Shown one piece after another: positions 1 through 38,157 of a stretch of DNA of 38,157 bases. Numbering within the stretch: the stretch's first letter is position 1; every line of letters starts with the position of its first letter. The translations under genes and the position numbers were made by a program. Under the pieces are notes generated by a model that searched no databases, had not been told where the DNA came from, and saw only the letters and a list, made by a program, of their open reading frames with translations. The stretch spans positions 1 to 38,157 of the forward strand of contig CANQLJ010000014.1 in the NCBI GenBank assembly GCA_947624685.1. Reading direction: 5' to 3'. Source of the DNA: Candidatus Gastranaerophilales bacterium (GTDB taxonomy: Bacteria > Cyanobacteriota > Vampirovibrionia > Gastranaerophilales > Gastranaerophilaceae).

Positions 1-299
1 GTATCGCAAGAGGGAATCGTACAGTTGATGCAAGTCTTCTTTTTCTTCCAGCATAATTTGCAGTTATCATTAACAATGTCTTTGCAATCTGCGGTGATGT
101 CTGAACCTCCCGAGGAAGATGCGCCGATTGTGGTACCGCTTGATTTAACTTTTTTTGTTATGATCGGCGCAAAAGCCGAAGCTATGCAGGATATGACGAT
201 TAAACTTACCAATAATTCCACAAGCGAAAAGGCTAAATGTTTTTTAACAAAATTTTTTATATTATTCTTAATAATACCAAAACTATTTTTAGACAACAT
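1..299 (-). CDS. Type IV prepilin-like protein, cut by window start
   Basis: The minus strand is open from an ATG at 299 to the window edge, so the 3' end is missing. A strong Shine-Dalgarno AAAGGAG lies 7 nt before the ATG and decides the start. The N-terminus is basic and then has a class III signal, AFSLVELLVSLIVISCIASA, with the prepilin peptidase site expected between Ala and Phe (Ala instead of the usual Gly at -1) and the conserved Glu at +5. After the hydrophobic helix comes a Ser/Gly linker and a cysteine-rich stretch with CKLC and CINC pairs separated by six residues plus two further cysteines. Proteins of this class are type IV pilins or type II secretion pseudopilins assembled in the inner membrane. 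The signal is secure; the exact role is not, and the cysteine pairs suggest disulfides or metal binding. It is divergent from the XRE regulator at 362. Confidence 0.8.
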   Translation of the reverse strand, partial: MLSKNSFGIIKNNIKNFVKKHLAFSLVELLVSLIVISCIASAFAPIITKKVKSSGTTIGASSSGGSDITADCKDIVNDNCKLCWKKKKTCINCTIPSCD

Positions 300-312
300 A
301 TTTACTCCTTTT

Positions 313-328
313 GTTGTATACATACAAC
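313..328. promoter_or_regulatory. Inverted repeat, candidate operator between prepilin and XRE genes
   Basis: GTTGTAT-AC-ATACAAC is a perfect 7-bp inverted repeat with a 2-bp centre. It lies in the 62-bp gap between the divergent prepilin (ATG at 299) and XRE regulator (ATG at 362). A related half site, ATGCAAC, overlaps the XRE start. Small XRE regulators commonly repress their own promoter through such dyads; that this one does so is inference. Confidence 0.4.
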
Positions 329-361
329 TAATAAATGTAATATACCAACTAATATGTATGT

Positions 362-634
362 ATGCAACGAAAAAATGAAAAAAGTTTACAATTGACAAAA
401 AAATTGGGTGAAGTTATAAGAGAAACAAGAAAAGAGCAAAAGCTCTCCTGCACTAAATTTGCCTATCAATTTGATATTGACAAGGGAAACTTAAATCGAA
501 TTGAAAACGGGCTTATAGATTGCAAATTTACGACATTGTGGAAAATTTCGGAAGCTTTTAACATTAAATTATCCGTCTTAATAAATATTCTCGAAAAAAA
601 AATGGGCAAAGACTTTAAAATAATGGACGAATGA
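362..634 (+). CDS. Small XRE-family transcriptional regulator
   Basis: The 90-residue protein is almost entirely one Cro/CI-type helix-turn-helix domain. Residues 13-75 carry the pattern LGEVIRETRKEQKLSCTKFA, then the recognition helix region DIDKGNLNRIENG, then TTLWKISEAFNIKLSVLI, which is the classic HTH_3 layout. No other domain is present, so it is probably a dimeric DNA-binding repressor or activator acting locally. There is no Shine-Dalgarno sequence; a TAATAT box 6 nt before the ATG could make it leaderless. The divergent prepilin gene and the inverted repeat between them make the prepilin and the regulator itself the likely targets. The target assignment is inference from position. 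Confidence 0.8.
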   Translation: MQRKNEKSLQLTKKLGEVIRETRKEQKLSCTKFAYQFDIDKGNLNRIENGLIDCKFTTLWKISEAFNIKLSVLINILEKKMGKDFKIMDE

Positions 635-732
635 AAGCATAGGCAATTTTTTTAACAAAAAATGTGTGGTATTATAAAATTGAAATATTTTTTAACATAA
701 CGAAACGAAAGACGAAACCAAAGGATTAAATT

Positions 733-1917
733 TTGGAATTTAATTTTGATAAAACCACAAATGAATTTTTAAAAACCCTCATATTATGCGCCAGAGAGCA
801 AAATATTGAGATTTTTTTTGTGGGAGGAATAGTCAGAGACAATGTTTTAAATATCCAGAATGACGAAATTAAAGATATTGATTTAATTGTGGCGCATGAT
901 GCAATTAAATTTGCAAAGACTTTAGAAAAAAAATCAAGCCAAATAAAGATAAAATCAATTCACAAAGATTTTTCGACGGTTAAAATTAAATATAAAAATA
1001 AATGTTATGACCTTGCTTCAACAAGAAGCGAAACATACCCTTATAGCGGCTGTTTGCCAAAAGTGACGGATATTGGAGTAGACATAAAAAAAGACAGCAC
1101 GCGAAGGGATTTTACGATTAATTCTCTCTATTGCAAATTAGATATTAAAAACAACAAAATAACATACAAATTAATCGATTTGGATAACATAAAAGGGCAA
1201 AAAGATATTAAATCAAAGACATTAAGGGTATTGCACGACAAAAGCTATATCGATGATCCCACAAGAATAATCAGAGGCTTAGGGTTTAAATATCGCTTTG
1301 GCTTTGATTTTAGCGAACACGACAAAGAATTAATCGAACAATATTATAATATAATTAATGATGATATGAGGCAAAATCAAAGCAAGGATAGAATCTTGAG
1401 CGTTTTTAAAAAAGTTTTTGATAACGAAAAACAAGATAAGATATTTAATGAAATTATAAAAAAGAAATACTATAAAATACTTTATAATGATGAATTAAAT
1501 GTGGATTTTAAAAAGATTAATAATATTATAAAAATGTTTGATTTGGATGATGATAATTGCCCCAAAAGCGAACAGAAGGCGGAATTTTATTATAATATAA
1601 TTAAAAATGAAGAAATTGAAAAGCACGATTTTGGGCTGTTAATTGAAATTGAGAAGTTTTTTTCAAAGCTTAAAAAAAGCCAAATCGCTTATTATTATTA
1701 TAAAACGGAAGATAAAAGCGCATTAGATTATTCAAAATTAAAAAAAATCGAACTTTTTATAAGCGCAAAGACGCTTCTGGAGGAAGGATATGCGCAAGGA
1801 AAAATAATTGGCGAAATATTAAATGATTTATTAAAAGAAAAATTCAACAACCCCAAAACCTTATCCACAAAGGAAAAGGAGCTATGCTGGGTCAGGAAAA
1901 ATTATCCCGTAATTTAG
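733..1917 (+). CDS. cca: CCA tRNA nucleotidyltransferase / poly(A) polymerase family protein
   Basis: This 394-residue protein belongs to the class II nucleotidyltransferases that add or repair the 3' CCA of tRNAs. The N-terminal catalytic head shows VGGIVRD (residues 30-36), the metal-binding pair DID (48-50), the RRDFTINS motif near residue 125 and DDPTRIIRGLGF near residue 175, all in the family order. The C-terminal half is Lys- and Tyr-rich and poorly conserved, as is usual for the tRNA-binding body and tail. The start is TTG at 733, chosen because AAAGGA lies 7 to 8 nt upstream and the family's motifs begin at the expected distance. From motifs alone a CCA-adding enzyme cannot be separated from an A-adding or poly(A) polymerase member. 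The gene stands alone downstream of the XRE regulator. Confidence 0.85.
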   Translation: MEFNFDKTTNEFLKTLILCAREQNIEIFFVGGIVRDNVLNIQNDEIKDIDLIVAHDAIKFAKTLEKKSSQIKIKSIHKDFSTVKIKYKNKCYDLASTRSETYPYSGCLPKVTDIGVDIKKDSTRRDFTINSLYCKLDIKNNKITYKLIDLDNIKGQKDIKSKTLRVLHDKSYIDDPTRIIRGLGFKYRFGFDFSEHDKELIEQYYNIINDDMRQNQSKDRILSVFKKVFDNEKQDKIFNEIIKKKYYKILYNDELNVDFKKINNIIKMFDLDDDNCPKSEQKAEFYYNIIKNEEIEKHDFGLLIEIEKFFSKLKKSQIAYYYYKTEDKSALDYSKLKKIELFISAKTLLEEGYAQGKIIGEILNDLLKEKFNNPKTLSTKEKELCWVRKNYPVI

Positions 1918-2017
1918 TGAATTGTGAAGTTTTGTAACAACTACATCAAATAAAGGATTCAAAAAGGCAATTTTTTAATTCAAAAAAACTTTATTTAATT
2001 GTAGGGATATAAAACAC

Positions 2018-2030
2018 ACACATGTTACAC
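2018..2030 (+). repeat. Left copy of a 13-bp inverted repeat flanking the gene at 2057
   Basis: ACACATGTTACAC at this position is the exact reverse complement of GTGTAACATGTGT at 2575-2587. The two copies bracket the coding region at 2057-2548. The left copy lies about 5 nt after a TATAAA box (2008-2013), so it may be at the very 5' end of the mRNA. Confidence 0.6.
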
Positions 2031-2056
2031 ATTAAACCAATGAAAAGAGGGTTATT

Positions 2057-2548
2057 ATGGGATGGGTTACGCTATCTTTAAGGAAGTCTGAACTTAAGCA
2101 GACAAAAACTTATTATCAACAAGAACTTCTCGATATTGCGAGAGAAAAAAGGTCGTTGGACAGGCAGCTTAAGTATGATCAAACCTGTGTCCAAAACAAA
2201 ATGAAAAAGGCGCTAAACGGTATCGAAGATGCCTATAGCGAACAAAGAGACACAGCAAGAGAAAGTGCTCGACTGGCAGCGCAAGACGGAAATGATGTCG
2301 AATATGACAGATTACAAGAAGTCTTAGACGACATGAAACAAAAGTATGAATCTATGACAAACGATGAAACGGAGTACTGGGAAGAAAGTTTGTCAATGAT
2401 AGAAGAAGAAGCAAATCAAAGAGAAACCGAGCTTGACCAACGTCAAGTCGAAGTTGAAACACAACTTGAAGTAATCAACTCCGAAATGGAAGCAGTATCA
2501 AGCGCAGTAAGCTCTGATGTACAAAGCTCAACAATAAAATTATCATAG
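2057..2548 (+). CDS. Hypothetical coiled-coil protein, 163 aa
   Basis: I do not recognise the family. The protein is highly charged, has no signal peptide or membrane segment, and nearly its whole length (residues 8-145) is predicted by eye to be coiled coil, with heptad-like runs such as REKRSLDRQLKYD and ETELDQRQVEVETQLEVI. The C-terminus turns Ser/Val-rich. AGAGGG lies 5 nt before the ATG. The gene is flanked by a perfect 13-bp inverted repeat and followed by a bidirectional terminator. It faces a larger coiled-coil gene (2692-4464) across that terminator and shares an ATGTTACA sequence with that gene's upstream region, so the two may be co-regulated and may interact; that is inference. 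Confidence 0.7.
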   Translation: MGWVTLSLRKSELKQTKTYYQQELLDIAREKRSLDRQLKYDQTCVQNKMKKALNGIEDAYSEQRDTARESARLAAQDGNDVEYDRLQEVLDDMKQKYESMTNDETEYWEESLSMIEEEANQRETELDQRQVEVETQLEVINSEMEAVSSAVSSDVQSSTIKLS

Positions 2549-2574
2549 ATTAAATAATTAACTCATCTTTGATA

Positions 2575-2587
2575 GTGTAACATGTGT
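2575..2587 (-). repeat. Right copy of the 13-bp inverted repeat
   Basis: GTGTAACATGTGT, exact reverse complement of 2018-2030. It sits in the 3' untranslated region of the gene at 2057-2548, directly before the terminator hairpin. Confidence 0.6.
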
Positions 2588-2590
2588 TAA

Positions 2591-2624
2591 AAAAAGCGAA
2601 GTTTTTAACTAAACTTCGCTTTTT
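2591..2624. terminator. Bidirectional rho-independent terminator
   Basis: A perfect 14-bp stem (AAAAAGCGAAGTTT at 2591-2604 with its reverse complement at 2611-2624) has a 6-nt loop and runs of A on one side and T on the other. It separates the convergent genes ending at 2548 (plus) and 2692 (minus) and should terminate both. Confidence 0.9.
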
Positions 2625-2691
2625 GCTTTTATTTCGGAAATTGTGTGTGTATTAATTATTTGCCCAATCTGCCTAAATATTTCTAAACTGC

Positions 2692-4464
2692 CTATTGTTC
2701 ATCAAGTAAATTATAAATATCATTTAATCTTGATTGACTTTGCGCTACGGCTGATTTTAATGTCGATATAGCAGCGCTTCTGTCTGAATCATATTGGCCT
2801 TTAGCTTCTTCATAGGCTTCTTTTGCTTGTTGAATTTTTTCATCTTGCATTGCAACTTGGTTTTCAAGTTCTTCTTTTTGGGCGTTTAGTGCTTCTAATT
2901 CGCCTTGTAATGTTTCAAGTTCGCCTTGAGCAGTTGTAAGTTTTTCTTCTGCTTCTTCTGCCTTGGTTTGAGCTTCTTCAAGTTCACCTTGAGCTTTTTC
3001 CAGTTCGCCTTGTAATTTATCGGCCTCAGCTTGAGCTTCTTCGGCTTGGCTTTCAAGTTCTGCTTTTTGAGCCTCAGCTTGAGCAATTTCATCCGCATTT
3101 GTTTGAACTTGGTTTCCGTCTTCATCTTCTTCAAATTCCGGTTCCGGAATTTCAACAGCGTCGGCTTGAGCTTGTAATTCCGTAGCATTATTTTGCGCTT
3201 CAGTATGTTGAGTTGTTAAATCATCAACTTTTGTTTGAGCGTTATTTACTTCAAGGTCTGCTTGATTTTTTTCTTGTTCAGCCGTTGCAACTTCGCCTTC
3301 TTTAGCTGCGACTTCGCCTTCTTTAGCTGAAATTTCACCCATTACGGCATCTAATTCTTGGGCCAAACCTTCATCTTTTTCTGCAACTGCGTCGGTATAT
3401 GCTTGTTGAAGACCATCGACGTTTTCTTTTGCTTCTTTCATTTCGGGGGCATTACCTGAAATAACGTCTTGGAGTTGTTGTTTTTGTCCGTCCAATACGC
3501 TTTCGCCTTTAGTTTTAGCTTCTGTTAATTCTTTGGCGCTTGCGTCGCTTTTAACTTCGGGGACGGAATCTTTAGCGCTTTTTCCCGCAAAATCGTCTTT
3601 AACGGATGTTTGATTGTCTTTTGAATGGTCAACAACTTCAACGCCGTTTGCAATAGCTTGTTGCTTCAATTTATCCATTTCAGCGGCAATTTCATCATTT
3701 GTCATATCTCTGCCGACTTTTTGGCCGCTTGAGGAAGCTGTTTTATCTGTTGCCGTTTTGTCAGCTGCCGTTTTATCGGTTGCTGCCTTTTGGGTTGCGT
3801 CCTTATCGGATGTTTTATCGGAAGTTTTATCGGAAGCTTTTGAGCTGCCCGATGCTTTTGATGATCCGCCCGAGCCTCCCGAGCCTGCGCCTGCAGCTTG
3901 TTTTTGGCTTTGGTCATATTCGTTATTTGGGTATTGCGGATTTACGCCGCTTCCTTCGTTATTACCGTTTAATTTTTCGGAAGTCGATTCTTTGTCTTCT
4001 TCATCTTGAAGATTCATGCTTCTTAATGAACCCAAGATGTCGCCTGCTGAAAAGTTATCGGAATCGCCGTCATAACCGCTTGCGCTTTTGTAATAGTTTG
4101 TTAATTCATCCATATCAAGGTCATTTGACCCGTCGGAATCTAATTGGGCACGAAATTCACCGGATGTTTGTAAATCGTTCATAAAATCAGCCATAAATTG
4201 CGCATCATACATATCTTGTTCGCTAACTTTAGAGCCGACGGTGAGTTTTCCGTCCTTAACTTCCATATTCGACATAATGCTTGAATCAACATTAATGCCG
4301 TTTAAATCGACGCCTATTTCTTTTAAATAATCTTGAAAAGCGTCGCTATGAGTTGCGATTTTGACATTTTTAGTATTTCCTTCATCGCCGTAATTTTTGG
4401 CTTGTTTTTTGTACCATTGTTCAAAACCGTCCCTGAGTTGACTGTAGCTGATATTTTTGCTCAT
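2692..4464 (-). CDS. Large EF-hand and coiled-coil protein of unknown function
   Basis: The start is placed at the ATG at 4464 (protein MSKNISYSQL..., 590 aa) because GAGGTG lies 5 nt upstream; the frame is open further upstream but has no ribosome site. Residues 109-120 (DSDGSNDLDMDE) fit an EF-hand calcium loop with ligands at positions 1, 3, 5, 9 and 12; a second, imperfect Asp-rich loop follows about 20 residues later. The middle is low complexity: Gly/Ser runs and then repeated DKT/DKTA units. The last 250 residues are a long Glu/Ala/Gln-rich coiled coil. There is no signal peptide and no membrane segment. The shape resembles cytoskeletal or secreted scaffold proteins, but no family is recognised. 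ATGTTACA occurs twice upstream (4487-4494 and 4539-4546). Confidence 0.75.
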   Translation of the reverse strand: MSKNISYSQLRDGFEQWYKKQAKNYGDEGNTKNVKIATHSDAFQDYLKEIGVDLNGINVDSSIMSNMEVKDGKLTVGSKVSEQDMYDAQFMADFMNDLQTSGEFRAQLDSDGSNDLDMDELTNYYKSASGYDGDSDNFSAGDILGSLRSMNLQDEEDKESTSEKLNGNNEGSGVNPQYPNNEYDQSQKQAAGAGSGGSGGSSKASGSSKASDKTSDKTSDKDATQKAATDKTAADKTATDKTASSSGQKVGRDMTNDEIAAEMDKLKQQAIANGVEVVDHSKDNQTSVKDDFAGKSAKDSVPEVKSDASAKELTEAKTKGESVLDGQKQQLQDVISGNAPEMKEAKENVDGLQQAYTDAVAEKDEGLAQELDAVMGEISAKEGEVAAKEGEVATAEQEKNQADLEVNNAQTKVDDLTTQHTEAQNNATELQAQADAVEIPEPEFEEDEDGNQVQTNADEIAQAEAQKAELESQAEEAQAEADKLQGELEKAQGELEEAQTKAEEAEEKLTTAQGELETLQGELEALNAQKEELENQVAMQDEKIQQAKEAYEEAKGQYDSDRSAAISTLKSAVAQSQSRLNDIYNLLDEQ

Positions 4465-4563
4465 AATACACCTCACTATTTCCTGTATGTTACAGATTAC
4501 GACAGATTTTACAACCAACTTTAGTGTTTTTTAATGAAATGTTACAATTCTTAATATCCGATT

Positions 4564-6417
4564 TTATTTTTCGCGTCTTTCGAATATCAAAAATAAGTAG
4601 TCATTATCGGGCGAGCTTATTGCTTTTGCAACATTATCTTCAAACAAAACATCATAATATTTGTTTTCGATTTTCTTATATCCGACAATAGAATTTAATT
4701 TATATTTGAAATTAACCGCCGCAATAATATTATAAAGGGTTTTTGATTTTAGGGCATCAAATAAAATTTTTGATTGATTGGATGATAAATCCGCTTTTTT
4801 AAAGTTTATTGTTCGAGCATATTTGGAATAATTTTGCCAGGAAGCACATTTAGCGACACTTTTTCTTGATATTGGCTTAGAATTTTGTTTATCAATTATT
4901 ATAACAAGCCTTTGGGGCGTTTTTAAATTGAGCTCATTGTTGATTTTATCTAAAAGATAATCGTTTATTTTTGTTTCGTTCAGATAATCGCTTGTCATCA
5001 TTCGAGCGTTATTATTTGTGATTTTATCGTTTGAAGATAAAATTTTATTCATTAAAGATTTTTTTGACGACTCTTTTAAATAATCATAATCAAAATCCAA
5101 AAACCGATATTTTCCCCAGTATAATTTTGCAAAATGCCCCATATAAGGCATGATTATTAAATCTTTTTTTGTAAATTTATTTTTCTTAAAAAAAACATTA
5201 ATCGGGTTTAATACCGCATCGGACTTGTTTATTGAAATATCAAAAGAATTTATATTGGGACTCAGTATTTGAATTAAAAACAAAAATAAAATCATCGAAA
5301 TTTTAAGATTTTTGTTTTTTATGGAAAAAATGCCATAGCATAAAATAATTAAAAATAAAATATAAAAATCTATTGTGTAAATTGGCTCTACGGGCAGACT
5401 CTGTTTTAAAAACAAAATCAAAAACACACAAAAATCAATTGAAGAAATTAATATCAAAGTTCTTAAAAAATTATTTTTAATTAATGTTTTAATCAAATAA
5501 AAAGCAAATAATATAATTGGTACAAAGCTTGTAAAGAATATGATACAGAGGATTTTTACGGTATTTATGTTTGTTATATCGGAATTTAAAAAGAAGCTGT
5601 AAATTATACCAATGAGGCTTTTTGTCTGAAAATCGGGAGCGCTGAAGCTAAGGTATGGCGTTATATATTCACTTATCAAAAGATAAAAAGAGCTGAAATT
5701 AAGAGCGATTGAGTCATAGTTATTCGGAATTATATAATTAAGATTTCTGACATATTGGATAATTAATATCGGAAAAACAACCACAAAAGAAATTAAAGAC
5801 GAATAAAAAAGCTTTTTTGTATACCTTGTCATTTTTTTATTTTGCTGATTTTTGCCGTTAATAAAATATAATACAAAAAGCTGCGCTAAAACATAAATAA
5901 AACCGAATGTATCGGTAAATATCATAAGAGCGTTTGAAAAAGCCAGAGGAACGAAGGTTTTTTTGGATTGGAATTTAATAAAATCATAGAGAAAATATAT
6001 TGCCGTTAATTTTATCAAAAGACTGAGACAAAAAGGGCAAATGAGGCTTGTATAATAAAGAAAAAAATGATTAACGCACAAAATTAAAGCCAAAAATAAA
6101 CCAAACTTGATGTTTTTAATCTTTTTTCCCACAAAAAACATCATTATAACGCACAAAAAAGATATTATTGTGTTTAGAATTTTAACCAAAAAACCAAACC
6201 TAAAAAACGCGCCAATAAGGTAATATAAAGGCAAATTCGTGTCATAAAGCGCGCATTGTTTAATTATTCCCAAAGGGAAAAATGCTCTCATGATAGAAAG
6301 GCTTTTAAAACTAACCGGATTAATTTCGGCAAAATTAATCATATAGCCTAACTTAAAGATAATAAAAACCGAAAACAACACCCCAAATATATAAAGCAGA
6401 TTTTTATTTATGTTCAT
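4564..6417 (-). CDS. Polytopic membrane protein, GT-C fold glycosyltransferase-like
   Basis: The 617-residue protein has roughly ten hydrophobic helices up to about residue 390, then a soluble C-terminal domain. In the first loop, residues near 58-66 read DTNLPLYYL, which resembles the D-x-x-P-x-Y motif of the lipid-linked sugar transferases of the GT39/GT83 (PMT/ArnT) type, where the Asp is catalytic. Such enzymes move a sugar from a polyprenyl-phosphate donor to an acceptor on the outer face of the inner membrane. The acceptor here cannot be told. There is no Shine-Dalgarno site; TTGATT-17-TATACT ends 6 nt before the ATG, predicting a leaderless mRNA. Family assignment rests on topology plus one motif, so it is moderate. 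Confidence 0.6.
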   Translation of the reverse strand: MNINKNLLYIFGVLFSVFIIFKLGYMINFAEINPVSFKSLSIMRAFFPLGIIKQCALYDTNLPLYYLIGAFFRFGFLVKILNTIISFLCVIMMFFVGKKIKNIKFGLFLALILCVNHFFLYYTSLICPFCLSLLIKLTAIYFLYDFIKFQSKKTFVPLAFSNALMIFTDTFGFIYVLAQLFVLYFINGKNQQNKKMTRYTKKLFYSSLISFVVVFPILIIQYVRNLNYIIPNNYDSIALNFSSFYLLISEYITPYLSFSAPDFQTKSLIGIIYSFFLNSDITNINTVKILCIIFFTSFVPIILFAFYLIKTLIKNNFLRTLILISSIDFCVFLILFLKQSLPVEPIYTIDFYILFLIILCYGIFSIKNKNLKISMILFLFLIQILSPNINSFDISINKSDAVLNPINVFFKKNKFTKKDLIIMPYMGHFAKLYWGKYRFLDFDYDYLKESSKKSLMNKILSSNDKITNNNARMMTSDYLNETKINDYLLDKINNELNLKTPQRLVIIIDKQNSKPISRKSVAKCASWQNYSKYARTINFKKADLSSNQSKILFDALKSKTLYNIIAAVNFKYKLNSIVGYKKIENKYYDVLFEDNVAKAISSPDNDYLFLIFERREK

Positions 6418-6423
6418 AGAAAC

Positions 6424-6452
6424 AGTATATATTTTTAGTTTTTAAAAATCAA
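6424..6452 (-). promoter_or_regulatory. Predicted leaderless promoter of the GT-C gene
   Basis: Minus strand TTGATT (6447-6452), 17-bp spacer, TATACT (6424-6429), then 6 nt to the ATG at 6417. Transcription should start at or next to the ATG. Confidence 0.5.
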
Positions 6453-6484
6453 TCAGAAAGTTTTCAAAGATTTTAGAGAAATTC

Positions 6485-6916
6485 TCAGTCGCAAAAACTC
6501 TTTTTAAAGATTTGAATATTATTTTCATCATCCGCCCAAACTCCTTTTAAAGTATCATCAGGTTTTGATAGAATCAAAGCATAATAGTCTTTAAGCCAAG
6601 GTGTGTCATAATATTGCGCTACATAAGAATCATTGTCTTGGGACTTATATTTTTTTTGTTTTTTATCAAAATTAGATTTCATATAATCCAAATCTTTAAA
6701 CATATCAATTGCATCTTTTGGATTGAGTATGGCTTTGATTTCATCGGGCAAGGTGTTATATTTTTTAAGATAGTAAGCAGTTGAAGCCCCAAAAGAAACC
6801 GTATCTTTAGCTAAATTCAAATTTGGCTTTAAATAATAGCTATTTGAATCTTTTTTTACATTGGGAATCTTTCTGACGCCAAAAGTATGCCAAAAATCAA
6901 CATGCGCAATTTTCAT
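6485..6916 (-). CDS. Hypothetical protein, 143 aa
   Basis: I do not recognise this protein. It is small, basic and soluble-looking, with many Lys, Tyr and Asp residues and no signal peptide or membrane helix. A short stretch KDTVSFGAST at residues 38-47 is followed by helices and a Trp-containing C-terminal part (DDTLKGVWADDENN). The ATG at 6916 has no good Shine-Dalgarno sequence. It lies downstream of nothing and upstream of the membrane glycosyltransferase on the same strand, 68 bp apart. A real gene is supported by length and amino-acid composition in line with its neighbours; function is unknown. Confidence 0.55.
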   Translation of the reverse strand: MKIAHVDFWHTFGVRKIPNVKKDSNSYYLKPNLNLAKDTVSFGASTAYYLKKYNTLPDEIKAILNPKDAIDMFKDLDYMKSNFDKKQKKYKSQDNDSYVAQYYDTPWLKDYYALILSKPDDTLKGVWADDENNIQIFKKSFCD

Positions 6917-7129
6917 TTCAACACAATCTTTCTTATTAATTATCCTTACAACACAACTATTTTATGAACTTATTCTATAGGATAATTCTATCAAATTTTT
7001 TAAAAAAATTCCATAATTTATATAAAGTATTACAAAACTAAATATGGTATAAAATACACTTGTTTCGCGCCTTTTGACCCAAGCATCCCTATTGAAGTAA
7101 ATATATTTTGATGATTTAATTAGTGTGTT

Positions 7130-8266
7130 ATGAAGATTTTGCACTTGGGCGATTTGCATATCGGGAAAAAATTAAATGACTTTTGCCTTCTTGATGATCA
7201 AAAATTTGTTCTCACTCAGGCAATTGATTTAATAAAGCGCGAAAAAATCGACGCTGTTTTTATCTGCGGAGATATTTTTGATAAACCCGTAGCGCCAATC
7301 GGGGCACTTGAAGTTTTTAATTGGTTTTTAGATAGTATTGTAAAATTAAATATAAAAATATTTATAATTTCAGGCAACCACGACAATATCGATAGAATCT
7401 CTTATCTATCCGATTTATTAAAGAAAAATAATATTTATGTCGCAAAGAATTTCTCAGGCAAAATCGAGAAAGTCTCGCTTGATGATGATGTTGATATTTA
7501 TCTTCTGCCCTATTTATACCCCGCAATAATTAGAAAATATTACCCAAACAACGAAATAAAAACCTATAATGATGCAATAAAAATAATTGTTGACGATATT
7601 AATTTAGATAAAAATAAGCTCAATTTCATTCTCGCACATCAATTTGTGACATCAAAAAACAATTCCTCAATAACGTCAAACAGTGAAACAAAAAGTGTCG
7701 GCGAAATTGATAATATAAGCTATGAAATTTTTAAAAATTTTGATTATTGCGCGCTTGGGCATCTTCACTGTCCCCAAAACGTTGGGGATGATAAAACATA
7801 TTATTGCGGCTCGATATTAAAATATTCTTTCAGCGAAATTAATCAAAAAAAGAGCTTTAGAATAATTGAAATTGACAAAAATAAAAACATCAGTTTTTCA
7901 AATCACAAAATCGATTTTTTGCACGATATGAAAGAATATAAAGGATATATTGACGAATTTTTGGATGAAAAGTTTTATTCAAAAATAAATACGGATGATT
8001 TTATTCATTTTACGCTGTTGGATGAATATGTAATTAATGCTAAAAAGAAACTCTCTTTGATATATAAAAATATATTGTATCTTGATTTTGAAAACACATT
8101 TACAAAAAGCCTTCAAAAAAATCTAAATCCTAATATTACAAACAACAAGACAATTTATGAACATTTTTGTGATTTTTATTTAATGATGCAAAATGAAAAC
8201 CCCGACGACAAAAAACAAAAAATCATAAAAGATGTTTTAAATTCTGTTTCAAAGGAGGCCATATAA
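7130..8266 (+). CDS. sbcD: Exonuclease subunit SbcD (Mre11-type nuclease)
   Basis: SbcD is the nuclease subunit of the SbcCD complex, which with SbcC opens hairpins and trims double-strand DNA ends in an ATP-stimulated, Mn-dependent way. The five metallophosphoesterase motifs are all visible: DLHIGK (8-13), GDIFDK near residue 47, GNHDN near 83, LAHQFV near 167 and GHLHCPQ near 209. At 378 residues it has the normal length with the C-terminal capping region. sbcC follows after one base, so the pair is one transcription unit. The gene has no Shine-Dalgarno site; TTGAAG-17-TTTAAT upstream may give a very short or absent leader. Confidence 0.95.
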   Translation: MKILHLGDLHIGKKLNDFCLLDDQKFVLTQAIDLIKREKIDAVFICGDIFDKPVAPIGALEVFNWFLDSIVKLNIKIFIISGNHDNIDRISYLSDLLKKNNIYVAKNFSGKIEKVSLDDDVDIYLLPYLYPAIIRKYYPNNEIKTYNDAIKIIVDDINLDKNKLNFILAHQFVTSKNNSSITSNSETKSVGEIDNISYEIFKNFDYCALGHLHCPQNVGDDKTYYCGSILKYSFSEINQKKSFRIIEIDKNKNISFSNHKIDFLHDMKEYKGYIDEFLDEKFYSKINTDDFIHFTLLDEYVINAKKKLSLIYKNILYLDFENTFTKSLQKNLNPNITNNKTIYEHFCDFYLMMQNENPDDKKQKIIKDVLNSVSKEAI

Positions 8267-8267
8267 T

Positions 8268-10805
8268 ATGCGCCCTTTGAAATTAATTATGCAGGCATTC
8301 GGTGCTTTTAAAGATTATGTTGAAATTGATTTTGAACGCTTGGGGCAAAACAATATCTATTTAATCTCAGGCGTCACAGGTTCGGGCAAAACAACGATAT
8401 TTGACGCAATTTGCTACAGCCTTTTTAATAACCCGAGCGGTTCTAATCGCCCGACAACAAGCCTCAAAAGTCATTTTGCAAATGATGAAACAGAAAGCTT
8501 TGTTGATTTTAGTTTTTTATATAAAGGCGAAATTTACAGAATAAAAAGATACCCTTCATTTGAAAGAAAAAAAGCCAAAAAAGAAGGCTTTATAACCCAA
8601 AGCGCAAAAGCCGAGTTATATCTTCCAAACGGCAAGATAATTGAAAAAGTAAAAGATGTTGATAATTATATAAAAGAACTTCTAAACCTTGATATTGACC
8701 AATTTTGCCAAATTGCACTTTTGGCCCAAGGGGAATTTTTGAAACTTTTAAATTGCGACACAAATCAAAGAGGAGAAATATTCAGAAACATCTTTAAAAC
8801 ATTTGATTATGCAAAATTTCAGCTTGTTTTAAAAGACAAAATGCTTGAATATAAAAAACTATATGAAAATACTAAAAATTCGATTCTACAATATATTAAA
8901 GATATAACAGTCGATGATGAAAAAATTAATCATCTAAAAGAAAACTATTGCCAAAATAATTGTTTTGATGACTTAAATCAATTGATTCAATTGCTTGATG
9001 AATATTGCAAAAAAGACGATTTAAAATTAAATAGCATCAAAAATGAAATTGAAAAAATAAACAATGAAATTAATCAAAATAGAATTGAATTTGAAAAAAT
9101 TCAAAATAAAATAAACCTCGAAAATCAAATCAATCTCCTTCAAGCAAAGCTCAAACAAGACGAATCGGAATTTGAAAACCTAAAAAAAGATTATTTAAAT
9201 TCTCAAAACAAAAAAGAAGATTTAGAAAATCTCATCGTCGAATTTGAAAAAACAAACGACCAATATAAAAAATCTCTGCTTTTAAAAGACCTGAGCCGAC
9301 AAAAAGAATTTTTCGAAAATAAAAAAGAAGAAATATTTAAAAGACAAAAAGAACTTCAATATAACTTTTTAGTTTATAAATATAACATCAAAAAAACTTC
9401 TCAAAATGAGCTTTTAAAATTGCAAAATGAATTTTTGACTGTTCAAGCGCAATCTAAACAAGCAAGCGATGAATATGAAAAAAACTATTCAAAATACTTC
9501 TCCCTTCAAGCTGGTATCATCGCTCAAACCCTCAGGGAAAATTCCCCATGCCCGATATGCGGCTCATTAATTCACCCAAACCCCGCAAAATTAGATAAAT
9601 GCGAAAAAAATCTCACAAAAGAACTTTTGGATAATCAAAAAGAAAAGAGCGAAAACCTGAAAACAAAGATGTTTGAACTGTCTAAAAATTGCAAAGTCCA
9701 AAAAGAAAAGCTCGATAAAATTTCTTTGGATTTTGATAAATTATCAAAAGAATATGATATTAAAATTGACGAAATTGAAGCGGATGATAGCCCAAAAAGC
9801 AAATATATCGTTGATTTTGAAAAAGAAATTAAAGAAAATGAAAAAAATCATCTTGAGATTTTAAATGAACTTAATTCAATCATTTCAAAAATCGAACTTA
9901 TCCGAAATGACCTTAAAACAACCGATATTGAAGCAATTTTAAATAATCATAAAAAACTTGAAGAAAATATTAAAAATTTAAAAACCCAAATTGAAACAAT
10001 CGAAAACTCTTATCATAAATCAAATATCGAAATTAATTCTCTAAAATCAAATATAAACTTGCTTTTAGAGGAATTTAAAAAACTCCCCGAGAATGAAACA
10101 AATATTGATGAAATTTTAGAAAAAAATAAAATTCTAGAACAAAAGCTCCTTAATTTAAACCATGAAATAGAAAAAATAATGTCAACCAAAAGCCTAAACG
10201 AAAAGACGCTATTGTCAATCACAAAACAAAACAAAGAATTTATTAAAATCGATGAAATATACAAAAACCACAAAATTCTCTCTGATTGCGCAAATGGCAC
10301 ACTAACCGGAAAAATCAGGCTCGCTTTTGAACAATATATCCAAGGCTATTACCTTGATATGGTGCTTTTTGAAGCTAATAAAAGATTAAAAGTTATGTCA
10401 AAAGGCCAGTTTGAGCTTTTAAGAGTAAAAGATAGTCTAAATATGCAATCAAAAACAGGGCTTGAACTTAATGTTATGGATTATCATACCTTTAAACAGA
10501 GAAGCACAAAGACCCTCTCGGGCGGCGAAAGCTTCATGGCGGCACTATCGCTTGCCTTAGGATTATCTGATTGCGTTTCGGGGTTTTCAAGAAGTGTTGA
10601 ACTTGATTCATTGTTCATTGACGAAGGCTTTGGAACGCTCGATAGCGAATCGCTTGATTTAGCAATGGATGTAATATTTAATCTCACAAACAACAATAAA
10701 TTAATCGGGATAATTTCTCATATCGAAGACTTAAAATCAAGAATCCAAAACCAAATTACAACAATAAAATCGCCAAACGGTTCAAGTGTTGATATAAATT
10801 TTTAG
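8268..10805 (+). CDS. sbcC: Exonuclease subunit SbcC (Rad50-type SMC ATPase)
   Basis: SbcC is the ATPase partner of SbcD. Walker A (GVTGSGKTT) is at residues 35-43, followed by a Q-loop region and two long antiparallel coiled coils joined by a zinc hook with C428-P-I-C431, through which two SbcC molecules can dimerise. The C-terminal lobe has the ABC signature LSGGESF and Walker B LFIDEGFGTLD. The protein is 845 residues, shorter than the E. coli protein (about 1,050), because the coiled coils are shorter; all functional elements are present. A strong AAAGGAGG in the end of sbcD lies 11 to 12 nt before its ATG and couples the two genes. Confidence 0.95.
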   Translation: MRPLKLIMQAFGAFKDYVEIDFERLGQNNIYLISGVTGSGKTTIFDAICYSLFNNPSGSNRPTTSLKSHFANDETESFVDFSFLYKGEIYRIKRYPSFERKKAKKEGFITQSAKAELYLPNGKIIEKVKDVDNYIKELLNLDIDQFCQIALLAQGEFLKLLNCDTNQRGEIFRNIFKTFDYAKFQLVLKDKMLEYKKLYENTKNSILQYIKDITVDDEKINHLKENYCQNNCFDDLNQLIQLLDEYCKKDDLKLNSIKNEIEKINNEINQNRIEFEKIQNKINLENQINLLQAKLKQDESEFENLKKDYLNSQNKKEDLENLIVEFEKTNDQYKKSLLLKDLSRQKEFFENKKEEIFKRQKELQYNFLVYKYNIKKTSQNELLKLQNEFLTVQAQSKQASDEYEKNYSKYFSLQAGIIAQTLRENSPCPICGSLIHPNPAKLDKCEKNLTKELLDNQKEKSENLKTKMFELSKNCKVQKEKLDKISLDFDKLSKEYDIKIDEIEADDSPKSKYIVDFEKEIKENEKNHLEILNELNSIISKIELIRNDLKTTDIEAILNNHKKLEENIKNLKTQIETIENSYHKSNIEINSLKSNINLLLEEFKKLPENETNIDEILEKNKILEQKLLNLNHEIEKIMSTKSLNEKTLLSITKQNKEFIKIDEIYKNHKILSDCANGTLTGKIRLAFEQYIQGYYLDMVLFEANKRLKVMSKGQFELLRVKDSLNMQSKTGLELNVMDYHTFKQRSTKTLSGGESFMAALSLALGLSDCVSGFSRSVELDSLFIDEGFGTLDSESLDLAMDVIFNLTNNNKLIGIISHIEDLKSRIQNQITTIKSPNGSSVDINF

Positions 10806-10853
10806 TATTATAATAATTTTAGATATTACTTTTAAAATAAAAGGAAAAAACCG

Positions 10854-12071
10854 ATGCAAAACACAAGAAAAATCACAAATGACCTATATTTTATAGGTGC
10901 GCAAGATAAAAAACTAAATATCTTTGAAGCATTATACCCATTAACCGATGGCATGGGCTATAATTCATATCTTTTAATTGACGATAAAACCGTTCTTTTT
11001 GATACGGTCGATAAAAACTGCGAAAGCCAATTTTTTGAAAATTTAGACTATCTTTTAAAAGACAAACCTCTTGATTATTTTATCATTAATCATTTAGAAC
11101 CCGACCACAGTGCATTAGCTAAAAAAATAATCGATAAATACCCAAACATTAAAATTCTTTGCAACCAAAAAGCAAAAGATATGTTATTTCAATTTTTTGA
11201 ATTTAACAATGACAGCTTAGAAAATAATTTTCAAATAATAAAAGAAAATGACACATTAAAAACTCAACATCACGAATTTACTTTTTTGATGGCGCCGATG
11301 GTTCATTGGCCCGAAGTTATGGTGACATATGATAAAACCGAAAAAATCCTATTCAGTGCTGATGCTTTTGGGTCTTTTGGAACGCTTGACGGCAATATAT
11401 TTGATGATGAAATAAATTTCAAAGAAAAAATCGACGAATACAGAAGATATTATACAAATATCGTGGGTAAATTCGGCCCTCAAGTTAATGCTTTATTAAA
11501 TAAAGCCGCAAACATTGATATAAAAATGCTTTGCCCGCTGCATGGGTATATAATAAAAGAAAACATAGGTAATATAATTGAATTATATAAAAATTGGGCA
11601 AATTATACCCCAGAAATTAAATCATTATATATAATTTATGCAAGCATCTATGGTGCAACTCAAAATGCCGCTTATTGTTTAGCAAATGCACTAGCTCAAA
11701 ACGGAATAAAAAATATAAAAATAGATGATGTAAGTTTAAAAGACACAAGCTACATCATTTCAAACGCTTTTAAATATTCTCATATCGCGCTTTTAGCTCC
11801 GACACACAATAACAACATTTTCCCGAAAATGAACTATGTAATTGATGAATTAATCAATCATAATTTGCAGAACAGGACTTTTGCACTTGTTCAAAACGGT
11901 TCTTGGGCGCCAAATACAATTAAATCAATCACAACAAAACTTGAAGCGATGAAAAATATTAAAATCTTGGATAATTCCATAACCGTTAAATCAGCTCTAA
12001 AATCAAATCAAGAAAATGAAATCGAAGTATTAGCACAGGCTATAGCCCAAGATATAAATACAAATATATAA
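10854..12071 (+). CDS. Flavodiiron protein (A-type flavoprotein, O2/NO reductase)
   Basis: The 405-residue protein has the two-domain flavodiiron architecture: an N-terminal metallo-beta-lactamase-like diiron domain and a C-terminal flavodoxin domain beginning near residue 252 (YIIYASIYGATQNA, the FMN phosphate loop). The iron ligands are all visible and correctly spaced: H80-x-E82-x-D84-H85 (HLEPDHS), H151 (MVHWPE), D170 (SADAFGSFG) and H230 (CPLHG). The family reduces O2 to water, or NO to N2O, using electrons from rubredoxin or a similar donor, in the cytoplasm. It protects anaerobes from oxygen; the convergent NADH oxidase-type flavoprotein fits that role. AAAAGGA precedes the ATG. Whether O2 or NO is the substrate cannot be read from sequence. 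Confidence 0.93.
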   Translation: MQNTRKITNDLYFIGAQDKKLNIFEALYPLTDGMGYNSYLLIDDKTVLFDTVDKNCESQFFENLDYLLKDKPLDYFIINHLEPDHSALAKKIIDKYPNIKILCNQKAKDMLFQFFEFNNDSLENNFQIIKENDTLKTQHHEFTFLMAPMVHWPEVMVTYDKTEKILFSADAFGSFGTLDGNIFDDEINFKEKIDEYRRYYTNIVGKFGPQVNALLNKAANIDIKMLCPLHGYIIKENIGNIIELYKNWANYTPEIKSLYIIYASIYGATQNAAYCLANALAQNGIKNIKIDDVSLKDTSYIISNAFKYSHIALLAPTHNNNIFPKMNYVIDELINHNLQNRTFALVQNGSWAPNTIKSITTKLEAMKNIKILDNSITVKSALKSNQENEIEVLAQAIAQDINTNI

Positions 12072-12082
12072 AATCTTAAAAG

Positions 12083-13447
12083 TTACTTATTAATCAATTC
12101 TTTTAGCTTATATGCCGCTGTCAAAATCGGATCAATCGAACTTGAAAATGGCGGTGCATAGGCTAAATCAAGATGTAATAATTCTTCGACCGTGAGCCTT
12201 GATTGAAGGGCAGATGTCACGGTATTTATCCTTTGAGCAATGTTATCAACACTTCCTAAGGCCTGCGCTCCTAATAATTCTCCGCTTCTTTTATCCGCAA
12301 CAAGTTTTATGGTGAGCTTTTGAACGTTTGGCATATACCCTGCTTTGTCGTTTTTTGTAACTGTTGAATAGACGGGTTCAAGGTTTATTTTATCCTGATA
12401 AATCATTGCTTCTTGCATCGACAATCCGGTTTTTGAAATAGTATAGTCAAAAAACCTTGTGATTGTTGATTTTAAGACACCATCGAAATTTTCAAAACTT
12501 TCATCATTCACCGCATTAATCGCAGCAACTCTTCCTTCTTTATTTGCAATTGTTCCAAGCCCGATATAAGTCGGCTGGCGAGTAATAATACAGTATTTTT
12601 CCGCACAATCCCCGCAAGCATAGATATTCGGGATATTTGTTCTCATTTTATTATCTACTTTAATTGCTCCTGTTGGACCAAGCGTTATCCCAGCGTTTTT
12701 AGCTAATTCGACATTTGGCTTGGCGCCAGTTGCCAAAACACAAAAATCCGCAAAAATCTCTTTTCCTTCTTTTGTTGAGGCGCTTTTAAATTTATTATTT
12801 TCATCAACATTAAACCTTGTAATATAATCATCAAGAACAAGTTCGATTTTATTTTCACACTTATTTAAAATAATATCTTGAATCGCAAAAGAAAAATCAT
12901 CATCAAAATCACTCAGGACTCTGTCATTTTTCTCCACAACCACAACTTCTAGCCCGTTTTTAATAAACGCTTCAATAAGTTCAATTGCGATATATCCCGC
13001 TCCTATTATTAAGACTCTTTTTGATTCTTTGGTGATTTTTTTAATGTCAACGCCTGATTTAAGGCTTCTTAAAGTAAAGATATTATCGGCCGAGATATTT
13101 TCAATATTGGGTAATTGCACATGGGCACCGAGCGCTAAAATTAGTTCGTCATAAAAAATCTGATTACCGTTAATCAAAATCGAATTTCTGTCGGGGTAAA
13201 TTTCCTGTGCCTCATGGTTTAAAAAAACTTCAATTCCGTTTTCAATGAATTGCTCCGGGGTTCTAACTATTAGTTTATTTATATCATCAACACTTCCTTC
13301 AATAAAATACGGCAAACCGCACAAAGAATAAGCTATCTCGTTTGTTCTTGTGTATAGTTCAATATGATCTTTAGGTTCAAGCCTTTTTGCTTTCGCGGCA
13401 GCTTTTGCGCCTGCAGCGCCGCCGCCTATTATAATTATTTTTTTCAT
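12083..13447 (-). CDS. FAD-dependent NADH oxidase / CoA-disulfide reductase family protein
   Basis: A pyridine nucleotide-disulfide oxidoreductase of 454 residues. The N-terminal FAD-binding Rossmann motif is IIIGGGAAGAKAA (residues 5-17). The single redox cysteine is C43 in SLCGLPYF, matching the position and context of CoA-disulfide reductases and water-forming NADH oxidases rather than dithiol reductases. A second nucleotide-binding motif, VLIIGAGYIAIELIEAF, sits near residue 148, the second FAD motif IYACGDCAE near 277, and the C-terminal dimerisation domain is complete. Likely jobs are NADH-dependent O2 reduction or CoA-disulfide/polysulfide reduction; these cannot be separated here. It converges with the flavodiiron gene and is divergent from rsmD, 32 bp between start codons. 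Confidence 0.85.
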   Translation of the reverse strand: MKKIIIIGGGAAGAKAAAKAKRLEPKDHIELYTRTNEIAYSLCGLPYFIEGSVDDINKLIVRTPEQFIENGIEVFLNHEAQEIYPDRNSILINGNQIFYDELILALGAHVQLPNIENISADNIFTLRSLKSGVDIKKITKESKRVLIIGAGYIAIELIEAFIKNGLEVVVVEKNDRVLSDFDDDFSFAIQDIILNKCENKIELVLDDYITRFNVDENNKFKSASTKEGKEIFADFCVLATGAKPNVELAKNAGITLGPTGAIKVDNKMRTNIPNIYACGDCAEKYCIITRQPTYIGLGTIANKEGRVAAINAVNDESFENFDGVLKSTITRFFDYTISKTGLSMQEAMIYQDKINLEPVYSTVTKNDKAGYMPNVQKLTIKLVADKRSGELLGAQALGSVDNIAQRINTVTSALQSRLTVEELLHLDLAYAPPFSSSIDPILTAAYKLKELINK

Positions 13448-13479
13448 GGTAAATTTATTTTACAAAAAGGAGATAAATT

Positions 13480-14040
13480 TTGTATCTGACAGGCGGGCAA
13501 TTTAAAGGGCAAAAAATCGAAGTTCCCAAAAACGTTAAACCCACTCTTTCAAAAGTTAGAGAAAGCGTTTTTAATATATTATCGCAATATGAATTTAAAA
13601 ATAACACATTTTTAGATATGTTCTCAGGAAGCGCCATTATAGGTCTTGAAGCACTTTCAAGAGGCTATAGAGTAAAAGAACTTGAAATAAACCCAAAAAC
13701 CGCCAAGATAATTAAATCAAACTATGAAAAATTAAAATTAAAAGCGGATTTAACAATCTGTAACAGCCTCAATTATAAAACACAAGAAAAATATGACATA
13801 GTTTATCTTGATCCACCCTGGGAAATGGATTACAAAAATATCATAAAAAAAGCTTATGAACTTGTTTCATCAAACGGGATAATCATTGTCGAATTTGACA
13901 CAACAAAAAACATCAATATTAAAGAAATATTGAATGAGATTAACTTAGATTTAGAAATAATAAAAGATAAAAAATATGCTCGTGTGGGTCTAATCTTTCT
14001 AAAAGCCAAAGCACAATTCAGCAGCGATAAAACATCTTAG
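13480..14040 (+). CDS. rsmD: 16S rRNA (guanine-966-N2)-methyltransferase RsmD
   Basis: RsmD methylates G966 of 16S rRNA in the 30S subunit using S-adenosylmethionine. The 186-residue protein shows the family N-terminus YLTGGQFKGQ, the LSKVRESVFNIL motif, the SAM-binding FLDMFSGSAIIGLEALSRG (about residues 44-62) and the catalytic DPPW (about 111-114). The start is TTG at 13480, supported by AAAAAGGAG 7 nt upstream and by the family alignment, since the protein begins right at the conserved first strand. Its stop overlaps the stop of the convergent gatC by 4 bp. Confidence 0.92.
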   Translation: MYLTGGQFKGQKIEVPKNVKPTLSKVRESVFNILSQYEFKNNTFLDMFSGSAIIGLEALSRGYRVKELEINPKTAKIIKSNYEKLKLKADLTICNSLNYKTQEKYDIVYLDPPWEMDYKNIIKKAYELVSSNGIIIVEFDTTKNINIKEILNEINLDLEIIKDKKYARVGLIFLKAKAQFSSDKTS

Positions 14041-14318
14041 CCGATTTTTGGAACCTTAAAGAAATCTCCTTCAACATCGGGTGCATTTTGCATCAATTCT
14101 TCCTGAGTGTTTTCATAGATTATTTCATCTTCTCTTAAGACATTAGAAAAATCAATCGCATGATACATTGGTTCAACCCCTGTTGTATCAACTTCATTCA
14201 TCTTTTCAACATGGACTAACACATCGCCTAATTGATGAGTGAAAAGTTCTTTTTCTTCTTGCGACAACTCCAGTCTTGCAAGTTTTGCAACATGTTCAAC
14301 ATCTTTTATTGTAATCAT
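14037..14318 (-). CDS. gatC: Asp-tRNA(Asn)/Glu-tRNA(Gln) amidotransferase subunit C
   Basis: GatC is the small stabilising subunit of GatCAB, which converts Glu-tRNA(Gln) to Gln-tRNA(Gln), and Asp-tRNA(Asn) where needed. The 93-residue protein has the family start ITIKDVEHVAKLARLELSQEE, the central EKMNEVDTTGVEPMYH and the C-terminal LREDE ... NAPDVEGDFFKVPKIG. AAGGA lies 8 nt before the ATG. gatA and gatB are not in the window, so the subunits are encoded apart, as is common. The gene is divergent from the response regulator at 14405. Confidence 0.95.
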   Translation of the reverse strand: MITIKDVEHVAKLARLELSQEEKELFTHQLGDVLVHVEKMNEVDTTGVEPMYHAIDFSNVLREDEIIYENTQEELMQNAPDVEGDFFKVPKIG

Positions 14319-14367
14319 AAATTTTTCCTTCGTTAATAATTAATAACTTAACAAAAATCTAAACATA

Positions 14368-14397
14368 TTGCAATTTTTTATTAAGTTAATTTATAAT
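14368..14397 (+). promoter_or_regulatory. Predicted leaderless promoter of the response regulator operon
   Basis: TTGCAA (14368-14373), 18-bp spacer, TATAAT (14392-14397), then 7 nt to the ATG at 14405. No Shine-Dalgarno sequence is present, so the mRNA probably starts at the ATG. Confidence 0.6.
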
Positions 14398-14404
14398 TAA
14401 AATA

Positions 14405-15064
14405 ATGGATAAGGAAAAGAGCATCTTAATAGTTGAAGACCATGCGCTTACGCTGTTTGCGCTTAAGACGACCATATCTACGCTGGATTTTGTGAAAGAT
14501 ATATTTGAAGTGCAAAGCGCAAAAAACGCTTTTGAGGTTTTGAAAAAAAACAAAATCGATTTAATTATTCTTGACTTGGGGCTTCCTCAAATAGACGGTA
14601 TTGAAGCTTTAAAGACAATTCGAGAAACAAACAAAGATGTAAAAATAATTATTCTGACATCTCATTGCGAAAAAGAAGAAGTCCTAAAATGTCTTGAATC
14701 GGGGATTAATGCCTATTGTACAAAAGACATAAAGCCCGATAAGTTATGTGAAGTTGTAAAAGATGTCATAAACGGCTCAATTTATTTCGACAAAAGTGTT
14801 TCATCGTTTGTAATGCAATCGGCATTTAAAAAAGAAAACACCATAGATAACGTTTCAATAAAAGATTGTTACAATTTGACTACTCAAGAAAAACGAGTAT
14901 TAATATTATTAGCAAGCGGATTAAACAATTCGCAAATTGCAAAAAAATTAACCATTTCAATAAACACCACAAAAGTTCATGTTTGTTCGATTTTGCAAAA
15001 AATGAATGTATCAGACAGAACCCAAGCAGCCATCAAAGCAATTAGAGAAAATCTTATAAATTAA
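14405..15064 (+). CDS. NarL/FixJ-type response regulator (REC-LuxR HTH)
   Basis: The 219-residue protein has an N-terminal receiver domain with the acid pocket E11-D12, the phosphoacceptor D57 in LIILDLGLPQIDG, the switch Thr in IILTSH and the conserved Lys in CTKDIKPD. A LuxR-type helix-turn-helix follows at about 155-215 (LTTQEKRVLILLASGLNN ... KVHVCSILQKMNV). It should bind DNA when phosphorylated by a partner histidine kinase, which is not in the window. It heads an apparent operon with a second response regulator (8-bp gap) and a pentapeptide protein. Promoter and start are described at 14368. The target genes are unknown. Confidence 0.9.
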   Translation: MDKEKSILIVEDHALTLFALKTTISTLDFVKDIFEVQSAKNAFEVLKKNKIDLIILDLGLPQIDGIEALKTIRETNKDVKIIILTSHCEKEEVLKCLESGINAYCTKDIKPDKLCEVVKDVINGSIYFDKSVSSFVMQSAFKKENTIDNVSIKDCYNLTTQEKRVLILLASGLNNSQIAKKLTISINTTKVHVCSILQKMNVSDRTQAAIKAIRENLIN

Positions 15065-15072
15065 GGAATAAA

Positions 15073-15693
15073 ATGACATCATTAGCAAAAATCTTAATAA
15101 TTGACGACAATTCAAAACTGATGGAAGACACCCTTCCGATGTATGGTTACGAAGTGAAAGCCGCTCATGACGGGCTTATGGGATTAAAGATTTTAGATGA
15201 AGATAATAGTTTTGATTTAATTTTATTAGATATTGTAATGCCGAACCTTGACGGCTGGCAAACGCTTAAAGCAATAAGACAAAATGACAAAACATCAAAA
15301 ATCCCAATCATTATGCTGACATCAGTCAATGAAACAAATAAACAAATCTCGGGACTGAAATTTGGAGCAGACGACTATATAATAAAACCATTCATTCTGC
15401 CTAATCTTTTGGCCAGAATCGAAGCGCTTTTGAGACGCTCAAACTGGAACAAGACCGATAAAAGCGCAACGGCTCTGCCGTTTTTGAAAGGCGAAAACAT
15501 AACCCCTTTGACCGCAAGAGAAAAAGAAATTCTATCTCTCGTTGCAAAAGGAAACACAAACATTCAAATTGCACAAAAATTGTTTGTCAGAGAAGTAACC
15601 GTAAAAACACATCTAAATAGTATATACAGGAAATTAAACGTTGATAACAGAGTCCAAGCGGTGCTTTTAGCTCAACAAACAGAATTAATATAA
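15073..15693 (+). CDS. Response regulator with REC and LuxR-type HTH domains
   Basis: The 206-residue protein has D11-D12, phosphoacceptor D53 in LILLDIVMPNLDGW, IIMLTS and the Lys in YIIKPF. Its receiver resembles OmpR-type receivers (ADDYIIKPFILPNLLARIEALLRR) yet the output domain is LuxR-type (LTAREKEILSLVAKGNTN ... VKTHLNSIYRKLNV). The two neighbouring regulators are therefore paralogues in output but not simple duplicates in the receiver. AAGGA lies 6 nt before the ATG, just after the first regulator's stop. Tandem regulators without a local kinase suggest control by a distant kinase. Confidence 0.9.
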   Translation: MTSLAKILIIDDNSKLMEDTLPMYGYEVKAAHDGLMGLKILDEDNSFDLILLDIVMPNLDGWQTLKAIRQNDKTSKIPIIMLTSVNETNKQISGLKFGADDYIIKPFILPNLLARIEALLRRSNWNKTDKSATALPFLKGENITPLTAREKEILSLVAKGNTNIQIAQKLFVREVTVKTHLNSIYRKLNVDNRVQAVLLAQQTELI

Positions 15694-15713
15694 CAAACAA
15701 AAAGGAAAATATA

Positions 15714-16235
15714 ATGCACAAAGATAATTACATTGAAATGATTTTAAACAATCCGACGGATTTCGAACAAGAACATGCCAAAAATTCCAATATTGATATA
15801 TCAGAGTCAGACCTGTCTCATTCAACAATTAATTCTATGGATTTTACTAATATAGATTTTTCTGGGACTTCTTTTAACGAAGCAAATTTGACAAACGTTA
15901 AATTTATCGATTGCGATTTAACAAGTACGGATTTTTCAAGAGCACAAATATCCGAATGCGATTTCTCCGGAGCCATCTTAAACGGAGCTAATTTTAACTA
16001 TGCAAATGTCAATTATTCTAACTTCACCGATGCGGATATGGCAGGGGCTAATTTAAGCGAAGCCGATTTATCCGATAGCGACCTAAGCGCTTGCGAAAAC
16101 CTTGATTCATGCCGGTTTGACGAAGCAACGGTTTGGCCGGATAATGAAAAATTGCCCGAAGACTTTGATTGCACATATAACTATGACCTTTCTTCGCTTC
16201 GAGAAGAAGACGACAATCAAAACGACCAATATTAA
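15714..16235 (+). CDS. Pentapeptide-repeat protein
   Basis: Residues 27-130 of 173 are pentapeptide repeats of the A(D/N)LXX type, for example FSGTSFNEANLTNVKF, FSGAILNGANF and MAGANLSEADLSDSDL, which fold into a right-handed quadrilateral beta-helix. The repeat run ends with FDEATVWPD, an ending I associate with cyanobacterial pentapeptide proteins, then an acidic tail. No signal peptide or membrane segment is present, so it is cytoplasmic. The role of most such proteins is unknown; some mimic DNA and bind gyrase. It sits 20 bp after the second response regulator with AAAAGGA before its ATG, so it is probably co-transcribed and linked to that signalling unit. Confidence 0.9.
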   Translation: MHKDNYIEMILNNPTDFEQEHAKNSNIDISESDLSHSTINSMDFTNIDFSGTSFNEANLTNVKFIDCDLTSTDFSRAQISECDFSGAILNGANFNYANVNYSNFTDADMAGANLSEADLSDSDLSACENLDSCRFDEATVWPDNEKLPEDFDCTYNYDLSSLREEDDNQNDQY

Positions 16236-16244
16236 TTACATCTG

Positions 16245-16994
16245 TTAATTAATTATAAAATTAACAACATCATTTAAAGCGTCGGGGTTAGCTTTCAAAA
16301 GTTGATTGCCCGGGCCGCCGTTTTGATACCTCTTTACGGTTGCGGGGGTTTTGGTTTGAATATTAAAAGTGTGCTTATCGGTCTTGGATAGCACGATAAA
16401 AATATTTGTATCATAGAGTTTTACGCTTTTTATAGGCATTGTGATACCTTTAAATTCAAGCATGGGAGAAATTAAAACAAGTTTTTTAGGCGCAATTCTC
16501 ATTGCAATTGCAGCATTTGCTCCGACCCCCGCGCCAAAATCGGCTCCGACTATAATTACATCGTCGCAATTAATCTTTGGATAGTTTGCTTTAACATATT
16601 TTATCGAATCAATAACGTCTTTTGGAAGCTTTTGCCAAGTTTCTCTAGAGTAATAAAATCTTGATTTTAATTTTAAATTTTCATTATAGACGCTTCTGCC
16701 GTGTCCTCTTAAATCCATCGCAAGGACACTATAGCCTTTTTGTCTTAAATTTAGCGCTAAATCGCTCCAGGCTTGAGCGTTCATCGCATAAGAATGTAAA
16801 CATATCACAAGCGGCTTATCGGTCGGATTAGCGGGCATATATAAATCCCCGACCAAAATAAACTTATCCCTTGTTGTGAATTCGATTTTGTGTTTAAGGG
16901 GTTTTTTGGCTGATTTTTTTGGCGCGGCATAGCATAAATTGAGCGCAAACACCAAAAAAACTATCAAAAATATATATCCAAAAACTTTTCTCAT
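16245..16994 (-). CDS. Exported alpha/beta-hydrolase fold protein with altered catalytic residues
   Basis: The N-terminus is a signal peptide (MRKVFGYIFLIVFLVFALNL then CYAA), so the protein is exported, possibly as a lipoprotein-like or periplasmic form. The alpha/beta-hydrolase core is clear: LVICLHSYAMN (oxyanion region), MDLRGHGRS, the nucleophile elbow and VLSKTDKHTF near the acid position. The elbow reads VGADFGAG, so the usual Ser is Asp. The site where a catalytic His is expected reads NGGPGNQLL, with no His. Together these suggest that esterase activity is lost or changed. An extended -10 (TGTTAAAAT) ends 6 nt before the ATG at 16994, with no Shine-Dalgarno sequence. The substrate is unknown. 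Confidence 0.75.
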   Translation of the reverse strand: MRKVFGYIFLIVFLVFALNLCYAAPKKSAKKPLKHKIEFTTRDKFILVGDLYMPANPTDKPLVICLHSYAMNAQAWSDLALNLRQKGYSVLAMDLRGHGRSVYNENLKLKSRFYYSRETWQKLPKDVIDSIKYVKANYPKINCDDVIIVGADFGAGVGANAAIAMRIAPKKLVLISPMLEFKGITMPIKSVKLYDTNIFIVLSKTDKHTFNIQTKTPATVKRYQNGGPGNQLLKANPDALNDVVNFIIN

Positions 16995-17000
16995 ATTCTA

Positions 17001-17009
17001 ATTTTAACA
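17001..17009 (-). promoter_or_regulatory. Extended -10 of the hydrolase gene, leaderless geometry
   Basis: Minus strand TGTTAAAAT; its TAAAAT (17001-17006) ends exactly 6 nt before the ATG at 16994. No convincing -35 is seen, as expected for an extended -10 promoter. Confidence 0.45.
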
Positions 17010-17113
17010 AACATGACTGATTTTTTTGCTGTTTTTAAAAAATTAATACTTTTAGAGGAAATTTAAAAAATAAATTAAATATCTTTTTTAATTGTGTCGA
17101 ATACAATAGCACA

Positions 17114-17194
17114 TAAATAATTTTGTTAAGAGAGAAATCTCTTATCAAAACCTCCTCCCCAAGTCTAGTAGCCGCCTTATGACGGCTTTTTTTT
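17114..17194 (+). ncRNA. Yfr1-like small RNA candidate
   Basis: The stretch between etfA and the hydrolase has no credible gene but a compact RNA design. A 7-bp hairpin with a GAAA tetraloop (TAAGAGA-GAAA-TCTCTTA, 17127-17144) is followed by about 25 unpaired bases with CCTCCTCCCC at 17151-17160, and then a terminator hairpin with a T run (17170-17194). Cyanobacterial Yfr1 has the same plan: two stem-loops around an exposed CUCCUC-containing motif, about 55-70 nt long. Possible promoters are TACAAT (17102-17107) or TTGTGT-16-TAAATA (17092-17119), so the 5' end is 17114-17126. The exposed sequence is complementary to GGAGG Shine-Dalgarno sites. Homology to Yfr1 is inference from architecture. 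Confidence 0.55.
17170..17194 (+). terminator. Rho-independent terminator of the sRNA candidate
   Basis: AGCCG (17170-17174) pairs with CGGCT (17183-17187), helped by one inner C-G pair, and is followed by eight T on the plus strand. There is no plus-strand coding gene it could serve, which supports an RNA gene here. Confidence 0.75.
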
Positions 17195-17203
17195 ATTATA
17201 TAA

Positions 17204-18223
17204 TTAAATAAATGTCGCAAGCATATCGTCAATTAATGCTTTTGCGTCCTCAACGATTTTATAATCGGCATATTTAAAAATTTCCGCGTTTTCATCGGTA
17301 TTAATCGCAATTATGGTTTTACAGTTTTTCATCCCGCAGATATGTTGTATTGCCCCTGATATTCCAAACGCCACGTAAACGTCGGCGGTTGTAGTTGAAC
17401 CGGTTTGGCCGATTTGGGCCGATTGTGGCATTAAACCAAAATCGACAACTTTTCTTGAAGCGCCGACTTTAGCTCCGACAAGGTTTGCCAATTGTTCAAG
17501 CCTTAGAAAATATTTTTTGTCTTTTCCGTCATTAAGCCCAAAACCGCCCGACAAGACAATTTTTGCATTGGAAAAATCAACGGCATCTGAGGAATTATCT
17601 AAAATTCTTCTTAAAAATTTAATTCTTGTTTCTTCGTATGACGTAGGGTGAAATTCAAAAAGCTGGCCTGCTATATCTTTATCAAATTTTGCAATGAAAG
17701 TTTTTGGACGAATGGTCGCACATTGCGGGTTTGTCTTAGATAATATCGTCGCCATAAGCTCAGAGCCAAACGTGGGCCTTGTTGCCAAAAGTTTAATTTT
17801 TCCTTCTTCATACGCTATATCAAGCCCCGTGCAATCGGCGACAAGTCCCGTATTTAAGATTGTTGTAATTCTTGGAGCAACAATTCTTCCAATCTGTGTT
17901 GCGCCAAAAAGAATGATTGGCGAAGGATTTTGATTAAAATATTCACAAAAACATTTTGAAAAAACACATTGGCTAAAATTCTCTAATGATTTGTCTTTTA
18001 TGAGCACAAACCTGCCCGCTCCCGCTTGGAAAGCTTTTTTAATATATTGAGGACTGATTTCATCACAAAGAGCAACGGCTTCAATCACATATTTCATATC
18101 ATCGGATAAATTTTCATTTATGTCTTTAATTAAATCATAAGCTTTTGAAATAATCTCATAAGACACATTTTCAAGAGACTTTTGTTCAAAATTAACATCA
18201 CAATAGACAATTATTTTATTCAT
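17204..18223 (-). CDS. etfA: Electron transfer flavoprotein subunit alpha
   Basis: EtfA carries the FAD of the ETF heterodimer, which takes electrons from dehydrogenases such as acyl-CoA dehydrogenases and passes them on, or bifurcates them in anaerobes. The 339-residue protein has the C-terminal FAD-binding core: VLSGGFGLND, GASRKVVDFGLMP, QIGQTGSTTTADVYVAFGISGAIQH and AINTDENAEIFKYADY. The N-terminal domain, which contacts EtfB, is full length. etfB is directly upstream with a one-base gap, so translation is coupled. No acyl-CoA dehydrogenase lies in the window, so the electron donor is unknown, and whether it bifurcates cannot be read with confidence. Confidence 0.93.
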   Translation of the reverse strand: MNKIIVYCDVNFEQKSLENVSYEIISKAYDLIKDINENLSDDMKYVIEAVALCDEISPQYIKKAFQAGAGRFVLIKDKSLENFSQCVFSKCFCEYFNQNPSPIILFGATQIGRIVAPRITTILNTGLVADCTGLDIAYEEGKIKLLATRPTFGSELMATILSKTNPQCATIRPKTFIAKFDKDIAGQLFEFHPTSYEETRIKFLRRILDNSSDAVDFSNAKIVLSGGFGLNDGKDKKYFLRLEQLANLVGAKVGASRKVVDFGLMPQSAQIGQTGSTTTADVYVAFGISGAIQHICGMKNCKTIIAINTDENAEIFKYADYKIVEDAKALIDDMLATFI

Positions 18224-18224
18224 T

Positions 18225-18998
18225 TTATTTTGCTTTCACTATAAAATCTAAAACAACGCGCGCAAGGTCATCTTTGATTTCTTGAGTATTTTTATTTATT
18301 TGCGGCCTAAAAGCCTTGTAGACTGTTGTGGGAGAACCCAAGACCCCGACTTCGTTTTTTTCAAAACCCAAATCGGTTATATTATATTCTTCAATCGGCG
18401 TATTTTGAGCTCTTACATAATCTTCAATTCTTGCAATATAAGAATTATTGCATTTTTCCCTCACCGCCAAAAGACAAGGAGTCGAAATTTCAAAAATATT
18501 TATAACATCAGCCAGTTTTTGAGAAACAATTGCACAATTTTTATCAGCATTATGAATCTCGTTTACTCCTATAACATCAATCACATCCAACAACTGTGCC
18601 AAACTCACGGGCACCTGCGCCGTGTCGCCGTCTTGGGCAAATAATCCCGTTATGACATAATCAAAATCGGGAATATATTTTTTTATTGCACGAGCAAGAA
18701 TTTTTGATGTCACAATGGTATCAGACCCGCCAAAAGCCTTATCAGACAGCAATATCGCCCTTGTAGCACCTTTTGCAAGACAATAGTTCAAAGTGTCTTT
18801 TGCTTGACTTGGCCCCATCGATATTACATTAACATTGACATCTTTAAATTTAGATTTGATGTTTAATGCCCAATCAAGCGCCCATTCATCGTGGGGGTTG
18901 ATTTTTGAGAGCATTTGACTTCTGTCTAAATTATTCTCTTTTGTCCATTTTATATCATCAACATCGGGAACTTGTTTTACGCAAACTACTATTTCCAT
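18225..18998 (-). CDS. etfB: Electron transfer flavoprotein subunit beta
   Basis: EtfB is the second ETF subunit. The start is placed at the ATG at 18998, giving MEIVVCVKQVPDVDDIKW, the usual family N-terminus; AAGGAT at the end of the preceding gene serves as ribosome site. Conserved blocks are INPHDEWALDWAL (near 38-50), VISMGPSQAKDTLNYCLAKGA, SDKAFGGSDTIVTSKIL and DYVITGLFAQDGDTAQVPVSLAQLL, which form the nucleotide-binding fold. The protein is 257 residues, normal for the family. It lies between the SIS-domain gene (one base between stop and start) and etfA, forming a three-gene operon. Confidence 0.93.
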   Translation of the reverse strand: MEIVVCVKQVPDVDDIKWTKENNLDRSQMLSKINPHDEWALDWALNIKSKFKDVNVNVISMGPSQAKDTLNYCLAKGATRAILLSDKAFGGSDTIVTSKILARAIKKYIPDFDYVITGLFAQDGDTAQVPVSLAQLLDVIDVIGVNEIHNADKNCAIVSQKLADVINIFEISTPCLLAVREKCNNSYIARIEDYVRAQNTPIEEYNITDLGFEKNEVGVLGSPTTVYKAFRPQINKNTQEIKDDLARVVLDFIVKAK

Positions 18999-18999
18999 T

Positions 19000-20049
19000 T
19001 TAATCCTTACTATCGACAATTTTTTTCAGGCCGATTGGTTTATCAACGTTTCTTTTGAGTCTCTTTGCAATTTTCAGTGCCAAAAGCTGTGTTGTTGCAA
19101 TCATATTAATGATATTGGCGATTTTTGATGAACCTTTATTGTATTTAACCAAAATGTCGCAATTAAAGTCATTAAAGCCGTCTGAAATTATAATTGACTT
19201 TGTTTTATAGGTGTTTAAAATTTTTCTTAACGCTGCCAATTCGTTTGAATTAGCGTCGCTGTTTAAGTATATCAAAAATGTCTTTGTTTTATTTAATAGC
19301 GCAAAATGCCCGTGGATAAATTCGCCAAGCGGATATGAAGAAGTGTGGATATAACTTGTTTCTTGAATCTTTAACGCTGCTTCAAGCGCAAGGGGATAGT
19401 TTATTGAATAACCTAAAATTGCAAAACCCTGTTGTTTTGAAAGCATTTTTGAAGCCATATCGATATTTTCGACGTTTTTTAGAGCATCTTCAATATTTTT
19501 TGAAATAAAATAAATATCTTTTGTTTCTTGAGTTATATCGACTTGTTTAACTTGCGCAAATTTTATAGCCAAAATCCAAGCCATAACAACAATTGCGCTG
19601 AATGTCTTGGTCGCCGCGATTGCAAGCTCCTCGCCCGCTTCAATATTATATTTATATTCGCAGATTTTATATAATTGCGATTCGGGGTTATTTGTGATGC
19701 AAAGAGTCTTTGCTTGCGATTTTAAGACCTTTTTAGCTGATTCAACAGTGTCAAAACTTTGTCCCGATTGACTTATAAAGATATAAAGAGTTGAAGAATC
19801 AAAATTTGTGAAAGTCGAATTTAAAAATTCGCTCGCGAACTCAACACTTGAAGGGATATTTGCAATCTGTTCAAAAAAATATTTTCCAAACAACGATGCG
19901 TTATATGATGAACCGCTTGCAACAAAAACGACTTTTCTTATTCCCATCGGAATGTCAGCTATAACGCAGTAATTAACAATATACTTTTTAACTAAATTCT
20001 CAATAATATTAACTTGAGAATTTATCTCTTTTTCCATAATACAATCCAT
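19000..20049 (-). CDS. SIS-domain sugar isomerase/deaminase, GlmS-like without glutaminase domain
   Basis: The protein (349 residues from the ATG at 20049) contains two SIS sugar-phosphate domains. The start MEKEINSQ, reached 4 residues in, matches the beginning of the isomerase half of GlmS. VVFVASGSSYNASLFGKYFFE and LYIFISQSGQSFDTVESAK are the phosphosugar-binding loops; SYPLGEFIHGHFALL is the equivalent of the GlmS active-site helix. The glutamine amidotransferase domain is absent, so it is not glucosamine-6-phosphate synthase; a deaminase (NagB-II), deglycase (FrlB) or AgaS-like role is likely. Two starts are possible: 20049, leaderless, and 20037, with a weak GGAT. It is the first gene of the operon with etfBA and is divergent from hemW. 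Confidence 0.75.
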   Translation of the reverse strand: MDCIMEKEINSQVNIIENLVKKYIVNYCVIADIPMGIRKVVFVASGSSYNASLFGKYFFEQIANIPSSVEFASEFLNSTFTNFDSSTLYIFISQSGQSFDTVESAKKVLKSQAKTLCITNNPESQLYKICEYKYNIEAGEELAIAATKTFSAIVVMAWILAIKFAQVKQVDITQETKDIYFISKNIEDALKNVENIDMASKMLSKQQGFAILGYSINYPLALEAALKIQETSYIHTSSYPLGEFIHGHFALLNKTKTFLIYLNSDANSNELAALRKILNTYKTKSIIISDGFNDFNCDILVKYNKGSSKIANIINMIATTQLLALKIAKRLKRNVDKPIGLKKIVDSKD

Positions 20050-20055
20050 ATTTAT

Positions 20056-20063
20056 ATTATAAT
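20056..20063. promoter_or_regulatory. Shared palindromic -10 element for divergent hemW and SIS gene
   Basis: ATTATAAT is its own reverse complement, so each strand carries TATAAT. On the plus strand TATAAT (20058-20063) is followed by 6 nt and the hemW ATG (20070). On the minus strand TATAAT (20061-20056) is followed by 6 nt and an ATG at 20049. Neither gene has a usable Shine-Dalgarno site at that start. Confidence 0.55.
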
Positions 20064-20069
20064 TGAAAA

Positions 20070-21158
20070 ATGATAAATTGTGTTTATATTCATATTCCAT
20101 TTTGCCAAAAGAAGTGTAAATACTGTAGTTTCTGCTCTTTTGAGACATTGAGTAAAAAAGAAATATATCTTAACGCTTTAAAAAAAGAAATTAAAAATTA
20201 TTACAAAAATGAACCTCTAAAAACAATCTATTTTGGAGGAGGAACGCCTTCGTTACTTGAAGTTAGCGAAATTGAAAGTATTTTAGAGCTTTTTAATTTT
20301 AGTTCATCTACAGAAATAACGCTTGAAATGAACCCAAATGACGTGACTTTTGATAAATTAAAAGACCTAAAAACCTTAGGGGTCAACAGATTAAGCCTTG
20401 GGGTACAGAGTTTTGATAATGCGACATTAAAAGAAATCGGCCGATTGCACAATAAGGACGATATTTTTAGAGTTGTTGAAAACATCGTCAAATTAGGTTT
20501 TGATAACTTCAATATCGATTTAATCTATGGTTTAGCTAATCAAAATTTATCTGATTGGATTGAATCATTAAATATTGCAAAATCCTTAAACCCAAGCCAC
20601 ATCTCTCTTTACGGTTTAAAAATTGAAAAAGGTTCATATTATTTTAAATATCGCCCAAAAAACCTCCCCGATATTGACCTATGCGCAAAAATGTATGAAA
20701 TCGCACAGGATATATTACAAAAAGATTTTTTGCACTATGAATTTTCAAATTTCGCAAGAAGTAAAAAATATTATTCAAAACACAATTTAAATTATTGGAA
20801 AAACGAAAACTATTACGGTTTCGGGCTTAGCGCGAGCGGATATATCGAAAACAAAAGATACACAAATACTTTTGACTTTAATAAATACTTAAAAGACCCG
20901 ATAACTAAGGATTTTATAGTTTTATCGAAAAAAGAAAAAATCGAAGAAGAAGTTTTTTTGGGGCTTAGAATCATCGAAGGGCTTGATTTTTCGCATATTA
21001 ACAAAAAATATGATATTGATATATTTAAAAAATATGAAAAAATATTTAACAAATATCTTGGTTTGAATTTAATGGAAAAAACGCAAAAAGGCATCAAACT
21101 AAGCCCCAGGGGGCAATTAGTCCAAAATGAAATATTGTGTGAATTTATTGATGTTTAA
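20070..21158 (+). CDS. hemW: Radical SAM heme chaperone HemW
   Basis: HemW is a radical-SAM-family protein related to HemN that binds heme and delivers it to target proteins. The iron-sulfur motif is HIPFCQKKCKYCSFC (C12, C16, C19, with C22), followed by TIYFGGGTPSLL and RLSLGVQSFDNATLKEIGRLH. The hallmark that separates HemW from oxygen-independent coproporphyrinogen dehydrogenase, the HNLNYW...YYGFGLSASGYI block, is present near residues 240-262, and the N-terminal extension of true HemN is missing. Length 362 is normal. Start by leaderless geometry at 20070. The window shows no heme biosynthesis gene, so the partner is unknown. Confidence 0.88.
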   Translation: MINCVYIHIPFCQKKCKYCSFCSFETLSKKEIYLNALKKEIKNYYKNEPLKTIYFGGGTPSLLEVSEIESILELFNFSSSTEITLEMNPNDVTFDKLKDLKTLGVNRLSLGVQSFDNATLKEIGRLHNKDDIFRVVENIVKLGFDNFNIDLIYGLANQNLSDWIESLNIAKSLNPSHISLYGLKIEKGSYYFKYRPKNLPDIDLCAKMYEIAQDILQKDFLHYEFSNFARSKKYYSKHNLNYWKNENYYGFGLSASGYIENKRYTNTFDFNKYLKDPITKDFIVLSKKEKIEEEVFLGLRIIEGLDFSHINKKYDIDIFKKYEKIFNKYLGLNLMEKTQKGIKLSPRGQLVQNEILCEFIDV

Positions 21159-21180
21159 TTGTTACAAAATCGCTAAAAAA

Positions 21181-21209
21181 TTGCAAAAATGCTCTTTGGA
21201 GGGTAAAAT
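21181..21209 (+). promoter_or_regulatory. Predicted leaderless promoter of the gene at 21216
   Basis: TTGCAA (21181-21186), 17-bp spacer, TAAAAT (21204-21209), then exactly 6 nt to the ATG at 21216. A GGAGGG lies in the promoter itself, 12 nt from the ATG, so an alternative longer transcript could use it weakly. Confidence 0.5.
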
Positions 21210-21215
21210 TTTGTT

Positions 21216-21584
21216 ATGGACGAAAAAAAATATACTCCAAAAAGATGGTATGATACAAAGCCTTATGCAAACGAGGTTTTGGGCATATTAAAGGGCTTGT
21301 CGCTGCAATCTCACTATGATATAGCACGAGAAGTCTTGAAAATCATTGACGCAATTAAGGCAAACACAAGAGAGCTCGAGGAGCCGCCTTTGAGTATCGG
21401 TGTGGAGAGGGTTTTTGGGCTTTTTAACCAAAACTATGCAAGAAGATGGTATGACAAAAATCTTCCGATTAATCGGATATTTAAAAGCGCCTCAAGCCTT
21501 CAGGCACAAGATTTTCAAAACATCATGCAAGGAATGTCGATGAGTTTAAAAGGCGAAGACGAAGACGAAAATGACGAACAATAA
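21216..21584 (+). CDS. Hypothetical protein, 122 aa, with two RWYD motifs
   Basis: I do not recognise the family. The protein is soluble and helical, with an internal echo: KRWYDTKPYANEV near residues 9-21 and ARRWYDKNLPINRIF near 75-89. The tail is acidic and Met-rich (MQGMSMSLKGEDEDENDEQ). Its 3' end overlaps the next gene by 14 bp in another frame, and dxr follows that gene directly, so the three genes look translationally linked. Position between hemW and dxr suggests a housekeeping role, but nothing in the sequence names one. Confidence 0.7.
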   Translation: MDEKKYTPKRWYDTKPYANEVLGILKGLSLQSHYDIAREVLKIIDAIKANTRELEEPPLSIGVERVFGLFNQNYARRWYDKNLPINRIFKSASSLQAQDFQNIMQGMSMSLKGEDEDENDEQ

Positions 21585-21897
21585 AGACGACAAAGAACAA
21601 ATAATCAAGGATATGCAGCAGGTAATCCACCAAATGAAGCTCGACGACATCGAACAAGACCCCAACAGCGAATATGAGCTTTTTGATTGCAGCGCCTGCG
21701 CAAAAGAAATGCCTATCGCAGGCTCCATCCAATATTCAAAATATCGCCTTTGCAACGATTGCGTTTTGATGTATGAATTAGCGCTCAAGCTTAATAAAGT
21801 AAAAAATATCGAAGAATTTATGCAAAAAACGGAAGATATGCGATTATCCGAGCTGTGCAATTTTATAAAACAAGACAAATTAAAAGAAAATAATTAA
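21571..21897 (+). CDS. Small zinc-ribbon-like protein, 108 aa
   Basis: Function unknown. The middle holds two cysteine pairs, CSAC (near 40-43) and CNDC (near 61-64), about 18 residues apart, the spacing of a treble-clef or zinc-ribbon site like those in DksA/TraR-type or small regulatory proteins. The N-terminus is acidic and helical, and the C-terminus is a second helix. The DKSA-type coiled-coil tip Asp motif is not evident, so no closer name is given. The start overlaps the previous gene by 14 bp, and dxr begins one base after its stop. Confidence 0.65.
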   Translation: MTNNKDDKEQIIKDMQQVIHQMKLDDIEQDPNSEYELFDCSACAKEMPIAGSIQYSKYRLCNDCVLMYELALKLNKVKNIEEFMQKTEDMRLSELCNFIKQDKLKENN

Positions 21898-21898
21898 A

Positions 21899-23041
21899 AT
21901 GAAAAACGTTATAATCCTTGGTTCAACAGGCTCAATCGGCACCCAGACACTTGAAGTCATAGATAAATTAAAAGACGAATTTTGCGTTTTGGGTCTTGCT
22001 TGCGGCAAAAATATCTCTCTTTTAGAAAAACAAATTGAAAAATATAAACCCCGTTTTGTTAGTGTAGAAAGCGAAACAGACGCTCAAGCCTTAGAAAAAA
22101 AATATAAAGGAATCGATTTTTTCTTTGGTGAAAATGGGCTTTTGGAGCTATCAAAAATTAATAAAAACGACATTTTAGTTGTCGCAACATCGGGTATTGT
22201 TGCAACAAAAGCGGTCTTAAAAGGAATTGAAAACAAAAAAACAATAGCTCTGGCAAACAAAGAGACTCTTGTTATGGCAGGCGACATTGTGATGAAAAAA
22301 GCGCGCGAAAACAACGTCTCGATTATTCCTATAGATTCCGAGCACAGCGCGATATTACAATGTATGGGTTTTAATAATCAATTCGCAAAAAGGCTCTGGA
22401 TAACGGCCTCGGGCGGCCCATTTTTGAATAACACAAGAGAAGAAATGAAGAATTTCAGCGCAAAAGACGCTCTTAAGCATCCAAAATGGTCAATGGGTAA
22501 AAAAATTACAACGGATTGCGCGACCTTGGTAAATAAGGGTTTGGAAGTCATTGAAGCGCATCACCTTTATAATTTTGACTATGAAAATATCAAAGTCGTG
22601 ATTCATCCTCAAAGCATCGTTCATTCGCTTGTGGAGTTTGTTGACGGTTCGTTTTTGGCTCAAATGGGAATAACTTCAATGCACATTCCGATTCAATATG
22701 CTCTTAGCTACCCCAAAAGGCTTGAAGGGATTGAATCAGACAGCTTTAATATTTTCGATAAAAAACTCGAATTTTTTAAACCCGACTATGAAAAATTCCC
22801 TCTTTTAAAATTGACAATAGATTGCGCTAAAACAGGGGGCCTTATGCCCACGATTTTAAATTGCATCAACGAAATTGCAGTCTATAAGTTTTTAAGAGGC
22901 GAGATAAAATTTTTAGATATTGAAAAAATGATTTTTGAAGAAGTTCAACATTGCGCAAATTCCACAAATTCCCCTAATCCGACACTTGAAGAAATTTTTG
23001 AAGCAGACCGTGAAATTAGGAAAAAATATCAATGCTTTTAG
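21899..23041 (+). CDS. dxr: 1-deoxy-D-xylulose 5-phosphate reductoisomerase
   Basis: Dxr converts DXP to 2-C-methyl-D-erythritol 4-phosphate with NADPH, the committed step of the MEP isoprenoid pathway, in the cytoplasm. The NADPH-binding GSTGSIG is at residues 8-14; NKETLVMAGD, the metal and substrate block IPIDSEHSAILQCM, the flexible-loop region LWITASGGPF and HPKWSMGKKITTDCATLVNKGLEVIEAHHLY are all intact. At 380 residues it is full length with its C-terminal helical domain. It is the last gene of the hemW/21216/21571 cluster; there is no independent ribosome site, consistent with coupling to the upstream gene. Confidence 0.96.
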   Translation: MKNVIILGSTGSIGTQTLEVIDKLKDEFCVLGLACGKNISLLEKQIEKYKPRFVSVESETDAQALEKKYKGIDFFFGENGLLELSKINKNDILVVATSGIVATKAVLKGIENKKTIALANKETLVMAGDIVMKKARENNVSIIPIDSEHSAILQCMGFNNQFAKRLWITASGGPFLNNTREEMKNFSAKDALKHPKWSMGKKITTDCATLVNKGLEVIEAHHLYNFDYENIKVVIHPQSIVHSLVEFVDGSFLAQMGITSMHIPIQYALSYPKRLEGIESDSFNIFDKKLEFFKPDYEKFPLLKLTIDCAKTGGLMPTILNCINEIAVYKFLRGEIKFLDIEKMIFEEVQHCANSTNSPNPTLEEIFEADREIRKKYQCF

Positions 23042-23117
23042 GGATTAAATTTTCAAGATTTTATAACACGCAAAATCAAATAATATAATTAACAACCATA
23101 ATATATGCGCAAATATA

Positions 23118-23153
23118 ATAAGACCCGAAAAGAAAATCTTTATCGGGCCTTAT
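23118..23153. terminator. Hairpin between convergent dxr and tpsB
   Basis: ATAAGACCCGA (23118-23128) pairs with TCGGGCCTTAT (23143-23153) with one mismatch and a loop rich in A. It lies between the stops of dxr (plus) and tpsB (minus). T content after the stem on both strands is modest, so efficiency is uncertain. Confidence 0.6.
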
Positions 23154-23187
23154 GATTAAATTATATTTTTATGTTTCTTAGTTCAAA

Positions 23188-24969
23188 CTACAAGATGTTC
23201 GATGTAATCATGAAGTGAACTCTGACGCTTGAAGCCTCGTCCGGACGTCCCACGATAGGAACACCGATATAGACGTTACCTGATAAGTATCTTGTCATCT
23301 TGAGAACCAAGCCGCCGCCGACGCTCATTACGAAATCCGAGCTCTTTTCGCCCCAAGCATGGTCACCAAACCAGCCGAGGTCACAAAATGCGGCCAAACG
23401 AATCGAGTCATCGATGAATCTGAGTTTTTCGGGTAAATGATTCAAGAACGGAACAGGAGCACGAAGTTCGGCAGATGCCGTGAAGCCATAGTCTTTCAAG
23501 AAGTAACCTTCTTCAAAACCTCTGACGGATGAGATACCACCGATTTGAAGTTTATCGGAATACCAAGCATTTCTGTTTACCCATTGTCCGTTAGCATTCA
23601 AAATACCCATCATTCTCCAAGGTAATACTTGCAAACGAGCAATCGTTGCTTGAGCTTTAAAGATTTTGTTTGAAGGAACATGTCTGTCATCAAGTCCATA
23701 GTAATCATTTGTTGCATCGAATAAATCTATACCTTTTGCGATACCGATATTTCCGAGCCATTTACCATAGAAGTCATCTTTGATGTTTGTTAAGTTTAAT
23801 TTCAAAGATCTTGTTTTATATTTATACAATTCATAGCCGAGCAATGTCGATTCCGTGTCTCTCATATCGAAAGCGATGTCGCCATATAATTTATAGTTTT
23901 CGGTTTTAACCAATCTTCTTGATAAATCAACATAGAAGCCGTTTGATTTACCTTTGACATCAAGCTCTTTCCAAATACCTTTATCAAGCTTCGTTCCGGA
24001 ATATGTATAGCCTAAGCTCAATTTAGTTTCGTGGCGGCCGATAGGCAATGAATAGAACACACCTTGGCCGATTGAACTTCTTGCAATTGATGTGGTTGAC
24101 AAGATTTGATCGCCAAAGCCCGTGAGATTGCTCATCCCGGCAAATATAACGAAACGATTTAAACCGACCGAGCTTCTGCCTTGGTTATCAAAACGGAAGT
24201 CAAAGTCAATCGGGAATCTGTCTTTAACATTTAAAGTTAAATCCGTATATTGGGGGGAATCTTCGTTGTCTTGAAGTGCAACAGCACCTTTTATGTAATC
24301 AGTAGCGTTTAATTCACGAAGTGATTCTTGGATGTCCGCAACGTTTAAGACTTTGTCTTCTTGGATATTTTTATCTTTTAAGAAAGTTGCGTTTAAATAT
24401 TTCTTTCTTGCCCATTTATTGCCTTCAATGGCGATATTTCCGTATTTACCTTCCATTACGACGATTTCGACATTTCCGTCTTCAACTTTTTGAGGCGGAA
24501 GGTAAGCAGTCGTTGAAATATAACCGTTTCTTTGATAAAATTCAGTGATTGCATTTGCCATACCGATTAAGTCATTAATTGTGACTTCGTCACCGACTTT
24601 GGTACAAACAAGATTCATCAATTGTTCTTCGGTGTATTCGGTATTTCCCGTGATATGAATTGAATTAAGAATGAAGCTGACTTCTTTATTGGGAAGGTCT
24701 TTCATCCTGTCTTTCATTTCTTTGTTCATCTGGATGTCTTCTTCATGATGTTCTTCTTCACGGTCATCTCTGACTTTTTGTTCATAGTCTTTAATTTGAC
24801 GTAAATTAGTTTGGTCAATAACGCCGGCGTCGAAATTACCGATACCGTTCGGAATAAAGTTTGATCCGGCCTCCGGTGCCGCAAAAGCAACCGATGTTGC
24901 AAGAGCAACGCATGCCATAAAAGCAATTGAATTTATTGACAATTTTTTGAATTTAGATTTGAAAAACAC
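23188..24969 (-). CDS. Two-partner secretion outer-membrane transporter (TpsB, FhaC/ShlB family)
   Basis: The protein is the outer-membrane pore that exports a haemagglutinin-like TpsA partner. A signal peptide (basic KSKFKKLS, hydrophobic core, cleavage after VAFA) is followed by a Glu-rich linker (EEEHHEEDIQMNKEMKD) and two POTRA domains (about residues 95-245, with FILNSIHITGNTEYTEEQL and VEIVVMEGKYGNIAIEGN). The rest is a 16-strand-type beta-barrel, with the L6 motif GGISSVRGFEEGY near residue 485. The last residues end in an amphipathic strand. The start is GTG at 24969, giving a proper signal peptide; the ribosome site is weak. The partner tpsA is divergent at 25343. Confidence 0.92.
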   Translation of the reverse strand: MFFKSKFKKLSINSIAFMACVALATSVAFAAPEAGSNFIPNGIGNFDAGVIDQTNLRQIKDYEQKVRDDREEEHHEEDIQMNKEMKDRMKDLPNKEVSFILNSIHITGNTEYTEEQLMNLVCTKVGDEVTINDLIGMANAITEFYQRNGYISTTAYLPPQKVEDGNVEIVVMEGKYGNIAIEGNKWARKKYLNATFLKDKNIQEDKVLNVADIQESLRELNATDYIKGAVALQDNEDSPQYTDLTLNVKDRFPIDFDFRFDNQGRSSVGLNRFVIFAGMSNLTGFGDQILSTTSIARSSIGQGVFYSLPIGRHETKLSLGYTYSGTKLDKGIWKELDVKGKSNGFYVDLSRRLVKTENYKLYGDIAFDMRDTESTLLGYELYKYKTRSLKLNLTNIKDDFYGKWLGNIGIAKGIDLFDATNDYYGLDDRHVPSNKIFKAQATIARLQVLPWRMMGILNANGQWVNRNAWYSDKLQIGGISSVRGFEEGYFLKDYGFTASAELRAPVPFLNHLPEKLRFIDDSIRLAAFCDLGWFGDHAWGEKSSDFVMSVGGGLVLKMTRYLSGNVYIGVPIVGRPDEASSVRVHFMITSNIL

Positions 24970-25342
24970 TTTTCTTTAATCCCTTATATTATTTAAACTA
25001 CTAATTACACAACTATGTGTAATAATATCATAAAACAATAATAAATTTATAACAATAAATTATATTAATGATTTTTAATTGCATTTTACTATAAAAAGAT
25101 TGAAATAAATATTTTTTGCTAATTTGTAAAGTTTTGTAAATATAGTATATAACAAGTTATATCAAGTGTATATATTAAAAAATAAGATTTGATTTTTTTA
25201 CAAAAGTTTGCTATTATTAGCTTTGAAATTTTAATTGTAAAATTTTGTAAAATTTATTTTTTTAAGTGACAATTTTACGCTTATTGTGGTTTTTATCTAA
25301 TATAAGCATATGGATTGATCAATTTTACGAAAGGAAATTATA
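24970..25342. promoter_or_regulatory. Divergent tpsB/tpsA regulatory region with phased TTGTAAA motifs
   Basis: This 373-bp, very AT-rich gap has no coding potential. TTGTAAA occurs in two direct pairs with exact 10-bp spacing (25124/25134 and 25235/25245) and once inverted (25197-25203). A 10-bp palindrome ATTGATCAAT is at 25314-25323 just before the tpsA ribosome site. One helical turn between repeats suggests cooperative binding of a regulator. No clear -35/-10 pair could be fixed. Confidence 0.4.
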
Positions 25343-28300
25343 ATGAGTCAATTTAAGAAAAAGTTATCGGCATTTACGGCAATGTTGGCATTGTTGACGA
25401 TTACAAGCAGTGCAGCTTTTGCGATGCCGGGTACTGTACTGGGACAAACAGGAAACACCGGAATTACTGATGTTGGCGGCGGAAGAACAAACGTCGATAT
25501 AGTATCAGGTAAAAACGGTGATGTCGGACAAGTCGATTGGCATTCATTTAACGTTGGAGCAGGCGAACATGTTAATTTCGGATTTTCCGGATTATCACAA
25601 ACAATAATCAACCGTGTATTAGGCGGTCAAGCATCAAACATTTTAGGTAAAATGACAAGTTCATGCGTTGCGGGCGGAACATGCGATTCCTTCGGTGCAA
25701 CAGGTAAAGTCATTTTAATCAACCCCGCAGGTATTATGTTTGGCGCAGGTTCTCAAGTTGACTTAAATTCATTCACAGCTTCCACATATGATATTAGAGG
25801 CGCAAAAAACTTAAATGGTTTATCAAAAGCTGAAATTGAAGCATATCAAAATGGTGTATTAAATAAAATGTCCGCTCTCGGTTCCGTAAACGGGACAGGC
25901 AAAGACGTCGGTTCAATCACATTTGATTCACACTATCAAGATGCTTTCCAAAAAGCAGGCATCGAATACAAACCCGGCGAAACAAGAATCACAATGAACG
26001 GTGCAACATTTGCTCATTGGGATGATAACGGACAAATGACAGATTACAATCCTAATAAATCATTAGCATTTGTATCTGATAACATCGACTATAAAGATTC
26101 ATTAATCAGAACCGGTTCGAACTTGAACTATACAACACCAAACAGCTCAGGTTCATTCTCTAACGTTCGTATGATTACAGGTGACGGCGTAACATTTGAT
26201 TATCTTGCAAACGGATACGTTGATAATTATAAAGTCGCTGAAGATAAATCAGGCGTTGAAAGACAAATTACAATCGACAACACCAAATTAACAGACAACA
26301 AACAAGTCGGTATCCAATCCGGTAACGTTAGAATCATCAACCAATCAACTAACAAAAATTCAGACATAAAAATTAAAAATGCAATAATTAAAGGTACAAA
26401 ACTTGTAAACACTGAAAACGGCGACATAATGATTGCGGCTCAATCAGGCAGCGTCGATATTGATAATTCAAGATTATCTACCGTAAACACTTCAATCGAA
26501 AAAGACGGACATACATATGACACAACTCAACAAAGAGGCGGCGAAATTGCAATTACCGCAGGTAAAGATGTCAATGTTAAAGATTCTCTTATGATTACAA
26601 GCGGTTCTAAAGCCGGCACACAAAAAGATACAAACTCCGGTTCAATCAGAGTTTACTCATATAACGGAAACGAAACAATCGAAAATTCCGATTTATTGGC
26701 TGACGGTAACGTTGATTTAGCGGCTTACGGCACAACAAAAGATGCAGGAAAAGTTACAACAAAAGGTTCACTTATCCAAGCAAGAAACACAACCGATCCG
26801 TCATTACTTAAAAACGTTGAAATCTCCGGAAACAACGGTGTTGACATTCACAACACAATCGTTGATGCAAGCAAAGATATTAAAATCACAGCTGCAGACA
26901 ATAACGTCTTAAGCGGTGACATCAATATCACAAGCGACAAAGATGCAGAAGGACACAATCAAACATTCTTATTAGCCGGGGATAAATTATCTATCCAAGG
27001 TAAAAACACAAAATTAGATAACGCAACTTCCGCTTATAAAACAATCAAATTCTATAACGACGGAACAACAGGTACAAATAATGTTACCGTTGCAAACGAT
27101 TCAACATTTGCACAATTGGTTAATAAAGAAGATGGCAAACTCGCTATCGGATCTGACATCACTCTTGAAACAAACGGAGACTTCACTTTAGATCATGCTA
27201 CAATGCAAAGAGGTTCTTATAACCTTACATTTGAAAGAAACGGCGATCAAACACTTAAAGATGACGGCTCGGTCAAAGGTGTTAAACACCATATGACAAC
27301 AAAAACAACTGATGTTGGAACATTGAATGTTAAATCGACACAAGGCAATGTAACAGCTAAAAACGGCACAAATGTTAATGCTAAGACAGATATTAACTTA
27401 GACGGTGCAAAAAATACAACTGTTCAAGACAGCACATTAAAGGCCGGCAGAGACGTTAAAGTCTTAGCAAGAGGCAACGATGCAACAGTTAAATCAAGCA
27501 CAATTGAAGCCGGACAAGATGTCAATATCGAAGCAACAAACGCTTCCGTTAAAATGGCAAAATCAAATATTACGGGCAACAGAAACGTAAACGTTAAATC
27601 TAAAAATACAATCAAATTCGGAAACCAAGACACCGACAACATCAAAAACGATGTAAATATGGTTGCAGGCGAAGATATGAATATCACTTCAACAGGTGCT
27701 GATATAGTCGCAGAAAAGACAACAATGCCGACATTAAAATATGGCGACAGATTAACATTTAACGCTAAAGGAAGTAACAGATTCACATCCCAAGACTCAA
27801 TGAAGATGGTAAATGTTGATTTCGTTGCAGGTGAAGAAAATAACATCACAACAAAAGGTGATATGCAATTTGTAAATTCAAGTTTGAAAGCTCCGAAAAA
27901 TAATATCCAAACTACTCAAGAAGGCGGCGATATTATAATGAACAACTTGACAATCAAGAGCGCTACGACAAATCCTGAAGATACAAAAACAACAATCACC
28001 GCTAAAGGTAACGTTACAACAAAAGATGTAACCGGAACTGCGCAAAGTGATGTTGCTCAAGCGCAAAAAACATTCCCTCAAAGCGTAAACTATGACGGAA
28101 AAGTAACCGATAAATCAACTCCTGACACAGTATTAGATGTTAATCATACAAAACTTACCGTTCATACAAACGTTCAAAAGACAGAACCCAGAAACAATGA
28201 CAACGGAAGTATCACATTAAAACTTAAAAATGCTGATAACAGAAAAGCCGGTGTTGATATAGTTGCTGAAAACAACACTTGGGATGAACAAATCGGTGCA

Positions 28301-28993
28301 GGCGAAGGCCCTGAAGTACACTTAAGCACTGCAGACGGAAATTTATCAATCACAAACATTGATACCGATAAATTGACATTAAACGAAGGTGACCACTTCA
28401 TCGCAGGCAGCGATACTAAAGATGGCGGCGCTCCGACAATCAGAGTTAAAGACCAAGGCGGCTTCAATATGGATCCTAACAAAGGTTATGAACCAGGCCC
28501 GAATGGCTTCGGATATGACCAAAACTGGGGCGAAAAAGATAAAACCGTTACCCAAGAACGTGTTTGGGATGAAGAAGGTGAATACATTGTTGAACAAAAA
28601 GATAACGAAACTACATACGGTAAAGACTACGTAGACAGAACAACAACAACGGTTACCGAAACAGACCACAACATCCACTTTAATGAAAACGGTGACGAAG
28701 AATTCCACCTCGTTTATGACAAAACAACAACAGATGTTGAAGAAACACCCGGAACCGAATACAGAACAGAACAAATTTGTCCTGAAAAACCGGATGTAGA
28801 TAGAACTGATGACGACATTGACTCTTTAATCAACCAAGTAAAATTACCGAGAGAACAAGTCGAAATCTCTAAAACATCTAAAGTTTCAGATAACACAGTC
28901 GATCAAACTTCTTCAATTATGTCAGCAGCTGCAAAAGTTGACCTCAGCGGCGACGTCGAAGCAGACTTCGATGACGAAGATGATGAACAATAG
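25343..28993 (+). CDS. Filamentous-haemagglutinin-like exoprotein (TpsA)
   Basis: The 1,216-residue protein is the secreted partner of TpsB. A signal peptide (FKKKLSAFTAMLALLTITSS ending AAFA) is followed by the TPS secretion domain to about residue 270, with NRVLGGQASNILGKM and the hallmark VILINPAGIMFGAGSQVDL (NPxG motif). The long middle is a repetitive Asn/Thr/Lys/Asp-rich right-handed beta-helix built of about 20-residue units such as DVNVKDSLMITSG and NVTAKNGTNVNAKTDINLDG. From about residue 1050 the sequence becomes charged, with TTTTVTETDH runs, and ends in an acidic tail DFDDEDDEQ. Its likely role is adhesion on the cell surface. AAAGGA precedes the ATG by 7-8 nt. Confidence 0.93.
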   Translation: MSQFKKKLSAFTAMLALLTITSSAAFAMPGTVLGQTGNTGITDVGGGRTNVDIVSGKNGDVGQVDWHSFNVGAGEHVNFGFSGLSQTIINRVLGGQASNILGKMTSSCVAGGTCDSFGATGKVILINPAGIMFGAGSQVDLNSFTASTYDIRGAKNLNGLSKAEIEAYQNGVLNKMSALGSVNGTGKDVGSITFDSHYQDAFQKAGIEYKPGETRITMNGATFAHWDDNGQMTDYNPNKSLAFVSDNIDYKDSLIRTGSNLNYTTPNSSGSFSNVRMITGDGVTFDYLANGYVDNYKVAEDKSGVERQITIDNTKLTDNKQVGIQSGNVRIINQSTNKNSDIKIKNAIIKGTKLVNTENGDIMIAAQSGSVDIDNSRLSTVNTSIEKDGHTYDTTQQRGGEIAITAGKDVNVKDSLMITSGSKAGTQKDTNSGSIRVYSYNGNETIENSDLLADGNVDLAAYGTTKDAGKVTTKGSLIQARNTTDPSLLKNVEISGNNGVDIHNTIVDASKDIKITAADNNVLSGDINITSDKDAEGHNQTFLLAGDKLSIQGKNTKLDNATSAYKTIKFYNDGTTGTNNVTVANDSTFAQLVNKEDGKLAIGSDITLETNGDFTLDHATMQRGSYNLTFERNGDQTLKDDGSVKGVKHHMTTKTTDVGTLNVKSTQGNVTAKNGTNVNAKTDINLDGAKNTTVQDSTLKAGRDVKVLARGNDATVKSSTIEAGQDVNIEATNASVKMAKSNITGNRNVNVKSKNTIKFGNQDTDNIKNDVNMVAGEDMNITSTGADIVAEKTTMPTLKYGDRLTFNAKGSNRFTSQDSMKMVNVDFVAGEENNITTKGDMQFVNSSLKAPKNNIQTTQEGGDIIMNNLTIKSATTNPEDTKTTITAKGNVTTKDVTGTAQSDVAQAQKTFPQSVNYDGKVTDKSTPDTVLDVNHTKLTVHTNVQKTEPRNNDNGSITLKLKNADNRKAGVDIVAENNTWDEQIGAGEGPEVHLSTADGNLSITNIDTDKLTLNEGDHFIAGSDTKDGGAPTIRVKDQGGFNMDPNKGYEPGPNGFGYDQNWGEKDKTVTQERVWDEEGEYIVEQKDNETTYGKDYVDRTTTTVTETDHNIHFNENGDEEFHLVYDKTTTDVEETPGTEYRTEQICPEKPDVDRTDDDIDSLINQVKLPREQVEISKTSKVSDNTVDQTSSIMSAAAKVDLSGDVEADFDDEDDEQ

Positions 28994-29012
28994 ATGACAT
29001 AAAAAAACAACT

Positions 29013-29050
29013 AAAACACCGGCTCAAAGATTAACTTAGGCCGGTGTTTT
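29013..29050 (+). terminator. Rho-independent terminator after tpsA
   Basis: AAAACACCGGC (29013-29023) pairs perfectly with GCCGGTGTTTT (29040-29050) around a 16-nt loop, 20 bp after the tpsA stop. Confidence 0.85.
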
Positions 29051-29194
29051 GTTATGTATTATGACTATTGTCAGATGAAAATATAGCGCTAAATCCATAA
29101 CTATAGCCATTTATTTTTTATGTGCAATCATCAATTATTCCATATTTCATCAAGAACATCTTTGGATATAATTATAGCATATCCGCTTTTACTA

Positions 29195-29222
29195 TTGCCT
29201 AAGCATCGAATTTTGTTAAAAT
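29195..29222 (+). promoter_or_regulatory. Predicted leaderless promoter of the gene at 29229
   Basis: TTGCCT (29195-29200), 16-bp spacer, extended -10 TGTTAAAAT with TAAAAT at 29217-29222, then 6 nt to the ATG at 29229. The upstream gap 29051-29194 holds no other recognised element. Confidence 0.5.
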
Positions 29223-29228
29223 TAAGAT

Positions 29229-29768
29229 ATGAAAAAAGTTCTTCTAATAATATTACTTATAATTCTAAACACATGTATTTGCTTTGCACATGATAAAAAG
29301 TATTTATCAACCAATAGTTTTTATATCTATGATATTGATAGCTTTAAACAAATCGGCAAAACTTTTTCTATTGATATAATTTACGATATACACTTTAAAA
29401 ATCATAAGCTTTATAGAAAAATAAAGTCACCACATGACAATAATAACATTCAATATATTATTATGAATGTTGTTTTTAATTCTGAAAATAAAACATATAC
29501 CACTTCTTATAAAGGCTATGTATCAGGGGTTTGGATTTTAGAAGGAATGACATATTTATTTGATGATTCAAAATTTTACTATGAACAAAAAGCTGATTTA
29601 ATGAAGTATTACAATAAATCAGCTAAAGAATTTAAAAAGTATGCAAATAATTCTTCAATAAATCATTATATGGATTTTCCAAAAGATATAACAAAAATTT
29701 ATGAAGCTTATAAAAATAAGTCTTTTGATAATTTAGATGGTTTGGATGAAACAATTAATACATACTAA
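29229..29768 (+). CDS. Small exported protein of unknown function, 179 aa
   Basis: A signal peptide is clear: MKKVLLIILLIILNTCICFA, with cleavage probably after CFA, so the protein is exported; the Cys residues near the end of the hydrophobic core do not form a good lipobox. The mature part is rich in Tyr, Lys and Asn with a beta-rich first half (IYDIHFKNHKLYRKIKSP, YIIMNVVFNSENKTYTTSY, VSGVWILEGMTYLF) and helical C-terminus. No family is recognised. Its stop overlaps by 4 bp with that of the M23 peptidase on the other strand. Leaderless promoter geometry decides the start. Confidence 0.65.
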   Translation: MKKVLLIILLIILNTCICFAHDKKYLSTNSFYIYDIDSFKQIGKTFSIDIIYDIHFKNHKLYRKIKSPHDNNNIQYIIMNVVFNSENKTYTTSYKGYVSGVWILEGMTYLFDDSKFYYEQKADLMKYYNKSAKEFKKYANNSSINHYMDFPKDITKIYEAYKNKSFDNLDGLDETINTY

Positions 29769-30904
29769 TGTTTATTTAAGTATTTCATAGGATCAACAGG
29801 AACATTATTTTCCAAAACTTCGAAATGTAAATGCTGACCTGTCGAACCTCCTGCGCCTGCCGTTCCCGGTTTTCCTCCTGATAGTCCTATGTTTGCACCA
29901 ATATCTATTGTATCACCTTTTTTGACATTAAATTTACTTAAATGGGCATATTTTGTTTTTATAATTTTCCCATTCCAATTTCCGTGATTTATTACAATAA
30001 CATACCCGTAACCTTTCATAGTTCCGGCAAACTCTACTTTACCGGATGAAAAAGCCTTCACTACAGTTCCTTGTACTACTTTTAAATCCACGCCATTATG
30101 TTTTTTATATTTATGTTCAATAGGATGAAAACGTAATCCATACGGCGAACTTACTTTCGTATAATTCACCGGTCTTTGCCACTTAACATTAGCGCTTGAA
30201 TCCCCATTTATATTCAAATATTTTCCTATTTCATCATAAGATACTTCACTCGCCCATAACTTATATAGCTTTTGTTGAAGTGATTCGGGTGTGCCATATA
30301 AAATATCGGCAGGGGTGGCATTTTCACCAAGTTCGCTTAAGAGCTCGTTTTTTGTTTGTATTGATTTAATTTGTTCAATGATTTTTTCTTTTTGGGCTGC
30401 ACTTTTGAATTTTGAGCTTTTGATTCGGTTGTATGTGTTATCTAAAAGTGAATCTGAATTTGTATCAAAGTTGTTTGGTGTATTATCAAAATCTTTCGGA
30501 AGATTTTTAAACAGTGAATAATCTTTGGAATATCTGTTATCCATTAATTTAATTTTTTCTTTTTGGTCTTTTATTTCACCAATTTTGTTTTCGGTTTCAA
30601 TCGAGCTTTTGGCGCCTGTTTCTTTTCCTTTTAAATATATCTTTTTTTGTAAATTTTTAATTTCATTTAATTTCTTTTCAAGTGATTCCTCCGTTCCGTA
30701 TAAAATATCAGCGTTAGTTGCGTGTTTTCCCAATTGATTTAACATTTCATTTCTTTTATTTGAAACTTTGCCATGAGTGTTTTTTGTGTTTTTTAGAGCG
30801 ATTTGCTCTTTTGGTGTTGAAGTATTGTTTATCTTTTTAAAGTCTGATTTTTCAAAATTTTTTGAAAATTTTTCAACTTTAAGCTCGTCATAGGGGTGGG
30901 GTTT
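29765..30904 (-). CDS. M23-family metallopeptidase, downstream frame of a frameshifted gene
   Basis: The C-terminal 130 residues are an M23 (LytM/lysostaphin-type) zinc peptidase that cuts peptidoglycan peptide bridges: SSPYGLRFHPI, the zinc-binding HNGVD, GYGYVIVINHG, the KYAHLS motif and the second zinc site HLHFE. Upstream lie two copies of an LGxxATxADILYGTxESL motif (near the first in-frame ATG at 30745 and again about 130 residues later), joined by Lys-rich coiled-coil sequence. The frame is open up to 30904, beyond the ATG, and no ribosome site precedes 30745; the upstream gene part at 30829-31170 runs into it at an A6C slip site. The protein is thus probably the C-terminal part of one 468-residue product. 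Confidence 0.75.
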   Translation of the reverse strand, partial: KPHPYDELKVEKFSKNFEKSDFKKINNTSTPKEQIALKNTKNTHGKVSNKRNEMLNQLGKHATNADILYGTEESLEKKLNEIKNLQKKIYLKGKETGAKSSIETENKIGEIKDQKEKIKLMDNRYSKDYSLFKNLPKDFDNTPNNFDTNSDSLLDNTYNRIKSSKFKSAAQKEKIIEQIKSIQTKNELLSELGENATPADILYGTPESLQQKLYKLWASEVSYDEIGKYLNINGDSSANVKWQRPVNYTKVSSPYGLRFHPIEHKYKKHNGVDLKVVQGTVVKAFSSGKVEFAGTMKGYGYVIVINHGNWNGKIIKTKYAHLSKFNVKKGDTIDIGANIGLSGGKPGTAGAGGSTGQHLHFEVLENNVPVDPMKYLNKH

Positions 30905-31170
30905 TTTGAAGTATTATAGGCTGCTAATGTTTTTAGCACAGTCGGTGCGGCCATTGCCGCTGTCCCAAGAACCGTACCCAGTGCTCCCAGCACTCCTTCG
31001 CCAAGTGATGCTGCTATATCCCCAATATTTCCTAACGGGTTTGGATTATAAGATATTCCTCCCCGCAGAGGATCCATATTCATACCCGGGCCTTTGTTGC
31101 TTGCACCTCCTTCCTTGAATGTGAACTTGCCCTCACTATCCCTTGGGTGGTCTTGCTCTTTCCATGTCAT
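30829..31170 (-). CDS. N-terminal frame of the M23 protein (113 aa if not shifted)
   Basis: AAAGGAG lies 7 nt before the ATG at 31170, a strong ribosome site and the reason for this start although the frame is open further upstream. The first residues are MTWKEQDHPRDSEGKFTFKE; the HPRDxxGKF pattern is known to me from the start of phage-like and secreted effector structural proteins. A Gly/Pro-rich part and a hydrophobic Ala/Gly helix (residues about 48-78) follow. In zero frame the protein ends soon after the slip site with KNPTPMTSL...LKR. In the -1 frame it reads on as KKPHPYDELKVEKF into the M23 part. No function is assigned to this part alone. Confidence 0.7.
   Translation of the reverse strand: MTWKEQDHPRDSEGKFTFKEGGASNKGPGMNMDPLRGGISYNPNPLGNIGDIAASLGEGVLGALGTVLGTAAMAAPTVLKTLAAYNTSKNPTPMTSLKLKNFQKILKNQTLKR
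30901..30907 (-). other. A AAA AAC slip site joining the two frames
   Basis: On the minus strand the zero frame reads tca aaa aac ccc, i.e. the heptamer A AAA AAC in correct phase for -1 tandem slippage. After the shift the next codons (ccc cac ccc tat gac) continue open to the M23 stop at 29765. Confidence 0.55.
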
Positions 31171-31215
31171 CTTTTTTCTCCTTTCTGTTTTTTGTGACAC
31201 ATGAACCATTGAAAT

Positions 31216-31264
31216 AAAAAAAGAGCTAATAAAAACCATTATTCGATTTTCATTAACTCTCTTT
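31216..31264 (-). promoter_or_regulatory. Attenuator-like hairpin in the M23 leader
   Basis: Minus strand AAAGAG-a-GTTAAT (31264-31252) pairs with ATTAGCTCTTT (31230-31220), with one bulge and a G-U pair, and is followed by a T run. It lies between the promoter (31288-31315) and the start codon at 31170, so it could terminate the transcript early or end a short leader RNA. Confidence 0.4.
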
Positions 31265-31287
31265 ATATTATTCAATTTATACTATTT

Positions 31288-31315
31288 ATTATAATTAGAT
31301 TTATAGTATTGTCAA
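31288..31315 (-). promoter_or_regulatory. Sigma70-type promoter of the M23 gene
   Basis: Minus strand TTGACA (31310-31315), 16-bp spacer, TATAAT (31288-31293); both boxes are perfect consensus. Predicted start near 31281, giving a leader of about 110 nt. It is divergent from the cas9 promoter. Confidence 0.7.
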
Positions 31316-31331
31316 GAAGGCGGATTGGAAA

Positions 31332-31360
31332 TTTACCATTTAAAAATATTTTGGTATAAT
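31332..31360 (+). promoter_or_regulatory. Predicted leaderless promoter of cas9
   Basis: TTTACC (31332-31337), 17-bp spacer, extended -10 TGGTATAAT with TATAAT at 31355-31360, then exactly 6 nt to the ATG at 31367. Confidence 0.6.
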
Positions 31361-31366
31361 GAAATC

Positions 31367-34300
31367 ATGAAAAAGATATTCGCTTTTGATATGGGTAAAG
31401 CTAGCATTGGCTATTGCGTCAGAGAAGATGACGAAATAAAAAACTTGGGTTCAATAATAATTGAAAAAGAACATTCCGATGTTTCAGACAACAGAAGCAG
31501 AAGAAGGGTAAGAAGAACTCTTGATTCTCATAGAGCAAGAGAAAAATGGTTCAAAGATTTTTGGGAAAGTTTTGGACTTGTTGCGCTTGATAGTAATGAT
31601 GAAAAATTTAAGCGTGAATTTGCGTACAAGAATGATGACACAATATATAATTCAACTTTATTAAGAATAGCCCTTATCCAAGGAAGAAAGCTTGAAGATT
31701 GGCAAATATATAAAGCGCTTCATAGTGCAATTCAAAGAAGAGGTTATGATATAAATATCCCTTGGGCAAATGACACTAATGATGAAAAAGAAAATGAAGA
31801 AGCAGTTAGAAAATATTGTTCAATAGATGATGTTGATATAATTGGGGATGAAAAATATAAATATCCTTGTTATTACGACGCTGTTTATTTAGATTTATGG
31901 CAGGAAAATAAACCCAATGAGCTTAAAAAATTAATAGGCTTAAATCCTAAAAAAGTTAGAACGGCAGGCAGAGTTGCTCCTCGTGAACTTGTTGAAAAAG
32001 AATTAAGAAAATTGTGGCAGGAAGCTAAAAAACAACTAAGTGAACTTGAAGATGCGGATGAAAATGAATTTTTATATGGAGAATATAAAGAAGCTTATGC
32101 TTCTTTCAGTAATCCTAAATTTATTAAACACAGAGGAACAAGCCATGACCTGCAGGGTGTTTTAGGGCAAAAAATTCCAAGATTTGATAACAGAATAATT
32201 GCGAAATGCAGGCTTTTACCAAAAAGGAATGTTTGCGCCGCAGATACAATTGAAAATATTTCTTTTGTTTTATTAATGCAGCTAAAAAATTTCAGATTTG
32301 TTGACCCATATAATGACAATAAGCAAAGAGCGCTTAGTGCAAGTGAAATCAAGCAAGTTTATGAAAATAAACTTCCGATTTGGGTTGAAAATCTTAATAT
32401 TAAAAGAAAAAGCAAAACAAAAAACCCGAGCTTCACAATTACCAAAACAGATATTGAAAAAGTAACCGGCAAAAACAGTATCAACACAAAAATGGAAGCT
32501 TTTAAAGCCAACACCTCGGGGCGCAGTTCTTTTTGCAGACGTGCAGCGCAAATTATGATTGATATAATTTTATCAGGTAAAAACCCTGATGAAATTGATG
32601 TTTCAAAATATATTGATAAAGAAGGTTCTAAAGACGCCATTACCCAAGATGAAATAAAATCAATGCTATCTAAAATCGGCTCTTGGGAGAATCTTTATAT
32701 ATCAGATAACAGGGAAGAAATGGCTAAAAATTCAACCGATCCTGATATAAAAAGCGATATTTTAATAGGTAATATTACAAATCCTATTGTAAGAAACAGA
32801 CTTCAAATATTTAAAAATCTTTTGAATACTTTAATTGAAAAAGAAGGAAAGCCTGACGAAGTAATATTTGAGTTTGTTCGAGACGGGGCTGATAATTCCT
32901 TGTTTGGGAAAGTTAAAGCGGATAATTATATAAAACATCAAAAAAATCAAGAAAAAGAAAATGAGCAAATTAAAAAAGAACTCATTGAAGCGCAAAATTA
33001 CAGCGAAACAAACTTTATAAAGTGGAAGTTAGCTAAAATGCAAGACTTTAAATGCATTTACAGCGGTCAAAAAATTGGAATTTCAAATCTTGACAATTGT
33101 CAAATTGACCATATTTTCCCAAGAAGTCAAGGGGGAAACGACGCACTTTATAATAAAGTAGTCTGCTATAATAAAGAAAATCAGGATAAAAAAGACAGGA
33201 CTCCTTATGAATGGCTGTTTTGCGATAAACAAAGGTGGGCTGAATATATCGAGAGGGTTTCAAATTTAAAAGAAAAATTAGGAAAGAAAAAAACAGCCTT
33301 ACTTATTTTACCTGCTGAAAAATGTATTGAATTAATAGATAGCTATAATGGTTTAGTAGAAACCGCTCAAATTGCAAAAATCGCAAGCGCCATAACACAC
33401 TTTACTTGTAGTTGGGGTATGCAAACAAAAGATGACAAGCGCCATGTGTTTGTTGAAAACGGTTCAACTACGGCAAAAATTAGAAGGATGTATGATCTGA
33501 ATCGATTTTTGGGTGATGCCGAAAAGAAAAACAGAGACAATCCGAAACACCATGCACTCGATGCTATTTGTATAAGCTATGCAAGAGATTTTAAATTTAA
33601 TGAGCAAAAAAGAAAATTCTGTATAGAAAACTTTAACTCGGCTCATATTGAACAAAAAATTAATGAATTAATGCCATATCCTTATACGAATAAAAAGCCT
33701 TTAAAGTCAAATACTAATCCTCTTGAGACAATATACGGCAAAAGAATAATTGATGATAAAGCTTATATAACCTCAAGGGTTGATATTACAACAATTAAAA
33801 AAGACTTAAAATCAATAAAAAATATTATTGATGAAGTGATAAAAGAAGATTTGACTTCAAAAATTGATTTATCCGATGAAAAATGGATGGAAATGCTTAA
33901 AAATTATATTCACTCTAAAAAGCAAACTAAAGTTAAAAAGGTTTTAACTATTGTATCGGAGGGTGCATTAGAAACTGACTTAAACGGCCGAGAAAGAATT
34001 GGCGAATTTGTTGATTTTGGTACAAAAGGAACGCTGGGACAATTTAAACACTCAAAAGGTCATAAAGGACAAATTCTTTATTACGACAATAAAAATAACA
34101 TTAAAGTTATGCCGATATATTCCAATAAATCAACAAAAGAAGTAAAAGACAGGTTAATTGAAATGAACTGTAAGCTCTATCAAAAGGGTGAAATGTTTTA
34201 TTCAGGCTGTCTTGTTGAAATTCCAAACGATTTTAAAGCCGGCAGCGTTAGTTGTCCTAAAGGGGTTTATAAGTTAAGAAGTGTAATGTCAGATGGAAAG

Positions 34301-34387
34301 ATTAAATTAGAAAATAATGTCGGACAAGAAATTTTAACAAGTGCTAAAAACCTTGTTTTAGCAGAATTTAAAAAATTAAAAGATTAA
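31367..34387 (+). CDS. cas9: CRISPR-associated endonuclease Cas9, type II-C
   Basis: A compact 1,006-residue Cas9, the RNA-guided DNA nuclease of type II systems. RuvC-I is IFAFDMGKASIGY with D8; the Arg-rich bridge helix is SRRRVRRTLDSHRAREKW (44-61); RuvC-II has E502 in EVIFEFVRDG; the HNH domain is QIDHIFPRSQGG with H582, N596 and N605 at the spacings of SpCas9 H840/N854/N863; RuvC-III is HHALDA with H729 and D732. All catalytic residues are present. A C-terminal PAM-interacting region of about 150 residues ends the protein. The start at ATG 31367 gives the standard family N-terminus; the frame is open up to a TTG at 31325 preceded by AAGGCGG, a less likely start. Guides come from the array at 35884 and the tracrRNA at 36409. 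Confidence 0.96.
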   Translation: MKKIFAFDMGKASIGYCVREDDEIKNLGSIIIEKEHSDVSDNRSRRRVRRTLDSHRAREKWFKDFWESFGLVALDSNDEKFKREFAYKNDDTIYNSTLLRIALIQGRKLEDWQIYKALHSAIQRRGYDINIPWANDTNDEKENEEAVRKYCSIDDVDIIGDEKYKYPCYYDAVYLDLWQENKPNELKKLIGLNPKKVRTAGRVAPRELVEKELRKLWQEAKKQLSELEDADENEFLYGEYKEAYASFSNPKFIKHRGTSHDLQGVLGQKIPRFDNRIIAKCRLLPKRNVCAADTIENISFVLLMQLKNFRFVDPYNDNKQRALSASEIKQVYENKLPIWVENLNIKRKSKTKNPSFTITKTDIEKVTGKNSINTKMEAFKANTSGRSSFCRRAAQIMIDIILSGKNPDEIDVSKYIDKEGSKDAITQDEIKSMLSKIGSWENLYISDNREEMAKNSTDPDIKSDILIGNITNPIVRNRLQIFKNLLNTLIEKEGKPDEVIFEFVRDGADNSLFGKVKADNYIKHQKNQEKENEQIKKELIEAQNYSETNFIKWKLAKMQDFKCIYSGQKIGISNLDNCQIDHIFPRSQGGNDALYNKVVCYNKENQDKKDRTPYEWLFCDKQRWAEYIERVSNLKEKLGKKKTALLILPAEKCIELIDSYNGLVETAQIAKIASAITHFTCSWGMQTKDDKRHVFVENGSTTAKIRRMYDLNRFLGDAEKKNRDNPKHHALDAICISYARDFKFNEQKRKFCIENFNSAHIEQKINELMPYPYTNKKPLKSNTNPLETIYGKRIIDDKAYITSRVDITTIKKDLKSIKNIIDEVIKEDLTSKIDLSDEKWMEMLKNYIHSKKQTKVKKVLTIVSEGALETDLNGRERIGEFVDFGTKGTLGQFKHSKGHKGQILYYDNKNNIKVMPIYSNKSTKEVKDRLIEMNCKLYQKGEMFYSGCLVEIPNDFKAGSVSCPKGVYKLRSVMSDGKIKLENNVGQEILTSAKNLVLAEFKKLKD

Positions 34388-34390
34388 TTT

Positions 34391-34418
34391 TTGACAAAAA
34401 ATTAAATAGCATTATATG
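34391..34418 (+). promoter_or_regulatory. Possible internal leaderless promoter of cas1
   Basis: TTGACA (34391-34396), 16-bp spacer, TATATG (34413-34418), then 6 nt to the ATG at 34425. It lies right after the cas9 stop and could supply cas1-cas2 independently of cas9. Confidence 0.45.
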
Positions 34419-34424
34419 GATTAT

Positions 34425-35360
34425 ATGAGTTATCATATAATCCATATAACAAAACCAAAAAGCCATATATCAATTGACAAAGGGCTATTATTCTGCGAAG
34501 TTAAAGATAGTGATGAAATATATAAATTGCCCATTAGTGATATAAAAGCGGTTATTATCTGCAATCCTGCGGTTAGTTTTACAAATTGTGCAATAGCACA
34601 ATTATTAAATAATAATGTTGTAATTTTACATTGCGACAGAAAATTTCAGCCTATCGGTTGGAGTGCGCCATTAGATAGAATAGTTAATACAAAAGTTTTT
34701 AATAATCAAATTAAACAAAATGAAAAATTTGAAATTGAGCTTTGGAGAAAAATTGTAAAACAAAAAGCGCTTAATCAGGCTTGCACTCTTGATTTAATGG
34801 GCTGCGATACTCATAATCTGTATAATTTAATAGATAAACCTTTGATGAATGAAGCAAATATTGCAAAACAATATTGGAAGAATTATTTTTTCTATTTGAG
34901 CGAACCGACAAAAAGAGAATACAAATGTGCACAAAATTTTGAAAATGCTTGTCTTAATTATGGTTATGCAGTTGTTAAAACGCTGATTTACCGCTCAATT
35001 TTAATCCATGGGCTTATCCCGAGCCTTGGCATACAGCATAAAGCATCATATAAAACAACACCTCTTGTATATGATTTGGTCGAACCTTTTAGAGCGTTTG
35101 TTGATTTATATTTATACTATTTTTCAAAAAACTATGAATTAGATTTTGAAAATGAAGAAGTTGGAGAATGGATAAAATATATTCCGAATTGTTTAGTGAA
35201 TTATAGGCTGAAATATAAAAACATCAGCTATAAAATTATTGATATTATCGATATTTATATTGAAAAAATAGCCGAAGCATTTAGCAATTTTGATTGCAGT
35301 AATATTTTTCTGTCTGATTTAAAAGAACAATTTTTAGATAAAAATTTACAAGAAAAATAG
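34425..35360 (+). CDS. cas1: CRISPR-associated integrase Cas1
   Basis: Cas1 is the integrase that, with Cas2, inserts new spacers at the array. The start at 34425 (MSYHIIHITKPKSHISIDKG) is preferred over the ATG at 34416 because type II Cas1 proteins begin MSWR-like at this point and because of the promoter geometry. The N-terminal beta domain shows LPISDIKAVIICNPAVSFTN and VVILHCDRKFQPIG; the catalytic helical domain has the metal-ligand Glu in FENACLNYGYAV, the His in HGLIPSLGIQHKA and the acidic LVEPFRAFVD. It is about 311 residues, normal for type II. cas2 follows after 3 bp. Confidence 0.93.
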   Translation: MSYHIIHITKPKSHISIDKGLLFCEVKDSDEIYKLPISDIKAVIICNPAVSFTNCAIAQLLNNNVVILHCDRKFQPIGWSAPLDRIVNTKVFNNQIKQNEKFEIELWRKIVKQKALNQACTLDLMGCDTHNLYNLIDKPLMNEANIAKQYWKNYFFYLSEPTKREYKCAQNFENACLNYGYAVVKTLIYRSILIHGLIPSLGIQHKASYKTTPLVYDLVEPFRAFVDLYLYYFSKNYELDFENEEVGEWIKYIPNCLVNYRLKYKNISYKIIDIIDIYIEKIAEAFSNFDCSNIFLSDLKEQFLDKNLQEK

Positions 35361-35363
35361 AAA

Positions 35364-35711
35364 ATGAAAAGTAAATATTATATGGGATGGTTATTTGTTT
35401 GTTTTGATTTATCGGTTGCCGATAAAGAAGATATGAGACTTGCCAACAGGTTTAGAAAAGATTTATTAAATCTTGGCTGTTTTATGCTTCAAAATTCAAT
35501 TTATGTAAGGGCATGCGTAACTTATGATAAAACAGAAAAATATATTAAAGCAATAAAAATGCTCGCCCCTTCAACAGGACAGATTAATATTTTTTATATA
35601 ACGGATAAACAGTGGTCTAATTCAATTTGTATTGAAAAACCTAAATATAATCCTTCAAAATATAAAAAGAATATGGATGAAAGCACAGAAGAACAAATGA
35701 CTTTTTGGTAA
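35364..35711 (+). CDS. cas2: CRISPR-associated protein Cas2
   Basis: The small partner of Cas1 in spacer integration, 115 residues with a ferredoxin-like fold. The type II signature is clear: MGWLFVCFDLSVADKEDMR, then RFRKDLLNLGCFMLQNSIYVRAC, then the strand GQINIFYITDKQW. The conserved Asp after the first strand (FDL) is present. There is no csn2 or cas4 after it, which with the cas9 size defines subtype II-C. Its stop codon lies inside a 9-bp inverted repeat (35707-35729). Confidence 0.95.
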   Translation: MKSKYYMGWLFVCFDLSVADKEDMRLANRFRKDLLNLGCFMLQNSIYVRACVTYDKTEKYIKAIKMLAPSTGQINIFYITDKQWSNSICIEKPKYNPSKYKKNMDESTEEQMTFW

Positions 35712-35729
35712 TTTTGTGCTAAAATTACC
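35707..35729 (+). terminator. Hairpin at the end of the cas operon
   Basis: GGTAATTTT (35707-35715) pairs perfectly with AAAATTACC (35721-35729) around a 5-nt loop and overlaps the cas2 stop. A T6 run follows 8 bp later, so termination may be weak. Confidence 0.4.
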
Positions 35730-35883
35730 ATGTCAAAAGTTTTTTAAAGGTTTGGAGAATGAGTTATTTCGTATATTTACCATACAGAGGAGTTAACTAT
35801 TCTCTTGTCAATTATGATTGGTCTCTTAACTTAAAATATATTATGGAACTATTATATATCAGTTTGTTTATTTTGTATATCCT

Positions 35884-36440
35884 ATTATAACATATTTTAA
35901 ATTAAAAGAAAATCAAAACCCATGTGCCATTAGATGCTTTGAATTTTTATTATAACATATTTTAAATTAAAAGAAAATCAAAACTTAACGCAAATATATC
36001 CCATAGCGTTCAAATTATAACATATTTTAAATTAAAAGAAAATCAAAACCGATTGGAACATCTTATTATTTTATTAACCATTATAACATATTTTAAATTA
36101 AAAGAAAATCAAAACATAGGCACTAAAGGTTTTGTGGGCTGTGAAATTATAACATATTTTAAATTAAAAGAAAATCAAAACTGAATGATGATATTTATGA
36201 TAAAAAATTGATTATAACATATTTTAAATTAAAAGAAAATCAAAACATATTATAATTATAATTATTTACATCAATAATTATAACATATTTTAAATTAAAA
36301 GAAAATCAAAACATATGAAGTTCACGCATCGCAAGCCAATTTATTATAACATATTTTAAATTAAAAGAAAATCAAAACCTTCAAGTTCTATGATTTTTTC
36401 GTCAATATATTAATAACATATTTTAATTAAGAGCTATTTA
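35884..36440 (-). CRISPR. CRISPR array, 8 repeats of 36 bp plus a degenerate repeat
   Basis: Eight identical 36-bp repeats, written on the plus strand as ATTATAACAT...AAATCAAAAC, start at 35884, 35949, 36014, 36080, 36146, 36211, 36277 and 36343. They alternate with eight unique spacers of 29 or 30 bp. A ninth, degenerate copy lies at about 36409-36440. Only 4 of 36 repeat bases are G or C. The guide-bearing strand is taken to be minus because the repeat then starts GTTTTGATT, as type II crRNA repeats do, and ends in the extended -10 TGTTATAAT, as in Neisseria and Campylobacter II-C arrays. The cas2-proximal side is the leader side since the degenerate repeat is at the other end. Spacer targets were not searched. 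Confidence 0.97.
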
Positions 36441-36500
36441 AAAATAAAAAGTACCCATGCGCCCAATGAACCCTACAAAGAACAAATAGGGATTATTTTA
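36409..36500 (+). ncRNA. Predicted tracrRNA
   Basis: The degenerate last repeat (36409-36432) continues on the plus strand into a tracrRNA-like sequence. Against the minus-strand crRNA repeat, AUAACAUAUUUUAAUU plus AAGAG forms about 21 pairs with one bulged base and one G-U wobble; after an internal bulge, AAAAU (36441-36445) pairs with the GUUUU start of the crRNA repeat. This is the usual upper stem, bulge, lower stem. The tail has a CCCTA/TAGGG hairpin (36471-36475 with 36487-36491, 11-nt loop) followed by ATTATTTT, a likely 3' end. A TATATT box at 36406-36411 could be its -10, with no good -35. The 5' and 3' ends are therefore approximate. Confidence 0.75.
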
Positions 36501-36608
36501 ATATATATAAAACACAAATCAAGCATTTTTTACATGAAATAAAATATAATATTTTATCTTATTTTTTTAAAATTTCAAGTGATTGTAAAATTTTATGAAG
36601 GCGAAATC

Positions 36609-36636
36609 TTGACCATAGGCCTTTAGCCCATATAAT
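36609..36636 (+). promoter_or_regulatory. Promoter of rpoB with a long leader
   Basis: TTGACC (36609-36614), 16-bp spacer, TATAAT (36631-36636). The predicted leader runs from about 36643 to 36785 and holds a TTTTGTC/GACAAAA hairpin (36731-36737 with 36743-36749). The AT-rich stretch 36501-36608 shows nothing else. rpoB is thus not read from a ribosomal-protein operon directly upstream. Confidence 0.7.
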
Positions 36637-36785
36637 TATTAAAGTCCGGTAGAATGTCTATTGTGGCAGAATGTAACAAAATGTGGATAGTTTGAGCCGA
36701 AGATAGCCAAATAAAGCACATCAGAGACAATTTTGTCCGACAGACAAAACGGAAAAGAATAAGAACAAGTATTTGAGGTATTTAG

Positions 36786-38157
36786 ATGACAACAACAAAA
36801 AAAGCGACACGTGTTACACCATGCGGAATTATGGGTACACGTCTTACCGATTTGCCTGATTTAATTGAAATTCAAAAGAAATCTTTTGAACAATTCTTAA
36901 AAGAAGGCTTAAAAGAAGAATTGCTGTCCTTCAGCCCGATTAAAGACTATACGGGCAGATTAGAACTGCATTTTCTTCCGAATTACACATTTGACAAACC
37001 GAAATACACTATCGAAGAAGCACGCATCCATGACGCTACTTATGCAAAGCAATTGAGAGTTATGATGCGTCTTGTGAACCGTGACAGCGGTGAAATCAAA
37101 GAACAAGAAGTCTATATCGGCGACATACCGACCATGACAGACAAAGGTACATTCATCGTAAACGGTGCGGAACGTGTTATCGTTTCTCAAATTGTCCGCT
37201 CGCCCGGTATTTACTACAAAAAAGAAGTTTCACCAACGGGAAAACGTCTCTATAACGCAACTTTGATTCCAAACAGAGGCGCATGGCTCAAGATTGAAAC
37301 GGATTCTAACGACCTTGTTTACGTAAAAATTGATAAAAACAGAAAAATCTTGGCTACAACACTATTAAAAGCCTTGGGTATCACGCCCGTTGAGATGGAA
37401 TCATTGTTTACGCACTTTGATTTCTTAAAGAAAACTCTTGATAAAGACACCGCAGCAACAACGGATGAAGCTTTAGTTGAAGTCTATAAAAAGCTTCGCC
37501 CCGGAGACCCTGCAACTCCTGCAGGAGGGCGCTCTATACTTGAAGCAAGATTTTTTGATGAAAAGAAATATGATATTGGTAAAGTCGGCCGCTACAAATT
37601 AAACAAAAAATTAGGTTTGAATTTACCCGAAACACAAAGAACAATCACTGTTCAAGATATTGTTGCAGGTATTGAATATCTCGTTAATTTAACCTATGAC
37701 GAAGGAACGCTCGACGATATTGACCATTTGGGCAACCGCCGCATCCGCTCGGTTGGCGAACTTTTGCAAAACCAATTCAGAGTCGGTTTATCAAGAATCG
37801 AAAGAATTGTTAAAGAAAGAATGACTCTGCAAGATAGCGACACATTAACGCCTTTGAATCTTTTAAATACAAAACCGCTTGTCGCATCATTAAAAGAATT
37901 CTTCGGGTCATCTCAATTATCGCAATTTATGGACCAAACAAACCCGCTTGCAGAACTTACTCACAAACGCCGTATATCAGCCCTTGGCCCCGGTGGTTTG
38001 ATGAGAGAAAGAGCAGGTTTTGCCGTTCGCGACATTCACCCTTCACACTATGGCCGTTTGTGCCCGGTTGAAACTCCCGAAGGCCCCAACGCCGGTCTTA
38101 TCAATTCATGCTCGAGTTAATGACTATGGATTCATTGAAACACCGTTCTTCGTTGTC
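36786..38157 (+). CDS. rpoB: DNA-directed RNA polymerase subunit beta, partial and frameshifted
   Basis: The N-terminal third of the RNA polymerase beta subunit, running off the window. The family order is intact: [42 protein letters not shown], the rifampicin region [31 protein letters not shown] (D, H and S at the usual resistance positions are all wild type) and [24 protein letters not shown] lies 7 nt before the ATG. At 38106-38112 the frame breaks: after GLINS a stop is met at 38118-38120, while another frame continues with [16 protein letters not shown]. Comparison with the family's INSLATHARVN indicates a missing stretch of about 11 nt. Since rpoB is essential, a sequence error or a second gene copy must be considered. 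Confidence 0.9.

Follow-up and report, generated by a model that had tools for sequence, protein, structure and literature searches.

The window, a stretch of 38,157 nucleotides from a Candidatus Gastranaerophilales bacterium, carries the same promoter-like layout directly in front of several genes. We examined 33 listed starts, a few of which are alternatives for the same gene. Seven genes have a TATAAT-type hexamer exactly at -12, leaving 6 nt before the ATG, and one has it at -13 (7 nt). All eight had been pointed out in an earlier note on this DNA, and its reading of their spacing proved correct. On the reverse strand, TATACT (6424-6429) precedes the GT-C gene (A of the ATG at 6417), with TTGATT 17 bp further upstream; the name GT-C is that of the earlier note, and a Pfam scan of the gene returned no match. 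On the same strand are TAAAAT (17001-17006) before an alpha/beta hydrolase gene (A at 16994) and TATAAT (20056-20061) before a SIS-domain gene (A at 20049). The forward strand has TATAAT (20058-20063) before hemW (A at 20070), overlapping the SIS box; TAAAAT (21204-21209) before ATG 21216, with TTGCAA at 21181-21186 and, as had been claimed, an SD-like GGAGGG inside the promoter; TAAAAT (29217-29222) before ATG 29229, with TTGCCT at 29195-29200; and TATAAT (31355-31360), preceded by TGG, before the cas9 ATG at 31367. The 7-nt case, also forward, is a LuxR-type response regulator gene (ATG 14405) with TATAAT at 14392-14397 and, by sequence reading, a -35-like TTGCAA at 14368-14373. For cas1, the proposed TTGACA-16-TATATG-6-ATG layout (TTGACA at 34391-34396, TATATG at 34413-34418, forward strand) holds for the second in-frame ATG (34425) and not for the first (34416); its box is non-consensus, outside our scored hexamer family, and at most a weak candidate. 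Two genes named as possible further fits, the XRE gene (TAATAT) and sbcD (AATTAG at -12), do not share the layout.

The SIS and hemW genes are divergent, with starts only 21 bp apart, and their -10 boxes overlap as the palindrome ATTATAAT (20056-20063). With this common palindromic -10, both divergent mRNAs should begin at their own AUG. The inferred start distance is 21 bp here and in four other genomes, 22 bp in one and 43 bp in one. An upstream box was found at 26 of 33 Gastranaerophilaceae hemW loci, the window's included (23 at -12 and 3 at -13), at 5 of 30 SIS loci in the family, and, at -12 or -13, at 7 of the 29 family regulator loci for which a start was found.

The layout was then scored in 793 kb of the same 34% GC genome, window excluded, the test covering 39% of this Gastranaerophilales genome; of 80 public contigs, three (L041-L043) were used. 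Start codons in these gene calls were picked by codon scores only, and 49 stretch-edge genes, two divergent pairs less than 30 bp apart and genes whose upstream stretch ran beyond the end of a piece were dropped before counting. A family of 11 TATAAT-type hexamers was scored at exactly -12, other offsets serving as control. The hexamers occurred at -12 in 40 of 424 unit-head genes, against a control mean of 9.76 (sd 3.18, maximum 16), so that roughly 2% of head genes carry one at any given offset by background; the enrichment at the claimed distance is thus present in the part of the genome sampled. The binomial P of 1.1e-13 is somewhat flattering, because the 11 hexamers were chosen after viewing counts on the same sample. 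The two boxes of the earlier note alone gave 15 vs 1.9 (TATAAT) and 13 vs 2.2 (TAAAAT) at control offsets, again without the window. The independent test of the excess came from ten other Gastranaerophilaceae genera, in which the box was at -12 in 17 of 186 heads (3.8 expected) and in 3 of 75 inner genes (0.8 expected). Moreover, in a gene-finder-free count with the window included, TA[TA]AAT-N6-ATG opened an ORF of at least 80 codons in 43 of 98 cases, and the ORF-opening count at N6 topped that of every other spacing from 2 to 15; raw TATAAT-k-ATG counts without the ORF condition had no special peak at k=6 (40, and 42 at k=7). The pattern TGNTANAAT-N6-ATG outnumbered its reversed form 48 to 2 in this genome and 52 to 5 in the median of 109 family genomes (lowest 21 vs 6). 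N7 likewise exceeded its reversed control here (94 vs 38), as did N9, so that phylum-wide counts of this kind indicate a trend only.

The surroundings of the boxes are those of promoters. Outside the window, TGn stood ahead of the box in 15 of 40 box-bearing heads and at the same place in 16 of 384 others (P 3e-9), and TTGnnn lay 16-18 bp upstream in 12 of 40 vs 28 of 384 (P 8e-5). Box-bearing heads thus show the -35 or extended -10 elements of primary-sigma promoters at proper spacing, and a mixture model learned the consensus TTTaTgnTAtAATtttttT, which matches an extended -10. Genes with upstream room carried the box in 48 of 426 cases (14.1 expected), inner genes in 3 of 169 (2.7 expected), with a small excess among inner genes when each gene was scored at its one called start (4 of 169, background 1.5). 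The predicted leaderless genes thus lie where transcripts would be expected to start, at genes with upstream room. The earlier note had gone further and taken the heads of transcription units to be leaderless in general, which was overstated: the mixture model assigned about 17% (16.7%) of heads to a leaderless class, 62% to SD and 21% to neither, and SD hexamers rank with the strongest signals in front of these same head genes. Inner genes came to 3.1% leaderless, and anchors shifted upstream to 3-10% under the fixed model; only these fixed-model nulls are meaningful, since relearning on shifted anchors collapses to 55-62% 'leaderless'. Leaderless initiation is thus predicted to be a minority mode, at roughly 7 to 17% of heads, with SD initiation the commoner one.

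None of the 40 box-bearing heads has an SD site, although the box occupies the place where an SD would sit; among G-free-hexamer controls the count was 9 of 91 (P 0.056) and among A/T-only controls 7 of 54 (P 0.019). Being mostly mechanical, SD avoidance was dropped as independent evidence. A Pfam scan of 20 of the 43 box-bearing genes returned repair-type proteins (UvrA, HhH-GPD, MgsA, SNF2), numbers too small to claim a functional theme.

The same pipeline gave no excess at -12 in E. coli (1 of 77, 1.2 expected) and no peak in four psbA-bearing cyanobacteria (5 of 171, 7.3 expected); psbA-bearing cyanobacteria of 37% GC had nothing at this position. Plasmid 1 of Deinococcus deserti was positive for the looser TANNNT at -12 (8 of 70 vs 0.5) and had none of the 11 hexamers there (0 of 70). 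An orthologue test on 45 pairs from the sampled pieces, too few for the purpose, found no significant conservation of class (one pair leaderless in both, P 0.36).

The boxes very probably act as promoters for leaderless mRNAs, a reading supported by their position, their promoter context, the retention at hemW and the controls. Primary-sigma (sigma-70/SigA type) promoters, often with an extended -10, would stand at the heads of leaderless genes, with a spacing that would put the transcription start on the A of the start codon and so yield mRNAs without a leader. Ribosomes would then initiate on the 5'-terminal AUG without SD pairing. We infer the RNA start at the A, and the translation of such AUGs, from DNA sequence. 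That the repeated layout represents promoters of this kind, and leaderless mRNAs as a minority mode, we hold with high confidence.

Could the boxes be promoters in front of mis-called ATGs, translation beginning at a later codon with a leader of its own? Start errors are frequent in gene calls, and our finder made such mistakes at the window's SIS, hemW and GT-C genes. Nonetheless, the choice of starts by codon scores only speaks against this, and so does hemW. In the window, a TGA closes its reading frame 6 nt ahead of the ATG, and no second ATG, GTG or TTG follows in frame for 26 codons, a stretch that reaches beyond the radical-SAM cysteines; judged by its reading frame, the predicted 5'-terminal AUG is the real start for hemW of this genome, the gene that this check covers. 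The N-terminal reading is kept at most hemW loci, again with the -12 box, though at some, such as L226 and L203, an alternative start codon is closer. We therefore consider general mis-calling quite improbable. It is very unlikely, too, that the hexamer acts in translation, as an A/U-rich ribosome site or S1 site, and is no promoter: the FCB group does have AT-rich ribosome sites of a non-SD kind (as treated in passages of PMC9581028), but here the box is scarce inside operons, where translation signals are needed too, it is positioned to the single nucleotide, TGn and TTG accompany it at the distances usual for a promoter, and its consensus matches an extended -10.

The promoters might instead be secondary, most mRNA coming from upstream promoters and carrying a leader. 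This could apply to any single gene, such as 21216 with its SD-like GGAGGG inside the promoter. As a general account it has little probability: the leaderless class outside the window is without SD sites, so that mRNAs with a leader would offer ribosomes no obvious binding site, and the SIS and hemW starts are very close together. Chance, finally, has in its favour an AT-rich genome, a family of 11 hexamers with a background near 2% and examples picked from one window by a selective reader; it is refuted by the window-excluded test and the repeat in other genera, the blank result in psbA-bearing cyanobacteria of 37% GC also speaks against it, and we give it practically no weight.

Leaderless promoters with the start on the A thus remain the preferred reading. 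What is new is the lineage; leaderless initiation itself is a known mode. The earlier note knew of no report for this lineage, and we likewise found none under Melainabacteria, Gastranaerophilales or Vampirovibrionia in the open-access literature, most subscription journals and bioRxiv lying outside that scope. The bacteria that mix leaderless and SD initiation would gain a large lineage of uncultured gut relatives of cyanobacteria, and there is a reason for gene callers to use a leaderless start model on Gastranaerophilales genomes. We are evenly divided on a wider proposition, that leaderless initiation from an extended -10 is a trait of psbA-lacking relatives (Gastranaerophilales together with deeper families of their phylum) largely absent in oxygenic cyanobacteria, and that in Gastranaerophilales it includes single palindromic promoters with two AUG-first divergent mRNAs, as at SIS/hemW. 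Because the four psbA-bearing cyanobacteria sampled differ in this signal, it becomes possible to test how translation initiation evolved around the cyanobacterial origin.

Several known systems come close. One is the TA-led genes described in sections of Zheng et al. (2011, PMC3160421), whose start is preceded at about 10 bp by a TATAAT-like signal and which lack an SD and occur mixed with SD genes; a -10-like box at this fixed distance is likewise found here (40/424 heads, 17/186 in other genera, 43/98 ORF-opening cases). Those sections report leaderless genes in 207 of 953 genomes (RefSeq of 2010) and, in a number of genomes of low GC, a TG ahead of the Pribnow box, as seen here; their list of leaderless groups is without Cyanobacteria, and to judge by its date the set presumably held no Gastranaerophilales genome. 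In the passages of PMC9581028 on GeneMarkS-2 classes, Cyanobacteria illustrate an upstream signal that is weak and of unknown nature, and Gastranaerophilales are not named. Oxygenic cyanobacteria belong to the same broad phylum, yet the genomes sampled lack the peak, and part of a study of Synechococcus UTEX 2973 (PMC6091082) considers 19 start sites leaderless. Deinococcus also has leaderless genes, and D. deserti plasmid 1 shares the -12 position, whereas the boxes here are TATAAT/TAAAAT with an extended -10 in an AT-rich genome, and the 11 hexamers are missing from that plasmid at -12. In mouse gut Cappable-seq data (excerpts of PMC4782308, whose main text lacks the word Melainabacteria), start-codon start sites made up 10% in Akkermansia, 15% in Bifidobacterium and 0.4% in E. 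coli; the first two shares are of the same order as our estimate, theirs from measured RNA and ours predicted from sequence. Finally, the SIS/hemW palindrome resembles the symmetric bidirectional promoters portrayed in parts of PMC10268837, with a near-symmetric -10 and divergent starts. There the usual start-to-start distance over one -10 is 18 bp, other arrangements being possible, whereas at SIS/hemW it would be 21 bp, with both starts being start codons.

Probable leaderless starts form a measurable class in this genome, for which the entire contig C14 (38,157 bp), one of 92 contigs totalling 2.015 Mb, gave the first indication; NCBI taxonomy puts its order, Gastranaerophilales, in Melainabacteria. 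The earlier note had claimed a recurrent -10 box 6-7 nt before the ATG. Hexamer inspection of 33 starts in the window bore this out for part of the named sites: a TATAAT-type hexamer lies exactly 6 nt before the ATG of seven (GT-C, hydrolase, SIS, hemW, 21216, 29229 and cas9) and 7 nt before that of the regulator at 14405. At cas1 the layout appears only via a second ATG and the box (TATATG) is weak, and it is absent from the XRE gene and sbcD, which the note had named as possible fits. Shine-Dalgarno (SD)-type starts are also common among the 33. The stretch 31367-35711 carries, one after the other, cas9, cas1 (Pfam matches: HNH domain and Cas1) and a small ORF at 35364, which we take to be cas2 by position, presumably making this a type II CRISPR locus. 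At 23188-28993, an exoprotein with a TPS-secretion domain (25343, Pfam) adjoins a divergent gene that, from its sequence, we presume to be the exoprotein's outer-membrane partner.

The distance-specific enrichment that the layout implies was found across a sample of the genome. The sample comprised 40 stretches totalling 793 kb, roughly 39% of the genome. Genes were predicted by a codon-score finder blind to upstream motifs, and 11 TATAAT-like hexamers were counted, with offsets -60 to -16 as background. Outside the window, a box stood at -12, i.e. 6 nt before the ATG, in 40 of 424 heads (genes with upstream room), against a control mean of 9.76 (sd 3.18, maximum 16; binomial P 1.1e-13, somewhat flattering because the 11 hexamers were fixed after a look at the same sample). 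Taken alone, the note's own two boxes, TATAAT (15 vs 1.9, P 2e-9) and TAAAAT (13 vs 2.2, P 7e-7), were likewise enriched in these heads. Inner genes, separated by under 25 bp from the preceding gene on the same strand, had the box in 4/169 (background 1.5). Permitting alternative starts and including the window gave 48/426 heads vs 14.1 (sd 3.8) and 3/169 inner genes vs 2.7. When hexamers and offsets were scanned, TATAAT at -12 ranked tenth, all nine ahead of it being SD-like. A finder-free test, in which TA[TA]AAT is followed by ATG at a spacing k of 2 to 15 nt, agreed: in this genome, window included, an ORF of at least 80 codons opened in 43/98 cases at k = 6 and in 26/100 at the runner-up, k = 7.

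The surroundings of the boxes are promoter-like. Outside the window, 15/40 box-bearing genes have TG at -15/-14 vs 16/384 of the rest; for TTG at the -35 position the figures are 12/40 vs 28/384. The consensus learned by a mixture model, TTTaTgnTAtAATtttttT, immediately precedes the ATG. We read these signals as promoters; the usual -10-to-start distance would put transcription starts on the A of the ATG, giving leaderless mRNAs. Several repair or helicase proteins (HhH-GPD, UvrA, MgsA/RarA, SNF2), at L008:10656, L009:16361, L021:10130 and L003:5954, occur among 20 box-bearing genes scanned, too few to indicate a bias.

A three-class mixture fit assigned 16.7% of heads to the leaderless class, 62.3% to SD and 20.9% to neither, and 3.1% of inner genes to the leaderless class. 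Since upstream-shifted anchors still gave 3 to 10%, we estimate a net share of about 7 to 14%, which may be low because the pipeline missed or misplaced several starts; its own starts recovered 3 of 8 hand-found window sites. The anti-SD CACCTCCTTT is intact in both 16S genes found in a search of 20 family genomes; no 16S gene was found in this genome itself.

Of the 33 hemW loci (this genome counted), 23 carry the box at -12 and three more at -13; the other 32 HemW proteins are 47-61% identical to this one, and most flanks appear unalike by eye. In this genome the hemW ATG has an in-frame TGA 6 nt ahead of it, and the first ATG, GTG or TTG in frame beyond it comes 26 codons on, past the radical-SAM cysteines, so the ATG must be the true start. 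The regulator has a box at -12 or -13 in 7 of the 29 loci whose start could be located, out of 30; the seven rank highest and include this genome, and many of the rest look operon-internal from their upstream sequence. SIS has the box in 5/30 loci, and a small pairwise conservation test gave no significance.

The same signals recur across the family and may extend beyond it, perhaps as a trait of the psbA-lacking relatives of cyanobacteria. In ten other family genera, k = 6 opened at least 80 codons in 25/48 cases, and in the order's other family plus one family of the class in 12/27; in four psbA-bearing cyanobacteria it did so in 1/13. The mixture model gave 12.2% leaderless heads in ten other genera, 10.2% in the order's other family, 11.8% in the family of the same class (where the box was spread across positions -13 to -11) and 1.0% in psbA-bearing cyanobacteria. 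The pattern TGNTANAAT-N6-ATG occurs 48 times in this genome vs 2 for its reverse, with a median of 52 vs 5 across 109 family genomes (lowest ratio 3.5, G127, 21 vs 6). Among 30 genomes searched for psbA via PF00124, it was not found in 14 outside the class, with pattern vs reversed counts of 23 vs 1 (G004), 17 vs 2 (G010), 31 vs 2 (G018), 23 vs 4 (G032), 13 vs 2 (G013), 3 vs 0 (G026), 15 vs 0 (G041), 4 vs 0 (G001), 5 vs 0 (G007), 4 vs 1 (G016), 9 vs 0 (G021), 7 vs 1 (G038), 2 vs 1 (G044) and 21 vs 10 (G035). It was found in eight, seven of which gave 18 vs 10 (G053), 44 vs 18 (G084), 32 vs 13 (G142), 39 vs 16 (G146), 2 vs 2 (G033), 0 vs 0 (G036) and 15 vs 7 (G226); unlike these, G148 is an exception at 21 vs 2. 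TATAAT-N6-ATG in G148 stands at 57 vs 18 reversed. In four psbA-lacking genomes, 27/34 N6 matches open at least 80 codons vs 6/17 at other spacings, a comparison covering 30 of 129 loci selected by the pattern itself. Small samples had no AT-rich hexamer at -12 in 26 heads of family f6 or in 39 of f10, f14 and f4 (GC 52% and 66%).

Run through the same pipeline, Escherichia coli gave 1/77 vs 1.2 and four psbA-bearing cyanobacteria 5/171 vs 7.3. Deinococcus deserti plasmid 1 had TANNNT at -12 in 8/70 heads vs 0.5, and the 11-hexamer family there in 0/70. The leaderless mechanism is already described by Zheng et al. (2011; PMC3160421) and in GeneMarkS-2 results quoted in PMC9581028; an open-access literature search pairing it with this lineage found no paper. 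This is a known initiation mode in a new lineage, not a new mode. SIS and hemW appear to share a promoter. The A's of their divergent start codons (20049-20070) lie 21 bp apart over a palindromic -10, ATTATAAT; boxes occur on both sides in 7/33 hemW loci, at the same distance in five (this genome included), at 22 bp in one and at 43 bp in one. In the bidirectional promoters of PMC10268837, symmetric -10 elements drive divergent starts, with 18 bp as the usual distance between them.

Follow-up and report, generated by a model that had tools for sequence, protein, structure and literature searches.

The plus strand of the window, i.e., the whole stretch of 38,157 nucleotides from a Candidatus Gastranaerophilales genome that was analysed here, carries a predicted small RNA (sRNA) gene in which two hairpins flank an exposed CCUCCUCCCC. 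Judging from its sequence and conservation, this sRNA represents a new, deeply conserved RNA family of the non-photosynthetic Cyanobacteriota, of which the putative sigma28-type promoter is an unexpected feature. A preliminary description of positions 17114–17194 had proposed a stem-loop, an unpaired segment and a terminator stem-loop with eight T, and the sequence reads and folds in this way: the 5' hairpin is followed by a 19-nt open stretch (17151–17169) containing ACCUCCUCCCC, then by the terminator, whose T run occupies 17187–17194. The minimum-energy fold reaches −18.1 kcal/mol (z −3.6), a value equalled by only 2 of 200 shuffled sequences. Partition-function calculation gave an unpaired probability of 0.88–1.0 for 17151–17165, and the anti-Shine-Dalgarno CCUCC is thus unpaired in the ensemble, as the same description had held. 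The predicted features are listed in Table 1.

Table 1. Predicted features of the sRNA locus (positions in the window)
Feature	Position	Strand	Basis and remarks
Upstream block TTTAGAGGAAAT	17051..17062	+	12 bp; read directly from the sequence in the window; family consensus TTTRGANGAWAT
Sigma28-type −35, TAAATATC	17076..17083	+	Degenerate; family consensus TAAAGTTT; placement and 12-bp spacer agree with promoters in relatives
Sigma28-type −10, GTCGAATA	17096..17103	+	Clear; family consensus GCCGATAA; same box in the same-genus loci L003–L005
Predicted small RNA, ~83 nt	17111..17194	+	Start inferred 6–8 nt past the −10; 3' end placed within the T run
5' hairpin, 12 base pairs, 4-nt loop	17121..17150	+	Fold; relatives retain the pairing although the sequence is exchanged
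Single-stranded core ACCUCCUCCCCAAGUC, with anti-Shine-Dalgarno CCUCC	17150..17165	+	Fold and conservation; nearly invariant
Terminator hairpin AGCCG...CGGCU with eight T	17170..17194	+	Fold

A query spanning 17050–17203 found nucleotide matches in most of the 146 family genomes, and the segment from core to terminator was the best preserved. Using a covariance model of the sRNA (R1), we obtained E values below 1e-9 in all listed genomes of the order Gastranaerophilales except three (G115, G261 and G278). Weaker R1 matches in families f6 and f12 comprised the full block of hairpin, AACCTCCTCCCCAAGTC and terminator; a second model of the sRNA (R2) scored these copies at 45–50 bits and also revealed further copies, diverged in G198 and G157 and probable in G147. 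In the Vampirovibrionales, including Vampirovibrio chlorellavorus, the sRNA was matched more weakly than in the Gastranaerophilales. When a collection of 84,980 species was searched for CCCAACCTCCTCCCCAAGTC, the exact matches came from these two orders and from two records labelled only as cyanobacterium. R2 gave no convincing match in the class families f5 and f7–f11, nor in 17 phylum genomes lacking both Yfr1 and this sRNA, and viral contigs contained no exact match to a 24-mer. R1 matches of 20–24 bits in f5, f7 and f9 were rejected as ordinary terminators or AT-rich stretches without the core. The preliminary description had made its case depend on conservation of the hairpin-core-hairpin block in relatives, and the block was found across the order; the independent, conserved RNA gene outside photosynthetic cyanobacteria that it proposed appears in nearly all sampled Gastranaerophilales and also in Vampirovibrionales. 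Two genomes of family f4 (G311 and G325) contain two full copies each. Moreover, the Gastranaerophilales genome G295 contains a second, diverged paralogue (L151, G295:C2:425053-425160) whose sigma28 promoter is perfect; it includes ACCAAAACCTCCTCCCCTTTAAGTCTTGCC, but no 5' hairpin is obvious.

We then considered how the sRNA is conserved, using 64 distinct loci. The 5' hairpin lies at most 9 nt from the core in 63 of them (mean fold z −3.5). The core ACCTCCTCCCC is unchanged in 63/64 loci, the sole change being one T in one locus. The inner four base pairs of the 5' hairpin occur in 32 distinct versions that are 98% paired, compared to a mean of 54% and a maximum of 66% when the 3' arms were re-dealt among the sequences (2000 deals). 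It should be noted that RNAalifold, run on a MAFFT alignment, missed this hairpin because the position of its loop shifts, and the arms were therefore compared directly. The terminator stem AGCCG/CGGCU of the Gastranaerophilales is swapped whole for GCUACCG/CGGUAGC in the Vampirovibrionales. Since arm pairing survives the exchange of sequence while the core stays unchanged, the hairpins are kept as a shape and the core as a sequence. The block exceeds what chance would leave, given that almost all genomes sampled from the family and order carry it and that the 5' hairpin recurs in these loci.

Both neighbours of the sRNA in the window lie on the minus strand, with etfA ending at 17204 and an alpha/beta hydrolase gene starting at 16994. 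The neighbouring genes vary between genera and between orders, the left-hand hydrolase recurring beside the sRNA in genera g1, g36 and g39. Because the gene neighbours change, the sRNA is unlikely to be a leader or attenuator. In the window, 10 nt separate the end of the terminator from that of etfA, which could suggest a cis-acting element, i.e., the leader or terminator of an adjoining gene; we give this very little credence, as both genes are on the opposite strand and are replaced by others across genera and orders, the sRNA has a promoter motif of its own upstream, and conservation extends over the open core, beyond the terminator alone. The flagellar gene fliI, considered as a linked neighbour, was discarded: it adjoins the sRNA in one genome and is absent from that place in sister genomes. 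Elsewhere in the window (31325–35711), translated reading frames resemble Cas9, Cas1 and Cas2, which indicates a CRISPR-Cas locus as read from these frames only.

Upstream of the 5' hairpin, the loci share the motif TAAAG(TTT)-N11-12-GCCGATAA or a near variant, a form known for promoters of the sigma28/FliA type. The strict pattern TAAAG-N13-17-NNCGA was present in 47/64 loci as against 0.9% of dinucleotide shuffles; it is missing in 17/64, and the window itself fails it, its −35 being weak. In addition, the block TTTRGANGAWAT lies 3 or 13–14 bp upstream of the −35, positions one helical turn apart, in 30/46 distinct loci (1.9 expected by shuffling) and accompanies 2 of 36 other sigma28 sites; it is possibly an activator site. 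An alternative is that the sigma28-like boxes are coincidental and that another sigma factor makes the RNA, for example constitutively as for Yfr1. The weak −35 of the window, a TACAAT read from the sequence close by at 17102–17107, the loci without the strict pattern and the extra upstream block, which suggests another regulator, all lean this way, but two orders share the motif, its spacer and its distance from the hairpin, and the motif matches sites ahead of flagellin genes, so that we regard a different sigma factor as quite unlikely. The promoter thus seems to be of the sigma28 (FliA/WhiG) type, from which we infer dependence on FliA.

The FliA_WhiG model TIGR02479 matched in 60/60 family genomes searched, in 58 of them over the cut-off, and scored 242.6 bits in the window's own genome (G000:C23:14806-15468). 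Strict sigma28-like sites outnumbered those of a reversed-pattern control (12 vs 0 in G033, 10 vs 1 in G263 and 11 vs 0 in G176). In V. chlorellavorus such sites precede flagellin and prepilin genes, as read from the protein sequences. Flagellin genes were found in 18 of the 20 genomes checked. The sRNA is present in G021 and G073, where no flagellin was detected, and its role must therefore reach beyond the filament. FliA itself was found in G021, where it seems to be kept for something else. The candidate sigma28 regulon of the Gastranaerophilales (e.g., L147, L153 and L159, among L145–L174) comprises many small, poorly annotated proteins, such as MGLSASQARFLQLTARKSNVEYEAQQ, in addition to flagellar ones.

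If the exposed core acts on Shine-Dalgarno sites, their use in this genome deserves attention. Gene prediction on 427 kb of the own genome gave 337 genes; a Shine-Dalgarno match of at least 5 bases precedes 112 of them (~12 expected), and GGAGG precedes 22 (2.8 expected). TANAAT boxes near the start codon, as found in leaderless mRNAs, show a modest excess (45 vs 26). These figures bear out the mixed use of Shine-Dalgarno sites in the genome that had been claimed. As GGAGG precedes only 22/337 genes, the exposed CCUCC would act on a minority of genes, which is consistent with the limited action foreseen in the preliminary description. The targets it named fared unevenly: sbcC (aaaGGAGG) and rsmD (aaaGGAG) do carry a suitable site, the M23 gene has none, and nothing sets them apart from other genes. 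Target prediction against start regions, put forward there as a check, yielded the same duplex energies for the true and the reversed core over the 337 regions, no target standing out. For example, the second-best duplex energy (−18.2 kcal/mol) belonged to the transglycosylase gene that opens a flagellar rod operon; this candidate was rejected, the reversed control RNA reaching −20.5. The 10-base complement GGGGAGGAGG was found only within the sRNA's own gene in G057, G107, G127, G021, G033 and G036, and the own genome has one further site. More generally, a search for long complements to the core, which might mark targets or a Yfr2-like antagonist, gave nothing beyond chance. With no long complement and no standout target, either the sRNA must pair over short stretches with many targets, or it acts on something other than an mRNA. 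PF17209 (Hfq) gave no match, but none in two photosynthetic controls either.

On balance, we think it probable that this sRNA acts in trans, depends on FliA and blocks Shine-Dalgarno sites. The gene would be transcribed from its own sigma28 (FliA/WhiG) promoter on the plus strand and transcription ended by the intrinsic terminator, the two hairpins guarding the RNA ends and keeping the 16-nt core open. The CCUCC of the core could then pair with the Shine-Dalgarno region of mRNAs having purine-rich sites of the GGAGG type and compete with the ribosome. Because FliA appears late in flagellum assembly, the RNA, when the late programme has started, would most likely damp the translation of flagellar genes expressed earlier, or of other genes that are costly. 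We propose such a late-stage brake by analogy.

At 16 nt, of which 11 hardly vary, the conserved core exceeds the length required of a Shine-Dalgarno seed. Together with the absence of the 10-base complement outside the sRNA gene in most genomes tested and of a standout target pool, this points to an unlikely alternative, in which the core mimics the 3' end of 16S rRNA (ACCUCC), targets ribosomes or a protein recognising this tail, and lowers translation globally when FliA is active. However, many multi-target sRNA seeds are equally conserved, the Yfr1 11-mer being one (PMC2190773). More doubtful still is a specific form, a sigma28-induced mimic of the 16S 3' end that would lower Shine-Dalgarno genes as a class and spare leaderless or non-Shine-Dalgarno mRNAs; were it true, finishing the flagellum would reset which part of the genome is translated.

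The preliminary description had likened the sRNA to Yfr1 and taken a homologous relation to place the origin of Yfr1 before the split from the non-photosynthetic lineage. The likeness in plan is real. The two stem-loops of Yfr1 enclose an open stretch of 16–20 nt, a range that includes the 19 unpaired nt found here, and the 3' stem is a terminator in both (PMC2190773). Both RNAs have a near-invariant core containing CUCCUC, are near-universal in their own clade and presumably pair with multiple targets. Yfr1 measures 54–69 nt; for this sRNA, ~83 nt are predicted from a putative start. Homology, in contrast, found no backing. Yfr1 is defined by the ultraconserved 11-mer ACUCCUCACAC (PMC2190773), which is absent from both strands of the window; the core here is ACCUCCUCCCCAAGUC. 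The Rfam model of Yfr1, RF01116, had no match at the locus, permissive Rfam thresholds gave chance-level matches only, and its best score in the own genome was 12.5 bits, away from the locus, against a cut-off of 38 bits. Over 292 genomes of the phylum, RF01116 detected Yfr1 in 135, all photosynthetic relatives outside the window's class, and in 0 of the 136 genomes of that class (E 0.01; the 292 less the 156 handles G326–G481). Conversely, the models of this sRNA do not detect Yfr1, the best R2 matches in the Yfr1-bearing genome G403 lying away from its Yfr1 gene. Moreover, Yfr1 adjoins guaB and/or trxA in most genomes (27/31 beside trxA), whereas etfA and the hydrolase gene flank this sRNA in the window, and neither guaB nor trxA was recognised by eye among the flanking proteins of the window and its relatives. 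The sigma28-type promoter also distinguishes this sRNA from Yfr1.

A very diverged but true Yfr1, descended from a common ancestral RNA with CUCCUC between two hairpins that predates the parting of photosynthetic and non-photosynthetic lineages, would account for the common plan and CUCCUC, for a similar predicted size range, and for two RNAs that are each near-universal in one clade and were never found together in one genome. We consider this improbable: besides the replaced 11-mer, the silence of RF01116, the missing guaB/trxA context and the promoter, neither RNA was found in the intervening branches. The early origin of Yfr1 that had been suggested is likewise not borne out, this sRNA being undetected in the other families sampled from the class and in the non-Yfr1 branches of the phylum. 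Convergence is cheap, because CUCCUC follows from an anti-Shine-Dalgarno function alone, and it is the simpler reading. The sRNA thus has the same plan as Yfr1 without being recognisably of the same family, and homology is not shown. As a second, apparently independent case of this plan in the same phylum, it makes homology versus convergence testable.

Rfam 15 holds no RNA family of such a description, and the literature searched contained no report of one. The non-photosynthetic Cyanobacteriota, which include gut dwellers and a predator of algae, would thereby gain a conserved regulatory RNA of their own. Outside the phylum, the CcsR or cuckoo RNAs of alphaproteobacteria resemble it by description only, having a CUCCUCCC anti-Shine-Dalgarno motif under alternative-sigma control; their motif lies in hairpin loops and their structure and phylum differ. 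Two sRNAs of Escherichia coli, MotR and FliX, also depend on sigma28 and act on genes for flagella and for ribosomal proteins (PMC10578931), but they derive from mRNA untranslated regions, bind Hfq and pair inside coding regions. The closest working models are two systems of Campylobacter. CjNC1/CjNC4 (CJnc10/CJnc170) of thermophilic Campylobacter are FliA-dependent and share a sigma28 promoter, a strongly conserved interaction region and a variable terminator stem with this sRNA (PMC4626219), although they are 37/44 nt identical paralogues with another seed and are known in Campylobacter only. CJnc230 (FlmE) of Campylobacter jejuni likewise exposes a single-stranded anti-Shine-Dalgarno between two stem-loops and is linked to flagellar regulation, repressing flgM (PMC11187230); it differs in being RpoN-dependent, encoded downstream of flgE in an unrelated bacterium, and in its seed, CCUU. 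An anti-Shine-Dalgarno RNA may be tied to the flagellar sigma factor in the cultured V. chlorellavorus as it is in Campylobacter.
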